Assembly (NCBI RefSeq): GCF_025643595.1 | Contig: NZ_CP102826.1 | Location: 2,852,001-2,916,000 of the forward strand | Length of the DNA: 64,000 bases | Direction of reading: 5' to 3' | From: Saccharopolyspora rosea | GTDB taxonomy: Bacteria; Actinomycetota; Actinomycetes; Mycobacteriales; Pseudonocardiaceae | Shown here: piece after piece, positions 1 through 64,000 of the stretch | Numbering within the stretch: the first letter of the stretch is position 1 | Layout of the letters: every line of letters starts with the position of its first letter | Notes under the pieces: model-generated | Told to the model about the DNA's origin: nothing | Database searches by the model: none | What the model saw: the letters and a program-made list of their open reading frames with translations, nothing else | Position numbers and translations under genes: made by a program

Positions 1-2
1 TG

Positions 3-233
3 CTCGCCGAGTCCGTCGCCGGGTGGAAGGAGCACTACCCGGACGTGTCGGTGCGCCGCGCGGTCACGCCGGAAAAACCCGTGCACGCCCTGCTGCGCGA
101 GGCCGAGCAGGCGAGCCTGGTCGTGGTCGGCAGTCACGGCCGGGGCCGCGTCAAGCGCGCCGTGCTCGGCTCGGTCAGCCACGCGGTGGTGAACCGCGCT
201 CCGCGCCCGGTCGCGGTGCTCCCCGCCGGATGA
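3..233 (+). CDS. Universal stress protein, C-terminal part (5' end outside window)
   Basis: The reading frame is open from the first bases and ends at TGA 231-233, so only about the last 76 residues are present. It ends with a canonical UspA nucleotide-binding signature, G-S-H-G-R-G-(8)-G-S (G-2X-G-9X-GS), followed by the usual hydrophobic final strand (PVAVLP). That pattern is typical of ATP-binding Usp domains, which bind nucleotide and respond to starvation, oxygen limitation or redox stress. The next gene on the same strand is a second Usp protein, so this is a small stress cluster. The N-terminal domain structure cannot be judged. Confidence 0.85.
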   Translation, partial: LAESVAGWKEHYPDVSVRRAVTPEKPVHALLREAEQASLVVVGSHGRGRVKRAVLGSVSHAVVNRAPRPVAVLPAG

Positions 234-339
234 CCGGCGGATCGATCGTCCGAAGTGGACCGCGCCGCGGCCCGGGAGGGCCCGATGGCCCTGCTGCGGA
301 GCCGGACGTCGGTGGAACGTGGGTGGCAGGAGGTGCTCG

Positions 340-1236
340 ATGGCTGCGAACGACGCGGTGACGGCGCACGACGACCCGCCCGTGGTGGTCGGGATCGACG
401 GTTCCCCGTCGGCGCTCGACGCGACGCGCTGGGCGGCGGAGGAAGCGGGCCGGTGCGGGACCTGGTTGCGCATCGTGTTCTGCGACGTGTTCGGTCTGGC
501 GTACCTGCCGGATCTGCCCTCCGTGCGGATCCCGGAGGGCTACTCGCAGGCGATGGCGGAGCAGGCGGAGACGTGGCTGCACCGCGCCAAGGAGGTGGCC
601 CTCGCTGCGGCGCCGGAGGTGCGCGCCCGCACCTTCATCCGCGTGGGCGGCCCGTTGCCCGCGCTGGTCGAGGAGTTGCGGCACGCCAGGCTGACCGTGG
701 TCGGCAGCCGCGGCCTCGGCGGGTTCGCGGGACTCGTGGTGGGCTCGGTGGCCATGGGCCTGGCCGCGCACGGGCACGGTTCCGCCGCGGTGATCCGGAC
801 GCCCGTGGACGCCTCGGCCGAAGGCCCGGTCGTCGTGGGTGTGGGAGCCCAGCCCGACGAGGTGGCGCTGCGCGCGGCCTACGAGGCCGCCGCGTCCCGG
901 GGGGCTCCGCTGGAGGTCGTGCACGCCTGGCGCGCGGCCATGTCCGAGCGCGGGCTGCGCGCGTGGCGTTCGCAGGCCGGTGCCGAGGCCGTCCAGCGGG
1001 CGGAGGACGAGGCGTTGGCCGAGGTGGTGGCCGGGTGGGCGGACAAGTACCCGGACGTCGAGGTGCGGCGCGTGGTGATCCACGGTCGGGCGGCGACCGC
1101 CCTGGTGGAACGCGCGACCCGGGGCCGGTTGCTGGTCGTGGGCGCCCGCCGCAGCCGCCTGGGGATGCTGGGGCTGGGGTCCACCAGCAGGCAACTGGTG
1201 CACGAGGCCCCGTGCCCGCTGCTGCTGGCGCGCTGA
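340..1236 (+). CDS. Tandem-domain universal stress protein
   Basis: A 298-residue cytoplasmic protein with two Usp domains (about residues 14-150 and 160-298). Domain 1 begins with the V-V-V-G-I-D-G-S strand and carries a complete G-2X-G-9X-GS motif (GSRG...GS), so it should bind ATP. In domain 2 the matching motif reads G-A-R-R-(9)-G-S: the second Gly is replaced by Arg, so nucleotide binding there may be weaker. I chose ATG 340 because a GGAGG ribosome site (about 328-333) sits 6 bases ahead; an in-frame GTG at 319 has none. Two-domain Usp proteins of this size are common in actinobacteria (Rv2005c/Rv2623-like). The exact trigger is unknown. Confidence 0.9.
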   Translation: MAANDAVTAHDDPPVVVGIDGSPSALDATRWAAEEAGRCGTWLRIVFCDVFGLAYLPDLPSVRIPEGYSQAMAEQAETWLHRAKEVALAAAPEVRARTFIRVGGPLPALVEELRHARLTVVGSRGLGGFAGLVVGSVAMGLAAHGHGSAAVIRTPVDASAEGPVVVGVGAQPDEVALRAAYEAAASRGAPLEVVHAWRAAMSERGLRAWRSQAGAEAVQRAEDEALAEVVAGWADKYPDVEVRRVVIHGRAATALVERATRGRLLVVGARRSRLGMLGLGSTSRQLVHEAPCPLLLAR

Positions 1237-1262
1237 GCGTTCGGCTTCGGGATCGTCGTGCC

Positions 1263-1910
1263 TCATCCGGTGCGCGGTGCGGGCGTCGCCCCGAGGAGGG
1301 CGGCGACGTCGGCGTCGCGGACCTCGTCGAAGTCGCGGTACCACTCGCCGATGCTCGGCAACGCCAGGGGAGTCTCCAGGCACACGATCTCGTCGACGAC
1401 CTCGGCGAGGCGCCGCAACGCTTCCGGCGGGGCGACCGGGAGGGCCAGCACGACCCGCGACGCGCCCTGCTCCCGCGCCACCCGGCAGGCCGCGTGGGTG
1501 CTGGTGCCGGTCGCCGCACCGTCGTCGACGACGGTGGCCGTCCGCCCGGCCACGTCGACCCGCGAGCGGGCCGCGCGGAGCCGAGCGGCCTGCTCGGCGA
1601 GCTCGGCGCGCGCCCGCTCCTCCGCCGCGGCGAGGTCCCGTTCGCCGACCCCCGTTCGGAAGACCACCTCGTCGTCGATGATGCGGACGTCGGCCTCCGC
1701 GACCGCACCCAGCCCGAGTTCGGGATGGTCCGGCACCCGGAGCCGGCGCACCACGATCACGTCCAGCGGAGCGTCGAGCGCCTCCGCGACCCGGCGCGCG
1801 ACCGGCACCCCACCCCTGGGTACGCCGAGCACCACCGCGTCCGCGGTGCGGTACCCGGCCAGCCGTCCGGCCAGGCGGCGCCCGGCCTCGTCCCGATCCC
1901 CGAACGGCAT
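1263..1910 (-). CDS. Phosphoribosyltransferase-domain protein
   Basis: A 215-residue protein of the type-I PRT fold. It has an N-terminal 'F.DR.EAGRRLA' segment, the G-V-P-R-G-G-V-P-V-A loop, and the PRPP-binding loop V-V-D-D-G-A-A-T-G-T-S-T near residue 130. This family is widespread in actinobacteria and archaea, often beside Usp genes, but its acceptor substrate is not established, so a nucleotide-salvage role is only inference. I used the ATG at 1910, which has a GGGAGGG site 9 bases upstream; an ATG at 1961 would add 17 residues. It faces the Usp gene convergently, 26 bases apart. Confidence 0.8.
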   Translation of the reverse strand: MPFGDRDEAGRRLAGRLAGYRTADAVVLGVPRGGVPVARRVAEALDAPLDVIVVRRLRVPDHPELGLGAVAEADVRIIDDEVVFRTGVGERDLAAAEERARAELAEQAARLRAARSRVDVAGRTATVVDDGAATGTSTHAACRVAREQGASRVVLALPVAPPEALRRLAEVVDEIVCLETPLALPSIGEWYRDFDEVRDADVAALLGATPAPRTG

Positions 1911-2045
1911 GCTGCTGCCCTCCCCGTGCTCGTTGCTGCCCCGCAGGAGGACTACCCGCATCCGGACGGCGGGCTCACGTCGTGTCGATGCCGTCCAGCA
2001 GCAGCTCGTCCGCGCTGGAATCGGCGGGGCCGCGGCGGCCGGTGT

Positions 2046-2747
2046 TCACGCGGGGCCGGGGGCGCGTTCGCGTCCCGTGGTGACCATCGGCAGGTGTTCG
2101 CGGACCAGGAACACGCTCATGGTCAGCATCCACAGGCCGGTCAGGACGCTGGGCACGTAACCCGCGACGGCGCCACCGGTGGCCAGGGCACCGCCGAGCA
2201 CGACGGTGATCGCGCCGAGCACGGCGATGACGGCGACGACACCGGAGAACCAGGCGGTCCACTGCGGGAACACGTCGGTGCGGGCGATGCAGGCCGCGCA
2301 GGCCGCCAGGGGCAGCGCGACCGCCATGCCGGTCAGCGTGGCCACGATGCCCAGGGCGGTGTAGGGGGCGGCGGCGAGCCCGAGCAGCACCGGGTGGTTG
2401 GTCAGCGCGTAGGCCATGCCGCCGAGCGCCGCCGTGCCGAGGAAGGCGATGGTGCCGGTCAGCACGAACCCGGCGAGCACCACGGCCGGTCCGTCGCTGT
2501 TCGGCATCGCCAGGCGGAACGCGGTCGCCATCGTCGACCCGAACCACACGAACAGCGCGGCCGCGGCGAGGTACAGCAGCACGGCGGCCATGACGGTGGT
2601 CCGCCAGGACACCAGGAAGGCCGAGATCGTGTCCGCGGAATCGGCGATCCGCGGTGCGCCGCGGAGCAGGATTCCGGCGATGAGCACCAGGACCAGCGAG
2701 CCGATCCCGGCGAGCCCGCCCCATCGCATTTCGTGTTTTTCGGCCAT
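2046..2747 (-). CDS. Multi-pass membrane protein of unknown function
   Basis: A 233-residue hydrophobic protein with about six predicted membrane segments (roughly residues 8-30, 48-70, 84-106, 120-142, 150-172, 185-207) and a short polar C-terminus. I do not recognise the family; it resembles the small integral membrane proteins of actinobacteria often labelled DUF4386-like or hypothetical. Start ATG 2747 is preceded by GGGGAGG at good spacing; an upstream in-frame ATG (2840) lies in poorly coding sequence. A strong hairpin at 2841-2880 separates it from the upstream sulfation operon, so it probably has its own promoter. Confidence 0.65.
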   Translation of the reverse strand: MAEKHEMRWGGLAGIGSLVLVLIAGILLRGAPRIADSADTISAFLVSWRTTVMAAVLLYLAAAALFVWFGSTMATAFRLAMPNSDGPAVVLAGFVLTGTIAFLGTAALGGMAYALTNHPVLLGLAAAPYTALGIVATLTGMAVALPLAACAACIARTDVFPQWTAWFSGVVAVIAVLGAITVVLGGALATGGAVAGYVPSVLTGLWMLTMSVFLVREHLPMVTTGRERAPGPA

Positions 2748-2840
2748 GACTGCCTCCCCGGATCGTGCCGGCCGGTCGGTTCCCAGCGTCGGTGCTGCCG
2801 GGACCGCTGTCAGCTGGCCGAAAGTCCTCGAAGGCGCCAC

Positions 2841-2880
2841 CCGCGCCGGGTTCCGGCGGTGCGGCCGGAACCCGGCGCGG
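2841..2880 (-). terminator. 17-bp perfect hairpin after the sulfation operon
   Basis: Positions 2841-2857 and 2864-2880 are exact reverse complements (17 bp) with a 6-base loop. The hairpin lies 2 bases beyond the stop codon of the arylsulfotransferase-family gene. There is no T-run after it on the minus strand, so it is a GC-rich hairpin of the actinobacterial type: a terminator or mRNA 3'-end stabiliser. Confidence 0.7.
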
Positions 2881-2882
2881 GG

Positions 2883-4400
2883 TCAGCCCACCCGAGCGGT
2901 GGGAGACGTGCCGAGCACCGCGCCGGAGGCGTCCAGGGCCTGCACGGCGACGAACGCCTGCGCCCCGGGGATGTCCACGCGGGTCTCGAACCCGGTGCGG
3001 TCCGCGTCCCGGACCGGCGCCAGGTGCTGCTCGTCCGGTCCGGCCAGCACCCGCCACTTCGCCACCTCGGTGGCGCCGTTCCAACTCGCGTACACGCTGG
3101 TGCCCCCGTTGCCGGGCTGCCCGACGACCGCGGGGGCGTCGAGCGGTCGGCCGACCCAGGCCGCCCGGTACGCGCGGTAGGAGGTGATGGGTTCGGTGAA
3201 CCTGCCGTGGAACAGGACCTCGTCGCGCGGGCCGAACTCGGTGAAGTACGGCTTGCCGCCCCAGCCGACGAACAGGTGCCGGTCGCCGAGCACCTGGTTG
3301 TTGCCCTGGTTCGGGGAGAGCAGCCGCTCGGGGCTGTCGGTGCTGCGGACCACGTTCGCCGTGCGGGCGCCGTCGTCCACGACCAGCGCCAGCGCGCGGG
3401 AGCGCCCCCGGCCGGGGGCCGCGTCGGCGTTGTCGAACACGGTGATGGTGCCGTCGGGCTGCCTGCGCACGTCGTGCTGCCAGGCGAACGCCGCGTCGCT
3501 GCCCATCGCGAAGTCGCTCTTCCTGCCGTTGAGCCGCCAGGTCACCTCGCCCGTGGACCGGTCGATCCGGTACACGGTGTGGGTGCAGCGCGCCGAGACC
3601 AGCAGCGCGCCGTCCCCGTCCTCGCACACCGCGTTGAGGTGGATGTAGTCGAACCACTGCTCCGGGTCGGTCGGCGCGGGCAGGAACGACTCGTCGAGGC
3701 CGACGTGCTGGAGGCTGCGCCACTCGAACAGCACGTCGCCGCGGGCGATGTCGATCTCCTGCACGACGCCTTCCAGCACCTTGGCATTGGGCGCCCCACC
3801 GACCGGCGTCGTGTCGACCCGCACCTCGGCGTAGCCGACCAGAAGCGCCGTGCCGCGCGGGGTGATCACGAACTCGTGCATGTCCGCCTGCAAGCCGTTG
3901 CCCGCCTGCACGGTCGCGATGCGGCGGTAGTTCTGGTCGACGATCGCGTACTGGCCGTAACCGAAGCCGGGCGGTACCCGGACCGTGCCCTCCCACCAGG
4001 TCAGCACCGGCTTGTCCTGGTAGCGCTGCACTTCGAGGTTGGCTATCACGCCCTGCGGCGCCGGGGAGAACCACACCGGCTCGCCGGTGTCGTCCATGAG
4101 CAGGGCGCCGGGCTGCACCGAACCACGCGGGGCGGGCGCGTGCTCGTCGAACACGTTCGCGGGCGCGGGGGTCAGCGCGATGTGGCCGGGTGCGGTGCCC
4201 CGCGGGGGAGTGGTGATCTCCACCAGCGGCGGGTGCAGGTCGGGTCGCGTCAGGTAGCTGCGGCCGCCCTGGGGCGCCTGGGGCGCGGCGGAGGCCGGTG
4301 CACCGCCGGTGGCGGTCAGCAGGGGAGCCGCGGAGGCCGCGGCCAGCATCCGCAGCACCGCCCGGCGGCCGATCGCGGGCGGAGTGGGGTCGGTGCTCAT
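2883..4400 (-). CDS. Exported arylsulfotransferase (ASST) family protein
   Basis: A 505-residue protein with a Tat-like signal (R-R-A-V-L-R-M-L, residues 12-19, then an Ala-rich stretch to about residue 38). The body resembles the Arylsulfotran_2 family: a beta-propeller with motifs H-E-F-V-I-T, W-F-D-Y-I-H-L-N, W-R-L-N-G-R-K, W-Q-H-D-V-R and a C-terminal Ig/FN3-like segment (about 415-505). Classical ASST enzymes move sulfate from an aryl sulfate to a phenol through a histidine, without PAPS. Candidate catalytic His residues are in the HEF, IHLN and QHD motifs, but family members also include non-enzymatic proteins. It is the last gene of the PAPS operon, 16 bases after a sulfotransferase, which supports a sulfate-ester role at the cell surface. 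Confidence 0.8.
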   Translation of the reverse strand: MSTDPTPPAIGRRAVLRMLAAASAAPLLTATGGAPASAAPQAPQGGRSYLTRPDLHPPLVEITTPPRGTAPGHIALTPAPANVFDEHAPAPRGSVQPGALLMDDTGEPVWFSPAPQGVIANLEVQRYQDKPVLTWWEGTVRVPPGFGYGQYAIVDQNYRRIATVQAGNGLQADMHEFVITPRGTALLVGYAEVRVDTTPVGGAPNAKVLEGVVQEIDIARGDVLFEWRSLQHVGLDESFLPAPTDPEQWFDYIHLNAVCEDGDGALLVSARCTHTVYRIDRSTGEVTWRLNGRKSDFAMGSDAAFAWQHDVRRQPDGTITVFDNADAAPGRGRSRALALVVDDGARTANVVRSTDSPERLLSPNQGNNQVLGDRHLFVGWGGKPYFTEFGPRDEVLFHGRFTEPITSYRAYRAAWVGRPLDAPAVVGQPGNGGTSVYASWNGATEVAKWRVLAGPDEQHLAPVRDADRTGFETRVDIPGAQAFVAVQALDASGAVLGTSPTARVG

Positions 4401-4416
4401 CGGGGCTCCTCGGGGA

Positions 4417-5082
4417 TCAGGCGTTGGTGAACGGGGAGGGCACCTCGCCCTCGGTGCTGACCCGCTCGACGAGCTCGCGGATCGCGGTGCGGTCGTTGAC
4501 GTGCGGGAACCGTTCCTCGGGCACGGCGACGCCCAGGAAGTCGCACAGCGGTCGCCAGCCGTCGCCGACCCGGTAGACCAGCAGCCGGTCGGCGGGCACC
4601 ACGCGCTGGACCTCGGCGTTGTGCCGTTCGAAGACGTCGATGGCGTGCTCGCGGTCGGCGAATTCGCCGCCGAAGGTGCCGTCCCAGATCATCCGCATGA
4701 TGGTGGGCCGCAGTGTCGCGGCGAAGTCGTCGGCGGCCTCGGCCGGCGGGTTCTGGGCGAACTGGTAGATGGTCTCGTGGGTGCTGTCGTACCAGCGCTG
4801 CGGATCGCGGACGGTGAGCACCACCTTGGCGTCCGGGTAGGCGTCGAGCAGTTCGCGCCAGAAGGCGCACCCCGGCCAATCCACTGTGGACTGGAAACCG
4901 CCGAGCACGCTGTCCCAGTCGGACACCTCGCCGTCCAGGGCCCGCTCCCAGTCGTGGATCCGCTCGGGCTGCGCGATCACTTCGAGCATGTGGTAGCAGG
5001 GGCCGAAGCCGAGGTGTTCCAGCGCCGCTTTCAGCGAGGCCGTCCCGGTGCGGCCGAAACCGGCTCCGATGATCTTGACCAT
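4417..5082 (-). CDS. PAPS-dependent sulfotransferase family protein
   Basis: A 221-residue protein of the Sulfotransfer_4-type family. The N-terminal loop I-G-A-G-F-G-R-T-G-T-A-S-L (residues 5-17) is the 5'-phosphosulfate-binding site. The V-L-T-V-R-D-P-Q-R-W-Y-D-S segment (about 90-102) supplies the Arg and Ser expected to hold the 3'-phosphate of PAPS. The family transfers sulfuryl groups from PAPS to an acceptor hydroxyl; the acceptor is unknown here. It follows cysN by 37 bases on the same strand, so it sits directly behind the PAPS-making enzymes. Some relatives are called sulfotransferases by similarity only. ATG 5082 has a GAGGAG site about 7 bases upstream. Confidence 0.8.
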   Translation of the reverse strand: MVKIIGAGFGRTGTASLKAALEHLGFGPCYHMLEVIAQPERIHDWERALDGEVSDWDSVLGGFQSTVDWPGCAFWRELLDAYPDAKVVLTVRDPQRWYDSTHETIYQFAQNPPAEAADDFAATLRPTIMRMIWDGTFGGEFADREHAIDVFERHNAEVQRVVPADRLLVYRVGDGWRPLCDFLGVAVPEERFPHVNDRTAIRELVERVSTEGEVPSPFTNA

Positions 5083-5119
5083 GTCGTGCTCCTCGTGTGT
5101 TGCTGGGAAGATCCGCCGC

Positions 5120-6388
5120 TCAGCCGGCTTCGGTGATCAGGACGGCACCGGCGGTGGCGTGGGTCGCCTCGTCGATGAGCAGTCCGCCCCCGGTGAGCCG
5201 GTTGCGCTCGTAGGGGTCGCAGAAGACCGGCTGCGCCAGCCGCAGCACGATCTCGCCGATGTCGTTGAGGCCGAGCTCGTCGGCGTCGTCGCGGCGCAAC
5301 GTGGTGACGTCGACCCGGTGCCGCACCTCGGTGACCTCCGCCCGGACGGTGCGCGTGGTGTGCTTGAGCAGCAGGCGTTTTCCGGGCCGCAACGCGCTGT
5401 CGCCGGTCATCCAGCACACCGTCGCGCGCAGCTGGGCGGCCGCGGTGGGCGCGGCGCCCGGCGCGCAGAGCATGTCGCCGCGCCCCACGTCGATGTCGTC
5501 GGTCAACCGCACCGACACCGACTGCGGTGCACCCGCCCGGGCGAGCGCACCGTCGGCGGTGTCCACCGAGGCGACGCGGGTGCGCACCCCCGAGGGCAGG
5601 TGCAGCACTTCGTCACCGGCGGCCACCGCCCCTGCGGCGATCTGGCCCGCGTAACCGCGGTGGCCGTCGGCGCGGAGCACGCACTGCACCGGGAACCGGA
5701 AGTCCTGTGTGGACTCATGGCGGCCGGTGTGCGCCTCCTCCAGGTGTTCCAGCAGGGCCGGACCGTCGTACCAGGGCATCGAATCCGACCGGTGCACCAC
5801 GTTGTCCCCGTGCAGCGCGGAGATCGGGATCGCGGTGACCGCACCGAGTTCCAGCTCGGCGGTGAACCGCGCGAACTCCGCCGCGACGTCGGCGAACACC
5901 CGCTGGTCGTGGTCCACGAGATCCATCTTGTTCACCGCCAGCACCAGTTCCGGCACGCGCAGCAGCCCGGACAGCACCGCGTGCCTGCGGCTCTGCTCAG
6001 TGAGCCCGTTGCGCGCGTCGACCAGCACGATCGCCAGGTCCGCTGTGGACGCACCGGTGACCATGTTGCGGGTGTACTGGGCGTGCCCCGGGGTGTCGGC
6101 GATGATGAAGGCGCGCCGGGCGGTCTCGAAGTAGCGGTGCGCCACGTCGATCGTGATGCCCTGCTCCCGTTCCGCGCGCAGCCCGTCGGTGACCATCGCC
6201 AGGTCGAGACCGGCGTCGCCGCGTTCCCGGCCGGCCAGTTCCAGGGCTTCCACCTGGTCGGCCAGCAGCGACTTCGAGTCGTGCAGCAGGCGGCCGATCA
6301 GCGTGCTCTTGCCGTCGTCGACGGCACCCGCGGTGGCGAAGCGCAGCAGGCTGTCGGCGGGGGCGAAGGCCGGTCCGGTCGTCGTCAT
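5120..6388 (-). CDS. cysN: Sulfate adenylyltransferase subunit 1 (GTPase CysN)
   Basis: A 422-residue EF-Tu-like GTPase that drives ATP sulfurylase (ATP + sulfate to APS + PPi). The G1 loop G-A-V-D-D-G-K-S-T is at residues 20-28, the G3 D-T-P-G-H near residue 99, and the G4 N-K-M-D near residue 154. An EF-Tu domain-2/3-like region follows. The length is that of the stand-alone CysN; there is no C-terminal APS-kinase domain as in mycobacterial CysNC. That activity is supplied by the fusion gene at 8129-9631. ATG 6388 overlaps the cysD stop (ATGA), showing translational coupling. The long open frame upstream of 6388 is not CysN. Confidence 0.96.
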   Translation of the reverse strand: MTTTGPAFAPADSLLRFATAGAVDDGKSTLIGRLLHDSKSLLADQVEALELAGRERGDAGLDLAMVTDGLRAEREQGITIDVAHRYFETARRAFIIADTPGHAQYTRNMVTGASTADLAIVLVDARNGLTEQSRRHAVLSGLLRVPELVLAVNKMDLVDHDQRVFADVAAEFARFTAELELGAVTAIPISALHGDNVVHRSDSMPWYDGPALLEHLEEAHTGRHESTQDFRFPVQCVLRADGHRGYAGQIAAGAVAAGDEVLHLPSGVRTRVASVDTADGALARAGAPQSVSVRLTDDIDVGRGDMLCAPGAAPTAAAQLRATVCWMTGDSALRPGKRLLLKHTTRTVRAEVTEVRHRVDVTTLRRDDADELGLNDIGEIVLRLAQPVFCDPYERNRLTGGGLLIDEATHATAGAVLITEAG

Positions 6389-7290
6389 CAGAAGTACCCC
6401 TCCCGCTTGCGGTCCTCCATCGCCGCCGCTCCCAACCGGTCGTCGGCGCGGGTCTGGCCGCGTTCGGTGACGCGCGTGGCCGCGATCTCGGCGATCACCT
6501 CGGACACCGTGGCGGCCTCGGAGGGCACGGCCCCGGTGCAGGTCATGTCGCCGACCGTGCGGAACCGCACGGAACGTTCGGTGAGCACCTCCTCGGGAGC
6601 CCGGTCCAGGAACGGGTTGTCGGCCAGCAGCATCCCGTCGCGCTCGAACACCTTGCGGAGGTGCGCGAAGTACAGCGACGGCAGTTCGACCCGGTCGCGT
6701 TCGACGTAGCTCCACACGTCCCGCTCGGTCCAGTTCGACAGCGGGAACGCGCGCACGCTCTCGCCGGGGTGGATCAGCCCGTTGTAGAGGTTCCACAGCT
6801 CCGGGCGCTGGTTGCGCGGATCCCACTGGCCGAAGGAGTCCCGGAAGGACAGCATCCGCTCCTTCGCCCGGGCGCGTTCCTCGTCGCGCCGGGCGCCGCC
6901 GAGCAGCGCGTCGAAGCCGTGCTCCCGGACCGCGTCGAGCAACGTCACCGTCTGCGCCCGGTTCCGGCTGGGCCACGGGCCACCGGGTTCGGCGACACGG
7001 CCGGCGTCGATGGACTCCTGCACGGAGGCGACCACCAGCCGCACCCCGAGCTCGGCGGCCCGGCGGTCCCGGAAGTCGAGCACCTCGTCGAAGTTGTGCC
7101 CGGTGTCGACGTGCAGCACCGGGAACGGGATCGGTGCGGGGGCGAAGGACTTCTCCGCCAGCCGCAGCAACACCGCGGAGTCCTTGCCGCCGGAGAACAG
7201 CAGCGCCGGACGGTCGAACTCCGCGGCCACCTCGCGGATCAGGTGCACCGCCTCGGATTCCAGCAGGTCCAAACGGGACGGTCCGGGCAT
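6388..7290 (-). CDS. cysD: Sulfate adenylyltransferase subunit 2 (CysD)
   Basis: A 300-residue member of the PP-loop ATP pyrophosphatase family. The PP-loop S-G-G-K-D-S-A-V-L lies near residues 33-41, followed by H-V-D-T-G-H-N-F and the C-terminal R-x-x-E-R-x-Q-T-R-A-D-D-R-x-G-A-A-A-M-E-D-R-K-R-E-G-Y-F tail diagnostic of CysD. It catalyses adenylation of sulfate in a complex with CysN. The start at 7290 overlaps the cysQ stop, and the end overlaps the cysN start, so cysQ-cysD-cysN are translationally coupled. Length is normal for the family. Confidence 0.96.
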   Translation of the reverse strand: MPGPSRLDLLESEAVHLIREVAAEFDRPALLFSGGKDSAVLLRLAEKSFAPAPIPFPVLHVDTGHNFDEVLDFRDRRAAELGVRLVVASVQESIDAGRVAEPGGPWPSRNRAQTVTLLDAVREHGFDALLGGARRDEERARAKERMLSFRDSFGQWDPRNQRPELWNLYNGLIHPGESVRAFPLSNWTERDVWSYVERDRVELPSLYFAHLRKVFERDGMLLADNPFLDRAPEEVLTERSVRFRTVGDMTCTGAVPSEAATVSEVIAEIAATRVTERGQTRADDRLGAAAMEDRKREGYF

Positions 7291-8066
7291 CAACGGCTCA
7301 CCTCGGATCGGGTCTCGACGGTGGTTCGGGACACGGCGGTCAGCAGGGCGTCGGCCAGTTCGGGGCGGCACACCAGCAGATCCGGCAACCACGGGTCCGC
7401 GCGGTCGTAGGTCAGCTCGGAGCCGTCGAGGCGACTGGCGTGCAGTCCGGCGGCGCGGGCCACGCCCACCGGGGCGGCGCTGTCCCACTCGTACTGACCG
7501 CCGGCGTGCAGGTAGGCGTCGACCTCGCCGAGGACCACGGCGGCGATCTTCGCGCCCGCCGAACCCATCAGGACGGTCTCGGCATCGAGCGCCCCGGCGA
7601 CCTCGTCGACGAACGCGGGCGGGCGGCTGCGGCTGACCGCGATGCGCGGACGCCCGGCGGGGCGGCTCGGCAACCGCGGCGGCGCCCCGGTGTCGAGCAC
7701 CGCCGCCCGCGCGGGCAGCGCCACCGCCGAAGCGGTCACCGCGTGGTCTTCGACGAGCGCCACGTGCACCGCCCAGTCGGTGCGGCCGGGCTCGGTGAAC
7801 TCCCTGGTCCCGTCGAGCGGATCGACGACCCACACCCGCGGGCAGGACTCCCGCGGCGGCCCGGCCACGCCGTGCTCGGACAGCACCGAGTCGCGCGGGC
7901 GGGTGCGCGCCAGTTCGGCGAGGAGCAGTTCGTGCGACGCGTTGTCGCCCGCGTCGCCCAGCACCCTAGGGTCCACTTCGGACGTTCGTCCGGAATGGAG
8001 CCCGAGCAGCCGGTCCCCGGCCTGCCGCGCCAGCCGCGCGGCGAGTTCGTGATCGTCTTCGCCCAC
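7290..8066 (-). CDS. cysQ: 3'(2'),5'-bisphosphate nucleotidase (CysQ)
   Basis: A 258-residue inositol-monophosphatase-fold enzyme. The metal-binding motif W-V-V-D-P-L-D-G-T-R-E-F is near residue 80, and the second metal motif Y-E-W-D-S-A-A-P near residue 193. CysQ removes the 3'-phosphate of PAP, the by-product of every PAPS-dependent sulfotransfer. Its presence between the APS kinase and cysD fits a pathway that recycles PAP. The start is GTG 8066, chosen for a GAGGAGG site 7 bases upstream. It is separated from the fusion gene by 62 bases. Confidence 0.9.
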   Translation of the reverse strand: MGEDDHELAARLARQAGDRLLGLHSGRTSEVDPRVLGDAGDNASHELLLAELARTRPRDSVLSEHGVAGPPRESCPRVWVVDPLDGTREFTEPGRTDWAVHVALVEDHAVTASAVALPARAAVLDTGAPPRLPSRPAGRPRIAVSRSRPPAFVDEVAGALDAETVLMGSAGAKIAAVVLGEVDAYLHAGGQYEWDSAAPVGVARAAGLHASRLDGSELTYDRADPWLPDLLVCRPELADALLTAVSRTTVETRSEVSR

Positions 8067-8128
8067 CCGATTCCTCCTCGTCCACTCCAGATCGACCGGC
8101 GCACCCGGTCCACCCGGGCCCGTCGCGG

Positions 8129-9631
8129 TCACTCCCACGGGCGCACCCAGCCCCGTTCCCGCAGCAGCGCCGCGACGCGGCCGACGGCTTCCTCCCGCGA
8201 CATCCGGGCGGTGTCCAGGACGAGGTCCGCGTCCCGGGGGACCTCGTAGGGCGCGGAGACCCCGGTGAACTCCGGCAACGCGCCCGCGCGGGCTTTGCGG
8301 TAGAGGCCCTTGCGGTCGCGCCGTTCGCACTCCCCGAGCGGGGTCGCGACGTGCACCAGCACGAAGCCGCCGACCTCCTCGACCATCCGGCGCACCGCGT
8401 CCCGGTCGGCCCGGTACGGCGCGATCGGCGCGCAGATCGCCGCACCGCCGTGCCGGACCACCTCGGCCGCGACGAACCCGATCCGGCGCACGTTGCGGCT
8501 GCGGTCCTCGGGCGAGAAGCCCAGCCCCGCGCACAGCGTGCGGCGCACCTCGTCGCCGTCGAGCAGGGTCACCGCCCGGTGGTCGTGCCTGCCGAGGTCG
8601 TCGCGCAGCGCCCGCGCGAGCGTCGACTTGCCCGCTCCGGACAGCCCGGTGAACAGCACCGCGAACCCGCGCCGCGACAGGGGCGGGTGCAACCGCTGCT
8701 GCTGTTCGGCGATGGCCGGGGTGGTGAACCAGTCGGGCAGCGGGGTACCGGTGTCCAGGTGTTCGCGCAGTTCGTCCGCGCCGAGCCCGGGGCGCCGCCG
8801 CGCCGGGGCGACCGCGGTGGCGGGCCGCCACCGGTCGGTGTCGTCGCGGACGAACTCCGGCGGCTCGACCGCGGGGATCGGCGAGTTCTCCAGCGGTGTC
8901 GTCGTGATCAGCCGGGTGGCGCCGTAGGCCGCGGCGACGTGCGCGCACAGCAGCGCGTCGCGCTTCGGGTCGTCGCGCCGCACCAGCGGGACCGGGACGA
9001 TCGTGGTGCCTTCCGGGAGCTGCGGGCGGGCCGCGAGCAGGGCCTGCACGAGCAGTTCCGGGCGGGGGCCGCGCAGCCGTGGCAGCAGCAGCACGTGCGC
9101 GCCGGTGTCCTCGGCCAGCTGCCGGAGCTGGGCGAGTTCCCTGAGGTGCAACGGGTGTTCCGGGAGCATTCCGAGGACCGGCCGGTCCGGGAGGGACTCC
9201 CGCACGGCGGCGGCGGGCGGGCGCATCGTGCGCAGCGCACCGCCGGGAGCGCCGGCCGCGCGGACCGGTCCGGCGACGTGCACGACGTCTCCGCCGGTCC
9301 ACGGTGCCTCGTTGCGCACGACGGCGACCGGGGCGCCTTCGGCGTCGCGGAGTTCGATCTCGTCCGCCGACCCGAGTTCGGCGGGGACGGCGAGGGTGAT
9401 CGGAGCGGGCCAGGGCGTTCCGTCGCGCAGCTGGTGGCGAGTGCGGACCGACGCGACGTCCGCCGAGCCGAGGAACCCGGTCAGCGGCGGGAAAGCCCCG
9501 TCCAGCAACAGCTCCACATCGGACAGTTCGGCGGGGCTCGGGACCCATCCGGGCCGCTCGGTCCCCATCGGACGGCCGGGGTTCTCGCTCGGCGCGCTCG
9601 TCGCCGGGGGTGCGGACTCCGCTCCGTTCAC
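8129..9631 (-). CDS. cysC: APS kinase fused to a degenerate sulfate adenylyltransferase-like domain
   Basis: A 500-residue two-domain protein. The C-terminal third (about residues 325-500) is a complete APS kinase: Walker [34 protein letters not shown] and C-A-P-I-A-P-Y-R. It should phosphorylate APS to PAPS. Residues about 25-310 follow the Sat layout (PUA-like, then a nucleotidyl-transferase-like region). However, the Sat active-site motif Q-x-R-N-P-x-H-R-x-H is replaced by [10 protein letters not shown], so ATP-sulfurylase activity from this half is doubtful; CysDN can supply it. The GTG at 9631 sits about 5 bases after the predicted transcription start. An internal ATG (9568) is the alternative start. 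Confidence 0.85.
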
Positions 9632-9642
9632 GTTGACCCCTC

Positions 9643-9673
9643 ATGTAGACGCTGTGTGAACCGACTGGGTCAA
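9643..9673 (-). promoter_or_regulatory. Predicted sigma-70-type promoter of the sulfation operon
   Basis: On the minus strand, TTGACC (9668-9673) and CTACAT (9643-9648) are separated by 19 bases (18 if TCTACAT is taken as the -10). Transcription would start near 9636, leaving only about 5 bases before GTG 9631, so the mRNA is probably leaderless. Unlike other sulfur loci in this window, no cysteine leader ORF is seen here. Confidence 0.5.
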
Positions 9674-9785
9674 CTACGGTGTCCGGAGGGGTCCGCCGGG
9701 GAGAACCCCGGTGACGATTTCTCGCCAGATCTCGTTTTTCCCACCGATTGCCCGTCGCAGGCGTTTCGCCCGGAGCGCGCCGCGT

Positions 9786-9807
9786 CCGCCGACGGCGCCG
9801 TCGGCGG
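9786..9807. repeat. 22-bp perfect palindrome upstream of the sulfation operon
   Basis: Positions 9786-9796 and 9797-9807 are exact reverse complements with no spacer. It lies about 115 bases upstream of the predicted promoter in a gene-free 409-base stretch (9632-10040). It could be a regulator site, a cruciform, or simply GC-rich chance; I see no gene in the rest of this gap. Confidence 0.5.
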
Positions 9808-10040
9808 CGGTGGCGGGACCGGCCCGACCGTTCGTCCAGGTGACAACCGAACGTCGTGCCGGTGCGGGAAGTTCCGCGGGCGCGGCGGAGCACTCCCCGT
9901 AGTGGCGTGATCACTGCGGGGAGTCGTGGCGGTGTGCGCCGTCGTTCCGGATGGCGGCCGGAGCCGTGCCCCGGGTGGAACGGCTTGCGGTCCGGCCGCT
10001 GTTCAGGGCCGGTGCGCGAGGTGGGCGCGCGCCGCGCCCG

Positions 10041-11301
10041 TCACGTGTGCTGCAGGGCCTGGAACTGCGGGATCCACGTGTTGTTCCGGCCGGGCCGACC
10101 GTCCGCACCCGGCTGCACGGTCCGCGGGCAGAACAGGCTGTTGAGCAGCCACGGCGTCGACTTCGGACCGAAGTCCCGCGACATCGCGGCGTCCTGCACC
10201 ACGCCGTAGGTGGCCACCGCGAGCCGCCCGGTCGCGCGGAACCTCCCGACCTGGGCGGTCAGGTAGTCCTTGTGGCTGGCGAACCACGGGAGCGCGGCGA
10301 GGAAACCGTCCCACTCCTGCTGCGTGAACGGCTTGTCGAGGGCGCTCTTGATGGTCTTCCACACCGGTCCGCCCGGCAGCCCGTTGCTGCGGGTGAATTC
10401 GGCGGGCATCGGATCGGTCAGGTGCTGCTGGTAGAACAGCACCAGGGAGAACTCGGTGGCCAGGAACTTCTGGTCGCCGCGCATCCGCGGGAGGATGTAG
10501 TCCAAGTACGCCTTGTCCGCGCCGGGGGCGGGCAGGTGCGGGTGGATGTCCGTGCCGTCGAGCTCCGGTGTCTCGCGGACGAACGCCATCCACCGCTCGG
10601 TGGCGGACGTGCGCCAGTCGGGGCGGTCGAGGTGGTTGAGCGCGCCCATGTACAGCCGGGTCTTGGACGTCGGCCCGCCGTGCTCGTTCCGGTAGGCGAT
10701 GACGCGCCGCGCCATGGCCTCGTAGAAGGCGTTGAGGCGGTCGTGGTCCTCGTCGCGTGAACGGTTCGTTGCCGATGGCCAGGATGTCCACTTTGCCCAT
10801 CACCGCCGGGAGCACCGCGTCCAACCGCTTGAGCGCGGTGTCCATGGCGGGGCTTCCCGGTGTCGGGAGGGGCTGGTGGAAGTAGGGGAACTTCAGCGAC
10901 AGGACGGTGCCGTACCCCAGTCCGCTCGCGGTCAGCAGCGTCCGGATCGAGTCGTGGCCGGCCGGGTCGCCGTGGTCGGCATCGGGCATCGGGAAGAACC
11001 CCCGCAGCCACGTCGCGGAGACGTCCTGCAGCTCGGTGAACGTCATGCCGCTCGGGTCACCGTTGAAGTTCGCCCCGAGGACCCCGTTCGCGGGCGGCGC
11101 CGTGACGCGCGCCGTCCCCGGGGGAGGCGACGGCGCGACGCCGGAGTGGTCCGACCCGCTTCCGGAGTGGTCGGACCCGCTTCGGGATTCGCACGCTGCC
11201 AGGCCGGCGACCCCGACGGCTCCGCAGAGGGCCAGCAGCCGACGGCGCGAGAAAACCCCGCCCGCACCGGATCCGTCTGAAGTGGCCTGTTCGTCCCGCA
11301 T
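10041..11301 (-). pseudogene. Frameshifted lipoprotein, glycosidase-like fold suspected
   Basis: Starts at ATG 11301 (GGAGGAG 8 bases upstream) with a twin-Arg-like R-R-R-L-L-A-L and a lipobox L-A-A-C (Cys about residue 35), followed by a short repeat of S-G-S-D-H-S-G. The first half reads to I-L-A-I-G-N-E-P-F-T. Near 10755 the frame is lost, and coding resumes one base out of phase with D-E-D-H-D-R-L-N-A-F-Y-E-A-M-A-R-R-V to the stop at 10041. Inserting one base restores a single protein of about 420 residues. The 'GNEP' strand and the layout suggest a TIM-barrel glycosidase-like protein, but I do not recognise the family. It may be a true frameshift or a sequencing error. Confidence 0.7.
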
Positions 11302-11684
11302 CGAGCAACTCCTCCACCGGTCGAGTTCCGCGGTGCGCCCGCGGAGCAGCGCCGGTGCGACGGCGATCATGGTCGTTCGGGAGTGTATTCGAAACGATCC
11401 CGGGTGCGGTGGGTGTCCGGTGGATGCCGGTGGAGACCCCTCAGGAATCCACGCATAACCGGCGTTCCGCGCATTTCCGGGATCGCGGGCGCGCGGGACC
11501 CGGTGCCCGTGCGCGGCGGTGGCGGACCGTCGGCTGGGTCCCGCCTCGCCCGCGGGCCCGGCGGTCGCCTCTGGCGCGAGCGGCTCTCCCCGCCGGAGCA
11601 CCATCTACAGTGGACCATCGAGGAGATCGTGTTGCCGCGAGGTTTCCGGGCGGTGAAACCAGTCGGCGCCGAACGGATCGTGCG
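11302..11684. other. Intergenic stretch without a supported gene
   Basis: About 380 bases between the divergent lipoprotein and leader-peptide transcripts. Open frames here have no ribosome sites or consistent third-position bias. A 10-base C-T-A-C-A-G-T-G-G-A match to the window's recurrent palindrome occurs near 11607. Confidence 0.5.
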
Positions 11685-11713
11685 TTGACCGCGACACAGC
11701 GTGCTGGCAAACT
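11685..11713 (+). promoter_or_regulatory. Predicted promoter of the leader peptide/OsmC-MetX operon
   Basis: TTGACC (11685-11690) and CAAACT (11708-11713) with a 17-base spacer. Transcription should start close to 11720-11721, exactly at the ATG of the leader ORF, so the leader would be translated without a 5' UTR. Confidence 0.55.
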
Positions 11714-11720
11714 GTCGGCC

Positions 11721-11807
11721 ATGCGCCAAGGGCAGCGGTTCATCACTCGACGCCACGTTGATCTGCGTCGAACCGCCAGCGCCCTGTGTGCGACCACGCC
11801 CTGCTGA
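11721..11807 (+). CDS. Cysteine-type leader peptide of the OsmC-MetY-MetX operon
   Basis: A 28-residue ORF with the core R-R-H-V-D-L-R-R-T-A-S-A-L-C and a final Cys (C-A-T-T-P-C). Four other ORFs in this window share the H-V-D-[LF] core and late Cys codon, and all precede sulfur genes. Such 'putative leader peptides' are known upstream of actinobacterial sulfur genes; cysteine-dependent ribosome stalling is the likely mode by analogy with mycobacterial polycysteine uORFs. The ATG coincides with the predicted transcription start. The 220 bases between its stop and the OsmC start contain a GC hairpin near 11840-11860 (GGTCCG / CGGACC) that could serve as an attenuator. Confidence 0.75.
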   Translation: MRQGQRFITRRHVDLRRTASALCATTPC

Positions 11808-12027
11808 GAACGCCTGGTACCGCACGTCTTTCACGATCGTCGCCGGTCCGCGCGCGCTCCGGACCATTCCACCCCTCGTTGGCCGGAAGGCCGGCAGCTG
11901 ACCGCATCCGCACGCCCCGACCGCGGAGCGCCTCGGCGATGCGGCCGCGCCATGACCGGATTCCCGCTCGGCGTCCCGCCGCCGGCGGTGACCCGACCGG
12001 CCAACCACCCTGCACAGGAGGAAATCC

Positions 12028-12588
12028 ATGACCTCGACCGATCTGCCGGTCGACAACGGCGTCAACGTCGAAGCCCTGCTCGGCGCCCGCAACGCGCTCG
12101 CCGACACCCCGGAGATCGCCCGGTTCCGCTGGCGCGCGACGAACTCGTGGGTGCGGGGGACCCACAGCGAGTCCACTGTGGAATCGTTTTACGGGTTCGG
12201 GGAGGAGCAGCGGCACAAGAGGACGTTCCGCTTCGACGCCGACCACCCCGAGGCGTTCGCCGCCGAGGACAACGGCGCGACGCCGGTGGAACTGGTGCTG
12301 GTGGCGCTGGGCAGCTGCCTGACCGCGGGCGTCGCGTCGGTCGCGCAGCAGCGGTCGATCCAGTTGCGCTCGGTCCGGGCCACCATCGAGGCCGACTTCG
12401 ACCTGCACGGCATCCTCGGCGCCGATCCCGAGGTCCGCAACGGGTTCAGCGGCGTGCGGGTCAGCTACGACATCGACGCCGATGCCGGTCCCGACGAGAT
12501 CAAGGCCCTCGTCGCGCAGTCGCAGAAGCGCTCGGCCGTCTACGACATCCTCACCAACCCCACGGACGTCTCGGTGGAGGTGGCCTGA
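12028..12588 (+). CDS. OsmC family protein
   Basis: A 186-residue cytoplasmic protein of the OsmC/Ohr fold. The N-terminal half has the typical Y-G-F-G-E-E-Q strand. The helix with the first conserved Cys reads V-A-L-G-S-C-L-T-A-G (about residues 91-100). The second Cys of classical peroxidatic OsmC is replaced: the site reads K-R-S-A-V-Y-D. Thiol peroxidase activity is therefore uncertain; other OsmC-type proteins handle sulfur compounds. A strong AGGAGG site precedes ATG 12028. It is the first gene of a sulfur operon and is followed 27 bases later by a flavin monooxygenase. Confidence 0.88.
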   Translation: MTSTDLPVDNGVNVEALLGARNALADTPEIARFRWRATNSWVRGTHSESTVESFYGFGEEQRHKRTFRFDADHPEAFAAEDNGATPVELVLVALGSCLTAGVASVAQQRSIQLRSVRATIEADFDLHGILGADPEVRNGFSGVRVSYDIDADAGPDEIKALVAQSQKRSAVYDILTNPTDVSVEVA

Positions 12589-12615
12589 ACCGGGCCGCTG
12601 CCAGGAGATCCAACC

Positions 12616-13872
12616 ATGCCGAAGCTGTCCGCTGTCGTCGTCGGCGCGGGTCACTGCGGGTTGGCCGTGAGCCGCTGCCTCGCCGAGCGTTCCATCGACC
12701 ACGTGGTGCTCGAACGCGGCGAGGTGGCGCACTCGTGGCGGACCCAGCGGTGGGACTCGTTCCGGCTGCTGACGCCGAACTGGATGACCAGGTTGCCGGG
12801 GCGCAGCTACCCCGGAACCGATCCCGACGGCTACCGGACGGCCGCGGAGACCGCGCAGCTGATCGCCGAGTACGCCACCGCGACGGGCGCACCGGTGCGC
12901 ACCGGCACCGCGGTCACCTCGGTGCGCCCCGCCGAGGACGGGTTCCTGGTGCGCACCGACCAGGGCGACTGGAGGTCGCGCACCGTCGTGCTGGCCTCCG
13001 GCGCGTGCAACCAACCGCGCGTCCCCGCGCTCGCCGAGGCGGTCCCGCCGGAACTGGCCACCCTCACCGCCCTGGACTACCGGACGCCCGAGCAGCTGCC
13101 GGAAGGCGGCGTGCTCGTCGTCGGCGCCTCCTCCAGCGGGGTCCAGATCGCCGAGGAAGTGCACCGGTCCGGCAGGCCGGTGACGCTCGCGGTCGGCGAG
13201 CACGTGCGGATGCCGCGGACCTACCGCGGGCTCGACGTGCTGTGGTGGATGGACGCCAGCGGCCTGCTCGACGAGTCCTATGTGGACGTACCGGATCTGA
13301 CCCGGGCCCGGGGACTGCCCTCGATGCAGCTCGTCGGAGCACCGCGCACGCTCGACCTCAACGCGTTGCGCCGCCTCGGGGTGCGGCTGGTCGGCAGGCT
13401 GGCCGGTGTGCGGGACGGCGCGTTGCAGTTCTCCGGTTCGCTGCGCAACGTGTGCGCGCTGGCCGACCTGAAGCTGGGGCGGTTGCTGGACACCTTCGAC
13501 GCCTGGGCGGAGTCGTCGGGATTCCGGGACTGCGGACCGGTGGAGCGCTTCCCCGCGACCGAACTGCCGCCGGACCCGCCGCTGACGCTGGACCCGCGCC
13601 GCAGCGGCATCCGCAGCATCGTCTGGGCCACCGGGTTCCGGCCCGACACCTCCTGGCTGGACGTCCCGGTGCGCGACCGCAAGGGGCGGATCCGGCACGA
13701 CGGCGGGGTGACCGCCTGGCCCGGGCTCTACCTCCTGGGAATGCCGTTCCTGCGGCGCCGCAAGTCGACCCTCATCGACGGCGCGGCGGCCGACGCCCGC
13801 GAACTCGCCGAGCACCTGGCCGGGCACCTGGGCACCCGTCGCACGCCGCACACCGAACCGGTCGTCGGCTGA
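12616..13872 (+). CDS. FAD/NAD(P)-dependent monooxygenase (CzcO/FMO-like)
   Basis: A 418-residue two-dinucleotide-binding-domain flavoprotein. FAD loop G-A-G-H-C-G at residues 10-15, a W-D-S-F-R-L-L-T-P segment typical of this family near residue 50, NAD(P) loop G-A-S-S-S-G near residue 172, and the A-T-G-F motif near 337. Related enzymes oxygenate S or N atoms or ketones with NADPH and O2. The substrate is not predictable; its place between OsmC and MetY suggests an organosulfur compound. The start ATG has an AGGAG site about 9 bases upstream. Confidence 0.85.
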   Translation: MPKLSAVVVGAGHCGLAVSRCLAERSIDHVVLERGEVAHSWRTQRWDSFRLLTPNWMTRLPGRSYPGTDPDGYRTAAETAQLIAEYATATGAPVRTGTAVTSVRPAEDGFLVRTDQGDWRSRTVVLASGACNQPRVPALAEAVPPELATLTALDYRTPEQLPEGGVLVVGASSSGVQIAEEVHRSGRPVTLAVGEHVRMPRTYRGLDVLWWMDASGLLDESYVDVPDLTRARGLPSMQLVGAPRTLDLNALRRLGVRLVGRLAGVRDGALQFSGSLRNVCALADLKLGRLLDTFDAWAESSGFRDCGPVERFPATELPPDPPLTLDPRRSGIRSIVWATGFRPDTSWLDVPVRDRKGRIRHDGGVTAWPGLYLLGMPFLRRRKSTLIDGAAADARELAEHLAGHLGTRRTPHTEPVVG

Positions 13873-13899
13873 CCGCGACCGAGACCTTCCGGAGGACCG

Positions 13900-15222
13900 A
13901 TGGACCGCCAGTGGGGCTTCCGCACCCGCGCCCTGCACGCCGGAGCCGTGCCCGACGCCGCGACCGGTGCCCGCGCGGTGCCGATCTACCAGACCACGAG
14001 CTTCGTCTTCACCGACACCGCCGACGCGGCCGGTCTGTTCGCGCTGCAGAAGTACGGCACGGTCTACAGCCGGATGTCCAACCCGACCGTGGCGGCGCTG
14101 GAGGAGCGGCTGGCCAGCCTGGACGGCGGTCTGGGCGCGGTGTGCACCGCCAGCGGCCAGTCCGCCGAGTTCCTGACCTTCGCCTGCCTGGCCGGTGCCG
14201 GTGACGAGATCGTGGCGGCGGCCGGGCTCTACGGCGGGACCATCACGCAGCTGGACGTGACGCTGCGCCGCTTCGGGGTGCACACCACGTTCGTCCGCGG
14301 CGCCGAACCCGACGCGGTGGCCGCGGCCATCACCGACCGCACGAAGCTGGTGTTCGCCGAGGCCATCGCGAACCCCTCCGGCGACATCGCGGACATCGCG
14401 GCGCTGGCCGAAGTGGCGCACGCGGCGGGCGTGCCGCTGGTCATCGACGCCACGCTGGCCACCCCGTACCTGTGCCGGCCGATCGAGCACGGCGCCGACA
14501 TCGTGATCCACTCGGCGACCAAGTTCCTCGGCGGTCACGGCACGACGCTCGGCGGCGCGGTGGTCGAAGCGGGCCGGTTCGACTGGGGCGGCGGCCGGTT
14601 CCCCACCATGACCACGCCCATCCCGTCCTACGGCGGCCTGACCTGGTGGGGGAACTTCCAGGAGTTCGGGTTCCTCACCAAGCTGCGCGCTGAGCAGCTG
14701 CGCGACGTCGGCCCGAGCCTGTCGCCGATGGCGGCGTTCCAGCTGTTGCAGGGGGTGGAGACGCTTCCGCTGCGGATGGCCGCGCACGTCGACAACGCGC
14801 GCACCGTCGCCGAGTGGCTCGCCGCCGACCCGCGGGTGTCCTACGTGCGCTGGGCCGGACTGCCCGACCACCCGCACCACGAGCGGGCCCGGCGCTACAC
14901 CCCGCGGGGACCGGGTGCGGTGTTCGCCTTCGGCGTCAAGGGCGGGCGCGCGGCAGGCCGCCGGTTCATCGAGTCGGTCCGGTTGTGCAGCCACCTGGCC
15001 AACGTGGGCGACGTCCGCACGCTGGTGATCCACCCCGCGTCGACGACGCACCAGCAGCTCAGCGAGTCCCAACTGGACGCTGCGGGCGTGCCCGCGGACC
15101 TGGTCCGGATCAGCGTCGGGCTGGAGGACGTCGACGACATCCTCTGGGACCTCGACGCGGCGCTCGCCGCGGCCGCCGAGGAGTCCGCGGGACGACCCGA
15201 CCGACGAGGAGGTGCCCGGTGA
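13900..15222 (+). CDS. metY: O-acetylhomoserine aminocarboxypropyltransferase-like PLP enzyme
   Basis: A 440-residue member of the Cys/Met-metabolism PLP family. Signature features: Y-S-R-M-S-N-P-T near residue 48, the D-x-T-L-A-T-P-Y strand, and the PLP lysine in [12 protein letters not shown] (Lys near residue 208). The length and the H-P-A-S-T-T-H block fit O-acetylhomoserine sulfhydrylases, which condense O-acetylhomoserine with sulfide to homocysteine. MetX two genes downstream supplies the substrate. A gamma-lyase role is the alternative. A GGAGG site precedes ATG 13900, and the stop overlaps the next start (GTGA). Confidence 0.88.
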
Positions 15223-15698
15223 GCCGGCGATGGGTGGCCCCGACGGCGCTCCAACGGCTGGAACTGCTGCGCCGCACGCGGACGGTCGCGATGCTGGGTG
15301 CCTCGCCGAACCCGGCGCGGGCCAGCAACTTCGTGGCCACGTACCTGCTGGCCAGCACCGACTACGACGTCTACTTCGTCAACCCCAACGCCACCGAGGT
15401 CCTGGGGCGGCCCGCCTACCCCTCGCTGGCGGCGCTGCCGGTGGTACCCGACCTGGTCGACGTCTTCCGCAAACCCGCCGACCTGCCGACCGTGCTGGCC
15501 GAGACGGTGCGGGTGGGCGCATCGGCGCTGTGGCTGCAGTTCGGCCTCCACGACGAGGACATCGCGGCGGAGGCCGAATCCGCCGGTCTGGAGGTCGTCA
15601 TGGACCGCTGCCTGAAGATCGAGCACGCCCGGTTCCACGGCGGGTTGCACCTCGCCGGGTTCAACACCGGGGTGATCAGCTCCCGACGTCCGCGATGA
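15219..15698 (+). CDS. CoA-binding domain protein (YccU-like)
   Basis: A 159-residue Rossmann-fold protein with the CoA-binding pattern V-A-M-L-G-A-S-P-N-P-x-R-x-S near residues 23-36, then V-F-R-K-P-A-D-L and W-L-Q-F-G. It resembles the stand-alone CoA-binding domain of succinyl-CoA synthetase alpha, without the catalytic ligase part. GTG 15219 overlaps the metY stop and is preceded by GAGGAGG; the end overlaps the metX start (ATGA). Such proteins recur beside metX/metY in actinobacteria, but the biochemical role is unproven; binding of acetyl-CoA or a CoA-sulfur species is only a guess. Confidence 0.85.
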   Translation: MSRRWVAPTALQRLELLRRTRTVAMLGASPNPARASNFVATYLLASTDYDVYFVNPNATEVLGRPAYPSLAALPVVPDLVDVFRKPADLPTVLAETVRVGASALWLQFGLHDEDIAAEAESAGLEVVMDRCLKIEHARFHGGLHLAGFNTGVISSRRPR

Positions 15699-16807
15699 GC
15701 GCCCCGAGCAGCGAGGTGACCGGCGCCTGGCGCGACGGGGACCCGGTGGGCCGTCGCCGGTTCGTCGAGGTCGGCGACCTGCCGCTGGAACGGGGCGGCA
15801 CGCTGCCCGGGGTCCGGCTGGCGTACGAGACGTGGGGTGCGCTCAACCCGGCCCGGGACAACGCGGTTCTGGTGCTGCACGCCATGTCCGGCGACAGCCA
15901 CGCGACCGGCGCCGCCGGCCCCGGCCATCCCAGCCCCGGGTGGTGGCGCGGCGTCGTCGGCCCGGGGCTGGCCATCGACACCGACCGGTGGTTCGTGGTC
16001 TGCCCCAACGCGCTCGGCGGGTGCCAGGGATCCACCGGACCGTCGACACCGGCCCCGGACGGGCGTGCCTGGGGCAGCCGGTGGCCCGGCATCACCATCC
16101 GGGACCAGGTGGCGGCCGAGGCGGTCCTGGCCGACGCGCTCGGCGTGCCGAGCTGGGCCGCCGCGGTGGGCGGCTCGATGGGCGGCATGCGGGCGCTGGA
16201 GTGGTCGCTGTGCCGGCCGGACCGCGTGGACCGCGTCGTCGTGCTCTGCGCCGGGGCCGAAGCCTCCGCCGACCAGGTCGCCACCTGCCGGGTGCAGATC
16301 GACGCCATCCGGGCCGACCCGAACTGGCACGACGGCGACTACTACGCGCAGCCCACCGGACCGGTGGTCGGGCTGGCCGTCGCGCGCCGGATCGCGCACC
16401 TGACCTACCGCAGCGCAGCGGAGATCGACACCCGCTTCGGACGCGCGGGCACGCGGGGCGGTGATCCGCTCGTCGAGGGCTTCGCGGTGGAGTCGTGGCT
16501 GGAGCACACCGCCGCCACCCTGGTGAACCGCTTCGACGCGGGCAGCTACGTCGCCCTCACCGAAGCGATGAACACCCACGACATCGGGCGTGGCCGGGGC
16601 GGTGCGGCCGCCGCGGTCGGCCGGATGCGCGCGCGGGCCACGATCGCCGGGGTCGGCTCCGATCGCCTCTACCCGCTGCACCAGCAGACCCGGCTCGCCG
16701 AGCTGCTCGGCGTCCCGCTGCACGTCATCGACTCCCGGCGGGGCCACGACGGTTTCCTGGTGGAGACCGACCAGGTCGGCGCGATCCTGGAGCGGGCGCT
16801 GGGGTGA
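15695..16807 (+). CDS. metX: Homoserine O-acetyltransferase
   Basis: A 370-residue alpha/beta-hydrolase. The nucleophile elbow G-G-S-M-G-G-M-R-A is near residue 155, the acidic member in G-V-G-S-D-R-L-Y-P near 323, and the catalytic His in R-R-G-H-D-G-F-L near 350. It activates homoserine with acetyl-CoA for direct sulfhydrylation by MetY. The N-terminal L-A-Y-E-T-W-G and N-A-L-G-G-C-Q-G-S-T-G-P motifs are diagnostic. ATG 15695 overlaps the preceding stop. Confidence 0.95.
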   Translation: MSAPSSEVTGAWRDGDPVGRRRFVEVGDLPLERGGTLPGVRLAYETWGALNPARDNAVLVLHAMSGDSHATGAAGPGHPSPGWWRGVVGPGLAIDTDRWFVVCPNALGGCQGSTGPSTPAPDGRAWGSRWPGITIRDQVAAEAVLADALGVPSWAAAVGGSMGGMRALEWSLCRPDRVDRVVVLCAGAEASADQVATCRVQIDAIRADPNWHDGDYYAQPTGPVVGLAVARRIAHLTYRSAAEIDTRFGRAGTRGGDPLVEGFAVESWLEHTAATLVNRFDAGSYVALTEAMNTHDIGRGRGGAAAAVGRMRARATIAGVGSDRLYPLHQQTRLAELLGVPLHVIDSRRGHDGFLVETDQVGAILERALG

Positions 16808-16834
16808 GCACATCCGCCGGAGACTGGAGGTCGT

Positions 16835-17839
16835 GTGGTGTCGAAAGCGTTGCGGAGACTGGGGTTCCTGACCATCGGGTTGTTCGACGAGTCCGAACCC
16901 CGCCGCGGGCACGAGTCCGTGCTGGAGATCATCGAGCTGGGGGAGCGGCTGGGCTTCGACAGCGCCTGGGTGCGGCACCGCCACCTGCAGTACGGGATCT
17001 CCTCACCGGTCGCGGTGCTGGCGGCGGCCGCGCAGCGCACCGAGCGCATCGAACTGGGCACCGCGGTGATCCCGCTGGGCTGGGAGAACCCGCTGCGGCT
17101 GGCCGAAGATCTGGCCACTGTGGACGTGCTGTCCGGCGGTCGGCTCAACCCCGGCGTCAGCGCCGGTGCTCCGAAGAACCGCTTCAGGCGGGCGCTCTAC
17201 CCGGACACCGCGGACGTCGAGGACTTCGGCTTCGACCGCGTGCGGCGACTGCTGAGCCACCTGCGCGGCGATCCGGTCACGGGCTTCCGCGGCACCGAGG
17301 GGTTCGAGGAGTACTCCGACCGCGTCCAGCCGCACGCGCCCGGCCTGGCGAGCCGGTTGTGGTACGGCGGCGGCAGCCTGCGCTCGGTCCGGCTGGCCGG
17401 TGAGCACGGCATGAACCTGCTGACCAGCAACGTGGTCAGGGCCGAGGAATCCGAGGACTTCGGCGCGATCCAGCGGTCCCACATCCGCGCCTTCCGCGCG
17501 CACCACGCCGACGGCGAGCGGGCGCGGGTCTCGCAGGGACTGGTCGTCATCCCCACCGACAGCGCGACGCCCGAACAGCGCGCGAAGTACGAGGCGTACG
17601 TGCGGCGGCGGACCCCGCGCACCGCCACCCCGCAGGGCCCCGAGCGGTTGCTGTTCGCCCCGGACCTGCTCGGCACCTCCGCCCGGATCGCCGAACAGCT
17701 GCACGCGCATCCGGCGTTCCGGGAGGTCGACGAGGTCGCGTTCGCGCTGCCCTTCACCTTCGAGCACGCCGACTACGTGCAGATCCTCACCGACATCGCC
17801 ACCAGGCTCGGTCCGGAACTGGGCTGGCGCGCGGGCTGA
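16835..17839 (+). CDS. LLM-class flavin-dependent monooxygenase
   Basis: A 334-residue luciferase-like TIM barrel. It begins L-G-F-L-T-I-G-L-F-D, then W-V-R-H-R-H and the G-T-A-V-I-P-L-G-W-E-N-P-L-R strand common to bacterial-luciferase-like enzymes. It probably uses reduced flavin from a separate reductase, which is not encoded nearby. It starts 27 bases after metX, so it is the last gene of the leader-controlled sulfur operon; a C-S or N-oxidising role is inferred from context. Start: GTG 16835 or the next codon GTG 16838, both after GGAGG at 16826-16830. The stop TGA is the first three bases of a repeat element. Confidence 0.82.
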   Translation: MVSKALRRLGFLTIGLFDESEPRRGHESVLEIIELGERLGFDSAWVRHRHLQYGISSPVAVLAAAAQRTERIELGTAVIPLGWENPLRLAEDLATVDVLSGGRLNPGVSAGAPKNRFRRALYPDTADVEDFGFDRVRRLLSHLRGDPVTGFRGTEGFEEYSDRVQPHAPGLASRLWYGGGSLRSVRLAGEHGMNLLTSNVVRAEESEDFGAIQRSHIRAFRAHHADGERARVSQGLVVIPTDSATPEQRAKYEAYVRRRTPRTATPQGPERLLFAPDLLGTSARIAEQLHAHPAFREVDEVAFALPFTFEHADYVQILTDIATRLGPELGWRAG

Positions 17840-17900
17840 GCGCCTGTCTTCGGACCTGGCCTCGACGGATCCGGGCAAGCGGCGGCAGCCGCTTCCGCGG
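17837..17900. repeat. MITE-like repeat, copy A (one recognisable end)
   Basis: The end reads TGAGCGCCTGTCTTCGGACC, matching the family's inverted end. A perfect 7-bp hairpin AAGCGGC/GCCGCTT follows at 17877-17894. No opposite end is recognisable before the RpiR gene. The TGA at 17837-17839 is the stop codon of the LLM gene. Confidence 0.65.
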
Positions 17901-17938
17901 GCAACGCGTGGACCGAGGTCACCCGCGGGCTCGGAGCG

Positions 17939-18811
17939 TCAACCCCGGCGGGGTGTGCGGTGCAGCAGGCCGAAGCGGGACCACTGCGCCTCGGCCGCCT
18001 CCACGGCGCGCCGCGTCCGCTCTGGATCCACTGTGGACAGATGTGCGGCGATGGCCTGCGCGACCGCCAGTCCCGGTACCAGGGAGGGGAAGAACCCGAC
18101 TCCTTCGGCCGGGATGAGCACGACCTGCTCGGCGGCGCCGGCCAGCGCCGGGCTCGCCGCGTCGGTGAGCACGAAGACCCGCGCGCCGCGGTGGTGCGCC
18201 TCCTCGGCGGCGGTCACGGTGCTCTGGTAGAGCCGCCAGAAGCTGATCGCCACCAGCACGTCGCCCGGTTCCACGCGGGAGATCGAGTTGGCCAGGTCGG
18301 CGTCGTCGCGCACCACCGCCGCGTCGTAGCCCGCCAGCCGCGCGTTGTGGCCCAGTGCGGACCCGACCGCGACGTAGCTGCCGTGCGCGACGATCAGCGT
18401 GCGCCGGGCCCGCGCGATCGCCTCGGCGACGGTCCGGATCAGCTGGGTGTCCAGTCGTCGGGTCAGCACGGCCAGCGAGTCGAGATCCCTGCGCAGGGAC
18501 GCGCTGCCCGGGTCGCCCTCGGTGTGGTGGGCGGCGGCGACGTCCGGCGCGCTCAGCGAGGCGAGGTAGCGCGCGCGCAACTCCTGCTGCAGTTCCGACC
18601 ACCCGCTGAAACCGAGCAGCTGCGCGGTTCGGCTCACCGTGGCGACGTTGACCCCGGCCAGCTCGGCGGTCTCGGCCGCCGAACCGTAGGAGGCCCGCCG
18701 GGGCTGGGTCACCAGCACCTCCAGCACCGCGGCGCCCTTGGCCCGCATGCCGCGCTCGGGCACCCGGGCGCGCAACCAGGTCTCGACGTCCCTGGCGGTG
18801 CCCTCGGTCAT
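17939..18811 (-). CDS. MurR/RpiR family transcriptional regulator
   Basis: A 290-residue regulator. The N-terminal RpiR-type HTH (about residues 1-80) shows the S-A-A-E-T-A-E-L-A-G-V-N-V-A-T-V-S-R-T recognition helix region. A C-terminal SIS sugar-phosphate-binding domain follows (about 110-270, with V-A-H-G-S-Y-V-A-V-G-S-A-L and a V-A-I-S-F-W strand). Ligands of this family are usually phosphosugars. ATG 18811 was chosen for its GGGAGGGG site; an upstream ATG at 18874 lacks one. It is divergent from the MFS/amidohydrolase pair, its probable targets. Confidence 0.87.
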   Translation of the reverse strand: MTEGTARDVETWLRARVPERGMRAKGAAVLEVLVTQPRRASYGSAAETAELAGVNVATVSRTAQLLGFSGWSELQQELRARYLASLSAPDVAAAHHTEGDPGSASLRRDLDSLAVLTRRLDTQLIRTVAEAIARARRTLIVAHGSYVAVGSALGHNARLAGYDAAVVRDDADLANSISRVEPGDVLVAISFWRLYQSTVTAAEEAHHRGARVFVLTDAASPALAGAAEQVVLIPAEGVGFFPSLVPGLAVAQAIAAHLSTVDPERTRRAVEAAEAQWSRFGLLHRTPRRG

Positions 18812-18841
18812 CAGACCCCTCCCGCTGCCTCGCCGGTCGAA

Positions 18842-18893
18842 CGCAACAGGTATTGCGAACGATAACAACTGCACTATATGTTGCCGGTCACTC
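18842..18893. promoter_or_regulatory. Divergent promoter/operator region of the RpiR-MFS pair
   Basis: This short AT-rich stretch between the divergent starts holds GCAACA (18843-18848) and its complement TGTTGC near 18888, plus a TTGCGAACGATAACAAC block. It is the only likely site for promoter and regulator binding between the two genes. The exact operator is not certain. Confidence 0.4.
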
Positions 18894-18920
18894 CGCTGGC
18901 GCTGGGAACGGAGGTGCCCG

Positions 18921-20348
18921 GTGACCCTGTTGGCCAGGCTGGACCGGCTCCCGCTGAGCCGGCCGCACTACCTGTTGTTGCTGCTGGGCGGCCTCGGCTA
19001 CACGTTCGACGGGATGGACTCCGCGGTGGTGGCCTTCCTGCTGCCGAGCGTGCGCGACGAGTGGGGCCTGACCAACGCGCAGCTCGGCGTCATCGGCTCG
19101 GCCACCCCGTTCGGCTTCCTGTTCGGCGCCGCCTGCGCCGGGCTGCTCGGCGACCGGATCGGTCGCCGGCGGGTGATGACGTCGGCGCTGGCCGTCTACG
19201 CGGTGTTCTCCGTCGTCGGTGCCGCGGCGCCGAACTACGAGGTCTTCCTGGCCGCCCGGGTGTTCGCCGGGTTCGGCGCGGGGGCGGAGAGCGCCATCGC
19301 GCCGTTCCTGTCCGAGTTCGTGCCCGCGGCGCGGCGCGGCTGGTTCGTCGGTGCGCTGGCCGGGTTCTTCTCCTTCGGCTTCGTCGCCGCGGCGTTGCTC
19401 GGCCGGTTCGTGGTGCAGCCGGTTCCGGCGGGGTGGCGGTGGGCGCAGGTGGTCACCGCCCTGCCGATCGTGCTGCTGCTGTGGTGGCGGCGCTCGCTGC
19501 CGGAATCACCGCGCTACCTGCTGGCCAGCGGTCGTGCGGCCGACGCCGAGCGGGTCGTGGTCGATCTGGAGCGCAGGGTCCGGGACGCGACCGGGCGGCC
19601 GCTGCCACCGGTTCCCGCGACAGCGGTGCACCAGCCCGCCGAGGCGCGCCGGATCGGCCTGCCCTCCGCGCTGAAGTACCTGTGGAGCCGACCGATGGCG
19701 CGGCGGACCGCGATCACCTGGCTGATCTGGTTCGTGATCACGTTCGCCTACTACGGCTTCTTCACCTGGATCCCGACGCTGCTGGTGCAGCAGGGCATCA
19801 CGGTCACCAAGAGCTTCGAGTTCTCGATCGTCATCTACCTCGCCCAGGTTCCGGGCTACTTCTCGGCGGCGTGGCTCGGCGAGTTCCTGGACCGCAAGAA
19901 CACCATCGCGCTCTACCTGGCGGGTGCCGCGGCCAGCGCGTACTGGATGTCGCAGCTGACCGACCCGGTGCTGATCACGACCTCGGCCGCGGTGCTGTCG
20001 TGCTTCCTCAACGGCACCTACGCAGCGGTGTACTCCTACACCCCGGAGGTCTTCCCGACCTGGATCCGGGCCTCCGGGACCGGGTTGTCCAGCGCGTTCG
20101 GCCGCGTCGGCAGCATCATCGCGCCGACGGTGATCGGCACGTCCGCCGCGACGCTGGGCTTCGCGGGCGTGTTCGGCATGACCACCGCGGTGCTGGCCGT
20201 CGGTGTCGTGTGCACCCTGGTGTTCGGGCTGGCCACCGCGGGTCGCTCGCTGGAGGACCTCTCCGAGGACCCGGTGGCCGGGGCGGACCCGCGATCTCAC
20301 CGTCCAACGTGGACCGATCCGAGAACGACCGGGAGGAGAGGGAATTGA
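18921..20348 (+). CDS. MFS transporter (sugar/aromatic-acid:H+ symporter type)
   Basis: A 475-residue, 12-segment major-facilitator protein. It shows D-G-M-D in TM1, the loop G-D-R-I-G-R-R-R-V after TM2, P-E-S-P-R-Y-L-L-A-S-G-R after TM6 and the second-half E-F-L-D-R-K-N motif, a pattern typical of the sugar and acid symporter families. GTG 18921 follows GGAGG at 18910-18914. The stop overlaps the TTG start of the amidohydrolase, so transporter and enzyme are coupled; the enzyme's substrate is probably what is imported. Confidence 0.88.
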   Translation: MTLLARLDRLPLSRPHYLLLLLGGLGYTFDGMDSAVVAFLLPSVRDEWGLTNAQLGVIGSATPFGFLFGAACAGLLGDRIGRRRVMTSALAVYAVFSVVGAAAPNYEVFLAARVFAGFGAGAESAIAPFLSEFVPAARRGWFVGALAGFFSFGFVAAALLGRFVVQPVPAGWRWAQVVTALPIVLLLWWRRSLPESPRYLLASGRAADAERVVVDLERRVRDATGRPLPPVPATAVHQPAEARRIGLPSALKYLWSRPMARRTAITWLIWFVITFAYYGFFTWIPTLLVQQGITVTKSFEFSIVIYLAQVPGYFSAAWLGEFLDRKNTIALYLAGAAASAYWMSQLTDPVLITTSAAVLSCFLNGTYAAVYSYTPEVFPTWIRASGTGLSSAFGRVGSIIAPTVIGTSAATLGFAGVFGMTTAVLAVGVVCTLVFGLATAGRSLEDLSEDPVAGADPRSHRPTWTDPRTTGRRGN

Positions 20349-21553
20349 CCGCCCTGCTGCTGCGTTCCGGCACGCTGCTCGATGTGGAGACCGGCGATCG
20401 CTCGCACGCCGACCTGCTGTGCGCGGACGGGCGCATCGCCGAGATCGGCCCGGGGCTGCGCGTGCCGGAGGGCGCGCGGACCGTGGAACTGGCCGGTGCC
20501 ACCGTGCTGCCCGGGCTGATCGACGCGCACGTCCACGTCACCGCCGCCACCGCCGATCTCGGTGCGCTGCCCGCGTGGTCGCCGTCCTACGCCACCGCGC
20601 ACGCCGCGCGGATCATGAGCGGGATGCTCGACCGGGGGTTCACCACGGTCCGGGACGCCTCCGGCGCCGACTTCGGCCTGGCCGATGCGCAGGCCGAGGG
20701 ACTCCTCCGGGGACCGCGGCTGATGTTCTGCGGCAAGGCGCTGAGCCAGACCGGCGGGCACGGCGACTCCCGCCCGCGCGGTACCCGGGTCCACGACGGC
20801 CACCAGTGCTGCGCCGGGCTCGGCCGCGTCGCCGACGGAGTGGACGCGGTGCGCGCCGCCGCGCGCGACGAGCTGCGCAAGGGCGCCCACCACATCAAGG
20901 TGATGGCCGGTGGCGGGGTGGCCTCACCGACCGACCGCATCGACTCCACCCAGTACTCGCTGGACGAACTGCGGGCCGTGGTGGAGGAGGCCGAGGCCGC
21001 CAACCGCTACGTCGCCGCGCACGCCTACACCGCGCGGTCGGTGAGCCGCGCCCTGCGGGCGGGCATCCGCTCGATCGAGCACGGCAACCTCATCGACGAG
21101 TCCACTGTGGCCGAATTCCGCGAGCACGACGCGTTCCTGGTCCCGACCCTGGTGACCTACTGGGCGTTGAAGACCGAGGGCCGCGAGTTCGGGCTCCCGG
21201 AGAACAGCTGGCGCAAGGTCGACGAGGTGCTCGACGCCGGCCTGCGGGCCCTGGAGCGCGCGCACCGCGGCGGCGTCCGGATCGTCTACGGCACCGACCT
21301 GCTCGGCGGCATGCACCGCCACCAGAACGAGGAGTTCCGGATCCGCGGCGAGGTGCAGCAGCCGCTGGACGTCCTCCGCTCGGCGACCAGCACCGCCGCC
21401 GAACTCCTCGGCATGTCCGGCGAAATCGGCACCCTGCGCCCGGGCGCGGTGGCCGACCTGGTCGTCCTCGACGGCGACCCGCTGTCCGACATCGCAGTCC
21501 TCGCGGACCCGGCCCGCATCCGCCACGTCGTCCAGAACGGCGCCGTGGTCTGA
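20345..21553 (+). CDS. Metal-dependent amidohydrolase (imidazolonepropionase/prolidase-like)
   Basis: A 402-residue amidohydrolase-superfamily enzyme. Metal ligands: D-A-H-V-H-V near residue 63, a probable carboxylated Lys in H-H-I-K-V-M-A-G-G-G near 185, H-A-Y-T near 222, S-I-E-H-G-N near 243 and the Asp in V-Y-G-T-D-L-L near 320. The composite small beta-sandwich (residues 1-55 and 350-402) is typical. The substrate is unknown: cyclic amides, imides or dipeptides are possible. The start is TTG 20345, overlapping the MFS stop and preceded by GGGAGGAGAGG; a rare start codon decided by this spacing. Confidence 0.85.
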   Translation: MTALLLRSGTLLDVETGDRSHADLLCADGRIAEIGPGLRVPEGARTVELAGATVLPGLIDAHVHVTAATADLGALPAWSPSYATAHAARIMSGMLDRGFTTVRDASGADFGLADAQAEGLLRGPRLMFCGKALSQTGGHGDSRPRGTRVHDGHQCCAGLGRVADGVDAVRAAARDELRKGAHHIKVMAGGGVASPTDRIDSTQYSLDELRAVVEEAEAANRYVAAHAYTARSVSRALRAGIRSIEHGNLIDESTVAEFREHDAFLVPTLVTYWALKTEGREFGLPENSWRKVDEVLDAGLRALERAHRGGVRIVYGTDLLGGMHRHQNEEFRIRGEVQQPLDVLRSATSTAAELLGMSGEIGTLRPGAVADLVVLDGDPLSDIAVLADPARIRHVVQNGAVV

Positions 21554-21599
21554 ACTCCCGGTCCGCGGGCCGATCGCGGCGTGTTGCCCGACTCGCGGT

Positions 21600-22030
21600 G
21601 CGGTGGCGTCCCCGGCCCTGCACCGCGTGCCGGACACGAGTCCGGGCTCGGCGGGCTCCAGCCCGTCGAGGAAGGCCGCGATCTCGGGGCGCAGGCCGGT
21701 GCGAGCCACCGTGCCGACCGGCAGGCCGTTGCGGAACACCCCGCCGCCGGGCGTCCCCGAGGTCCGGGGTGCCGACTACGCCGTCCCGGTGAACCCGTCG
21801 CTGCGGAACCACGCCGACAGCGGCGGTGCCGGGTGCTCGGCGTGCGCCGGTGCCAGGACGCCGAAGCCGGCGGTGGCCGGAGGACGGACCGGACCGCTCG
21901 GGATGCTCGGGCGGAACCAGTGCGAGGACGTCCAGGCGAGGGAGGGCCAGGTGCGCCCGATCCGGATCAGGTCGGGGTGGATGTCCACGAGCGACATGTG
22001 TTCGTCGTCGTTGTGCGTGCGATCGATCAT
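21600..22030 (-). pseudogene. Possible decayed small gene (in-frame stop)
   Basis: A minus-strand frame from ATG 22030 shows plausible coding sequence (D-I-H-P-D-L-I-R-I-G-R-T-W-P-S-L) to a TAG at 21776-21778. In the same frame, good coding sequence resumes (F-R-N-G-L-P-V-G-T-V-A-R-T-G-L-R-P-E-I) to about 21600. No ribosome site is clear and I do not recognise the product. This is the only candidate gene in the 705-base gap 21554-22258; it may be a decayed gene or chance. Confidence 0.25.
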
Positions 22031-22258
22031 GGTGTTTGGCCGTGCGGTGTTGGTGGTGGTTGATCGTGATCGCCGAACACCTGCCGGGCATCGCGACCGG
22101 TCGGGGCGTCGGCGACGATGTCGAGGCGGAACCTATCGGCGCCTCGACGGGGGCAATGCTGACACGCCGACGGATCGGTCCGGGACAACACCTTCGAAGC
22201 ACCGCGTCCCTCCTGGATCGCCCATGCGTCGTCGGGGGTGCTGGCTACCGTTGGCGGC

Positions 22259-23050
22259 ATGACCCAAGCCGAGAAGTTCCGGGAACTGCACCGCGGTGCC
22301 GAAGTCCTCCTGTTGCCCAACGCGTGGGACGTCGGGTCGGCGAGGATCCTGCAACACCTGGGATTCCGCGCCGTGGCGACGACGAGCGGCGGTGCCGCGG
22401 CGGCCCGCGGTCGACTCGACGGCGCCCTCGGCCGCGATGCCGTGCTGGCGCACGGCGCGGAGCTCGCCGCGGCCGTCGACGTGCCGGTGTCGGCCGACCT
22501 GGAGAACTGCTTCGCCGACGAACCCGAGGGCGTCGCCGAGACGGTCCGGCGCGCGCTGACCACCGGACTGGCGGGCGTGTCGGTCGAGGACTGGAGCGGT
22601 TCCGAGATCTACGACCCCGCGTTGGCCGCCGAACGGGTGCGGGCCGCAGTGGCGGCCGCCGGGCAGGACCTGGTGGTCACCGCGCGAGCGGAGAACCACA
22701 TCCGCGGCGTGGCCGACCTCGCCGACACGATCGCGCGGCTGCAGTCCTACCAGCAGGCCGGCGCGGACGTGGTGTACGCGCCGGGAATCCGCGGCCGGGA
22801 GCAGATCCGGGCGGTGGTCGAGGCGGTCGACGTCCCGGTCAACGTGCTGGCGCTCCCGGAGGTGCCGCCGGTGCCCGAACTCGCCGCGCTCGGCGTGCGG
22901 CGGATCTCGGTCGGCGGCGCGTTCGCGTTCGCCGCCTACCAGGCGATGGCCGACGTCGCCGAGGAACTGCGGACCCGCGGGACCTACGGCTTCCTCGACC
23001 CGGCGGCGGGCGGAGCCGCGCTGGCCCGGGAGTCGTTCCCCACCGGCTGA
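22259..23050 (+). CDS. Isocitrate lyase/PEP mutase superfamily protein
   Basis: A 263-residue single-domain TIM barrel. It contains L-P-N-A-W-D-V-G-S-A-R (residues 21-31), S-A-D-L-E-N-C-F near residue 81 (metal-site Asp/Glu), the S-V-E-D-W-S-G strand and the T-A-R-A-E-N-H loop near 145. This subgroup is widespread in actinobacteria and lacks the isocitrate-lyase K-K-C-G-H loop. It probably cleaves or forms a C-C bond in an alpha-keto acid (methylisocitrate-lyase or oxaloacetate-type reaction), but the substrate is unknown. ATG 22259 is used; a GTG at 22238 would add seven residues. It appears to be a single-gene unit. Confidence 0.82.
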   Translation: MTQAEKFRELHRGAEVLLLPNAWDVGSARILQHLGFRAVATTSGGAAAARGRLDGALGRDAVLAHGAELAAAVDVPVSADLENCFADEPEGVAETVRRALTTGLAGVSVEDWSGSEIYDPALAAERVRAAVAAAGQDLVVTARAENHIRGVADLADTIARLQSYQQAGADVVYAPGIRGREQIRAVVEAVDVPVNVLALPEVPPVPELAALGVRRISVGGAFAFAAYQAMADVAEELRTRGTYGFLDPAAGGAALARESFPTG

Positions 23051-23130
23051 TCCGCCTCGTCCCCGGTGTCGTGCGGCACACCTCTCCGGCGGTGCCCGCT
23101 GGGCAAGGCGCCCTGACCTGGGGACATCAA

Positions 23131-23158
23131 CGAACTTTGTGGGGTGACAAGAAGTTCG
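23131..23158. promoter_or_regulatory. Interrupted inverted repeat upstream of the EEP-family gene
   Basis: CGAACTT (23131-23137) and AAGTTCG (23152-23158) are exact complements spaced 14 bases, a spacing of two helical turns that suits a dimeric regulator. It lies in a 465-base gene-free gap (23051-23515). I see no other feature in that gap apart from the ribosome site of the next gene. Confidence 0.35.
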
Positions 23159-23515
23159 TGCTTCCCCCGGCGGCGAGCCCGCCCTAGCGTCGGTGGGGCC
23201 GCCCGGCACCGGGGGGACGACGGGCGGTGCCTTCTCGCGGCAGGAGTCGCGGGCAGTGCTCGGGGAGGCGGCGGTGCGGACGGTATCCGGGGGGAGCTGA
23301 CCGCACCGCCCCTCGCCGTCGGCGAGCGGCGGTGCGGGGCGACGACCGCGGTGCGCGCGCCCGAAACGCCGAGGTGTCCGCAGTGGACGGCGGTTGCCGG
23401 GCGGCCGCGCCGTCGCCGCCCCGACACCGGATGCTCACGTCGAGTTCTCCCGGCACGACGTGCGCCCGCGCCCGCGGGCACTAGGGTTCCCGGCGGGACG
23501 TCGAGGGGAGGCAAG

Positions 23516-24358
23516 ATGCGTGCGTTCCGAGCGGTGCTCGCCGTGCTGCTCGCCGCCGTGGCGGGCGGCGTCGTGCCGGCGGAGGCGGACGCCGGAGTTC
23601 CGCTGCGGGTGGCGACCTACAACATCCACGCCGGTGCCGGGTTGGACGACCGGTTCGACCTGGACCGGACCGCGGGGGCGATCCGGTCGTTGGACGCCGA
23701 CGTCGTCGGGCTGCAGGAAGTCGACGTGCACTGGGGCGAACGCAGCCGGTTCACCGACGAGGCCCGGGAACTCGCCGCACGACTGGGCGTGCGCGTGTTC
23801 TTCGCACCGATCTACGACCAGCCCGGGGCGGGTCCCGGCGCGCCGCGACGCCGGTTCGGGGTGGCGCTGCTCAGCCGCCACCCGATCGTCGACGCGGCGA
23901 ACCACGAGATCAGCCGCCTGCCCACGCAGGGTCCGGACGCACGACCGGTGCGGATGCCGGGGTTCGGCGAGGTGGCGGTCCAGGTGCGCGGCGCGCGGGT
24001 GCACGTCTTCTGCACGCACCTGGACTTCCGGCCGGACCCGGCCGTGCGCGCCGCCCAGGTCCGGGACATGCTCGCCATCACCGGCCGGGCGCGCGGGCCC
24101 GTGGTGCTGCTCGGCGACTTCAACGCCGAACCGGGTGCCCGCGAACTGGCGCCGCTGTGGGAATCCCTGCGCGACGTCGACCCGGGCGGCGGCACCTACC
24201 CGGCCGACCGCCCGACCGGCCGCATCGACCTCGTCGCGGCGTCGCCGGGGCTGCGCGCGCTGGACGCGCACGTCGTGCCCACCACGGCGTCGGACCACCG
24301 CCCGGTGGTCGCCGACCTGCTCGTCACCCCTGCAGGGCGGCCCACTCCTCGTCGGTGA
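23516..24358 (+). CDS. Secreted endonuclease/exonuclease/phosphatase family protein
   Basis: A 280-residue protein with a Sec signal peptide (R-A-F-R-A-V-L-A-V-L-L-A-A-V..., cleavage after about residue 25). The DNase-I-like fold shows A-T-Y-N-I-H-A-G (about 34-41), the metal Glu in G-L-Q-E-V-D (about 66), L-G-D-F-N-A-E-P (about 202) and the final S-D-H-R-P-V-V-A-D (about 263). All key residues for a metal-dependent phosphodiesterase are present. Substrates of exported members include phospholipids (sphingomyelinase-like), nucleic acids or inositol phosphates. It overlaps the convergent DUF779 gene by 35 bases. Confidence 0.87.
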   Translation: MRAFRAVLAVLLAAVAGGVVPAEADAGVPLRVATYNIHAGAGLDDRFDLDRTAGAIRSLDADVVGLQEVDVHWGERSRFTDEARELAARLGVRVFFAPIYDQPGAGPGAPRRRFGVALLSRHPIVDAANHEISRLPTQGPDARPVRMPGFGEVAVQVRGARVHVFCTHLDFRPDPAVRAAQVRDMLAITGRARGPVVLLGDFNAEPGARELAPLWESLRDVDPGGGTYPADRPTGRIDLVAASPGLRALDAHVVPTTASDHRPVVADLLVTPAGRPTPRR

Positions 24359-24691
24359 GCAGCCGGGAGCGGATCAGGAAGCGCACGCCGTCCGGCGCCT
24401 CCAGGGAGAACCCGCTGCCGCGCCCCGGCACCAGGTCGATCGTCAGGTGGGTGTGCTTCCAGTACTCGTACTGCGACCGCGACATCCACACCGGGACCGG
24501 TTCGGCGACGCCGTCGACGACCAGGTCGCCGAGGTGGACGTCGGCGGCGCCGGTGCGGAACTCCCCGGCGGGATAGCACATCGGCGAGCTGCCGTCGCAG
24601 CACCCGCCGGACTGGTGGAACATAAGCGGACCGTGCCGCTCCCGGAGGCGGCGCAGCTGCGCCGCCGCCTCCGGGGTGAGGTCGACCGGCA

Positions 24692-24692
<1 letters not shown>
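24324..24692 (-). CDS. DUF779 family protein
   Basis: A 122-residue cytoplasmic protein with the family hallmark H-Q-S-G-G-C-C-D-G-S-S-P-M-C (residues 26-39) and Y-W-K-H-T-H near residue 77. The clustered Cys and His residues suggest metal binding. DUF779 genes are very often coupled to aldehyde dehydrogenases, as here: ATG 24692 overlaps the aldehyde dehydrogenase stop (ATGA). Its role is unknown; it may help assemble or protect the dehydrogenase. Confidence 0.9.
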
Positions 24693-26215
<1,523 letters not shown>

Positions 26216-26232
26216 CACGAGCCTCCTACTTG

Positions 26233-26284
26233 GTGACGTGGGTCACTGGTGTGGCGGGAGGTTAGGTGTCGCGACGTTGCAACG
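26233..26284. promoter_or_regulatory. Divergent control region between ALDH and its regulator
   Basis: Contains GTGAC-4-GTCAC (26233-26246), the perfect 10-bp palindrome CGTTGCAACG (26275-26284), and a direct repeat CGACGTTGC on both sides of the latter. These are good candidates for regulator binding upstream of the aldehyde dehydrogenase. Confidence 0.45.
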
Positions 26285-26417
26285 ACGTTGCGTCGAGGTG
26301 CCCCGGGCGGAGCAGCGGTACTTGCCGATCGGCCCGGCGTCGCTCCAAGATGGCCCGACCGGTGTCGCCAGACATCCGGGTGATTCGTCAGATGCGGACA
26401 ATGCGGCGTTCACCGAC

Positions 26418-27869
26418 ATGGAACACGACATCCCGGCCGATCCGCTCGAACAGGCCCGAGAACTGGAGCGCGTGCACGCCGCCGTGCTCTCCGGTGGTCG
26501 CGCGCCGCGCGAACCGCGCCCGGTGGTGGCCGAGTCCTGGCGCCGCTCGCTGCGCGCCCGCGTCGACCCGGAGCGCCGCCTGCCCCCGCTGGTGTTCGAC
26601 ACCGACCGGATCGGCGACGTCCGGGAGGCGCACCCGTTGGCGGTGTGGGTGCCGCTGGTGAGCCGGTCCCTGCTGGAGGCGGCGGACGCGTCGAGCCAGA
26701 TCGTGATCGTCACGGACGCCGAGGGCACCATCCTGTGGCGGCAGGGGGATCCAGGGGTGTGCCGGGACGCCGATCGGGTGCTGCTCGCCGAGGGCACCCA
26801 GTGGGCCGAGCACGCCATCGGCACCAACGCGATGGGAACCACGCTCGCCACCGGCGCACCGGTGCGCATCCACTCCGCCGAACACCTCGTGCGCACCTAC
26901 CACGCGTGGACGTGCGCGGCGTGCCCGGTGCGCGATCCCGACACCGGGCGGTTGCTCGGTTCGATCGACCTCAGCGGGCCGCTGCGCACCATGCACCCCG
27001 CGCTGATGGCGCTGGTCACCACCAGCGCACAGCTGGTGGAAAGCGAGCTGCGCCGGCGCATGGACCGGCGCGACGAGGCGCTCCGGGAACGCAACGGCCA
27101 CCACCTCGCCCGGCTCGGCGGGCCCGGAGCACTGGTCACCCCGACCGGTCGGGTCGTGGCCGGTGGCATCCCCGACCAGCGGGTCGCGGTCGACGACGGC
27201 GTGGCGCGGTTGGCCGACGGGCGGCTCGCCGACGCCGAACCGCTGCCGGACGGCTACCTGCTGCGCCTGCGGTCCGGCGCGCCCCGGCGCGCACCCCGGT
27301 TGCGGCTGCGCCTGCTCGACGAGCGGCCGACGGCGGCGGTCAACGGTGTGGAGCGGGAGATCAGCCTGCGCCACGCGGAGATCCTGGCGCTGCTCGCGAT
27401 GCATCCGCGCGGCCTGACGGCCGACCGGCTCGCGCTGCTGCTGCACGGCGAACACGGCAACCCGACGACGGTCCGGGTGGAGATCCACCGCATCCGGCAC
27501 GTGCTGGGCGAGTCCGTAGTCCGGACCCGGCCCTACCGCATCGCGGCCGAAGTGGACAGCGACGTGGACGCGCTGCGCGCCGCCGTGCGGCGCGGCGACC
27601 CGGACGCGGTCCTGGACCACGCGCGTGCGCTGCTGCCGCGTTCGGAGTCGCCCGCGATCCGCGCCGAACGCGAGGAACTGCTCGCCGCGCTGCGCGCGGT
27701 GCTGCTCCGGGAAGCCGACCCCGAGCGGCTGTGGCGCTTCGCGAACACCGACGTCGGCCGGGAGGACCCGGAGGTGCTGGAGGAACTCCGCGAGGCGCTG
27801 CCCGCGGGGTCGCCGGAGCGCACCGCCGTCGACACCCGCCTGCGGCGGCTGCTCGCGGAGGAGGCGTGA
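26418..27869 (+). CDS. GAF-domain transcriptional regulator (AcoR-like N-terminus)
   Basis: A 483-residue protein. Residues about 10-60 carry the V-x-E-S-W-R-R-S-L segment typical of AcoR-type activators. A GAF domain (about 80-225) includes I-G-T-N-A-M-G-T-T-L-A and W-T-C-A-A-C-P-V-R. No AAA+ sigma-54 domain is present. Instead, residues about 310-400 look like a winged-helix/OmpR-type module (E-I-S-L-R-H-A-E-I-L-A-L-L, then V-R-V-E-I-H-R-I-R). So it should work with normal sigma factors. It is divergent from the aldehyde dehydrogenase, its likely target. ATG 26418 is the best-fitting start, but no strong ribosome site is seen. Confidence 0.8.
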   Translation: MEHDIPADPLEQARELERVHAAVLSGGRAPREPRPVVAESWRRSLRARVDPERRLPPLVFDTDRIGDVREAHPLAVWVPLVSRSLLEAADASSQIVIVTDAEGTILWRQGDPGVCRDADRVLLAEGTQWAEHAIGTNAMGTTLATGAPVRIHSAEHLVRTYHAWTCAACPVRDPDTGRLLGSIDLSGPLRTMHPALMALVTTSAQLVESELRRRMDRRDEALRERNGHHLARLGGPGALVTPTGRVVAGGIPDQRVAVDDGVARLADGRLADAEPLPDGYLLRLRSGAPRRAPRLRLRLLDERPTAAVNGVEREISLRHAEILALLAMHPRGLTADRLALLLHGEHGNPTTVRVEIHRIRHVLGESVVRTRPYRIAAEVDSDVDALRAAVRRGDPDAVLDHARALLPRSESPAIRAEREELLAALRAVLLREADPERLWRFANTDVGREDPEVLEELREALPAGSPERTAVDTRLRRLLAEEA

Positions 27870-27897
27870 CGCCGGCGGACCGGCGCCACGCCCGCGA

Positions 27898-28128
27898 TCA
27901 CTCGGACGGCAGCACCTTCTGGGGCGCTTCGACCACCGACTGCACGAGGCCGAAGACGGGCACGCCCAGCGGCGCGAACGTCCACAGGTTGTTCAGCTGG
28001 CTGGTGTCGGGTTCGTCGACCACCGCGGGCGGCGGGGCGTCGGCGAGGGCCGGTGTGCCCAGGCCGAGCAGGGCCAGCCCGGCGAGGGCCGCGCCCGCGG
28101 TGGTGCGGCGCAGAGCGGACTTCATCAT
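27898..28128 (-). CDS. Small secreted protein
   Basis: A 76-residue protein with a clear signal peptide (R-R-T-T-A-G-A-A-L-A-G-L-A-L-L-G-L-G, cleavage after about A29) leaving a mature part of about 47 residues rich in Pro and hydrophobic residues. I do not recognise it. GGAGGA precedes the first of two ATG codons. It is the last gene of the operon that begins with the methanethiol-oxidase-like gene, 13 bases after another small secreted protein. Confidence 0.7.
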   Translation of the reverse strand: MMKSALRRTTAGAALAGLALLGLGTPALADAPPPAVVDEPDTSQLNNLWTFAPLGVPVFGLVQSVVEAPQKVLPSE

Positions 28129-28141
28129 GGGATCTCCTCCC

Positions 28142-28348
28142 TCAACGGGGTTCCAGTGCGGTCAACAGGCCGTCGACCGGGGCGAGCAGCTGGGTCGGCA
28201 GCCCGATCGCCGGGCCCAGCAGCGGCCCGGCGTCGACGCCGGGCACCAGCCAGACGGCGGGCGAGGCCGCCGCCACTCCGGTTCCGGCGCCGGTCAGAGC
28301 GAGGGCGAGCAGGCCCGTCGCAGCGATCCTCCGGCAGATTCCGCGCAT
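28142..28348 (-). CDS. Small secreted protein
   Basis: A 68-residue protein with a signal peptide (I-A-A-T-G-L-L-A-L-A-L-T-G-A-G..., cleavage after about A29) and a mature part of about 39 residues (P-G-V-D-A-G-P-L-L-G-P-A-I-G-L-P-T-Q). Its mature sequence loosely resembles that of the next small gene, so the two may be related. GGAGGAG lies 8 bases before ATG 28348. No function is known; the context suggests an accessory role to the exported oxidase-like protein. Confidence 0.65.
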   Translation of the reverse strand: MRGICRRIAATGLLALALTGAGTGVAAASPAVWLVPGVDAGPLLGPAIGLPTQLLAPVDGLLTALEPR

Positions 28349-28383
28349 TCGGTGTCTCCTCCCCATCCGGTGTGGATCTGTCC

Positions 28384-30135
28384 TCAGTGGAGCGTCCCGG
28401 AGACCGGGACGATCGTGCCGCCCGGGACCCACTGGCCCGGGTAGTCGCCGCCCATCGACATGTCCGCCATGTCGGGTGAACGGATCTCCATCGGCATCGC
28501 GCTGACCTGGGCCGAGGCGTAGAGCGTCACGGCGTCGGCGGGCCGGTCCCGGCGGGCCCGCAGCCAGTCGCGGAAGCCGGACGCGGACGGGTTCTCCCCG
28601 CCGAAGCCGTTCTCCAACGCCACGGAGTACTCCAACGACTGCGCGTCGCGCGGGTTGAACCGCAGCGGCAGGAACGAGGTCAGCGCTTCGTTCACCACCG
28701 GGGCGTGCAGCAGCCACGGCGCCAGGTACACGCCCTGGGCGTAGGTCGGCAGCGACGCCTGCCGTTCGGACAGCGCGTGCAGCCGTGGTGCCGCGTCCGC
28801 CCACCCGGAGACGACCACCAGGGCGTTCTCCGGCGAGTCGCGCACCGGCAGGTGGGCGTCGGCGGCGGCCCGGCGGACCACCTCGGCGGCCTGCCGGGAG
28901 CGCGGCGATCCGTCCGCCGCGACGGCGATCCCCGGCACCGACCGGCTCGCGAGCACTCCCACCAGGCGGCGGAGCGCGTCGGCGTCGGCGTCCTCCAGCC
29001 CGTCGGCGGGGCAGCGGGTGAGCACGTCGTGCCGCCCGGCGACCAGGCCGCCGAGCGCGGCTCCGGCGCACTCCGGTCCGTCGGCGCCGGACGCCGCCGG
29101 GATTCCCGGCCCGTCCCCGGCGTCGACCTGCAGGGTCCCATGACCGCGTCCACTGTGGATCATCAGCTCGCCGCGCCCGGCCGGGAGATCGACCTCGGCC
29201 CAGGTGCCCTCGGCGCCGGGGCGGGGCACGGCGCGCACCAGCGGTCCGTCGCCCGTCGCCACCGCGAGGTCCGCGCCCGCACCAGGCGGGAAGTGCACCA
29301 GGTTGCGGCCCGGTCGCTGCGGTGTGACCAGCACCGGCACGGCGGCCTCGCCGACCGGGACGCTCGACAGCAGCGGGACTCCCGGCGTCGGCGGGGCCGG
29401 TGGTTGCGGCAACGCTCCCGCCGCGGTCCACGCGCTCAGCGCCAGCACCGTCCCGGCGGTGGCGACCACCGCGACGGCCCGCCGCAGCCCGACGACGACC
29501 GCGGCGACCACGGGCAGGACCACCGCGGCCACCAGCAGCAGCCCCACCGCGCTGGAGTAGATCCGGCGGTCCAGGCCGATCCCGGACTCCGACAACCGCA
29601 CCACGCCGGTCAGCGCCAGCACGGCCCCGGCGAGCGCGGTGATGCGCCCCGGCCGCACGCCGTCGCGCCACCGCGGTCGCCCGGCGGCGAGCACGGTGAC
29701 CCCGATGCCGACCAGCGCGGCGGCCACGAACACCACGTCGGTGAGCACCGCGACGACGCCGTCGGCCGCGAAGTCCCCGGCCAGCGTCTCCACCAGCACC
29801 AGCAGGCCCAGCGCCGCGCCGATCCCGGCGGCGGGAACCGGGCGGGCGAGCACCGCGGGCAGGGCCAGCACGAGCGCGATCTGCGCCACCGCCACCGGCA
29901 CGACGACCGGCAGCGCGACCAACGACGCCACTCCGGCCGCGGCCGCGACGACCGCCCCCGCGGCGGCCCCGGCCACCGCCCGGCGGCCGGGGCGGACGGC
30001 CAGCGCGGGGCGCAGCAGGCCCGTTCCGCCCGCCACCGCGCTGCCGACCAGCAGGAGCAGCCGCAGGACCACCGCGAGCACGTGACCGTCCACACCGGAC
30101 TGGTGCGCGCCCATGTCCATGCCGCTCATGTCCAT
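28384..30135 (-). CDS. Met-rich membrane protein with large C-terminal outer domain
   Basis: A 583-residue protein. It starts M-D-M-S-G-M-D-M-G-A-H, a copper-ligand-like Met/His cluster, and near the C-terminus has a second one (M-E-I-R-S-P-D-M-A-D-M-S-M-G-G). Residues about 15-260 hold about eight membrane segments; residues 270-583 form a soluble domain. I recognise it only as an uncharacterised actinobacterial family. ATG 30135 directly follows the stop of the methanethiol-oxidase-like gene (TAG-ATG), so the two are coupled. Copper delivery to that protein is an attractive inference, since characterised methanethiol oxidases are copper enzymes. Confidence 0.7.
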   Translation of the reverse strand: MDMSGMDMGAHQSGVDGHVLAVVLRLLLLVGSAVAGGTGLLRPALAVRPGRRAVAGAAAGAVVAAAAGVASLVALPVVVPVAVAQIALVLALPAVLARPVPAAGIGAALGLLVLVETLAGDFAADGVVAVLTDVVFVAAALVGIGVTVLAAGRPRWRDGVRPGRITALAGAVLALTGVVRLSESGIGLDRRIYSSAVGLLLVAAVVLPVVAAVVVGLRRAVAVVATAGTVLALSAWTAAGALPQPPAPPTPGVPLLSSVPVGEAAVPVLVTPQRPGRNLVHFPPGAGADLAVATGDGPLVRAVPRPGAEGTWAEVDLPAGRGELMIHSGRGHGTLQVDAGDGPGIPAASGADGPECAGAALGGLVAGRHDVLTRCPADGLEDADADALRRLVGVLASRSVPGIAVAADGSPRSRQAAEVVRRAAADAHLPVRDSPENALVVVSGWADAAPRLHALSERQASLPTYAQGVYLAPWLLHAPVVNEALTSFLPLRFNPRDAQSLEYSVALENGFGGENPSASGFRDWLRARRDRPADAVTLYASAQVSAMPMEIRSPDMADMSMGGDYPGQWVPGGTIVPVSGTLH

Positions 30136-31962
30136 CTACTTCAGGTCCTCGTCGGCGATCACGAACAGTTCCGAGTGCGGCTTGGCGTTGCCGAACGGCC
30201 CGTGCGGCCAGGACTTCCGGTTGAAGTCGACGCCGACCTGCCCGGTCACCTCGTCGCGGAAGTCCTGGTCGACCCGCAGGCTGCCGTTCGGGGCGACGTC
30301 GACGAGGTTGACCCGGTGGTCGCCGTCGAGACCGGAGCGGGCCACGAAGTAGTTCGACACCGCCACGCGGGTGGGCTGGTCGGTGTCGTGGTAGAAGCCG
30401 TCCGGACCGAGCCGGAAGTGGTCGGCGGTGCCCCAGTGCGGTCCCTGGCCGGGCTGGTCGGGGTTGATCGCCGCGGTGCCGGCCAGCGCCGGGCAGTCCG
30501 CCCCGCCGCCGTGCTGCGCCTTGGCCACCGTGTCGATCTCGCACTGCGGCTGGTCACCGGAGGCCAGCAACCGGGAGATGTCCAATGTGTACACCCCGCC
30601 GGAGGTGCCCGGATCATCGGGACCCAGCGTGCCCTTCGGACGGCCGATCACCGCGTGGTAGAGGTAGTGGTCGTCCGGGCTGGTCTGGATCCACCCGCCG
30701 TTGGTACCCGCGCCGTTGCTGTCGTTGCTCGGGTTGAACGCCTTGTTGGCGGTCCCGTCGTCGAAGACCTCGCGCCAGTGCGGGGTGGGCGAGGTGATGT
30801 CCGGGGTGTAGAAGATCGCGCCGCCCTGCATGCTCTGCGCGAAGGCGCCCCGGTGTTCCGGCCGGTTGGTCACCGTGGTCTCCATGACCGCGCGGCTCTC
30901 CTGGTGCAGCGGGTCCTTCGGGTCGGCGCGCGGCCCGTCCGGCAGGTAGGACACCGCCCGGACCCGCGGGTGGTTGCGGTCGGAGATGTCCCAGGTCCGC
31001 ACGGTCGGCCGCCGCAGGTACGGCGAGGGCTGCTTGACCGGGTCCAGGATGATGTTGCGCGGCTCGACGTAGTCGCTGGTCACCATCGTGTTCAGGTCCT
31101 CGCGGGCCTGGATGCCGTGCGGGTTGGCGCAGGTCGGCTTGTCCAGCGTGGGCAGGTCGTCGCACAGCTTCGGGTTGTCGCCCTGCGGGATCGCGGCGGG
31201 CGACTGGGACAGCACCTTGCCGTTCTGGTCGAAGTGCACGACCTCGCCGGGGCTGCCGGCGAACCCGTTTCCGATGTGGACGGACCCGTCGTCGTACCGG
31301 TACGGCCCGGGTGCCACCGGTCCGCCCATGTAGGTCCCGTAGCTGGTGCCGTCCTTGAGCGTCCAGTACGCGTCCGGCACCGATCCGCCGAGCGTCTGCG
31401 TCGGCAGGGACACGCCCTTGAGCTTGACCGTGGGCAGCGCCTTGACGTCGAAGGCGTAGGTGGTGGCGCCGAACAGGCCGCCCGCGTAGATCGTGTCGCC
31501 CTTGCGCCAGGAGTACTGCATGTGGTGCGGCTCGTTCTCCACCAGCGGGCCGACCGTCGCGGTGTTGACCACCTTGCCGTACTCCGGTGATCCCTTGGTC
31601 ACGTCGATGACGGCCAGGAAGTCCGGCCCCGGCAAGGCGTTGCGGGCCTTGCCGACCGGATCGCGCAGCGATCCGGGCAGGTGCTTGACGTCCTTGACGG
31701 CGGTGTCGGCGACGTTCTCGTCGCCGGCCCACACCAGCAGCCACTCCTTGCGCTTGCCCGCCGACGCGTCGGCGTACTTGGTCACCACGTGGTTGGTGAC
31801 GGAGTAGTCCTTGCCGTCGGTGCCCTTGGTGTGATCGGTGAACACCGCCACGTCGGCGAGCGCCTGCGAGCCACCCGGCGGCAGCGTCACCGCGCCGACC
31901 GCCAAGACGACGGCGCCACCCACTGTCAGACCTCTTCGCCACCAGGGCGAACGCGCGTTCAT
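30136..31962 (-). CDS. Exported SELENBP1/methanethiol-oxidase-like protein
   Basis: A 608-residue protein with a signal peptide (W-W-R-R-G-L-T-V-G-G-A-V-V-L-A-V-G, cleavage near residue 36). The body matches the SELENBP56 beta-propeller family: N-E-P-H-H-M-Q-Y, N-P-H-G-I-Q-A-R-E-D-L, T-S-D-Y-V-E-P, H-Y/W-R segments, and a final D-x-D-P-N-like strand replaced by F-V-I-A-D-E-D-L. Characterised relatives oxidise methanethiol to formaldehyde, H2O2 and sulfide with copper. The catalytic role here is inferred. It is the first gene of a four-gene operon and is preceded by a cysteine-type leader peptide, which supports a sulfur role. ATG 31962 has GGAG 6 bases upstream. Confidence 0.78.
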   Translation of the reverse strand: MNARSPWWRRGLTVGGAVVLAVGAVTLPPGGSQALADVAVFTDHTKGTDGKDYSVTNHVVTKYADASAGKRKEWLLVWAGDENVADTAVKDVKHLPGSLRDPVGKARNALPGPDFLAVIDVTKGSPEYGKVVNTATVGPLVENEPHHMQYSWRKGDTIYAGGLFGATTYAFDVKALPTVKLKGVSLPTQTLGGSVPDAYWTLKDGTSYGTYMGGPVAPGPYRYDDGSVHIGNGFAGSPGEVVHFDQNGKVLSQSPAAIPQGDNPKLCDDLPTLDKPTCANPHGIQAREDLNTMVTSDYVEPRNIILDPVKQPSPYLRRPTVRTWDISDRNHPRVRAVSYLPDGPRADPKDPLHQESRAVMETTVTNRPEHRGAFAQSMQGGAIFYTPDITSPTPHWREVFDDGTANKAFNPSNDSNGAGTNGGWIQTSPDDHYLYHAVIGRPKGTLGPDDPGTSGGVYTLDISRLLASGDQPQCEIDTVAKAQHGGGADCPALAGTAAINPDQPGQGPHWGTADHFRLGPDGFYHDTDQPTRVAVSNYFVARSGLDGDHRVNLVDVAPNGSLRVDQDFRDEVTGQVGVDFNRKSWPHGPFGNAKPHSELFVIADEDLK

Positions 31963-32146
31963 GTGCACTCCGAACATCTCGGGGAACTGGGAACATCTCG
32001 TGGAGATGGACTGTCCGAACAGGACGGACGAACCGCGGCGCGGGCGCGCGCGGTCGGCTTGGAATCCGGCGAACGGACGCCGGCGAACGTGGATCCGCCG
32101 CGAGGGGCCGGAACGGCTCAGCCTTCGAGGCGGTGTCGGAGGACCC

Positions 32147-32227
32147 TCAGGAGCGGGGACACAGGGCGCTGGCTTGGTGGCGCAGGTCGACGTGCAGCCG
32201 CACCACCAGCGAGAGTGCGCGACTCAT
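32147..32227 (-). CDS. Cysteine-type leader peptide of the methanethiol-oxidase-like operon
   Basis: A 26-residue ORF, core V-R-L-H-V-D-L-R-H-Q-A-S-A-L-C-P-R-S. It shares H-V-D-L and A-S-A-L-C with the leader at 11721. TTGACC (32258-32263) and CACGAT (32235-32240), spaced 17 bases on the minus strand, predict transcription starting at about 32228, one base from the ATG, so it is probably leaderless. It ends 184 bases before the structural gene. Regulation by cysteine-dependent stalling is inferred from the family. Confidence 0.72.
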   Translation of the reverse strand: MSRALSLVVRLHVDLRHQASALCPRS

Positions 32228-32234
32228 GCGGCAG

Positions 32235-32263
32235 ATCGTGGCAGCGCCCCCACGCACGGTCAA
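32235..32263 (-). promoter_or_regulatory. Predicted promoter of the leader at 32147-32227
   Basis: -35 TTGACC, 17-base spacer, -10 CACGAT, read on the minus strand. The spacing places the start of transcription at the leader ATG. Confidence 0.5.
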
Positions 32264-32345
32264 CATCGTTTCAACACCTGGGAACATCGAGCACTCCCGT
32301 CCCACCCGCTCCTCACCGGTCGCACCGCGCCGGCGGCAGGTAGGG

Positions 32346-32359
32346 TTGGAACATTCCAA
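32346..32359. promoter_or_regulatory. LacI-type operator (autoregulation)
   Basis: TTGGAA-CA-TTCCAA, perfect 6-bp arms, 44 bases upstream of the LacI gene's GTG. A second near-identical site (33579-33592) precedes the next gene, pointing to one regulator for both. Confidence 0.7.
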
Positions 32360-32402
32360 GAGCAGCGGTCCGGCCGGGACCGCGACCGCGGAGAGGTGTC
32401 CG

Positions 32403-33428
32403 GTGAGCGGGAAGGACGGGCGGCGGCCGACCATCCGGGACGTGGCCGAGCGCGCCGGGGTGTCGAAGTCGTTGGTGTCGTTGGTGATGCGGAGTTCCGC
32501 ACAGGTCAGCCCGGCACGGCGCAAGGCGGTGCTGGACGCGGCGCGGGCGCTGGGCTACCGGCCGAACTCGGTGGCGCGCAGCCTGGTCGAGGGGCGCACC
32601 CGCACCGTCGGTGTGATCGTTTCGGATCTGCGCAACCCGTGGTACGTCGACATCCTGGAGTCGTTCCGGCGCGTGCTGCACGGCGACGGGATGCGCGTGC
32701 TCATCGGCGCCGGGGAACTGGAGCACCGGCTGGACCAGACGGTCGTCGAGGCGTTCCTGGACCTGCGGGTCGAGGCGCTGTGCGTGGTGGGCAGCCTGCC
32801 GTTCGACCCGGTGCTGGCCGACGCGATGGGCTCGGTTCCCGCCGTGGTCGCCAGTTCGCACGGTTACGAACTGCCCACTGTGGACAGCGTGGTCAACGAC
32901 GACGTGCACGGCATGCGGTTGGCGGTGGAGCACCTCGTCGGCCTGGGGCACCGGCGGATCGCGCACATCGGCGGCGGTGCCGCCGGGGTGTTCCAGGCCA
33001 GGCGCGAGGGCTACGAGACGGCCATGCGCGCCCTGGGGCTGGCCGAGCACGTCCGCGTGGAGCGGTGCGAGAACGACGAGCAGACCGGCTACGCCGCAAC
33101 GCGTCGCCTGCTCGGCTGCGACGACCCGCCGACGGCGATCGTGGCGGTCAACGACATGGCCTGCCTGGGCGCGGTGTCGGCCGCCGCCGACCTGGGCGTC
33201 GACGTGCCCGCCCGGCTCTCGGTCGTCGGATACGACAACACCCCGCTGGCCGGGACCAGCCACCTGTCGCTGACCTCGGTGGACCCGCGCAATCCGGAGA
33301 TCGGCGAGCTGGCCGCGCGACGGCTGCTCGCCCGCCTGGCCGAGGGTGGCGCGCCGGGCGTCCGCGACCTGATCTCGCCGCGACTGGCGGTCCGCCGGTC
33401 GACCGGGCACCCGCCCGCCGATCGTTGA
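32403..33428 (+). CDS. LacI family transcriptional regulator
   Basis: A 341-residue regulator. HTH at residues 9-30 (T-I-R-D-V-A-E-R-A-G-V-S-K-S-L-V-S-L-V-M), hinge helix (R-P-N-S-V-A-R-S-L) near 50, then a periplasmic-binding-protein-like sugar domain. Operators of the TTGGAA..TTCCAA type flank the gene on both sides, so it probably represses itself and the IolE-like gene. GTG 32403 lies 5 bases after a GAGAGG site. Ligand unknown; inositol or a related polyol is suggested by the neighbour. Confidence 0.9.
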   Translation: MSGKDGRRPTIRDVAERAGVSKSLVSLVMRSSAQVSPARRKAVLDAARALGYRPNSVARSLVEGRTRTVGVIVSDLRNPWYVDILESFRRVLHGDGMRVLIGAGELEHRLDQTVVEAFLDLRVEALCVVGSLPFDPVLADAMGSVPAVVASSHGYELPTVDSVVNDDVHGMRLAVEHLVGLGHRRIAHIGGGAAGVFQARREGYETAMRALGLAEHVRVERCENDEQTGYAATRRLLGCDDPPTAIVAVNDMACLGAVSAAADLGVDVPARLSVVGYDNTPLAGTSHLSLTSVDPRNPEIGELAARRLLARLAEGGAPGVRDLISPRLAVRRSTGHPPADR

Positions 33429-33430
33429 GT

Positions 33431-33560
33431 TGAGAGCCTGTCTTCGAACTCGTCGTGCGTGGCGGTGCCGGTAGCGGAACCTCAGTGGCCACCACCACCT
33501 CCAACGAGGCGCTGACGCGGCGCTGTGCTCGTCGGAGAGGCACTGAGGGTTGACACGGCG
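33431..33560. repeat. MITE-like repeat, copy B
   Basis: Left end TGAGAGCCTGTCTTCGAACT (33431-33450), then the GGCGGTGCCGGT module. Positions about 33494-33525 are the reverse complement of the module that is repeated twice in copy D. No intact right end is seen. It starts 2 bases after the LacI stop codon. Confidence 0.65.
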
Positions 33561-33578
33561 CTGCACGCCGGTCAGTCT

Positions 33579-33592
33579 TTGGAACGTTCCAT
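33579..33592. promoter_or_regulatory. LacI-type operator upstream of the IolE-like gene
   Basis: TTGGAACGTTCCAT: central GGAACGTTCC is a perfect 10-bp palindrome, near-identical to the site at 32346. A half-site, TTTGGAACGTGACC, follows at about 33645. Confidence 0.7.
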
Positions 33593-33685
33593 AACCGAGG
33601 TCCGGTCGCCCGCGGCTGAAATCGGTGGCATCGCGGCCTCTCGGTTTGGAACGTGACCGGGCACGGCGACGGACGGAGCGCAGGC

Positions 33686-34555
33686 ATGATCATGGACCGG
33701 GTGGCGGGGGCGCCGATCTCCTGGGGGGTGTGCGAGGTCCCGGGGTGGGGATATCAGCTCGCGCCGGAGCGGGTGCTGCCCGAGATGCGCGAGATCGGGC
33801 TGGTGGCCACCGAGTTCGGCCCCGAGGGGTTCCTGCCGACCGAGCCGCGGGCCAAGGCCGCCGCGCTGCGCGAGCACGGCCTGTCGGCGGTCGGCGGGTT
33901 CGTGCCGGTCGTGCTGCACGACCCCGACCACGACCCGCTGCCCGCCGTCGATCGCGAGCTCGACGGGTTCGTCGCCGCCGGCGCGGGCACCCTGGTGCTC
34001 GCCGCGGCCACCGGCCTGGACGGCTACGACTCCCGCCCGGAGCTCGACGAGGTGGGCTGGCGCACGCTGTTCGCCAATCTGGACCGCATCGCCGAACGGG
34101 CGCGGGAACGCGGTGTCGGCCCCGCGCTGCACCCGCACGTCGGCACCATGGTGGAGAACCGCGCGGAGGTGGACCGGGTGCTCGACGGTTCGACCGTGCC
34201 GCTGTGCCTGGACACCGGCCACCTGCTGATCGGCGGTACGGATCCGGTGGCGCTGGCCCGGGAGGTGCCCGACCGCATCGCCCACACCCACCTCAAGGAC
34301 GTCGACGTCGCGCTCGCCGACCAGGTGCGCGCGGGGCGGACCGCCTACACCGCCGCCGTCCGCGACGGCATGTACCGCCCGCTGGGCGAGGGCGACATCG
34401 ACATCGCCGCGATCGTCGACGTCCTGGAGTCGCGCGGTTACCGGGGCTGGTACGTCCTGGAGCAGGACGCGATCCTCGCCGCCGCCCCCGGAGGAACGGG
34501 ACCGGCCGCCGACGTCCGTGCCAGCGTCGCCTTTCTCCGCGCGCTCGGCGCGTGA
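33686..34555 (+). CDS. Sugar phosphate isomerase/epimerase, inosose dehydratase (IolE)-like
   Basis: A 289-residue AP-endonuclease-2-type TIM barrel. It opens with A-P-I-S-W-G-V-C-E-V-P-G-W-G, the IolE-type hallmark. It contains H-P-H-V-G-T-M-V-E, C-L-D-T-G-H-L-L-I-G-G, the metal His in I-A-H-T-H-L-K-D-V-D and L-G-E-G-D-I-D. The family dehydrates or isomerises inosose and related polyols; no other inositol genes are visible, so the substrate may differ. ATG 33686 was preferred because the GTG at 33653 would place the start inside the operator half-site. It is probably controlled by the upstream LacI protein. Confidence 0.85.
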   Translation: MIMDRVAGAPISWGVCEVPGWGYQLAPERVLPEMREIGLVATEFGPEGFLPTEPRAKAAALREHGLSAVGGFVPVVLHDPDHDPLPAVDRELDGFVAAGAGTLVLAAATGLDGYDSRPELDEVGWRTLFANLDRIAERARERGVGPALHPHVGTMVENRAEVDRVLDGSTVPLCLDTGHLLIGGTDPVALAREVPDRIAHTHLKDVDVALADQVRAGRTAYTAAVRDGMYRPLGEGDIDIAAIVDVLESRGYRGWYVLEQDAILAAAPGGTGPAADVRASVAFLRALGA

Positions 34556-34754
34556 TCGCGTTCCCTGACGGAATTTCGGGCGATCCGAGAAGTATGTCCA
34601 CTCCGGATGTTTCGTCCGCTCGGTGGTGAACCCTGCTCGCGCGCAAGGATTCGTCATGTCGCATGCTTTCCGGGTGGCATCGTTGCGTGATCGTCGACTC
34701 GGGGTTCACTCGATCCGGGGACGCCTGTACGGTGCCTCCGATCAGAAAGGGTGA

Positions 34755-36272
34755 GTGGGCGTGACGGGTAACGTGACGGCGGAAACACCGTCGGAGCAGC
34801 GTCGCTTCTTCGGCCACCCCGTGGGGTTGTCGACGCTGTTCTTCACGGAGATGTGGGAGCGCTTTTCCTACTACGGGATGAAGGCGATCCTCCTCTACTA
34901 CATGTACTACGAGGCCGCCCACGGCGGTCTGGGGATGGATCAGACGCTGGCCAAAAGCCTCGTCGCCGTCTACGGCGCCTCCCTGTACATGTCGAGCATC
35001 CTCGGCGGCTGGATCGCGGACCGCCTGATCGGCACCCGCCGCTCCATCGCGTGGGGCTGCGTGCTGATCATGTGCGCGCACATCGCGCTGGCGATCCCCG
35101 GCGGTGACCGCGCCGCGCTGTTCACCTCGATGATCCTGCTGGTGCTCGGCACCGGGCTGCTCAAGCCGAACATCACCAAGAACGTCGGCGACCTCTACGA
35201 GGAGGGCGACAACCGGCGCGACGCCGGGTTCACGCTGTTCGTCATGGGCGTGCAGATCGGCGCGTTCCTGTCGCCGATCGTCGTCGGTGACCTGCTGACC
35301 AGCCCCGACCAGGCCAGCGCCACCGGCAACCGGTTCCACCTCGGCTTCGGCGCCGCCGCGATCGGCATGGCGATCGGCCTGGTGCAGTACATGCTGCGGG
35401 CCCGCTCGACCCTGGCCGACGCCGGAACCCGGGTGCCCAACCCGATCGAACCCGAGCACCGCCTGCGCGTGTTCGGCTCGATCGCCGCGGGGCTCGTCGT
35501 GGTGCTGCTGGCGATCGCGGGCCTGTCGGTGACCGGCAACTTCAGCGCGGACCTCGTGGTGAACGCGATCAGCGTGCTGTCGCTGGCGGTGCCGCTCTGC
35601 TACTTCATCGTGATGCTGCGCAGCCGCAAGATCACCAGCCAGGAGCGGGGGCGCGTGGTGGCGTTCATCCCGCTGTTCGTGGCCATGGTGATCTTCTGGT
35701 TCGTCGAGGAGCAGCAGTCCGGCGTCATGGCCCAGTACGCCGACCAGCAGACCGCGCTCGACGCCTGGGGCTTCCACATCGACCCGACGCTGGCCCAGAC
35801 GATCAACCCGGTCATCATGCTGATCGTCGCGCCGTTCGTCGCGATCCTGTGGACCAAGCTGCGCCGCCAGCCGAACACGCCGCAGAAGTTCTCCATCGGG
35901 CTGGTCCTGACCGGACTCGGGTTCGCGGTGCTGTTCGTGCCCTGGTACCTGAACGGGCCGACCGCGCTGGTGAACCCGGTCTGGCCGCTGCTGAGCCTGG
36001 CGGTCATCGCGGTCGGCGAGCTGTTCGTCAACCCGGTGAGCCTGTCGGCGACCACGCAGCTGGCACCCGCCGCGTTCGCCGCCCAGGTGGTCGGGCTCAA
36101 CTACGCCGCCGACGCGGCCGGGCAGGGGCTGATCGCGCAGTTCTCCAAGCTCTACACCGCCGAGACCTCCGGGGTGTACTTCGCGGTCATCGGCATCGCC
36201 GTGGTGCTGCTGGGCATCGGGCTGTGGTTCTACGCGCCGGTCGTGCACCGGCGGATGATCGGCGAGGAGTGA
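34755..36272 (+). CDS. POT/PTR2 family proton-coupled peptide transporter
   Basis: A 505-residue transporter of 12-14 segments. The signature E-M-W-E-R-F-S-Y-Y-G-M (residues about 32-42; the ExxERF motif couples protons) and G-T-G-L-L-K-P-N-I-T-K-N-V-G (about 130) are both intact. F-F-I/V-x-E-Q-Q-like block appears as F-V-E-E-Q-Q-S-G near 318. It should import di- and tripeptides with H+. Three GTG codons compete for the start (34751 out of frame, 34755, 34761); AAAGGG at 34746 slightly favours 34755 or 34761. A 199-base gap separates it from the IolE-like gene. Confidence 0.94.
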   Translation: MGVTGNVTAETPSEQRRFFGHPVGLSTLFFTEMWERFSYYGMKAILLYYMYYEAAHGGLGMDQTLAKSLVAVYGASLYMSSILGGWIADRLIGTRRSIAWGCVLIMCAHIALAIPGGDRAALFTSMILLVLGTGLLKPNITKNVGDLYEEGDNRRDAGFTLFVMGVQIGAFLSPIVVGDLLTSPDQASATGNRFHLGFGAAAIGMAIGLVQYMLRARSTLADAGTRVPNPIEPEHRLRVFGSIAAGLVVVLLAIAGLSVTGNFSADLVVNAISVLSLAVPLCYFIVMLRSRKITSQERGRVVAFIPLFVAMVIFWFVEEQQSGVMAQYADQQTALDAWGFHIDPTLAQTINPVIMLIVAPFVAILWTKLRRQPNTPQKFSIGLVLTGLGFAVLFVPWYLNGPTALVNPVWPLLSLAVIAVGELFVNPVSLSATTQLAPAAFAAQVVGLNYAADAAGQGLIAQFSKLYTAETSGVYFAVIGIAVVLLGIGLWFYAPVVHRRMIGEE

Positions 36273-36295
36273 CGTCGGACCCCGGAGGTGCCGTG

Positions 36296-36715
36296 GTGAA
36301 CGCGGTCGTCGGTGAGGAACTGCCACCGCTGGAACTGCCACCCGTCAGCCGCGCCGCGCTGGCGCTGTTCGCGGGCGCCTCCGGGGACCACAACCCGATC
36401 CACATCGACGTCGACCACGCCCGCGGCGCGGGCTTCGACGACGTCTTCGCGCACGGCATGCTGTCCATGGCCTACCTCGGGCGGCTGCTCACCGGGTGGG
36501 CCCCGCAGTCGGCGCTGCGCTCCTTCCGGGTCCGGTTCACCGCGATCACCCCGGTGCACGCCCGGCCCACCTGCCGCGGCCGGGTCGCCGCCGTGCACGA
36601 GGTCGACGGCGAACGCCGCGCACACCTCGATCTGGAGGTGGTGCTCGCCGACGGCACGGTGACCCTGCGTGGTGACGCGGTCGTCGCGCTGGAGCCCGGT
36701 CACCCGCCGATGTAG
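36296..36715 (+). CDS. MaoC-like hot-dog dehydratase
   Basis: A 139-residue hot-dog fold protein with the hydratase-2 motif G-D-H-N-P-I-H-I-D (about residues 32-40), including the catalytic Asp and His, then G-M-L-S-M-A-Y-L-G. Such proteins hydrate or dehydrate (R)-3-hydroxyacyl-CoA or ACP substrates. It follows the transporter by 23 bases, with GGAGG 7 bases ahead of GTG 36296. It overlaps the convergent moaA by 16 bases. Physiological substrate unknown. Confidence 0.87.
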   Translation: MNAVVGEELPPLELPPVSRAALALFAGASGDHNPIHIDVDHARGAGFDDVFAHGMLSMAYLGRLLTGWAPQSALRSFRVRFTAITPVHARPTCRGRVAAVHEVDGERRAHLDLEVVLADGTVTLRGDAVVALEPGHPPM

Positions 36716-37725
36716 GACATCTCGACCTTGGGCAGGTCCCCGGTCTCGGACGTGCGCAGCTCGGAGTAGCGGTCGGTGCGCCGCCGCCACAGGGCGCGCA
36801 CGCCCTCCTCCAGCCGCGCGTCGTCGGCGCCGCCGCGCAGCAGCGCCCGCAGGTCGTGGCCGCGGGAGGCGAACAGGCAGGTGAACAGCTCGCCCTGGGC
36901 GGACAGCCGGGCGCGGGTGCAGGTGCGGCAGAACGGCTGGGTCACCGAGGCGATGACGCCGAACTCGCCGCCCCCGTCCCGGTAGCGGTAGCGCTCGGCC
37001 ACCTCGCCGGAGTAGTGCGGGTCCACCGGCTCCACCGGCCACCGCGCGTGCACCCGGTCGACGATCTCGCGGGCGGGGACCACGTCGGTCATCCGCCAGC
37101 CGTTGGTGGTGCCCACGTCCATGTACTCGATGAAGCGCACCACCAGACCCCGCCTGCGGCCGAAGTCGGCCAGCTCCAGGACGTCGTCGGCGTCGTTCAT
37201 GCCGCGCTTGACCACCGCGTTGATCTTGACCGGGGCCAGGCCCGCGCGCTGCGCCGCCTCGATGCCCGCCAGCACCCGCGACAGCGGGACCGCGGTGTCG
37301 CTGATGCGCGCGAACCGGTCGGGGTCCAGCGAGTCGAGGCTGACCGTCACCCGGGACAGGCCCGCGTCGCGCAGCGCCGCGGCCTTCGCCGCCAGCAGCG
37401 AGCCGTTCGTGGTCAGCGCGACGTCCTCGATCCCGTCGACCCCGGCGACCATCCCGACCAGGTGCTCGATCTGCCGGCGCAGCAGCGGTTCGCCGCCGGT
37501 GAGCCGCACCTTGCGCACGCCCAGCCGGGCGAACACCCGGACCAGGCGGGTGATCTCCTCGAAGGTCAGCAGCTCCGCCCGGTCCAGGAACTCGTGGTCG
37601 GCGCCGAAGACCTCCCGCGGCATGCAGTAGCGGCAGCGGAAGTTGCAGCGGTCCGTCACCGAGATCCGCAGGTCCCGCAGCCACCGGCCGAACCGGTCGG
37701 GCGCCGGACCGACACCTTCGCGCAT
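36700..37725 (-). CDS. moaA: GTP 3',8-cyclase MoaA
   Basis: A 341-residue radical SAM enzyme of molybdenum cofactor synthesis. N-terminal cluster C-N-F-R-C-R-Y-C (about residues 26-33), S-x-x-D-R, T-G-G-E-P-L-L-R, and the C-terminal second Fe-S cluster C-R-T-C-T-R-A-R-L-S-A-Q-G-E-L-F-T-C (about 254-271). The final Gly-Gly tail (Y-I-G-G) is conserved in MoaA. It rearranges GTP to 3',8-cH2GTP with MoaC. No other moa gene is nearby. ATG 37725 has GGAGG 6 bases upstream. Confidence 0.96.
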   Translation of the reverse strand: MREGVGPAPDRFGRWLRDLRISVTDRCNFRCRYCMPREVFGADHEFLDRAELLTFEEITRLVRVFARLGVRKVRLTGGEPLLRRQIEHLVGMVAGVDGIEDVALTTNGSLLAAKAAALRDAGLSRVTVSLDSLDPDRFARISDTAVPLSRVLAGIEAAQRAGLAPVKINAVVKRGMNDADDVLELADFGRRRGLVVRFIEYMDVGTTNGWRMTDVVPAREIVDRVHARWPVEPVDPHYSGEVAERYRYRDGGGEFGVIASVTQPFCRTCTRARLSAQGELFTCLFASRGHDLRALLRGGADDARLEEGVRALWRRRTDRYSELRTSETGDLPKVEMSYIGG

Positions 37726-37814
37726 CGTCGTCCTCCGCGGCACGTGTTCCTGCCTCCATCGTGCGCTTCGGCTCGGAGGTCGGGAAGTGCGCGTGCTGGG
37801 CGCTGCGGGACGCG

Positions 37815-38909
37815 TCAGCGGACCGCCAGCGCGATCAGCTGGGTGGTCTGGGCGGGGGAGAAGTTGTCATCGCTGACCAGCACCAGGGTTCGGCTGCCGT
37901 CCGGCAGGCGCGGGCCCCAGGTCATGCCCTCGACGTTGTCGACCGTGCTCAGGTGCTCGGCGGCGAGGTCGACCAGCAGCCGCTTGCGGACCGGCCGGAC
38001 GTCGGCGCCGAGCAGCGAACGCACCCCGCGGACGTCGGTGGCGCCGCGGGTGTCCACCTGGTAGATGCGGATCGAGTTGCCCACCCCCGTCACGAAGGAC
38101 CGCTCCATGACCAGGTAGCGCGACGGGTCCTGGCCGTCGGCGAGCAGCGCCGAGATCCCGTTGTCGGAGAAGCCTCCGCTGGGCGAGCGGGCGAACACCG
38201 CGTCCAACGGGTACGCGACCTGCGAGACGACCTCGCCGGACCGGGTCTGCACGGTGATGCGGGACAGCGCGCCGTGATCGGCGGTGGGCGACTCGCCGTC
38301 CTGCAGCAGCGGGCCCTCCACGGAGCTCGCCACCAGCGAGCCGCCCGCGGTGAACGTGAGCCCTTCCAGCGACTCGTTGTCCTTGACCCCGGAGTCCGGC
38401 GTGATCCGCAGGTTCGGCGGCAGCGGGAGTTCCCGGTCGAACCGCCCGTCCGGTTCCGCGACGCGGACCGACGCGTCGTAGCAGGGCTGCTGGCGGCTGC
38501 CCTCGCTGGTCCACCAGACCCGTCCGGTTCGCGGGTCCCAGCGGACGTCCTCCGGGTCGAGGGTGCGCGGCGGGTAGGGCGAACCGCCGGGCCGCAGCAG
38601 CGGGCCGGTTCCGGTCAGCCGCACCGGGCCGACGCCGTGCGCGGACACCGGGATGTCGGCGGTGTAGAACCGGGCCGGTTGTCGTTCGGACCGGTCGTCG
38701 CTGATCAGCACCCACCGGCGGGTGCGCGGATCGTAGTCGAGGCCGGAGAGCCCGCCGACCGTGGTGCCGTCGAAGGGCATCGCGTGCGGCAGCGTCGTCT
38801 CGCCGAGCAACCGCACGTCCGGTGCGGTGGGCGCGGCCGAGGCGGGCACGGTGCCGAGCGCGGTGAGCGCGACGGCGAGCAGTCCGGTGGGGACGGTCGT
38901 TCGCATCAT
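37815..38909 (-). CDS. Secreted esterase-like/phytase-like domain protein
   Basis: A 364-residue protein with a Sec signal (cleavage after about A26) and a beta-propeller of the phytase-like domain family (PF13449). Typical segments: L-S-G-L-D-Y-D-P, W-V-L-I-S-D-D-R-S, D-P-E-D-V-R-W, W-W-T-S-E-G, N-E-S-L-E-G-L-T-F and N-V-E-G-M-T-W-G. Members are extracellular; a phosphoesterase role is suggested by the family name but rarely shown. It stands alone, 89 bases upstream (relative to moaA direction) of the moaA start. Confidence 0.85.
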   Translation of the reverse strand: MMRTTVPTGLLAVALTALGTVPASAAPTAPDVRLLGETTLPHAMPFDGTTVGGLSGLDYDPRTRRWVLISDDRSERQPARFYTADIPVSAHGVGPVRLTGTGPLLRPGGSPYPPRTLDPEDVRWDPRTGRVWWTSEGSRQQPCYDASVRVAEPDGRFDRELPLPPNLRITPDSGVKDNESLEGLTFTAGGSLVASSVEGPLLQDGESPTADHGALSRITVQTRSGEVVSQVAYPLDAVFARSPSGGFSDNGISALLADGQDPSRYLVMERSFVTGVGNSIRIYQVDTRGATDVRGVRSLLGADVRPVRKRLLVDLAAEHLSTVDNVEGMTWGPRLPDGSRTLVLVSDDNFSPAQTTQLIALAVR

Positions 38910-39036
38910 GATCCGAGAAACCCTTCGCCCGAGTTGTCGGACAAGTTAGGGCAAGATCGGTTGCGGGTCAACGCCGGAAATCCGGGTGTTCAGCGGAAGT
39001 TCAGCGCCGGGCCGGACTCTGCTGTCTGACCGCGGC

Positions 39037-39183
39037 TCAGGGCCTGTCTGCTCCCGGAAGGGGCGTGGCAAGCGGCGCCAGCCGCTTTCTCCTCCGACGA
39101 GTGGTCTCGCAGCTGGCACCGCCGCGGGTTCTCCGGTGGTCACAGTGGCCCGCAGCCAGGACGAGTTCGAAGACAGGCGCTCA
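39037..39183. repeat. MITE-like repeat, copy C
   Basis: A 147-base element. The left end is diverged (TCAGGGCCTGTCTG); the right end, CGAGTTCGAAGACAGGCGCTCA (39162-39183), is the inverted end of the family. Hairpin AAGCGGC/GCCGCTT at 39070-39087. The last three bases TCA (39181-39183) are the complement of the TGA stop of the minus-strand MpaB-like gene. Confidence 0.75.
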
Positions 39184-39999
39184 CACCAGCGGGCGGCCGG
39201 TTCGGATGCGGCGGCGCAGGTCGTGCAGCAGGACGTTGAACGGGAACCGGCGCAGCGGGCCGGGAAGGCGCAGCGCCACGGCGCCGATCGCGGCGGTCAG
39301 CCGGTCGAAGCGGCGCTGGTCGCGGTCACTCCAGCGCAGGCCCATCCGGGCGCGGAACTCCGGCGGCAGGAAACCGGTGGTCAGCAACAGGTGCAGCCGC
39401 CGGAAGGGCACCCGCAGCACGGCGGGCAGGAACCGGAGTTCGGCGATGTCCACCAGCATCCGGCGCACCGGCTCGTCGATGCGGGCCCGGGCGAGCCCGG
39501 TCCGCCAGTAGTCGTCGAAGGCGGCGAGGTCCGGTGGCCACATCTCCGGTCGCACCTGGAGCGTGGTGCCCAGCGGCGCGGCGGCGGCGTAGAGCGCGGC
39601 CCGCCGCTCGCGGGGGATCGGCCGCCCCCGCATCGCGGTGTAGGCGTCCTCGAACCCCTTGAACAGGCACGCGGCCACCCACAGCTGGAGCTCGGGGTCG
39701 AAGGCGTTGTAGGCCACCGCGCTCGACTCGTCGGAGTGCACGTGGGCGTGCACCCGGTTGACGGCGCGGCGGTACCGCCGCCGGTCGTCCTCGGTGCCCA
39801 TGGTCGCGACCGCGAGGTAGGTGATGGTGGTCCGGGTCCGCTTCGCCGGGTGGTGGAACAGGTTGCCGCTGTCGACCCGGCTCTCCAGCACGCCGTGGCC
39901 CACCCCCGGCACGCCCAGCTGCATGATCACGTTCGCCCCGCCGGCCAGCAACGCGGCGCCGATCACGACCTCGTCGAGAGGATCCGCGGACCGAGTCAT
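39181..39999 (-). CDS. Oxygenase MpaB family protein (DUF2236)
   Basis: A 272-residue protein of the MpaB/Lcp (latex-clearing-like) alpha-helical family. The family motifs H-H-P-A-K-R-T-R-T-T (about 47-56) and V-N-R-V-H-A-H-V-H and F-K-G-F-E-D-A-Y are visible; conserved His residues bind heme b in characterised Lcp and MpaB proteins. The substrate is unknown. It is divergent from a TetR regulator 80 bases away, its likely controller; the gap holds the AT-rich segment CGATCGTTATCAGATAGGGA (about 40027-40046). The stop codon lies in repeat copy C. Confidence 0.85.
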   Translation of the reverse strand: MTRSADPLDEVVIGAALLAGGANVIMQLGVPGVGHGVLESRVDSGNLFHHPAKRTRTTITYLAVATMGTEDDRRRYRRAVNRVHAHVHSDESSAVAYNAFDPELQLWVAACLFKGFEDAYTAMRGRPIPRERRAALYAAAAPLGTTLQVRPEMWPPDLAAFDDYWRTGLARARIDEPVRRMLVDIAELRFLPAVLRVPFRRLHLLLTTGFLPPEFRARMGLRWSDRDQRRFDRLTAAIGAVALRLPGPLRRFPFNVLLHDLRRRIRTGRPLV

Positions 40000-40079
40000 C
40001 GCGCCGCCTCCGCGCCCATCTGGACACGATCGTTATCAGATAGGGAACGCGGTTCGCGCCGGGATGTCAAGATGGGGCC

Positions 40080-40685
40080 ATGGCGAGCATGCGCGTCTAC
40101 GGCGGGGTCACCGGCGAGGACCGGCGTTCCGAGCGGCGGGCCCAACTCGTCGAGGCGGGCCTGGACCTGCTGGGCGCTCCCGACCCGGTGCTCACGGTGC
40201 GCGGGGTGTGCGCGCGGGCGGGCCTGGTCACGCGGTACTTCTACGAGAGCTTCAGCGACCGGGACGCGCTCGCGGTGGCGGTGTTCGACCGGGTCGTGGC
40301 CGAGATCGCCGACGCCGCGCTCGCGGCCGTCGAGCAGGTCGAGGGCGCGCGGGAGAAGGCGCGGGCCGGGCTGACCGCGATCGTGCGCGCCGTCGCCGAG
40401 GACCCGCGCCGGGGACGGTTGCTGTTCTCCCCGGCGCTCAACAGCGCGGTCCTGGCCGACCGCAGGGTGGCCGCCACGCGGATGTTCGTCCGCCTGCTGC
40501 GGGCCCAGGCCCGCGAGCTGTACGGCGTCGGCGAGAACGGGGAGGCCGACCTGCTGGCCGACTTCCTCGTCGGCGGCCTCGCCCAGACCCTCGCGTCCTG
40601 GCTGGCGGGCACGCTCGACGTCACCGAATCCGAACTCGTCGACCGCTGCGCCGAGATCTTCCTCGCCGCGGGCGAACTCGTCTGA
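40080..40685 (+). CDS. TetR family transcriptional regulator
   Basis: A 201-residue regulator with an N-terminal HTH (about residues 20-60; recognition helix region V-C-A-R-A-G-L-V-T-R-Y-F-Y-E-S-F) and an all-alpha ligand domain. R-Y-F-Y-E-S-F replaces the common Y-Y-H-F. It is divergent from the MpaB-like oxygenase, a usual arrangement for TetR control of such genes. Confidence 0.9.
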   Translation: MASMRVYGGVTGEDRRSERRAQLVEAGLDLLGAPDPVLTVRGVCARAGLVTRYFYESFSDRDALAVAVFDRVVAEIADAALAAVEQVEGAREKARAGLTAIVRAVAEDPRRGRLLFSPALNSAVLADRRVAATRMFVRLLRAQARELYGVGENGEADLLADFLVGGLAQTLASWLAGTLDVTESELVDRCAEIFLAAGELV

Positions 40686-40733
40686 GCGCTCGGGGCTACA
40701 TGATGTCGGGGCTCCCGGAGCCGAGACGGCCGC

Positions 40734-41077
40734 TGAGTGCCTGTCTTTGAACTTGGTCCCGGAAGGGTCGTGGCAAGCGGCGTGAGCCGCTTTCTCTTTC
40801 GGTGAGTGGTCTCGCCACTGGCACCGCCGCGGGTTCTCCGATGGGCACAGGGGCGCGTCAGCGCCTCCTTGGGGGGTGGTGGTCGGGCGACGGGCGGGCG
40901 TCTCGCGAGGACAGCCCCGACGCCGTGTATTGGACATACATCAGGAGGGGCTCCCGGAGTCGGTGTGGCTGTGGCGCGTCAGCGCCTCGTTGGGGGGTGG
41001 TGGTCGGGTGACGGGCGGGCCGCTGAGGTTCCGCCACCGGCACCGCCACCCAAAACGAGTTCAAAGACAGGCTCTCA
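40734..41077. repeat. MITE-like repeat, copy D (composite, 344 bases)
   Basis: Left end TGAGTGCCTGTCTTTGAACT (40734-40753), right end CGAGTTCAAAGACAGGCTCTCA (41056-41077): a well-matched inverted pair. Inside are the hairpin AAGCGGC/GCCGCTT (40775-40792), two direct copies of a CGCGTCAGCGCCTC-TTGG-type module (about 40854-40902 and 40975-41022), and the GTATTGGACATACATCAGGA block (from about 40927) shared with copy G. It ends immediately before the stop codon of the minus-strand amidohydrolase. It accounts for the whole gap 40686-41077 except a diverged fragment at 40697-40730. Confidence 0.8.
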
Positions 41078-42055
41078 TCAGCCCAGGCGGAGCAACCCGG
41101 CTGCGTTGTCCCGCCCGATCTTGCGGCGATCGGTCTCGTTGATCTCCACGCGGTCGAACCACTCCGCGGCGTCCTGCATCCGTTCGAAGGGGTGGTCGGC
41201 GGAGAACAGCAGCCGGTCCGCGCCGACCTCGACGAGCGCGTTGAGCAGCGCCGGGGTGCGGAAGTTGCCGCTGGTGGTCAGGTAGAAGTTCGTGCGCAGG
41301 TATTCGGCGAACGGTCGCTGCGCCGGGATGCCCCGGGGCGAGACGGTGATCCGGTGGTCGGTGCGCCAGACGTTGAACGGCAGCAGCTCGCCGAGGTGCC
41401 CGAGGATGACGCGCAGCCCCGGCAGCTCGTCGAACAGCCCGCTGCCCATCAGCCGCAGCGCGTGCGTGCCGGTCTCCACCGAGAACGCCCACGCCGAGCC
41501 GAGCAACCACGGGTGCCCGTCGTAGGCGCGCGCATGTCGCGGCAGCGGATCGCGCGGGTGCAGGTAGACCGGGACGTCGAGGTCGGCGACGGTCCGCCAG
41601 AACGACCGGTACCGCGGCTCGTCCAGGTAGCCGATCGTCCCGTCCTCGTCGAGTTCGGAGAAGCCGTTGACCAGCGCGCCCCGCATGCCGAGTTCGCCGA
41701 CCGCGCGGCGCAGTTCCGCGGCGGCCGCGTCGGGGTCCTGCAACGGCAGCGCCGCGAACGCGGCGAACCGGTCCGGGCGGCGCGCGACCTGCTCGGCGGC
41801 GAAGTCGTTGAGCCGCCGCGCCCAGTCCACCGCCTGCTCGCGACGGGGGAGGGACTGGATGCCCGGGGACAGCAGCGACAGCACCGCGATCTCGATGCCG
41901 CACTCGTCCATCGTCCGCAGCCGCTGGTCGTGGATGTCGAGCAGCATGGCCCGGTGCGCGGCCCAGGTCGCGGGCGTGAAGTGCTCCCGCGACTGCTCGA
42001 CGATGTCCGGGTCGGTCGCTCCGAAGTGCTCTTCCAGCGCGATCTTGCCGTCCAT
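41078..42055 (-). CDS. Amidohydrolase-2 family decarboxylase-like protein
   Basis: A 325-residue TIM barrel of the ACMSD/gamma-resorcylate decarboxylase group. It starts G-K-I-A-L-E-E-H-F (the E-x-H metal motif), then P-V-Y-L-H-P-R-D-P (His ligand), R-V-I-L-G-H-L-G-E and F-S-A-D-H-P-F-E (metal Asp). The closest known relatives non-oxidatively decarboxylate hydroxybenzoates. ATG 42055 has GGGAGGA 8 bases upstream. It is divergent from a MarR regulator, with tandem operators between them, a pattern typical of aromatic-acid-responsive control. Confidence 0.87.
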   Translation of the reverse strand: MDGKIALEEHFGATDPDIVEQSREHFTPATWAAHRAMLLDIHDQRLRTMDECGIEIAVLSLLSPGIQSLPRREQAVDWARRLNDFAAEQVARRPDRFAAFAALPLQDPDAAAAELRRAVGELGMRGALVNGFSELDEDGTIGYLDEPRYRSFWRTVADLDVPVYLHPRDPLPRHARAYDGHPWLLGSAWAFSVETGTHALRLMGSGLFDELPGLRVILGHLGELLPFNVWRTDHRITVSPRGIPAQRPFAEYLRTNFYLTTSGNFRTPALLNALVEVGADRLLFSADHPFERMQDAAEWFDRVEINETDRRKIGRDNAAGLLRLG

Positions 42056-42087
42056 GCGCGTTCCTCCCGCTCGTCGACGGCATGAGA

Positions 42088-42114
42088 ATAGCAAGCTATC
42101 CAATAGCAAGCTAT
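42088..42114. promoter_or_regulatory. Tandem MarR-type operators
   Basis: ATAGCAAGCTAT occurs twice (42088-42099 and 42103-42114), each with ATAGC/GCTAT arms, spaced 15 bases start to start. They sit between the decarboxylase-like gene and the MarR gene and overlap the likely promoters of both. Confidence 0.75.
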
Positions 42115-42135
42115 GTTTTTGGTTAGACTTCCGCC

Positions 42136-42603
42136 GTGCCCGATGACCGACCGACGACCGGTGCGCCGACCGCCGACGAGGTGGAGCGGTTCGCGGCCGC
42201 GTGCAACGCGGTGTACGCGGCGATGCGCCGCAACCGGGGCAGGACCGAGGACGACGCGACCGTGACCGAGTCGCAGGCGGCGCTGCTCGAACCGCTCGCG
42301 CGCGGCCCGATGTCGGTCGGGGAGCTGGCCTGCCACGCCGGGCTGGCCCAGCCGACCGTCACGCGGACCCTGAAAACCCTGGAACGAGCGGAGATCGTGG
42401 TGCGCGCCCGCCGCGCCGGCGACGAGCGCACGGTCCAGGTCGAACTGACCCCGCACGGCCGCGAGGTGCTGCGCAACACCCGCGAGCGGCTGCGCGCCCT
42501 GCAGTCGGCCGCCCTCGGGTGCTTCCCGGCCGATCAGCGCGATCACGTCACCGCGGTGCTCGTCGACCTCGCCCGGGCGATCCGGGACACGAGCCCGCGC
42601 TGA
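42136..42603 (+). CDS. MarR family transcriptional regulator
   Basis: A 155-residue winged-helix regulator. The HTH spans M-S-V-G-E-L-A-C-H-A-G-L-A-Q-P-T-V-T-R-T-L, and the wing carries R-R-A-G-D-E-R-T-V-Q-V-E-L-T. GTG 42136 is only 21 bases from the second operator, so the protein probably represses its own gene and the divergent amidohydrolase. Confidence 0.9.
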   Translation: MPDDRPTTGAPTADEVERFAAACNAVYAAMRRNRGRTEDDATVTESQAALLEPLARGPMSVGELACHAGLAQPTVTRTLKTLERAEIVVRARRAGDERTVQVELTPHGREVLRNTRERLRALQSAALGCFPADQRDHVTAVLVDLARAIRDTSPR

Positions 42604-42633
42604 CCGCCGGTGGGCGTCGTCGAGGGCGCGCGC

Positions 42634-43053
42634 TCAGTCCGGGTCGGCCGACAGGGCGGTGAGGATCCGGTCGAGCTCGGCGAGGTCGTCGGCGCCCAGT
42701 TCCCGCAGCGGCGCGGGCGGCTCGTTGAGGATGCGCTCCGCTTCGCGCGCGGCCGCCAGGCCGGCGGCGGTGGCGGTGACCTTCTTGCAGCGCCGGTCGT
42801 GCGGTTCCGAGGTCCGCTCGACGAGCCCCCGGCGTTCGAGGTCGCCGACGACGACCGTGGTGTAGGGCCGGTCGGTCATCAGCGCCTCGGTGAGCTCACC
42901 CATCGTCATCGTCTGCCGCGCGACCCGGCGCAGCGCCTTGACGCGGATGAAGCTCATCCCCAGCTCCCGGCACACCTGCTTGCGGCGGTCGTGCTCGTCG
43001 AGCACCAGGGAGCGCATCCGCCGCCAGATCCGGGCCCGCGGTTCCTCGGTCAT
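42634..43053 (-). CDS. MarR family transcriptional regulator
   Basis: A 139-residue winged-helix regulator with M-G-E-L-T-E-A-L-M-T-D-R-P-Y-T-T-V-V-V recognition region and a wing E-P-H-D-R-R-C-K-K-V. ATG 43053 overlaps the stop of the upstream MFS exporter gene (ATGA), so the regulator is made together with the pump it probably controls. Convergent with the other MarR gene. Confidence 0.88.
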   Translation of the reverse strand: MTEEPRARIWRRMRSLVLDEHDRRKQVCRELGMSFIRVKALRRVARQTMTMGELTEALMTDRPYTTVVVGDLERRGLVERTSEPHDRRCKKVTATAAGLAAAREAERILNEPPAPLRELGADDLAELDRILTALSADPD

Positions 43054-44519
43054 GACGCACCCACCGGGAGCTTCTCGTCGTCGAACTGCGCGGCGACCCG
43101 TTCCGCCGTGCCCCGGGCCCAGCGGCCGGTGGTCAGCGCGCCCAGGCAGAGCACGGCCAGTCCGCACCCGGCGATGATCCACCAGCCGATCCGGGCGGCC
43201 GGGGCGAACCCGATCACCAGCGGCCCAGCGATGTGCGCGGTGACCGCCGAGCCGATGACCGCCACGCCGAGCGAGGCGCCGACCTGCCTGCTGGTCGAGG
43301 CCACCGCCGCGGCGACCCCGGCCTGCGTGCGCGGCATCCCGGACACCGCGGTGTTGGTGATCGGCGCGTTGAGCATCCCGAACCCGGCGCCGAAGACGAG
43401 GTAACCGACCAGCAGCAGGACCACCGGCGTGCTCGCGGTGATCCCGCTGAGCAGCGCCCCGCTGGCGACGAGTCCCGCACCGGCGGTCAGCAGCGGCAGC
43501 CGCGCGCCGCGCCCGCCGACGATGCGGCCCGACAGCGGTGCGCACACCGCGGTCATCAGCGCCATCGGGAGCGTGAGCAGCCCGGCGTCCAGCGGGGACA
43601 GCTGCCGGACCTCCTGCAGGTACAGCGAGTTCAGGAACAGGAACCCGGAGAGCGCGGCGAAACCGCACACCGCGATCACCGTCGCCCCGGAGAACGGCGC
43701 GCTGGCGAAGAACCGCGGGTCCAGCAGCGGCTCCTCCCGCCGCCGTTCGTAGCCGACCAACCCGACCAGTGCGGCGGCGGCGACCAGGAAGCAGGTCACG
43801 ATGCGCGGCGACCCCCACCCGGCCGCCGGGCCCTCGATGATCCCGAACGTCAGGCAGCCGAGCAGCAGCATCATCAGCACCTGGCCGACGGGGTCGACGC
43901 GGCGGGCTCGGGGCGCCCGGGACTCGGGCACGAACAGCGCGGTGAGCACCACGGCGGCCGCCCCGATGGGGACGTTGATGAAGAAGATCGACCGCCATCC
44001 GGCCGCGTCCACCAGCGCGCCGCCGACCACCGGGCCGAGCGCCATGCTCAGGCCGACGACGCCGCCCCAGATGCCGATCGCCCGCGCCCGCTCCCGGGCG
44101 TCGGTGAAGGTGTTGGTGATGATCGACATCGCGACCGGGTTGAGCATCGACCCGCCGATGGCCTGCACCATCCGGAAGGCGATCAGCGCCCCCGTGTTCG
44201 GCGCCAACCCGCACAGCAGCGAGCCGAGGCCGAACAGCACCAGTCCGGTCTGGAACACCCGCCGCCGCCCGAGCCGGTCGGCGGTCGACCCGGCGAGCAT
44301 GAGCAGGCTCGCGAGCACCAGCGTGTAGGCGTCGATGGTCCACTGGAGCCCGGACATCGGCGCGTGCAGCTCCCGCTGGATCGACGGGAGGGCGAGGTTC
44401 ACGATCGTGTTGTCGAGCCCGACGATGAACAGGCTCATGCAGCAGATCGCCAGCACCAACCACTTGCGGCGGACTTCGGTACCCGGCACAACGGAACCCC
44501 CGAACAGGTCGTTGCTCAT
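43050..44519 (-). CDS. DHA2-type MFS drug exporter
   Basis: A 489-residue, 14-segment major-facilitator exporter (EmrB/QacA type). TM1 has the D-N-T-I-V-N-L-A-L-P-S-I motif, the TM2-3 loop reads A-D-R-L-G-R-R-R-V-F, TM5 carries the antiporter motif C (G-x-x-x-G-P-V-V-G-G). It probably exports hydrophobic drugs or secondary metabolites with H+. Together with the MarR gene it forms a self-regulated resistance unit. An AT-rich dyad lies just upstream. Confidence 0.9.
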   Translation of the reverse strand: MSNDLFGGSVVPGTEVRRKWLVLAICCMSLFIVGLDNTIVNLALPSIQRELHAPMSGLQWTIDAYTLVLASLLMLAGSTADRLGRRRVFQTGLVLFGLGSLLCGLAPNTGALIAFRMVQAIGGSMLNPVAMSIITNTFTDARERARAIGIWGGVVGLSMALGPVVGGALVDAAGWRSIFFINVPIGAAAVVLTALFVPESRAPRARRVDPVGQVLMMLLLGCLTFGIIEGPAAGWGSPRIVTCFLVAAAALVGLVGYERRREEPLLDPRFFASAPFSGATVIAVCGFAALSGFLFLNSLYLQEVRQLSPLDAGLLTLPMALMTAVCAPLSGRIVGGRGARLPLLTAGAGLVASGALLSGITASTPVVLLLVGYLVFGAGFGMLNAPITNTAVSGMPRTQAGVAAAVASTSRQVGASLGVAVIGSAVTAHIAGPLVIGFAPAARIGWWIIAGCGLAVLCLGALTTGRWARGTAERVAAQFDDEKLPVGAS

Positions 44520-44526
44520 ACGAACG

Positions 44527-44545
44527 GTTGTAACTGTATAACTAA
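44527..44545. promoter_or_regulatory. AT-rich imperfect dyad upstream of the exporter
   Basis: GTTGTAACTGTATAACTA, with imperfect symmetry (TTgTA/TAtAA), 8 bases before the exporter start. It is a plausible MarR operator and the -10 region on either strand. Confidence 0.4.
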
Positions 44546-44599
44546 TTCGGGGGTATGTGTACTCTCGGTGATCGGCGCCACCCCGGGCAGGAGACGAGC

Positions 44600-45247
44600 A
44601 TGACGGACCGCACCGCGGACCTCGCGGCCGAGCAGCGCGGCCACTGGCAGCGCACCTACCGCGACCACCCGGACATGTACGGGACGGGGCCGTCGGACCC
44701 GGCCCGCTACGCCGCGTCGCGCTTCCCCGCCGGGGCCCGCGTGGTCGACCTGGGCGCCGGGCACGGCCGCGACTCCCTGTTCTTCGCCCGGCGGGGATTC
44801 GCCGTGACCGCCCTGGACTTCAGCGCCGAGGGCCTCGACCAGCTCCGGCGGCACGCCGCCGCCGAGGGCCTGGACGTGACCGCGCTCGCGCACGACGTGC
44901 GCGACCCGCTACCGCTGGCCGACGGCAGCGCCGACGCCGTCTACGCCCACATGCTGCTGTGCATGGCGCTGACCACCGCGCAGCTGCACGCCCTCGTCGC
45001 CGAGATCCGCCGCGTGCTCGTCCCGGGCGGCGTGTTCGTCTACACGGTGCGGCACACCGGCGACGCCCACTACGGCGTCGGCACCGCCCACGGCGACGAC
45101 ATCTACGAAACCGGCGGGTTCGCGGTGCACTTCTTCGACCGGCCGCTGGTCGACGACCTGGCGGCGGACTGGACCCTGGAGGAGGTTCTCGCCTTCGAGG
45201 AGGGCGAGCTGCCGAGTCGCCTGTGGCGCGTCACGCAGGTGCGTTGA
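44600..45247 (+). CDS. Class I SAM-dependent methyltransferase
   Basis: A 215-residue Rossmann-fold methyltransferase. Motif I V-V-D-L-G-A-G-H-G-R-D (about 42-52), motif II acidic residue in T-A-L-D-F-S-A-E-G-L, and a motif IV-V region A-D-A-V-Y-A-H-M-L-L-C-M. The N-terminal W-Q-R-T-Y-R-D-H-P-D-M-Y-G segment resembles tellurite/thiol methyltransferase-like proteins, so a small-molecule substrate is likely. ATG 44600 has CAGGAG 8 bases upstream; an ATG at 44555 overlaps the operator region. Confidence 0.85.
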   Translation: MTDRTADLAAEQRGHWQRTYRDHPDMYGTGPSDPARYAASRFPAGARVVDLGAGHGRDSLFFARRGFAVTALDFSAEGLDQLRRHAAAEGLDVTALAHDVRDPLPLADGSADAVYAHMLLCMALTTAQLHALVAEIRRVLVPGGVFVYTVRHTGDAHYGVGTAHGDDIYETGGFAVHFFDRPLVDDLAADWTLEEVLAFEEGELPSRLWRVTQVR

Positions 45248-45281
45248 ACCGCAGCGGTGGGTCGTCGGGAGGAGCCGGAGC

Positions 45282-45677
45282 ATGTCGGACCGGGTGCGCC
45301 TGTCCGTATTGGACACTTCGCCCATCGTGCAGGGCGCCACGGCCCGCCAGGCCCTGCACAACACCCTCGATCTCGCGCGGCTGGCCGACGAGCTTGGCTT
45401 CCACCGGTACTGGGTGCCCGAGCACCACGGCATGTCCGGGGTGGCCAGTGCCGCTCCGGCGGTGCTGGTGGCCCGGATCGCCGCTGAGCGCCTGTCTTTG
45501 AACCTGATTCCGGAAGGGGCGCCGCTTGCCACGCCCCGCCAGGGCCAAGTTCCAAGACAGGCACTCATGGTGCGGACCCTGGTCCACGGCCACGCCGACC
45601 GGCGGCGCTCCTGCGAACTGCTCAGCGAGCTCGACCTGCCGGTCCGGGAAGCACGTCGGCCCGACTTCCCGCGGTAG
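45282..45677 (+). pseudogene. LLM-class monooxygenase fragment interrupted by a repeat element
   Basis: The first 67 residues are a good luciferase-like N-terminus (MsnO8-type: L-S-V-L-D-T-S-P-I-V-Q-G, then W-V-P-E-H-H-G-M and A-A-P-A-V-L-V-A-R-I-A). At 45485 a repeat element begins and is read through in frame for about 27 codons, followed by an unrelated or scrambled tail ending at TAG 45675-45677. More than 200 residues of the enzyme core are missing, so it is almost certainly inactive. The gene keeps a good start (ATG 45282 after GGAGGAG). Confidence 0.85.
45485..45567. repeat. MITE-like repeat, copy E (83 bases, inside a gene)
   Basis: Left TGAGCGCCTGTCTTTGAAC (45485-45503), right GTTCCAAGACAGGCACTCA (45549-45567): near-perfect inverted ends. 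Only the right half of the usual hairpin (GCCGCTTGCCAC) remains. It is the only copy lying inside a reading frame, and it proves the element moves or is moved. Confidence 0.8.
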
Positions 45678-45705
45678 TCCGCCGGTTCCGCTCGGAACCG
45701 GCGGA
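45678..45705. terminator. 12-bp perfect hairpin between convergent genes
   Basis: TCCGCCGGTTCC (45678-45689) and GGAACCGGCGGA (45694-45705) with a 4-base loop. It directly follows the pseudogene stop and lies 16 bases past the stop of the minus-strand Clp-N gene, so it can serve both as a terminator. Confidence 0.7.
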
Positions 45706-45721
45706 CCCGCGTCCACTGTGG

Positions 45722-46432
45722 TCACTGCTGGTCGCGTTCGGCGAGCACCGCGGCCAGGGCCGCGGTGATCTCCGATTCGGCGGAGGCCTTGTCGATGCCG
45801 AGTCCGGAGAGCACGCCGTCGCCGTCCTCCAGTTCCAGCAGGGCGAGCAGGATGTGCTCGGTGCCGATGTAGTTGTGCCCGAGGCGCAGGGCCTCGCGGA
45901 AGGTCAGTTCCAGCGCCTTCTTCGCGCGGTTGTCGAACGGGATGAGCTCGCCGACCTCGTCGGCGGCCGGGGGCAGGGCGGCGGTCGCGGCCTCCCGGAC
46001 CGCCTCCGGCGTCACGCCCCGGGCCGCGAGGGCGCGGGCCGCGAGGCCCTCCGGTTCGCGGAGCAGCCCCAGCACGAGGTGCTCCGCTCCGATGTGGTCG
46101 TTGCGCGCCGCCCGCGCCTCGCCCTGCGCGGCCACGACAACGTTCCTGGCGCGCGGGGTGAACCGGTGGAAGCCCTCCTCGGGGTTGAGCTCCTTGGGCA
46201 GGAACCGCTTCTGGGCGGCCTGCTTGGTGACGCCCATGCTCCGGCCGATGTCGGTCCAGGAGGCTCCGGAGCGGCGGGCCTGGTCCACGAAGTGGCCGAT
46301 GAGGTGGTCGGCCACCTCGCCGAGGTGTTCGGCGGCCAGCACCGCGTCGGACAGCTGTCGCAGCACGTCGGGGTGGGACTTCTTGATCGCCTCGATGAGG
46401 TCGTCGAGGCGGACTCGCGTCGGATCGGTCAT
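45722..46432 (-). CDS. Clp N-terminal-domain protein with HTH-like segment
   Basis: A 236-residue protein. Residues about 20-85 contain a short HTH-like stretch (W-T-D-I-G-R-S-M-G-V-T-K-Q-A-A-Q-K-R-F). Residues about 90-236 hold a double Clp_N repeat (F-T-P-R-A-R-N-V-V, H-I-G-A-E-H-L-V-L-G-L-L and N-Y-I-G-T-E-H-I-L-L-A-L-L). There is no AAA+ domain, so it is not a ClpC/ClpB unfoldase; it may be a substrate adaptor or a protein-quality sensor that binds DNA. Two strong palindromes lie just upstream and suggest autoregulation. ATG 46432 chosen by the coding limit. Confidence 0.85.
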   Translation of the reverse strand: MTDPTRVRLDDLIEAIKKSHPDVLRQLSDAVLAAEHLGEVADHLIGHFVDQARRSGASWTDIGRSMGVTKQAAQKRFLPKELNPEEGFHRFTPRARNVVVAAQGEARAARNDHIGAEHLVLGLLREPEGLAARALAARGVTPEAVREAATAALPPAADEVGELIPFDNRAKKALELTFREALRLGHNYIGTEHILLALLELEDGDGVLSGLGIDKASAESEITAALAAVLAERDQQ

Positions 46433-46435
46433 GGC

Positions 46436-46481
46436 GTCAACGTTAGGTTGACGCAGCCGATCCGTCAACCTCTGGTTGACG
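46436..46481. promoter_or_regulatory. Two palindromic operators upstream of the Clp-N gene
   Basis: GTCAAC-5-GTTGAC (46436-46452) and CGTCAACC-3-GGTTGACG (46463-46481, perfect 8-bp arms). Centres are 28 bases apart. They lie between the Clp-N gene and the divergent lipoate ligase-like gene and may control both. Confidence 0.7.
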
Positions 46482-46508
46482 ACCTCGTGGGCTCGGTAGG
46501 GTCGCCCC

Positions 46509-47252
46509 GTGCAACTGTTTCGGGAGGCGCTGGGCGGAGATCCGGCGTTGGACGTGGCCGCGGCGAACGCGATGGTCCGGCGGGTCGGCAAGGGCGAGTC
46601 GGGGGCGGCGGTGCGGGTGTACCGGCCGCGCGGGCGCGTGGTGGCGTTCGGGCGGCGCGACGCGCTGCGGCCCGGCTTCGCCGCCGCGGCCGGCGCCGCG
46701 CGGGACGCCGGGTTCACGCCGGTCCTGCGGGCGCCCGGCGGGCTGGCCGTGGCCTACACCGAGCGGTCCCTGGTGGTCGACCACGTCAGCCCGGATCCGG
46801 GACGGCTGTCCGGAATGGACGAGCGATTCCGCGAGTACGGCGAGCTGTGGGCGGAGGTGCTGCGCGGGCTGGGTGTGGACGCGCGGGTCGGGGCGGTGCC
46901 GGGGGAGTACTGCCCGGGTGCCTACAGCGTCAACGCGCGCGGCACCGTGAAGCTCGTCGGCACGGCGCAGCGGGTGATCCGCGGCGCGTGGTTGTTCAGC
47001 GCGGTGGCGATCTTCGACGACGCCGAGGTGCTGCGGCCGCTGCTCGCCGAGGTGTACCACCACCTGGAGCGCCCGTTCGACACCGCGTCGGTCGGGGCGA
47101 TCCGCGACGAGGCGGCGGGGCTGTCCCTCGACGTCGTCGAGCACGCCGTGCTGGCGGCCTACGACGAGCGGTTCGGGCTCGCGCCGGGGTGCCTCGACGA
47201 CCGGACGAGGACCGCGGCCGAGGAGTTGCTGGCCGACCACCGCGTCGCTTGA
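46509..47252 (+). CDS. Biotin/lipoate protein ligase family protein
   Basis: A 247-residue LplA-like protein. It shows V-V-A-F-G-R-R-D, R-A-P-G-G-L-A-V (the R-x-x-G-G-G-A/T-V lipoate-binding loop, here with L-A) and the catalytic Lys in G-T-V-K-L-V-G-T-A-Q-R-V (about residue 155). It lacks the C-terminal accessory domain of E. coli LplA. It may attach lipoate or octanoate to carrier domains; an inactive or different-acyl variant is possible. The start is GTG 46509, 28 bases after the second palindrome; no strong ribosome site is seen, so the mRNA may be nearly leaderless. Confidence 0.8.
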   Translation: MQLFREALGGDPALDVAAANAMVRRVGKGESGAAVRVYRPRGRVVAFGRRDALRPGFAAAAGAARDAGFTPVLRAPGGLAVAYTERSLVVDHVSPDPGRLSGMDERFREYGELWAEVLRGLGVDARVGAVPGEYCPGAYSVNARGTVKLVGTAQRVIRGAWLFSAVAIFDDAEVLRPLLAEVYHHLERPFDTASVGAIRDEAAGLSLDVVEHAVLAAYDERFGLAPGCLDDRTRTAAEELLADHRVA

Positions 47253-47367
47253 CGTCCACTGTGGATGATCGTGGATGAGGACGCGTTCATCCGATCTTCA
47301 TCTCCGTCCCATGGGCCGGTCCCAGACTGGGTTCGACCGAGTTCCACGTGCGGGAAGGAGAAATGCC

Positions 47368-47724
47368 GTGCGGTCGAAGTGGATCGTGATCGCCGGTGCG
47401 GTGCTGGCGGGTGCCGTGCTCACCGGTTGCGGGAACGGCTCGGGTGCGCCGAGTTCCGGTGGGCGCGGTCCGGCGATCCCGGAGCCTCGGCCCGGGCTGT
47501 CCGGCGGTTCAGCCGGGCAGCGGCCGGAAGTGGGGCCGGAGCAGGCGGGCCGGATCGCCACCGACCGGTTCGGCGGCCAGGTGATCAACGTCGAACCCGA
47601 CCACGCCCGGGGCGCCCCGTCCTGGGAGGTCGAGGTGCGCGACAGCTCCCAGGGGCGCATCGAGGTCGACGTCTCCCGGGGCACCGGCGAGATCGTCGAG
47701 CTGGAGCGCGACTCGGGCGATTGA
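47368..47724 (+). CDS. PepSY-domain lipoprotein
   Basis: A 118-residue lipoprotein: signal peptide with lipobox L-T-G-C (Cys about residue 19), a Gly/Pro/Ser-rich linker (to about 55), then a PepSY domain (G-R-I-A-T-D-R-F-G-G-Q-V-I-N-V-E, W-E-V-E-V-R-D, D-V-S-R-G-T-G-E-I-V). PepSY domains often bind or inhibit peptidases at the cell surface, or bind cations. GTG 47368 has GGAAGGAG 8 bases upstream; the frame is open upstream but lacks coding character. Confidence 0.82.
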   Translation: MRSKWIVIAGAVLAGAVLTGCGNGSGAPSSGGRGPAIPEPRPGLSGGSAGQRPEVGPEQAGRIATDRFGGQVINVEPDHARGAPSWEVEVRDSSQGRIEVDVSRGTGEIVELERDSGD

Positions 47725-47787
47725 CAGAGCTCCGGCGGTGGGACCAAGATTTCACTGTCAGTTGAATTTCGGTCGAGGAGAGGGCAC

Positions 47788-48510
47788 ATGGCGCAGAACG
47801 GTCCCGCATTCGCTCCTGAGGACATCGACTTCGACGCCTTCTACCGCGGTGAACCGCCGATGGCCGGGTCGCAGCTGACCTTCGAACGGGTTCCCTGGGA
47901 CATCGGCGAGGCCCAGCCGGAGATCGTGCGCCTGGTGGAGCAGGGCGAGGTCCGCGACGAGGTGCTCGACGCCGGCTGCGGCCTGGGGGACAACGCCCTG
48001 CTGCTCGCCGCGCGGGGCCACCGGGTGGTGGGCGTGGACGGCTCGCCCACCGCGATCCGCGAGGCCGAGCGGCGCGCCGCCGACAAGGGCCTGTCCGTCG
48101 AGTTCGTCGTCGACGACGTGACCCGCCTGGACGGGCTCGACCAGCGGTTCAGCACGGTGCTCGACAGCGCGCTCTACCACTGCCTGGGCGCGGCGCAGCG
48201 AGCTGCCTACGCGGCCGCGCTGCACCGGGTCACCAAGCCGGGCGCGCAGCTGCACCTGTTCTGCTTCCGCGCGGACGAGTTGGGCGCGGCCCCCACGCCG
48301 GGGCCGGTCGACGAGCAGGACCTGCGCAACAACCTCGGCGGGCACTGGAAGATCCTCGACCTCGCGCGCACCCACTACACGACCATCTTCAGCCGCGAGG
48401 AATTCGCCCGGCTGCAACCGGAGATCGCCGACCGCGTCGACGCGCTGGAGGTCGACGAACGCGGCCGGGTGCGCGCCCCGGTGTGGCACCTGCACGCCGA
48501 ACGGGCGTGA
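47788..48510 (+). CDS. Class I SAM-dependent methyltransferase
   Basis: A 240-residue Rossmann-fold methyltransferase with motif I V-L-D-A-G-C-G-L-G-D-N-A (about 59-70), motif II G-V-D-G-S-P-T-A, D-D-V-T-R and L-D-S-A-L-Y-H-C. It resembles thiopurine/thiol-type and other small-molecule methyltransferases of actinobacteria. Its TGA stop (48508-48510) is the first codon of repeat copy F. Confidence 0.87.
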   Translation: MAQNGPAFAPEDIDFDAFYRGEPPMAGSQLTFERVPWDIGEAQPEIVRLVEQGEVRDEVLDAGCGLGDNALLLAARGHRVVGVDGSPTAIREAERRAADKGLSVEFVVDDVTRLDGLDQRFSTVLDSALYHCLGAAQRAAYAAALHRVTKPGAQLHLFCFRADELGAAPTPGPVDEQDLRNNLGGHWKILDLARTHYTTIFSREEFARLQPEIADRVDALEVDERGRVRAPVWHLHAERA

Positions 48511-48625
48511 GCTTTGAACTCGTTTTGGGTGGCGGTGCCGGTTGCGAGACCGCGCACCGAAAGAGAAAGCGGCTGGCGCCGCTTGCCACGCCCCTTCCGG
48601 GAGCAGGTTCGAAGACAGGCTCTGA
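48508..48625. repeat. MITE-like repeat, copy F
   Basis: The left end lacks the GCCTGTCT core (TGAGCTTTGAACTCGTTTTG) and the right end reads GTTCGAAGACAGGCTCTGA. Hairpin AAGCGGC/GCCGCTT at 48567-48584. The module order is the reverse of copy C. The first TGA is the stop codon of the methyltransferase gene. Confidence 0.75.
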
Positions 48626-48751
48626 GGACCGATTCGTTCCGAGGGCGGCGCAATGGATCCACTGTGGACTGTTTGGAGGGGTGGGCGTTGATCCGCGGTC
48701 GTGCGGGTGGATAGCCTGCTGACGCCCGTTGATCAACGCCTGGGGGTTCGG

Positions 48752-49702
48752 ATGCGCTGGTCCGCTTTCCTGCTCGTGCTCGCGCTGGCCTCCGGGTGCG
48801 CGGGGCGGACCGGCGCTCCCGCGCCCGACGGCGACTTCCACACCGCGGTGACCCACCACCTCGGCGTGACGCGACTGGATCGCGCACCGCTGCGGGTGGT
48901 CACCCTCGGCCCGGCCGATCTGGACGCCGCGCTGGCGCTGGGGGTGCGTCCGGTCGGGGTGGGGCTGCCGCTGTCCGACCAGCTGCCGTCCTGGCAACGC
49001 CGTCCGGGCTGGCACCCGGAAACGCTGCGCCCCGGCGACGACGGGTACTCCGTCGAGGCGATCGCCGCGCTGCACCCGGACCTGATCCTGGCGGGCAGCG
49101 ACTTCTACGTCGACCGCGAGTACGACCGGCTGTCGCGCATCGCGCCCACCACGGCGTTCGACACCGCGCCGGACGAGGACCAGTGGCAGACCACCACGCG
49201 GCAGGTCGGCCGGATCCTCGGACGGCCGGGTGCGGCCGAAGAACTCGTCCAGCGGACCGAGCAGCGGCTGCGGGACACCGCGGCCGCGCACCCGCAGCTG
49301 GTCGGCAAGCGCGTCGCCGTCACCCTCGCGCACGGTCCGGGAACGCTCGGCGTGGTGCGCTCGCCGCGGGACGTCTCGGTGCGCACGCTCGGCGAACTGG
49401 GCGTGCGCCTGGACCCCGGCGTCGCCCGGCTGCCCGGGTCCGGGTTCTCCGCGCAGCTCGGGATGGAGGGCCTCGGCGTGGTCGACACCGACCTGCTGGT
49501 GACCTCCTACTCCTCGCCCGCGCTGCAATCGGGGCTGGAGTCCTCGCCGGTCTTCCGGAACCTGGGCGTGGTGCGCCGCGGTTCCTACGTGCCCTGCACC
49601 GGCGAGCCGTGGGTGGCGCTGCGCGAACCGGGCGTGCTGTCCATCCCGTACCTGGTCGACGCGTTCGTGCCGCGGCTCGCCGACGCCGCCGCACGCGCCT
49701 GA
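48752..49702 (+). CDS. Iron-siderophore/metal ABC transporter substrate-binding lipoprotein
   Basis: A 316-residue FecCD/BtuF-type binding protein. Lipobox L-A-S-G-C-A-G (Cys about residue 16). The typical D-L-D-A-A-L-A-L-G-V-R-P-V-G-V, E-A-I-A-A-L-H-P-D-L-I-L-A and Y-D-R-L-S-R-I-A-P-T-T-A strands follow. It should bind a ferric siderophore or a related chelate, but no permease or ATPase gene lies next to it. Start ATG 48752 after GGGGG; an ATG at 48701 would disrupt the signal peptide. Confidence 0.87.
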   Translation: MRWSAFLLVLALASGCAGRTGAPAPDGDFHTAVTHHLGVTRLDRAPLRVVTLGPADLDAALALGVRPVGVGLPLSDQLPSWQRRPGWHPETLRPGDDGYSVEAIAALHPDLILAGSDFYVDREYDRLSRIAPTTAFDTAPDEDQWQTTTRQVGRILGRPGAAEELVQRTEQRLRDTAAAHPQLVGKRVAVTLAHGPGTLGVVRSPRDVSVRTLGELGVRLDPGVARLPGSGFSAQLGMEGLGVVDTDLLVTSYSSPALQSGLESSPVFRNLGVVRRGSYVPCTGEPWVALREPGVLSIPYLVDAFVPRLADAAARA

Positions 49703-50005
49703 TCAGCAGCGGTGCGAGCGGTGGCGGGTGGCCAGGTAGGCGCACACCGCGGCGAGCGCGACGACGCCGACCGCGCTCAGCGCCGCCGGTCGGGTGCCCA
49801 GTCGCCGGACCTGCGAGGCGGTGCGAGCGAGGCCGTGGCGGCACCGGTCGGTGCCGCGCCGGACGGCCTGCCGGGACCGGCGCGGGAGGTCGGCGCGGTG
49901 CCCGAGCTCGGCCAGCACGCGCTTGGTGTCCTCGCGCGCCAGTTCCCGCTCCGCGTCCAGCCGCGCGGGTGACTCGCGGCCGTGCCGGGCCTGCTGCGCG
50001 TTCAT
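49703..50005 (-). CDS. DUF3618 family membrane protein
   Basis: A 100-residue protein with a charged N-terminal helix (A-E-R-E-L-A-R-E-D-T-K-R-V-L-A-E-L-G) and one C-terminal membrane segment (L-S-A-V-G-V-V-A-L-A-A-V-C-A-Y-L-A). This is the DUF3618 layout; the family commonly follows a holin-like gene and is of unknown function in the envelope. ATG 50005 overlaps the upstream stop (ATGA). Confidence 0.85.
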   Translation of the reverse strand: MNAQQARHGRESPARLDAERELAREDTKRVLAELGHRADLPRRSRQAVRRGTDRCRHGLARTASQVRRLGTRPAALSAVGVVALAAVCAYLATRHRSHRC

Positions 50006-50424
50006 CGCCGGACCGCCTGCCGCAGGTCGTCGAGATCCTCCCGGAGGGCCCGCAGCGCTCGTTCCGGTACCGGTGAGCCCATGCGACGCACCCGGGACCG
50101 CCCCACGAGCGCCGCCAGGCCGGCGACCGCCAGCAGCACCACCGCGACGATCAGCGCCGCCAGCCACGCCGGGAGCACCAGCGCGAGCGCGAGCACGACG
50201 GTGGCCACCAGCGTGGCGCCGCCCAGGAATCCGAGCACCGCGGCCGCTCCGAACAGGGCGCCGCCGACGCCCGCCTGCCTGCCCTTGTCCCGCAGCTCCA
50301 GCTTCGCCAGCCGGATCTCGGCGCTCGCCAGGCGGCCCAGCCGTTCGCCCAGCTCGCCGACCAGTTGCACGGTGGACCGGGTGGACAGGTCCTCATCGCT
50401 GACGGGTTCGACTCGGATCGCCAT
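50002..50424 (-). CDS. Phage holin-superfamily-like (PF07332) envelope protein
   Basis: A 140-residue protein with a coiled amphipathic N-terminus (L-S-T-R-S-T-V-Q-L-V-G-E-L-G-E-R, A-E-I-R-L-A-K-L-E-L-R-D-K-G) and two membrane segments (about 60-82 and 86-108). This is the actinobacterial 'putative holin' family, usually chromosomal and not phage-linked. It is coupled to the DUF3618 gene. Role unknown, probably envelope stress or membrane shape. Confidence 0.85.
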   Translation of the reverse strand: MAIRVEPVSDEDLSTRSTVQLVGELGERLGRLASAEIRLAKLELRDKGRQAGVGGALFGAAAVLGFLGGATLVATVVLALALVLPAWLAALIVAVVLLAVAGLAALVGRSRVRRMGSPVPERALRALREDLDDLRQAVRR

Positions 50425-50624
50425 CTTCGACTCCCGGGTTGCCTTGCTGTCACACGAGTTACCCGGCGGAAGGCCGCACCACTCGTGAACGGGTGTTCGC
50501 CGCGGGCGCGTCCGGAGCCGACGCCGACCACCGGCGCCGGTCGCCCGCAATCGGTTGTACCGGGCAACTACCGGGTCTACCGTTAGCTGCGCGTAGTAAT
50601 GACCTCGGGTGGCGCGGGGAAGTG

Positions 50625-52343
50625 ATGGCTGTGGGGTCACCGAGCGGGCGCTACAAGTGGATCGCGCTGTCGAACACCACCCTGGGCGTGCTGATGGTGA
50701 CGATCAACATGTCGATCCTGATCATCGCGCTGCCCGACATCTTCCGCGGGATCCGGATCAACCCGCTCGACCCGGGCAACACGGGACTGCTGCTGTGGTT
50801 GATCCTGAGCTACCTGGTCGTCACGGCCGTCCTGGTGGTGACCTTCGGGCGCCTGGGCGACATGGTCGGCCGGGTGCGCATGTACAACGCGGGATTCGCG
50901 GTGTTCACCGCATTCTCCGTGCTGCTGTCGGTGACCTGGATGCACGGCACGGCGGGCGCGCTGTGGCTGATCGCGATGCGGGTGCTGCAGGGCGTCGGCG
51001 GCGCGATGCTGATGGCGAACTCCAGCGCGATCCTCACCGACGCCTTCCCGGTGCACCAGCGCGGTCTGGCGCTGGGGCTCAACCAGGTCGCCGGGATCGC
51101 CGGGTCGTTCCTGGGCCTGGTCATCGGCGGGCTGCTGGCACCGCTGGAATGGCACCTGGTGTTCCTGGTGTCGGTGCCGGTCGGGGTGTTCGGCACGTTC
51201 TGGGCCTACCGCAAGCTGCGCGACATCGGCACCACCGAGCACGCCGGACCGGACTGGTGGGGCAACATCACCTTCGCCGTCGGACTGGTCGCGGTGCTGG
51301 TGGGCATCACCTACGGCATCCAGCCCTACGCCGGCCACCCGATGGGCTGGACGAACCCGTGGGTGCTGGCGACGCTGGGCTTCGGAGTGCTGGTGCTGGC
51401 GGTGTTCTGCGTGGTGGAGACCCGGGTCGCCGAGCCGATGTTCGAGCTGTCGCTGTTGGGCATCCGCGCCTTCTGGGCGGGCAACCTCGCCAACCTGCTG
51501 GCCGGCATGGGACGCGGCGGCCTGATGTTCCTGCTCATCATCTGGTTGCAGGGCATCTGGTTGCCCCGGCACGGCTTCACCTTCGAGTCCACCCCGCTGT
51601 GGGCGGGCATCTACATGCTGCCGATGACGCTGGGCTTCCTCGTCGCCGGGCCGGTGTCCGGCTGGTTGTCCGACCGCTTCGGCGCGCGGCCGTTCGCCAC
51701 CGGCGGCATGGTCGTGGCCGCCGCGAGCTTCGTGCTGCTCGCGATGCTGCCGGTGGACTTCTCCTACCCGGCCTTCGCCGGGGTGCTGCTGCTCAACGGC
51801 ATCGGCATGGGACTGTTCGCCTCGCCGAACCGCGCGGGCATCATGAACAGCCTGCCGCCGCACCGGCGCGGCGTGGGCGCGGGCATGACCACGACCTTCC
51901 AGAACGCGTCGATGGTGCTGTCCATCGGTGTGTTCTTCAGCCTGATGATCACCGGCCTGGCCCGGTCGCTGCCGCAGGCGATGGCCGGTGGCCTGCTCGC
52001 CCAGGGCGTTCCGGTGGACGCGGCCACGCGGGTCGCCGGGCTGCCGCCGGTGGCGGTGCTGTTCGCCTCGCTGCTCGGGTACAACCCGATCGAATCGCTC
52101 GTCGGCCCCGGCGTCCTCGCCCACCTGCCGCCGGACCACGCCGCCTACCTGACCGGCCGGTCGTTCTTCCCGTCCCTGGTGTCCGGCCCGTTCTCCCAGG
52201 GACTCGCGGTCGCCTTCGGCTTCGCCGTGGCGGCCTGCCTCGTCGCCGCCGTCGCCTCCTGGCTGCGCGGCGGCAAGTACGTGCACACCGCACCGGCACC
52301 GCCGCGGACCAGCGCGGAACCGGCCGACACGCACCGGCCGTGA
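50625..52343 (+). CDS. DHA2-type MFS exporter
   Basis: A 572-residue, 14-segment major-facilitator exporter. TM1 ends I-L-I-I-A-L-P-D-I-F-R-G-I, the TM2-3 loop reads G-R-L-G-D-M-V-G-R-V-R, TM5 shows G-I-A-G-S-F-L-G-L-V-I-G-G. Likely an H+-antiporter for drugs or metabolites. ATG 50625 follows a weak GGGGAA site; GTG 50622 is also possible. No regulator is adjacent. Confidence 0.88.
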   Translation: MAVGSPSGRYKWIALSNTTLGVLMVTINMSILIIALPDIFRGIRINPLDPGNTGLLLWLILSYLVVTAVLVVTFGRLGDMVGRVRMYNAGFAVFTAFSVLLSVTWMHGTAGALWLIAMRVLQGVGGAMLMANSSAILTDAFPVHQRGLALGLNQVAGIAGSFLGLVIGGLLAPLEWHLVFLVSVPVGVFGTFWAYRKLRDIGTTEHAGPDWWGNITFAVGLVAVLVGITYGIQPYAGHPMGWTNPWVLATLGFGVLVLAVFCVVETRVAEPMFELSLLGIRAFWAGNLANLLAGMGRGGLMFLLIIWLQGIWLPRHGFTFESTPLWAGIYMLPMTLGFLVAGPVSGWLSDRFGARPFATGGMVVAAASFVLLAMLPVDFSYPAFAGVLLLNGIGMGLFASPNRAGIMNSLPPHRRGVGAGMTTTFQNASMVLSIGVFFSLMITGLARSLPQAMAGGLLAQGVPVDAATRVAGLPPVAVLFASLLGYNPIESLVGPGVLAHLPPDHAAYLTGRSFFPSLVSGPFSQGLAVAFGFAVAACLVAAVASWLRGGKYVHTAPAPPRTSAEPADTHRP

Positions 52344-52369
52344 CGCGCGGGGACCGGACCCGCGCCCGC

Positions 52370-52421
52370 CCCGCACGGCCCGGCTTCCGGACCTGGACCG
52401 GCAGCTGCCGAGCCGTGCGGG
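52370..52421. terminator. Hairpin between convergent exporter and glycosyltransferase genes
   Basis: CCCGCACGGC (52370-52379) and GCCGTGCGGG (52412-52421) are perfect complements across a 32-base loop that contains further GC pairing. It lies between two convergent stop codons and probably ends both transcripts. Confidence 0.5.
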
Positions 52422-52432
52422 CCGCGCTCCGG

Positions 52433-53605
52433 TCAGGCCAGGTGCGCCTCGATCGCGTCGGCGGCGCGGGCAGGGGCGTCGGCGGCGCGGAGGGTGGCGC
52501 TCATCCGCGCGACGTTGGCGCGGATGTGGGGATCGGCGTGGACCTCCTCCACGGTCTTGCGCAGCAGGTCCGGGGACAGGCTGGCCGGATCGAGGTGGCG
52601 GCCGAGGCCCAGGCCGTCCACCTGCCGCGCGTTGGCCGCCTGCTCCGGCTGTTGCGGCACCGCGACCAGCGGCACGCCCAGCGACAGCGACTCCATGGTG
52701 GAGTTCATGCCGGTGTGCGACAGGAACACGTCGGCGTGCCGGAGCACCGCGGGCTGCGGGAAGAACGGCCGGATCTCGACGTTCGCCGGGACCGCGCCGA
52801 GCCCGTCCACGTCGATGTGCTTGCCCACGGCCATCGCGACGTGCCAGTCGGTGTCGCCGAAGGCGTCCAGGCACATCCGGAAGAACTCGGGCCGGTAGTT
52901 GAACGCGGTGCCCAGCGACACGAACAGCAGGCGCCCGTCAGCGGGCGGCCGCCAGTCGCCGGCGTCCTCGCGTTCGCCCAGCGAGGGTCCGACGAAGTGG
53001 AAGCGCTCGTCGAAGGTGTCCCCGGCGAACTGGAACTCCCGCGGGATGAACACGATGTTGAGCTCGTCCGGCGGGGTGGACATCGGGTCGAACCGCTCCA
53101 CGCCCGCCTCCGCGGCCAGATCCGCGGTCTGCTCCCACATCGCCTCCAGCACGCGCCGGAACTCCGGCGGGAAACCCGAACCGGAGGACATGAGCTCCTC
53201 CCGCAGCGAGAACCCCTCGTGGGAGGCGTAGCTCGGGAACAGCGCGACACCCGGCACCCCGAACCGGCGCACCGCGATGCGCGCGGACAGCGTCATGGCG
53301 TCGTAGCACAGCGCGTCCGGCGGGTCGTGCCGCAGCACCCGGTCCAGTTCGGCGAGGCCGTCCCGGATCATCCGCTCGAATTCCGTCATGCGCCGTCGCA
53401 TCGACTCGGGTTCGAACCTCATCGGCGTTTTCGGCATCTCGCCGGGCACCGGCAGCACGGTCGCACCGGTCGGCTCGACGACGGAGCGGAACTCCTCGTG
53501 GACGGCGTAGCTGACGCGGTGCCCGCGTCGGACGAGTTCGCGCACCAGCGGCAGGGTCGGGTTGACGTGGCCGTGGGCGGGAACGCTGGTGAACAGAAGA
53601 TGCAC
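52433..53605 (-). CDS. Macrolide-type glycosyltransferase (MGT family, GT1)
   Basis: A 390-residue GT-B enzyme. N-terminal start H-L-L-F-T-S-V-P-A-H-G-H-V-N-P-T (catalytic His about residue 11) and C-terminal nucleotide-sugar motif F-L-S-H-T-G-M-N-S-T-M-E-S-L-S-L-G-V-P, followed by P-Q-Q-P-E-Q. It matches OleD/MGT-type enzymes that glycosylate and inactivate macrolides or transfer sugars to natural products. It lies downstream of an ABC exporter and TetR regulator, which suggests self-resistance or modification of an exported compound. 30 bases separate it from the ABC permease. Confidence 0.9.
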   Translation of the reverse strand: MHLLFTSVPAHGHVNPTLPLVRELVRRGHRVSYAVHEEFRSVVEPTGATVLPVPGEMPKTPMRFEPESMRRRMTEFERMIRDGLAELDRVLRHDPPDALCYDAMTLSARIAVRRFGVPGVALFPSYASHEGFSLREELMSSGSGFPPEFRRVLEAMWEQTADLAAEAGVERFDPMSTPPDELNIVFIPREFQFAGDTFDERFHFVGPSLGEREDAGDWRPPADGRLLFVSLGTAFNYRPEFFRMCLDAFGDTDWHVAMAVGKHIDVDGLGAVPANVEIRPFFPQPAVLRHADVFLSHTGMNSTMESLSLGVPLVAVPQQPEQAANARQVDGLGLGRHLDPASLSPDLLRKTVEEVHADPHIRANVARMSATLRAADAPARAADAIEAHLA

Positions 53606-53635
53606 GGTATCCCCCTGGATATGTCTACAGTGGAG

Positions 53636-54469
53636 TCACAGCGGGCGGCGGAAACCGCGGACCGCGAACGTGATGCCGACGACGCACAGCAGTGCGCTGG
53701 TGCCCACCGCGGCCAGCGGCCCGGTGCCCACCGGCAGGGCCAGCGACAGGTTGCGGGAGGCGTCGACGGCGTAGGTGAGCGGGTTGATCGTGGCGATCAC
53801 CTGCAACCAGCCCGGCATCGCGTTGATCGGGACGAAGGCGCTGGAGCCGAACATCAGCGGGAACATCGCGAAGAAGCCCACGGTCTGCATGACCTCCTCC
53901 TTGCGCACCCAGACCGCGATCGCCATGAAGATCCACGCCAGCGCCCAGCTCACCAGCAGCGCCAGCGCCAGCGCGCTGAGCACGCCGGGCAGCCCGCCCG
54001 CGGGCGAGAACCCGAACACCGCGCTGGCGACCACCAGCAGGACCACCAGCTGCACGGCCGTGCGGACCAGGTCGGACAGGCTGCGCGCCAGCAGCACCGA
54101 GCTCAGCCGGATCGGCAGCGAGCGGAACCGCGCGAGCACGCCGTTCTTCATGTCGGTGATCAGGCCGACGCCGGAGGACATCCCGGCACCGATCCCGGTG
54201 GTCACCAGGATCGCGGGCATCAGGTAGTTGATGTAGCTGCCGCCGCCCACGCTGCCCGCCATCGCCCGCCCGAACACCTGGCTGAACAGCACCAGCATGA
54301 TCAGCGGTTGCAGCAGGCTGAAGACGATGAGCCGGGGATCGGCGAGCAGGGCGCGCAGCGACCGGCCGGTCAGCACCCGCACCTGGGTGGCGTACCCGGC
54401 GCCTCGCCAGCGCCTGGCGGGACGGGGGTGGTCGTCGGTGGTCGGTCGTTCGGAAAGCGTGCTGGTCAT
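53636..54469 (-). CDS. ABC-2 type transporter permease (DrrB-like)
   Basis: A 277-residue six-segment permease with the ABC-2 family F-S-L-L-Q-P-L-I-M-L-V-L-F near residue 50, the elbow D-M-K-N-G-V-L-A-R-F-R-S-L-P-I near 115, and F-P-L-M-F-G-S-S-A-F-V-P near 205. It pairs with the ATPase gene 14 bases upstream to form a drug/daunorubicin-type exporter. Confidence 0.92.
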   Translation of the reverse strand: MTSTLSERPTTDDHPRPARRWRGAGYATQVRVLTGRSLRALLADPRLIVFSLLQPLIMLVLFSQVFGRAMAGSVGGGSYINYLMPAILVTTGIGAGMSSGVGLITDMKNGVLARFRSLPIRLSSVLLARSLSDLVRTAVQLVVLLVVASAVFGFSPAGGLPGVLSALALALLVSWALAWIFMAIAVWVRKEEVMQTVGFFAMFPLMFGSSAFVPINAMPGWLQVIATINPLTYAVDASRNLSLALPVGTGPLAAVGTSALLCVVGITFAVRGFRRPL

Positions 54470-54483
54470 CGGATTCCCATCGG

Positions 54484-55422
54484 TCAGGCCGCGGCGGGGG
54501 AGTGGTGGGCCAGGGCGAGGTAGACGTCGTCCAGGGTCGGTTCGCCGATGCCGAGGTCGGCCACCTCCACGCCCGCCTCGTCCAGGGCGCGCACGACGGC
54601 GGCGAGCTCCCGGGTCGCGGTGACCGGGATGGTGACGCGCCGGTCGTCGTGGGACGGCGCGAATCCGGCCGCCCGCAACGGATCCACCGCGCGGGCCGCA
54701 TCGGCCGGGTCGGCGAAGGTGGCGGTCACGCTGCGCTGGCCGACCTGGGCCTTGAGCTCGTCGGCGGTCCCCGCGGCCACCACGCGCCCGGACGACAGCA
54801 CGGTGATCGAGTCGGCCAGCCGGTCGGCCTCGTCGAGGTACTGGGTGGTGAGCAGCACCGTCGTGCCGTCGGCGACCAGCTCCTCCACGATCCGCCACAG
54901 GTTCAGCCGGCTTACCGGGTCCAGACCGGTGGTGGGCTCGTCCAGGAAGATCACGTCCGGGTGGCCGACCAGGCTCGCGGACAAGTCGAGCCGCCGCCGC
55001 ATGCCTCCGGAGTAGGAGCGCGCCGGTCGGCGCGCGGCCTCGGTGAGGTCGAACAGCTCCAGCAGCTCGTCGGCGCGCTGCCGGGCCTCCCGGCGGCTCG
55101 CGCCGAGCAGCCGGGCGATGAGCACCAGGTTGTCCCGTCCGGACAACTGCTCGTCGACGGCGGCGAACTGGCCGGTCAGTCCGATGCGGGTGCACACCTC
55201 GTGGCTCTGGCGCACGACGTCGTACCCGGCGATGCGGGCGGTGCCAGAGGTGGGCGGCAGCAGCGTGCTCAGGACGTTGATCAGCGTGGTCTTGCCCGCG
55301 CCGTTGTGGCCGAGCAGGCCGAGCACGCTGCCCTGCGGCACCCGCAGGCTGACGTCGTCGAGCGCCAGCACGTCGCCGAAGCGCCTGCTGACGTGGCTGA
55401 CCTCGATGATCGGGTCGGTCAT
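54484..55422 (-). CDS. ABC transporter ATP-binding protein (DrrA-like)
   Basis: A 312-residue ATPase with Walker A G-H-N-G-A-G-K-T-T, signature Y-S-G-G-M-R-R-R-L, Walker B V-I-F-L-D-E-P-T-T-G-L-D and H-loop-like T-T-Q-Y-L-D-E-A-D. The last 80 residues form the C-terminal domain typical of DrrA-type proteins. ATG 55422 overlaps the TetR gene stop (ATGA), so regulator, ATPase, permease and glycosyltransferase form one operon. Confidence 0.94.
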   Translation of the reverse strand: MTDPIIEVSHVSRRFGDVLALDDVSLRVPQGSVLGLLGHNGAGKTTLINVLSTLLPPTSGTARIAGYDVVRQSHEVCTRIGLTGQFAAVDEQLSGRDNLVLIARLLGASRREARQRADELLELFDLTEAARRPARSYSGGMRRRLDLSASLVGHPDVIFLDEPTTGLDPVSRLNLWRIVEELVADGTTVLLTTQYLDEADRLADSITVLSSGRVVAAGTADELKAQVGQRSVTATFADPADAARAVDPLRAAGFAPSHDDRRVTIPVTATRELAAVVRALDEAGVEVADLGIGEPTLDDVYLALAHHSPAAA

Positions 55423-56054
55423 GACTGGCTCCCCGCCGCTGCGCCCAGCGCGCCGTGCAGCAGCACGTCCACGCGCCGCGCGACAGCGGCCTCTCGGTTG
55501 TCGTCGGACGGTTCGTCGAAACGCGCGCCCATCAGCAGGGACAGGAACATCCGGGCCAGTTCCTCGACGGGCAGCCGGAACCGGTCCCGGTCCGGGGCGA
55601 GCACGGGCACCAGCGCGTCGACCAGCCCGGTGATGAACTCCTCGCGGGCGTCGTCGGGCGCGCGGCCCTCGTCGTGGTGCCGTCGGTGCAGGTCGTAGCC
55701 GGTGGTGACCAGCGTCCGCATCATCCGGCCGAGCTGCGTGAGGTGGTCCAGGAACAGCACCCCGGCCTCGGTGAGCCGGTCGGCGAGCGGTGGTTCCGGC
55801 GCGACCGCCCGGATCCGGGCGCACAGCTGGTCGGTGCGGAACGCCTCGGTCACGCAGCTGTGCAGGATCTCGTCCTTGTCGGCGAAGGCGCGGAAGATCG
55901 TGCCCTCCGCGATCCCGGCGGCCCGCGCGATCTGCCGGGTCGTGACGTTGGCGCCGTGCTCGGCCAACAGCGGCATCGTCGCGCGCACGATCGCCTCCCG
56001 GCGCTGTTCGGGGTCCATGGCGGGCGCGCGCCGCCGGGGTCGTGTCGCGTTCAC
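55419..56054 (-). CDS. TetR family transcriptional regulator
   Basis: A 211-residue regulator. HTH: V-T-T-R-Q-I-A-R-A-A-G-I-A-E-G-T-I-F-R-A-F (about residues 38-58), then a ligand domain. Start GTG 56054 is preferred: an upstream start at 56081 would lie inside a perfect operator palindrome. It is the first gene of the ABC/glycosyltransferase operon and should repress it until an inducing drug binds. Confidence 0.88.
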   Translation of the reverse strand: MNATRPRRRAPAMDPEQRREAIVRATMPLLAEHGANVTTRQIARAAGIAEGTIFRAFADKDEILHSCVTEAFRTDQLCARIRAVAPEPPLADRLTEAGVLFLDHLTQLGRMMRTLVTTGYDLHRRHHDEGRAPDDAREEFITGLVDALVPVLAPDRDRFRLPVEELARMFLSLLMGARFDEPSDDNREAAVARRVDVLLHGALGAAAGSQS

Positions 56055-56064
56055 CGCACCAGTA

Positions 56065-56086
56065 TATGAGTGAGTGCTCACTCATA
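56065..56086. promoter_or_regulatory. TetR operator, 22-bp palindrome
   Basis: TATGAGTGAG-TG-CTCACTCATA: perfect 10-bp arms. It is of the TGAGTGA..TCACTCA class common for TetR regulators of drug exporters and lies 11 bases upstream of the TetR GTG. Confidence 0.85.
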
Positions 56087-56407
56087 GCAACCTCCGGTTC
56101 GAAGCCCGGGTGGGAAATCCTCGGCGGGGACGGGCCTTGTCCAGTGGGTTCGCAACGACGGTGCGCCTGGTCACGCCGGGACCTTCGCCCCTGCTGACCC
56201 CCTGCGCGCGTGGCTACGTTGACGTACGTTTGCGTCACCGGAACGAGCCATTTCCGGCTGTCCGGAATGCACGGAGAGTAGGGGGAAAACCATTCCGGCC
56301 GAAACCAGAATCGCGCCTCAGGGGGGGGACAGGGTGCGACGACAGGGGAGCGGGCCGAGGACCGGCTGGACCTGCTGGCCCGGGCCATCCCCGACTACGC
56401 GATCTTC

Positions 56408-58384
56408 ATGCTCGATGTCGACGGCCACGTGACCAGCTGGAACCCGGGTGCGGAACAGATCAAGGGCTACCGCGCCGACGAGATCCTCGGACGTCACTTC
56501 GCGGTGTTCTACCCGCCGGAGCGGGTCGTCACCGGCGACCCGGACAACGCCCTGCGGGAGGCGGCCCGGGTCGGCTACCACCTCGACCAGGGCTGGCGCG
56601 TCCGCAAGGACGGCAGCCGCTTCTTCGCCGATGTGGCCATCACCGCGCTGCGCGCCTCCGACGGGCGGCTGCGCGGCTTCGCGAAGGTCACGCGGGACGA
56701 GACCGACGCCCGCACCCGGCAGGAACGGGCCAGTCGGCGGTTCAGCGACCTGTGCGGCGTGATCCCGGTCGGCATCGCGCTGTTCGACGAGTCGGGGCGG
56801 GTCGTGGACGCCAACGACACCCTGTGCCGACTGCTCTGCCTGGAGCGCGACCACCTGCGCGGCACGCACGCCGCCGACCTGCTGCACCCGCAGGACCGCG
56901 ACGAGCCGCTGCTCGGCTCCCGGCCGAACAGCCCGGCCGACGAGGCGGTGCACCGCGTGCTGGCGCGCTCGGACGAGCTGCCGCTGCACTGCGACGTGCG
57001 CACCGCCGTCTCGGTGCACGACGACGGGAGCCGCTTCTGGCTGGTCGCCTTCCAGGACGTCACCGACCGGCAGCAGCAGACCGAGCGGCTGCGGTACGAG
57101 GCCACCCACGACGCGCTGACCGGCCTGCCCAACCGCCGCGCCGTCCGGGACCTGCTCGGCGAACTGATGCACGGTCCGGACGCCGAACGGGTGGCGGTGC
57201 TGTTCTGCGACGTCAACAACTTCAAGCGGATCAACGACTCGCTGGGCCACGACGCCGGGGACGAGGTGGTCGTGGAACTGGCCCGGCGGCTGCGCGAGGG
57301 CGTGCCGCCGTGCTGCACCGCCGCGCGGCTGTCCGGCGACGAGTTCGTGGTCGTCTGCCCGGACGTCGGCGGCGTCGGCGGGCTGTCGCGGCTGGCCGAG
57401 GTCGTCTCCGGAGTGCTGCGCACCGCCGTGCCGGTGCGCGGGCAGCTGGTGCGGGTCTCGGCGGCGGTCGGCGGGGTCGTCGGCGCGGACGCCGCGGGGC
57501 GCGGCGAGGACCTGCTGCGCTTCGCCGACGCGGCGATGTACCGGGCCAAGCGGGGCGGCCCCGGGCGGGTGTCGCTGGCGGATCCCGCCCTGGTCGCCGC
57601 CGTGGACGGCCAGCTGCGGCTGGAGACCGAACTGCGCGAGGCCATCGAGGGCGACGGCCTGACCCTGCACTACCAGCCGATCACCGACGGCCGCGGCGAG
57701 ATCCTGAGCGCGGAGGCGTTGGTGCGCTGGCACCACCCGGTGCACGGCTTGCTCTCCCCGGGCGCGTTCCTGCCGGTCGCCGAGCAGAGCGACCTGCTGC
57801 CCGACCTGGACCGGTGGGTGCTGCGCACCGCGCTGGCCGAGGCCGCCGGCTGGCCCACACCGGGCGGGCGCCACCCCAGCATCGCGGTCAACCTGTCGGG
57901 TCTGCTGCCGCACCACCCCGAGTTCGCCGCGGAGATCGCCGCGAGCATCGACGAGTCCGGCATCGACCCGCGCCGGGTGGTGCTGGAGCTGGTGGAGACC
58001 GTGCTGCTGGACCTGCCCGCCGGTCCCCGGCGGGTGATGGAGGAGCTGGCCGAACAGGGCGTGCGGTTCGCCGTCGACGACTTCGGCACCGGTTACTCCT
58101 CGCTCGCCCGGCTCAAGGACACGCCCACCCAGATCATCAAGGCGGACCGCCAGTTCGTCGCCGGGCTCGGCGAGGACGGGCGCGACCTGGCGATCGCGCG
58201 GGCGGTCGCGGAGTTCGCGCACGCCCTGGGCTGCCTGTGCGTGGCCGAGGGCGTGGAGACCCGCGACCAGCACGACCTGCTGGCCGGGGTGGGCATCGAC
58301 GCCTACCAGGGCTGGCTGTTCTCCCACGCGCTGCCGCGCGAGGAGTTCCGCGACCTCCTGGGCGACGGCCGGCTGCACCGGTGA
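56408..58384 (+). CDS. PAS-PAS-GGDEF-EAL protein (c-di-GMP metabolism)
   Basis: At least 658 residues: PAS 1 (W-N-P-G-A-E-Q-I-K-G-Y), PAS 2 (about 115-235), GGDEF domain with active site L-S-G-D-E-F (Ser in place of the first Gly), and EAL domain with S-A-E-A-L-V-R-W, D-D-F-G-T-G-Y-S-S-L and G-V-E-T-R-D-Q-H. EAL residues look intact, so phosphodiesterase activity is likely; the cyclase half may or may not be active. Coding sequence clearly continues upstream of ATG 56408 (D-R-L-D-L-L-A-R-A-I-P-D-Y-A-I-F) to about 56345, but there is no ATG, GTG or TTG in frame before a TAG at 56279. The TGA stop is the first codon of repeat copy G. Confidence 0.88.
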   Translation: MLDVDGHVTSWNPGAEQIKGYRADEILGRHFAVFYPPERVVTGDPDNALREAARVGYHLDQGWRVRKDGSRFFADVAITALRASDGRLRGFAKVTRDETDARTRQERASRRFSDLCGVIPVGIALFDESGRVVDANDTLCRLLCLERDHLRGTHAADLLHPQDRDEPLLGSRPNSPADEAVHRVLARSDELPLHCDVRTAVSVHDDGSRFWLVAFQDVTDRQQQTERLRYEATHDALTGLPNRRAVRDLLGELMHGPDAERVAVLFCDVNNFKRINDSLGHDAGDEVVVELARRLREGVPPCCTAARLSGDEFVVVCPDVGGVGGLSRLAEVVSGVLRTAVPVRGQLVRVSAAVGGVVGADAAGRGEDLLRFADAAMYRAKRGGPGRVSLADPALVAAVDGQLRLETELREAIEGDGLTLHYQPITDGRGEILSAEALVRWHHPVHGLLSPGAFLPVAEQSDLLPDLDRWVLRTALAEAAGWPTPGGRHPSIAVNLSGLLPHHPEFAAEIAASIDESGIDPRRVVLELVETVLLDLPAGPRRVMEELAEQGVRFAVDDFGTGYSSLARLKDTPTQIIKADRQFVAGLGEDGRDLAIARAVAEFAHALGCLCVAEGVETRDQHDLLAGVGIDAYQGWLFSHALPREEFRDLLGDGRLHR

Positions 58385-58664
58385 GAGCCTGTCTTCGAAC
58401 TCGTTTTGCGAGGCGGTGCCGGTGGCGGAACCTCAGCGGCCGTCTCGGCTGTGGGAGCCCCTCCTGATGTATGCCCAATACACGGCGTCGGGGCTGTCCT
58501 CGCGAGACGACCGCTGAGAACCCGCGGCGGTGCCGGTTGCGAGATCGCTCACCGAAAGAGAAAGCGGCTGTCGCCGCTTGCCACGCGGGTTCCGGGACCA
58601 AGTTCAGCTCTGAGGTTCCGCTCCCGGCACCGCCACCCACAAGGAGTTCGAAGACGGGCTCTCA
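58382..58664. repeat. MITE-like repeat, copy G (283 bases)
   Basis: Left TGAGAGCCTGTCTTCGAACT, right GAGTTCGAAGACGGGCTCTCA: near-perfect inverted ends. Contains the hairpin AAGCGGC/GCCGCTT (58562-58579) and the reverse complement of the copy-D block (GATGTATGCCCAATACACGG). Both ends supply stop codons: TGA 58382-58384 for the PAS-GGDEF-EAL gene and TCA 58662-58664 for the convergent MHS transporter. Confidence 0.85.
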
Positions 58665-59978
58665 GAAGTGCAGATCGCGCGGCCGCAACGCCAGTGCCGC
58701 GGCCGCGCCCACCAGTCCGGTGGCCGCCAGGTACGCGCACGCCCACCACGGGGAGCCGCCGCCCGCATCGACCAGCGCGGTGATGACCAGCGGCGTCAGG
58801 CCCGAGGCGTAGATCCCGGAGAACTGGTACACGAACGACGTCCCGGTGTAGCGCAGCCGCACCGGCGACAGCTGGGCGTACAGCGTGCCCTGCGGCGCGT
58901 AGAGCACCGCGTGCACCACGCCGAGCACCAGCACGATCACCACACCGCTCAGCAGCGGATCCCGCGTCTGGAAGGCCAGGAACGCCGGGGGGACCGACAG
59001 CGCGAACAGCACCGCGCCGATCGCGTACGACCGGCGCGGCGTCCAGCGGTCGGCGAGCCGGCCGAACACCGGCAGCAGCACCGCCAGCACGATCGCGGCG
59101 GCCATGACCGACACCAGCACCCCGGTCCGCGGCAGGTGCAGCGTCGAGGTCGCGTAGGACAGGAAGAACACTGCCCAGGTGTTGAACGCCGCGCCCTCCG
59201 CCCACCGCGACAGCAGTCCGAGCACGGTGTTGCGGCGGGTGGCGCGGTCGCGGAACAGGTCCAGGAACGGTGCGCGGACGGTCCCGCGTTCGGCCCGGAC
59301 CTGTTCGAAGGCCGGGGTTTCGGCCACCCGCAGCCGGATCAGCAGGCCGACGAACACCAGCACGACGCTGAGGCCGAAGGCGATCCGCCAGCCGTAGCCG
59401 AGGAACTGGCGTTCGTCGAGCAGGTTGCCCAGCAGCGCGAACAGCCCGGTTCCCAGGCCGAGCCCGAGCGCGAGTCCCACCTGCGGCCACGCCCCGTACC
59501 GGGCCCGCCGGCCCGGTGGTGCGTACTCCACGGCCAGCAGCACCGCGCCCGCCCACTCGCCGCCGACCGCCAGGCCCTGCACCACGCGCAGCGCCACCAG
59601 CAGCAGCGGTGCGAGCAGACCGATGTCCTGGTAGGTGGGCAACGCCCCCATCGCCGCCGTGGCCGCGCCCATCAGGACCATCGTCGCGACCAGCGTGCGC
59701 TTGCGGCCGATGCGGTCACCGATGTGTCCGAAGAGGACACCGCCGATGGGGCGAGCCGCGAAACCCACGAAGAAGGTGGCGAACGCGAGCATCGTCGACA
59801 CCGCCGCGTCCTGGGTGGGGAAGAAGAGCCGGTCGAACACCAGGCTCGCCGCGGTGCTGTAGAGGAAGAAGTCGTACCACTCGATGGTGGTGCCCAGCAG
59901 GCTGGACACCAGGACGGTGCGGATCTCGGCCTGCCGGACTGGCCGGGGCGCGGTCGCGGCGTGCAGACCGGCGGTCAC
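58662..59978 (-). CDS. MHS-family MFS transporter
   Basis: A 438-residue, 12-segment metabolite:H+ symporter (ProP/KgtP/ShiA type): T-I-E-W-Y-D-F-F-L-Y in TM1, G-H-I-G-D-R-I-G-R-K-R-T-L after TM2, and V-Q-G-L-A-V-G-G-E-W-A-G in TM4-5. MHS members import organic acids or betaines. A cysteine-type leader peptide 47 bases upstream and the divergent SsuD gene suggest a sulfonate or organosulfur substrate, replacing the usual SsuABC transporter. GTG 59978 has AGGAGG 6 bases upstream. Confidence 0.88.
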   Translation of the reverse strand: MTAGLHAATAPRPVRQAEIRTVLVSSLLGTTIEWYDFFLYSTAASLVFDRLFFPTQDAAVSTMLAFATFFVGFAARPIGGVLFGHIGDRIGRKRTLVATMVLMGAATAAMGALPTYQDIGLLAPLLLVALRVVQGLAVGGEWAGAVLLAVEYAPPGRRARYGAWPQVGLALGLGLGTGLFALLGNLLDERQFLGYGWRIAFGLSVVLVFVGLLIRLRVAETPAFEQVRAERGTVRAPFLDLFRDRATRRNTVLGLLSRWAEGAAFNTWAVFFLSYATSTLHLPRTGVLVSVMAAAIVLAVLLPVFGRLADRWTPRRSYAIGAVLFALSVPPAFLAFQTRDPLLSGVVIVLVLGVVHAVLYAPQGTLYAQLSPVRLRYTGTSFVYQFSGIYASGLTPLVITALVDAGGGSPWWACAYLAATGLVGAAAALALRPRDLHF

Positions 59979-60025
59979 AACGTGCCTCCTGCTCCGGTTC
60001 GGGGTGGTGGTGCGGGATCGCGGCG

Positions 60026-60106
60026 TCAGGCGCGCGGACACGCCGCCGACGCCACCCGCAGCAGGTCGACGTGGTGGCGCGCGGTCAACAACACCGGCAG
60101 AGGCAC
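60026..60106 (-). CDS. Cysteine-type leader peptide of the MHS transporter
   Basis: A 26-residue ORF with T-A-R-H-H-V-D-L-L-R-V-A-S-A-A-C-P-R-A, the same core as the other leaders. TTGACA (60138-60143), spacer 17, CTAGCG (60115-60120) on the minus strand predict transcription starting near 60108, so GTG 60106 would be close to or at the 5' end. Cysteine-dependent attenuation is inferred. It is only 47 bases from the transporter start. Confidence 0.68.
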   Translation of the reverse strand: MPLPVLLTARHHVDLLRVASAACPRA

Positions 60107-60114
60107 GCACCTGA

Positions 60115-60143
60115 CGCTAGGGAGCCCGGTCGCGAGGTGTCAA
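60115..60143 (-). promoter_or_regulatory. Predicted promoter of the leader at 60026-60106
   Basis: -35 TTGACA, 17-base spacer, -10 CTAGCG. The -10 is a poor match; the -35 and the spacing to the leader start repeat what is seen at the other leader loci. Confidence 0.4.
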
Positions 60144-60269
60144 CGCGGGTCGGGTGCCGCTCAGCATCTGGGAACCGCCGACGCCCGTCGATCTTTGGTC
60201 CGATGTGGACTGAGGTCCGGTGCGCCGACCGCGCACCGGCACCGAGCGAGGTCCGCGTGGTGGGAGCGG

Positions 60270-60298
60270 TTGACACCCGGCGGAACCGGTGCTGCGAT
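60270..60298 (+). promoter_or_regulatory. Predicted promoter of the ssuD leader
   Basis: TTGACA (60270-60275), 17-base spacer, TGCGAT (60293-60298). Transcription would begin near 60305, at an in-frame GTG directly before the leader ATG. The same TTGACA...TGCGAT layout appears before the leader at 61776. Confidence 0.45.
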
Positions 60299-60307
60299 CG
60301 GCGGGTG

Positions 60308-60382
60308 ATGGTCGCTGCGCTGTTCACCAGGCGTCGGCACGTGGACTTCCACCGCGTGGCGACCCAGGCGTGTCGTTCCTGA
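60308..60382 (+). CDS. Cysteine-type leader peptide of ssuD
   Basis: A 24-residue ORF, L-F-T-R-R-R-H-V-D-F-H-R-V-A-T-Q-A-C-R-S. GTG 60305 directly before ATG 60308 could be the leaderless start. Its stop is 80 bases from ssuD. It shares R-R-R-H-V-D and Q-A-C-R with the next leader at 61776. Confidence 0.75.
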   Translation: MVAALFTRRRHVDFHRVATQACRS

Positions 60383-60462
60383 ACCATCCCGCCTGCCACG
60401 CACCGCCCGCCCTCCTCGCGCGCCGGGCCGGACTCCTGCTCGTCTTCCTGGGAGAAACACAC

Positions 60463-61632
60463 ATGTCGTTGACGTTCCACTGGTTCCTGCCCACCTACGG
60501 CGACAGCCGCTACCTGGTCGGGGGCGGCCACGGCGTGGCCACCACGACGGCCGGGGGCGCGCGTCCGGCGACGCTGGGCTACCTCGGGCAGATCGCGCGC
60601 AGTGCCGAACAACTCGGGTTCGCCGGTGCGCTGACGCCGACCGGGGCGTGGTGCGAGGACGCCTGGCTGTCGACCGCGATGCTCACCGAGGTCACCGAGC
60701 GGCTGAAGTTCCTCGTCGCGTTCCGGCCCGGACTGCTGTCGCCGACGCTCGGCGCGCAGATGGCCGCCACCTTCCAGCGGCACTCCCGGGGGCGGTTGCT
60801 GCTCAACGTGGTGACCGGCGGGGAGAGCGCCGAACAGCGCGCCTACGGCGACTTCCTGGACAAGGCCGCCCGCTACGCCCGCTGCGACGAGTTCCTGCAC
60901 GTGGTGCGGTCGCTGTGGCGCGGTGAGCGGGTCGACTTCACCGGCGAGCACCTGCGCGTCGAGGGCGCCGAGCTCACCCGCACCCCGAACCCCGTGCCGA
61001 CCGTCTACTTCGGAGGGTCCTCGGCGGAGGCGGGCCGGGTCGCCGCGCGGCACAGCGACGTCTACCTGACCTGGGGTGAGCCACCGGCCCAGGCCGCCGA
61101 GAAGATCAGCTGGATCCGCGGGCTGGCGGCCGAGCAGGGGCGCTCCCCGCGGTTCGGCATCCGGCTGCACGTGATCAGCCGCGACAGCTCCGAGCAGGCG
61201 TGGGCGGAGGCGCAGCGGCTGCTGGACGCGTTGGATCCCGCGACGATCTCCCGGGTGCAGGACGGCTTGGGGCGCAGCGAATCCGAGGGGCAGCGCAGGA
61301 TGCGCGAGCTGCACGGCGGATCGACCGCGGACCTGGAGATCTACCCCAACCTGTGGGCGGGTGTCGGTCTGGTGCGCGGCGGTGCGGGGACCGCGCTGGT
61401 CGGCAGCCACGCCGAAGTCGCCGAGCGGATCGAGGAGTACCACGCGTTGGGCATCGACGAGTTCGTGCTGTCCGGGCACCCGCACCTGGAGGAGGCGTAC
61501 TGGTTCGGCGAAGGCGTGCTGCCGATCCTGGAGCGCAAGGGCCTGTGGCGGCATCCGGCCGCCGAGGTCGACGACTCCGCTGTCAGCATCCCGTTCGCGG
61601 GCGCCGGGGCGGTGCCGACGCCGTCGAGCTGA
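60463..61632 (+). CDS. ssuD: FMNH2-dependent alkanesulfonate monooxygenase (SsuD-like)
   Basis: A 389-residue LLM-family enzyme. F-H-W-F-L-P-T-Y-G-D near the N-terminus, L-T-P-T-G-A-W-C-E-D-A-W, F-L-V-A-F-R-P-G-L-L-S-P-T and L-L-N-V-V-T-G-G-E are SsuD hallmarks, including the Cys near residue 66 in the C-E-D motif. It cleaves C-S bonds of alkanesulfonates to sulfite and aldehyde with reduced FMN. The partner reductase SsuE is not in view. A GGGAGAA site precedes ATG 60463. Confidence 0.92.
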   Translation: MSLTFHWFLPTYGDSRYLVGGGHGVATTTAGGARPATLGYLGQIARSAEQLGFAGALTPTGAWCEDAWLSTAMLTEVTERLKFLVAFRPGLLSPTLGAQMAATFQRHSRGRLLLNVVTGGESAEQRAYGDFLDKAARYARCDEFLHVVRSLWRGERVDFTGEHLRVEGAELTRTPNPVPTVYFGGSSAEAGRVAARHSDVYLTWGEPPAQAAEKISWIRGLAAEQGRSPRFGIRLHVISRDSSEQAWAEAQRLLDALDPATISRVQDGLGRSESEGQRRMRELHGGSTADLEIYPNLWAGVGLVRGGAGTALVGSHAEVAERIEEYHALGIDEFVLSGHPHLEEAYWFGEGVLPILERKGLWRHPAAEVDDSAVSIPFAGAGAVPTPSS

Positions 61633-61649
61633 CCGGTCGGTCCTGGCGA

Positions 61650-61690
61650 GCGCGGAAGGCGGTCCTGCGGCCGCCTTCCGCGCTTTTCGT
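61650..61690 (+). terminator. Rho-independent terminator of ssuD
   Basis: A 13-bp perfect stem (61650-61662 / 61671-61683), 8-base loop, followed by a T-rich run (TTTTCGTTTT). It is 18 bases past the ssuD stop and separates ssuD from the next leader-controlled unit. Confidence 0.9.
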
Positions 61691-61739
61691 TTTCCTGGAC
61701 CGGAATGTGGGAGGTTCCGGGACCGGGATGTGGGAGGCG

Positions 61740-61769
61740 TTGACACTGCGTTGCGCGGTCTGCTGCGAT
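61740..61769 (+). promoter_or_regulatory. Predicted promoter of the sfnG leader
   Basis: TTGACA (61740-61745), 18-base spacer, TGCGAT (61764-61769). It predicts transcription starting near 61776, the GTG of the leader. Confidence 0.45.
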
Positions 61770-61775
61770 GGTAGC

Positions 61776-61856
61776 GTGATCTTCGGGAACGAGCTGACGC
61801 GGCGACGTCACGTCGATCTGGTCCGCGTCTGCGCCCAGGCGTGTCGCGGCTGCTGA
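61776..61856 (+). CDS. Cysteine-type leader peptide of the sfnG operon
   Basis: A 26-residue ORF with E-L-T-R-R-R-H-V-D-L-V-R-V-C-A-Q-A-C-R-G-C: the same core, with three Cys codons, the most of the five leaders. It ends 100 bases before sfnG. The terminator at 61650 isolates it from ssuD, so it has its own promoter. Confidence 0.75.
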   Translation: MIFGNELTRRRHVDLVRVCAQACRGC

Positions 61857-61956
61857 TCTTCTTACACCGCACCGAATTCCCCTTTCCAGCACGCGCGGAG
61901 AGCGCTGCTGCCACCGGCGCACGCCCGCGCGTCGTTCTCCCGTCTGGAGCCGAATC

Positions 61957-63078
61957 ATGTCCGACGACAACCCGGCGGAACCGCTGCGGTTCGCCTACTG
62001 GGTGCCCAACGTCAGCGGTGGTCTGGTCACCAGCACCATCGAACAACGCACCGAATTCACCTTCGAGTACAACGAAAAACTCGCCCGGCTGGCCGAGAAC
62101 AGCGGTTTCGAGTACGCGCTGAGCCAGGTCCGCTACGCCTCCAGCTACGGTGCGGCGCAGCAGCACGACCCGGCCGCGTTCAGCCTCGGCCTGCTGCTGG
62201 CCACCGAACGGCTCAAGCTCATCGTCGCCGCCCACCCGGGCCTGTGGCACCCCGCGATCCTGGCGAAGTTCGGGATCACCGCGGACGTCCTGTCGCAGGG
62301 CCGGTTCGCGGTGAACATCGTCAGCGGCTGGTTCAAGGACGAGTTCACCGGGCTCGGCGAACCGTGGCTGGAGCACGACGAACGCTACCGGCGCGCCGAG
62401 GAGTTCATCCGCGTGCTGCGCGGCCTGTGGACCGGGCCGAACTTCGAGTTCGGCGGCGACTTCTACCGCATCCACGACTTCAGCCTGCGACCGCAGCCGC
62501 ACGACGTACCCGGCCGCGCGCACCCGGAGATCTTCCAGGGCGGCAACTCCACCGCGGCGCGCCGGCAGGCGGGTCGCGTGTCGGACTGGTACCTCAGCAA
62601 CGGCAAGGACTTCGACGGTTTCGCCGAGCAGGTGTCCGACGTGCGTGCGGTGGCCGCCGAGCACGGGCGCACCGTGCGGTTCGGGATCAACGGGTTCCTC
62701 ATCGCCCGCGACACCGAGGCCGCCGCCCGCGACGTGCTCCGCGAGATCGTCGACAAGGCCGACCGCGGTGCGGTGGAAGGCTTCCGCGAACAGGTCCGCC
62801 AGGCCGGGAAGTCCACTTCGGACGGAAAGGGCATGTGGGCGGACTCGGAGTTCGCCGACCTCGTGCAGTACAACGACGGTTTCCGCACCGGCCTGATCGG
62901 CACTCCCGAGCAGATCGCGCACCGCATCATCGAGTACAAGAAGCGCGGCGCGAACCTGATCCTGCTCGGTTTCCTGCACTACCTGGAGGACGTCGAGCAC
63001 TTCGGCACGCACGTGCTGCCGATCGTCCGCGAACTCGAAGCCGAACTCGACCGCACCGGCGACCCGGTCGGCGTCTGA
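61957..63078 (+). CDS. sfnG: Dimethylsulfone monooxygenase (SfnG-like)
   Basis: A 373-residue FMNH2-dependent LLM enzyme. The N-terminal F-A-Y-W-V-P-N-V-S-G-G-L-V, I-E-Q-R-T and the N-I-V-S-G-W-F-K-D-E-F segment are close to SfnG hallmarks. SfnG converts dimethylsulfone to methanesulfinate and formaldehyde; related enzymes handle other sulfones. It precedes a DszC/SfnB-like flavoprotein by 52 bases, so the pair is probably co-expressed under the upstream leader peptide. Confidence 0.9.
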   Translation: MSDDNPAEPLRFAYWVPNVSGGLVTSTIEQRTEFTFEYNEKLARLAENSGFEYALSQVRYASSYGAAQQHDPAAFSLGLLLATERLKLIVAAHPGLWHPAILAKFGITADVLSQGRFAVNIVSGWFKDEFTGLGEPWLEHDERYRRAEEFIRVLRGLWTGPNFEFGGDFYRIHDFSLRPQPHDVPGRAHPEIFQGGNSTAARRQAGRVSDWYLSNGKDFDGFAEQVSDVRAVAAEHGRTVRFGINGFLIARDTEAAARDVLREIVDKADRGAVEGFREQVRQAGKSTSDGKGMWADSEFADLVQYNDGFRTGLIGTPEQIAHRIIEYKKRGANLILLGFLHYLEDVEHFGTHVLPIVRELEAELDRTGDPVGV

Positions 63079-63130
63079 ACACAGCCACGCACAACGAGTT
63101 CGTCACACATACTTTTCAGAGGAGACCGTC

Positions 63131-64000
63131 ATGAGCATCACCGACACGTCGCCGGACTTCACCACGCGACCGTCGAGTTCGCAGGAGTGGATCGAACGCG
63201 CCAGGCAGGTCGCGGCCGTGCTGGCGACCGACGCGGTGCAGCGCGACCGCGCCGGTCGCACCCCGCACGCCGAAGTGCAGCTGCTCAAGGACGCGGGTCT
63301 GGTGACCCTGCTCGGACCCGAGGAGCACGGCGGAGCGGGCGAGACCTGGTCCACCGCCTACCGGGTCACCCGCGAGGTCGCCCGGGGTGACGGTTCGATC
63401 GGCCAGCTGCTCGGCTACCACTACCTGTGGGCGTGGGCGGCCCGGCTGGTCGCCACCCCGGAGCAGATCGAGGAGGTGGAACGGCTCTACACCGCGGGAA
63501 ACCTGTTCTTCGGCGGTGCGGTCAACCCGCGCGACAACGACCTGGTCATCACCGACGAGGGCGAGGAACTCGTGTTCCGCGGCCGCAAGTCGTTCTCCAC
63601 CGGCAGCAAGGTTTCCGACCTGACCGTGCTGGAGGGCGTGCTGAAGGGCACCGACCAGCACGTGTTCGCCATCGTTCCGTCCACTCAGGACGGAATCGTG
63701 TTCGGCGACGACTGGGACAACCTGGGGCAGCGGCTCACCGAGTCGGGCAGCGTGGAGATCCGCGACGTGCGGGTGCCGTGGTCGGCCGCGGCCGGGTACG
63801 TCGACAAGCAGTTCCGCCCGCTGACCTACAACACCCTGAACCTGCCCACGATCCAGCTGGTGTTCGCCAACTTCTACCTGGGCATCGCGCAGGGCGCGCT
63901 CGCGGCGGCCACCGCCTACACGCGGGAGCGGACCCGGCCGTGGCCCTACGGCGGGGACAACAAGGACACCGCCTCCGAGGAGTTCTACGTGCTGGACACC
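63131..64000 (+). CDS. Acyl-CoA dehydrogenase-like flavin monooxygenase (DszC/SfnB-like), 3' end outside window
   Basis: The first 290 residues of an acyl-CoA-dehydrogenase-fold protein. Visible features: a GVQLL/EVQLLKDAGL helix, E-E-H-G-G-A-G, G-D-G-S-I-G-Q-L-L-G-Y-H-Y, F-F-G-G-A-V-N-P, F-S-T-G-S-K-V-S-D and W-D-N-L-G-Q-R-L-T-E-S-G. Family members (DszC, SfnB, DmoA-type desulfurisation) use FMNH2 and O2 on sulfur compounds. Its link with sfnG supports organosulfur oxidation. ATG 63131 follows AGAGGAG. No stop is reached. Confidence 0.85.
   Translation, partial: MSITDTSPDFTTRPSSSQEWIERARQVAAVLATDAVQRDRAGRTPHAEVQLLKDAGLVTLLGPEEHGGAGETWSTAYRVTREVARGDGSIGQLLGYHYLWAWAARLVATPEQIEEVERLYTAGNLFFGGAVNPRDNDLVITDEGEELVFRGRKSFSTGSKVSDLTVLEGVLKGTDQHVFAIVPSTQDGIVFGDDWDNLGQRLTESGSVEIRDVRVPWSAAAGYVDKQFRPLTYNTLNLPTIQLVFANFYLGIAQGALAAATAYTRERTRPWPYGGDNKDTASEEFYVLDT

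Follow-up and report, generated by a model that had tools for sequence, protein, structure and literature searches.

Five short open reading frames stand ahead of genes assigned to sulfur metabolism in a stretch of 64,000 nucleotides (the whole stretch analysed, hereafter the window) from Saccharopolyspora rosea, a soil actinomycete. The question raised by this locus is whether these ORFs are leaders that sense cysteine in cis and, if so, which of their features does the sensing. A sequence-only reading had claimed the five ORFs, and all were found in their places when the window sequence was checked:

uORF 1, 11721-11807, plus strand: MRQGQRFITRRHVDLRRTASALCATTPC; sensor codon TGT at 11787-11789
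uORF 2, 32147-32227, minus strand: MSRALSLVVRLHVDLRHQASALCPRS; sensor codon TGT at 32161-32159
uORF 3, 60026-60106, minus strand: VPLPVLLTARHHVDLLRVASAACPRA; sensor codon TGT at 60040-60038
uORF 4, 60308-60382, plus strand: MVAALFTRRRHVDFHRVATQACRS; sensor codon TGT at 60371-60373
uORF 5, 61776-61856, plus strand: VIFGNELTRRRHVDLVRVCAQACRGC; sensor codon TGT at 61842-61844

The positions given earlier for both minus-strand ORFs (32147 and 60026) are their low, stop-side ends. The core said to be shared by the five, H-V-D-[LF]-x-x-x-[AC]-[STA]-x-[ALQ]-C, holds up as well: counted where it finishes no more than eight residues from a stop, it occurs five times in the window and not once in 200 first-order Markov windows used as the null. 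All five peptides match NCBIfam NF042934, 'putative leader peptide' (cut-off 27 bits, whole-protein score), uORF 1 (11721) and uORF 3 (60026) above the cut-off with 33.7 and 31.5 bits, and uORFs 2, 4 and 5 below it with 20.0, 19.1 and 19.7 bits. They have the same peptide core as this cis_reg_atten model (with NF042936, leader_Ms4527A, and NF042933, leader_Ms5788A), although three of the five are below its cut-off and the model holds no codon or spacer information; the best scores against NF042936 and NF042933, 24.7 and 21.6 bits for uORF 5, do not reach their 45-bit cut-off. A Pfam search of the five peptides gave no match, and searches of the window found no Rfam family and no tRNA.

The genes downstream of the five leaders are as follows:

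12028-15222, plus strand: OsmC-like gene, flavin-dependent monooxygenase and MetY, after uORF 1
12616-13872, plus strand: flavin-dependent monooxygenase, operon of uORF 1
13900-15222, plus strand: MetY, operon of uORF 1
15212-16807, plus strand: alpha-beta hydrolase ORF, operon of uORF 1
28384-31977, minus strand: two large ORFs, after uORF 2
58662-59978, minus strand: MHS-type metabolite/H+ symporter, after uORF 3 (360.7 bits, cut-off 443)
60463-61632, plus strand: SsuD-like alkanesulfonate monooxygenase, after uORF 4 (452 bits, cut-off 518)
61957-63078, plus strand: SfnG dimethylsulfone monooxygenase, after uORF 5 (587 bits, cut-off 383)

The last three assignments agree with those made earlier, the MHS and SsuD-like matches being below cut-off. 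The order OsmC-MetY-MetX proposed after uORF 1 stands in part: MetY is present, the OsmC-like gene is a sub-cut-off match (63.6 bits against 95), and the flavin-dependent monooxygenase had been missed. The alpha-beta hydrolase ORF could be MetX, although its only match is Pfam Abhydrolase_1. The label 'methanethiol-oxidase-like' for the operon of uORF 2 reflects a weak similarity of ORF 30136-31977 to MtoX (25.3 bits, cut-off 650) and SBP56 (18.3 bits, cut-off 34), both sub-threshold, and ORF 28384-30135 has no Pfam or NCBIfam match.

A profile search of the whole genome gave a total of 17 leader uORFs of this type. Eleven copies stand before clear sulfur genes and three precede genes of uncertain role. 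The other three are followed by genes with no evident link to sulfur, namely a RibB-like gene, a winged-helix protein gene and a GNAT gene with an amino-acid permease. The idea of a single cysteine-sensing regulon is consistent with the first eleven, while the family comprises 17 loci and not five. We consider cysteine sensing in cis likely on this sequence evidence; if it is true, actinomycete sulfur regulons could be listed from short DNA, including unsuspected RibB-like, winged-helix and GNAT plus permease operons. NF042934 had 24 matches in the genome, nine of them marked as over the cut-off; seven (L018-L024) were rejected as noise, being inside long frames or lacking the uORF layout.

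Conservation was assessed in three samples, which may share loci (L184 is from a Saccharopolyspora) and which were found with a profile that itself favours the Asp-to-Cys register. The genus set has 137 leaders from 13 genomes. The scan of relatives gave at least 132 matches, of which the best 120 were used and the weakest 12 listed were left out. A further scan gave at least 120 stretches, of which 80 were given as loci and form the named set. All 80 entered the codon counts, L174 without a start, and 78 have an assignable first gene, L209 and L223 having no clear one. The 38 gene classes counted are not all independent, since some of their 14 singletons clearly belong to other classes. The third sample has 29 new loci (L277-L305), of which 24 fit the core expression and were counted and five were not. 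Absences in this sample are soft because scoring was limited to at most 29 candidates per genome; the S. rosea genome itself had 10 matches there versus 18 in the scan of relatives.

The core consensus is R-x-[HY]-[VI]-D-L-x-R-V-x-S-x-x-C. Among the leaders listed in the genus set, a Cys lies nine residues past the conserved Asp (Asp+9) in 137/137, a register that the profile favours, and Arg-4 is present in 120 of the 121 unique peptides. From zero to five residues follow the Asp+9 Cys in 131 of these 137 leaders, and it is the single Cys in 77. The core is selected at the amino-acid level.

Canestrari et al. reportedly described, in 2020, leaderless uORFs in M. smegmatis that carry polycysteine runs and respond to cysteine. 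Polycysteine uORFs, which the earlier reading connected with cysteine limitation in mycobacteria, are indeed reported for M. smegmatis, where leaderless uORFs with Cys codons near the stop act by a translational mechanism (PMC13236596, PMC9031893). The window leaders resemble them in their apparently leaderless layout, their place at the heads of sulfur operons and their Cys codons near the stop, and to this extent the earlier interpretation stands. They differ in having no adjacent Cys codons in any of the five peptides, which does not fit the polycysteine type. Similarly, the short cys leader ORFs of Mycobacterium, P. acnes and B. longum have Cys codons near the stop and precede cys operons; unlike ours, however, they have runs of Cys codons, and no codon lock is described in the text consulted (Seliverstov 2005, PMC1262725). 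Our counts suggest that the sensor is one position rather than a run, which would be new relative to the mycobacterial type.

This position is also distinguished by its codon. Among the leaders listed in the three samples pooled, the Asp+9 Cys codon is UGU in 226 of 241 (127/137, 77/80 and 22/24 by sample), whereas UGU makes up 7-12% of Cys codons in coding sequence (15/217; 120/1029). The remaining Cys codons of the leader peptides are mostly UGC; among leaders listed in the genus set, those at Asp+2, +7 and +10 are UGC in 15/15, 7/7 and 13/14 cases. The third base is at background at most other core positions. By these counts the UGU lock is position-specific, the sensor Cys codon being nearly always in its rarer form. 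Two further codons also leave the background, Asp (GAT 36% vs 10%) and Leu+1 (A/T 11% vs 2%), and leaders of sulfite reductase use UGC in 9/9 genus members; both observations count against the mechanism favoured below. A structural role for the base was largely rejected: between UGU and UGC the folding energy differs little, by -0.31 kcal on average, and in either direction (-2.4 to +2.1 from the 5th to the 95th percentile). The codon is predicted to be somewhat more unpaired as UGU than as UGC (0.42 vs 0.34, p=3e-6, 204 leaders), and UGU may be kept for a structural reason. No report of the UGU lock or of the Asp+9 register was found in the open-licence literature searched, which besides the papers cited here took in material from PMC4633059, PMC9094748, PMC12121999 and PMC7790235, and one may be in print elsewhere. 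While the cysteine leader idea is largely known for mycobacteria, the one fixed Cys codon, usually UGU, appears to be new. If this holds, the place where an actinomycete sulfur regulon does its sensing is flagged by a single choice between synonymous codons, and the stall codon can therefore be read from sequence.

The leaders appear to be transcribed from about their first codon. Promoter-like elements in the window are:

uORF 1, plus strand: hexamers TTGACC 11685-11690 and AACTGT 11710-11715
uORF 4, plus strand: TGGGA box 60261-60265, -35 TTGACA 60270-60275, -10-like TGCGAT 60293-60298
uORF 5, plus strand: TGGGA box 61731-61735, -35 TTGACA 61740-61745, -10-like TGCGAT 61764-61769
Near uORF 5, plus strand: second TGGGA box 61708-61712

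The spacing of these hexamers places the putative transcription starts of the window leaders at about the start codon. The score that chose starts, and the uORF 1 hexamers, favours a leaderless layout, and the spacing was re-measured on single-start loci. In the genus set the -10-like hexamer ends 7 nt upstream of the start in 29 of 56 such loci (leaders listed); in the named set it ends 6 nt away in five of 21 and 7 nt away in three. A start of transcription at about the uORF start codon is thus clear in the genus and weaker in the named sample.

The other regular feature follows the uORF stop, and in the window was delimited after two leaders:

60383-60462, plus strand: C-rich, G-poor spacer after uORF 4, putative Rho-loading region
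61857-61956, plus strand: C-rich, G-poor spacer after uORF 5, putative Rho-loading region

At the stop, C minus G rises from -0.04 to +0.23 (137 loci listed) and from +0.01 to +0.27 (80 loci listed), whereas 74 upstream gaps gave 0.012 and the sequence following 244 ordinary stops gave 0.027. A C-rich, G-poor region directly 3' of the uORF stop is what a TnaC-type Rho-gating leader has; in E. coli TnaC the ribosome stalls at the leader end and the Rho-loading site lies just past the stop (PMC8429421). Rho may load on our spacers, composition alone being no proof of it, and Rho was weakly predicted for the cys leaders of Seliverstov 2005 (PMC1262725).

The mechanism that we favour, tentatively and at somewhat less than an even chance, is a UGU stall at low Cys-tRNA, assisted by the nascent peptide, that shields a Rho-loading region in a TnaC-like layout. 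Its basis is observed: leaderless layout, core, Cys position, UGU choice, an excess of C over G past the stop and mostly sulfur genes downstream. From this we infer that the ribosome stalls, that the nascent core contributes, that Rho takes part, and which way the regulation runs. Because transcription would start at about the uORF start codon, the ribosome would load directly at the codon that opens the mRNA, and the nascent core would sit in the exit tunnel as the Asp+9 codon enters the A site. A shortage of Cys-tRNA would make the ribosome stall at the slow UGU, aided by the core, and cover the start of the C-rich spacer; the sulfur operon would be transcribed because the stalled ribosome keeps Rho off. 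When cysteine is plentiful, the ribosome would end within a few codons and depart, and Rho would terminate transcription from the exposed spacer. That the 17 loci are a cysteine-controlled sulfur regulon with cis-acting sensory uORFs and also work by this full mechanism is a joint reading that we rate a little short of even. If it is true, the help of the peptide in stalling, and the choice between Rho and the ribosome-binding site, become directly testable.

That choice is posed by translational attenuation of the M. smegmatis type, in which a stall at the Cys codon frees a hidden downstream SD, without Rho and with the peptide mattering only by its Cys. It is the mechanism reported in M. smegmatis (PMC13236596, PMC9031893), which counts against Rho. 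Folding of 130 of the 137 loci listed gave an SD unpaired level of 0.346 vs 0.365 with shuffled leaders (p=0.016; some downstream starts, e.g., that of SsuD, were misassigned by the script), and masking the footprint of a stalled ribosome raised it from 0.346 to 0.414, a rise that a shorter RNA gives anyway. TCTCC past the stop is enriched among the genus-set loci (28, with 12.3 expected) and not clearly so among the named-set loci (12, with 8.3 expected). The slight pairing and the TCTCC excess also count against the Rho mechanism. The effect is small, however; shuffling the spacer of the 130 loci listed made no change (p=0.60), CCUCC after the stop was not above composition (20/137 with 26.1 expected, 19/80 with 18.9 expected, loci listed), and SD sequestration was tentatively set aside as a general rule. 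Moreover, the core conserved from Arg-4 to Asp+4 and the UGU at one position are left unexplained, and we consider this alternative unlikely on balance, though a serious one.

Very unlikely, in our view, is that the peptide arrests the ribosome on sensing free cysteine, or some other sulfur metabolite, inside the exit tunnel, much as tryptophan is sensed by TnaC, and that the signal is not a shortage of Cys-tRNA. The strict core-Cys register, the many single-Cys leaders and the order of uORF, stop and C-rich region, which resembles tnaC (PMC8429421), would fit, yet the synonymous UGU lock points to decoding at the sensor codon, and acquisition genes should pair a stall with low, not high, cysteine. 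TnaC itself differs from our leaders, for which the shared layout is proposed from sequence, in that its sequence is unrelated, the ribosome stalls on the stop codon, free Trp is the inducer and the operon is catabolic (PMC8429421).

Next, and very improbable, is a classical attenuator whose intrinsic terminator would lie in the spacer. Such attenuators are known in other actinobacterial amino-acid leaders (PMC8079986, PMC1262725), but the mycobacterial cys leaders are described without terminators (PMC1262725), the window has no Rfam family, and T runs of at least five within 120 nt of the stop, counted without regard to hairpins, occur in only 10/137 and 8/80 loci listed, on which intrinsic terminators were tentatively set aside. 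The uORFC-8-2 leader before cysS in Rhodobacterales is likewise a Cys-codon attenuator and differs in having tandem Cys codons, mostly UGC, and structured RNA with a terminator-like U run (PMC8632094). Trans-acting small proteins, merely co-regulated with the sulfur genes, agree with a core conserved as amino acids and are exceedingly improbable, given 17 separate copies that each head an operon and the lack of a role for the one-codon lock or the stop-proximal C-rich spacer.

Within the favoured stall-and-Rho mechanism, the leaders could be an actinobacterial class in which the conserved nascent peptide and one fixed UGU form a single-codon sulfur gauge, where decoding of UGU by GCA tRNA-Cys (G-U wobble) fails first and gates Rho at up to 17 operons; we regard this extension as doubtful, with the chances well against it. 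As a conjecture, the same UGU would sense both the charging of Cys-tRNA and the modification of A37. The modification ms2i6A is a sulfur-dependent one of A37 made by MiaB. The genome encodes MiaB, and its tRNA-Cys has A36-A37-A38.

The five short ORFs that the sequence-only reading had placed in the window are indeed present there:

11721-11807, forward strand, uORF 1
32147-32227, reverse strand, uORF 2
60026-60106, reverse strand, uORF 3
60308-60382, forward strand, uORF 4
61776-61856, forward strand, uORF 5

Their shared core (H-V-D-[LF]-x-x-x-[AC]-[STA]-x-[ALQ]-C) is also real, since cores ending no more than eight residues from a stop numbered five in the window versus none in 200 Markov windows. 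All five peptides matched NCBIfam NF042934, two of them above its cut-off; a Pfam scan of the five found no family. A search of relatives gave matches at E<=0.2 in 13 of 13 genomes (our own, eight of the genus and four of the order), with 9-19 matches in each of the nine genus members and 3-9 in each of the four other order members. One leader type is common to seven genus members and Saccharopolyspora oryzae. In a phylum-wide sample of 296 genomes, a limited first look at each, at least 25 (our own counted) matched at E<=0.001, and a single class holds all of these but one. Searching a collection of species genomes with a codon-neutral DNA pattern gave at least 80 loci (hereafter named leaders); all 80 listed carry actinobacterial names, judged from record titles, and all are ORFs of no more than 45 residues. 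Among the 78 first genes scanned in this set were nitrite/sulfite reductase domains (30), luciferase-like monooxygenases (13), FMN reductases (10) and sulfatases (4).

Promoter-like hexamers lie upstream of each window uORF, with the predicted transcription start at about the start codon. Where only one ATG or GTG start is possible, the -10-like hexamer has its end 7 nt upstream of it at 29 of 56 genus and order loci; this peak is weaker in the 21 named loci of that kind.

The cysteine nine residues after the core Asp (Asp+9, the sensor) was present in all 137 leaders of the 13 genomes, a set that includes the best 120 of at least 132 listed matches in relatives and was found with a profile favoring this register. 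It is the sole cysteine in 77 and is followed by 0-5 residues in 131. Its codon was TGT in 127/137, compared with 15/217 in the downstream genes, in 77/80 named leaders, compared with 120/1029 for the coding frames at those loci, and in 22/24 further leaders. The sensor was always TGT in 36 of 38 downstream-gene classes, which are not all independent. The two exceptional classes were the sulfite-reductase (nirA-cysH) leaders, with TGC in 9/9 genus members and TGT in both order members, and the taurine-type leaders, where one of three departs from TGT. Non-sensor cysteines of the 137 leaders were TGC at Asp+2 (15/15), Asp+7 (7/7) and Asp+10 (13/14), with TGT in 3/40 before the sensor and 14/44 after. 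The lock is strongest at Asp+9 in the named set too, other sites being mixed (TGT in 22/49 before the sensor and 8/28 after; Asp+5 8/20, Asp+7 5/7, Asp+8 7/10). Third bases were near background at most other core positions, apart from the Asp codon (A/T-ending 36% vs. 10%; GAT in 50/137 vs. about 10% in genes), Leu+1 (11% vs. 2%) and, less so, Ala+7. Because the lock is site-specific while other third bases are mostly background, codon usage indicates that the core is selected as a peptide and the Asp+9 codon alone as a codon.

Base composition also changes at the uORF stop, where the C-minus-G value steps up: -0.04 to +0.23 across the 137 loci, +0.01 to +0.27 across the 80 named ones. It fades over about 60 nt but stays above control level (upstream gaps, n=74, 0.012; ordinary stops, n=244, 0.027; named leaders vs. 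ordinary stops, p=3e-19). TCTCC is enriched after the stop in the genus set only and CCUCC in neither set, and leader-SD pairing is slightly higher than with shuffled leaders. This pattern favors a putative Rho-loading region in the spacer over an anti-SD element.

A leaderless start, a fixed core-Cys register, a single rarer codon near the stop and a C-rich spacer together fit a nascent-chain-aided stall that would shield this region, a layout resembling that of TnaC (PMC8429421). Shortage of Cys-tRNA would stall the ribosome at the sensor codon, giving the sign of regulation expected for acquisition genes. Because a pattern scan, which may miss others, found at least one tRNA-Cys gene (GCA), any effect of choosing UGU would come from its wobble reading by this tRNA and not from a second one. 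Possibly, UGU is instead chosen for RNA structure.

This kind of leader is already known, since earlier work describes cysteine-responsive leaderless polycysteine uORFs in M. smegmatis (cited in PMC13236596, PMC9031893), leaderless Cys-rich uORFs in 2015 (PMC4633059) and, in 2005, Cys leader peptides with Rho weakly suggested (PMC1262725). Unlike the M. smegmatis uORFs, the window leaders have no polycysteine run. Neither the UGU lock nor the C-over-G bubble was found in the portions of literature searched on these leaders.

NF042934 hit 24 places at E<=10 in the 6.56 Mb source genome, 17 being short uORFs with the leader layout. The genes behind them (several "-like" names denote scores under NCBIfam equivalog cut-offs) are:

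Clear sulfur role (11): NirA-like reductase-CysH-CysD; rhodanese/sulfurtransferase; cysteine dioxygenase; SsuD-like; SsuE; SfnG; SfnB-like with monooxygenase; MHS transporter with NtaA/DmoA-family monooxygenase; SsuA-like-TauB-like-permease-TauD-like; SsuC-like permease; OsmC-like-flavin monooxygenase-MetY
Uncertain (3): SDF-family symporter; second MHS transporter; protein with weak SBP56/MtoX similarity
No obvious sulfur role (3): RibB-like; GNAT with amino-acid permease; winged-helix protein

Two of these uORFs are divergent, back to back (L029, G000:C1:2506391-2506661), one before the MHS transporter and NtaA/DmoA-family monooxygenase and the other before the SfnB-like gene. The leader (G000:C1:4560862-4560906) before the RibB-like DHBP synthase gene (L030:3701-4300, reverse strand) would link riboflavin supply with organosulfur monooxygenases. 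The 173-residue winged-helix (Trans_reg_C) protein (L035:3679-4200, reverse strand; uORF G000:C1:2783776-2783826), whose leader is kept in 8/9 genus genomes, is a candidate sulfur regulator.

Q[AGS]C-type leaders, found in the source genome before SsuD-like, SsuE, SfnG and RibB-like genes, carry a TG[AG]GA box at -80 to -31 in 20/22 loci, compared with 32/114 others. It lies upstream of the -35, also at uORFs U09 and U13 and in relatives, and in the window at:

60261-60265, TG[AG]GA box
61731-61735, TG[AG]GA box

The first box starts 20-21 nt upstream of TTGAC in 13/20 loci and 9 nt upstream in 5/20; uORF 5, one of the remaining two, shows the 9-nt spacing with its second box. These spacings are about one helical turn apart, suggesting that the organosulfur subset may carry an activator site.

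The stretch 28384-31977 (reverse strand), downstream of a family leader, encodes two large proteins for which Pfam gave no family above cut-off; six of the searched relatives have this leader too. A PAS-PAS-GGDEF-EAL protein is encoded close to the sulfonate cluster (56408-58384, forward strand).
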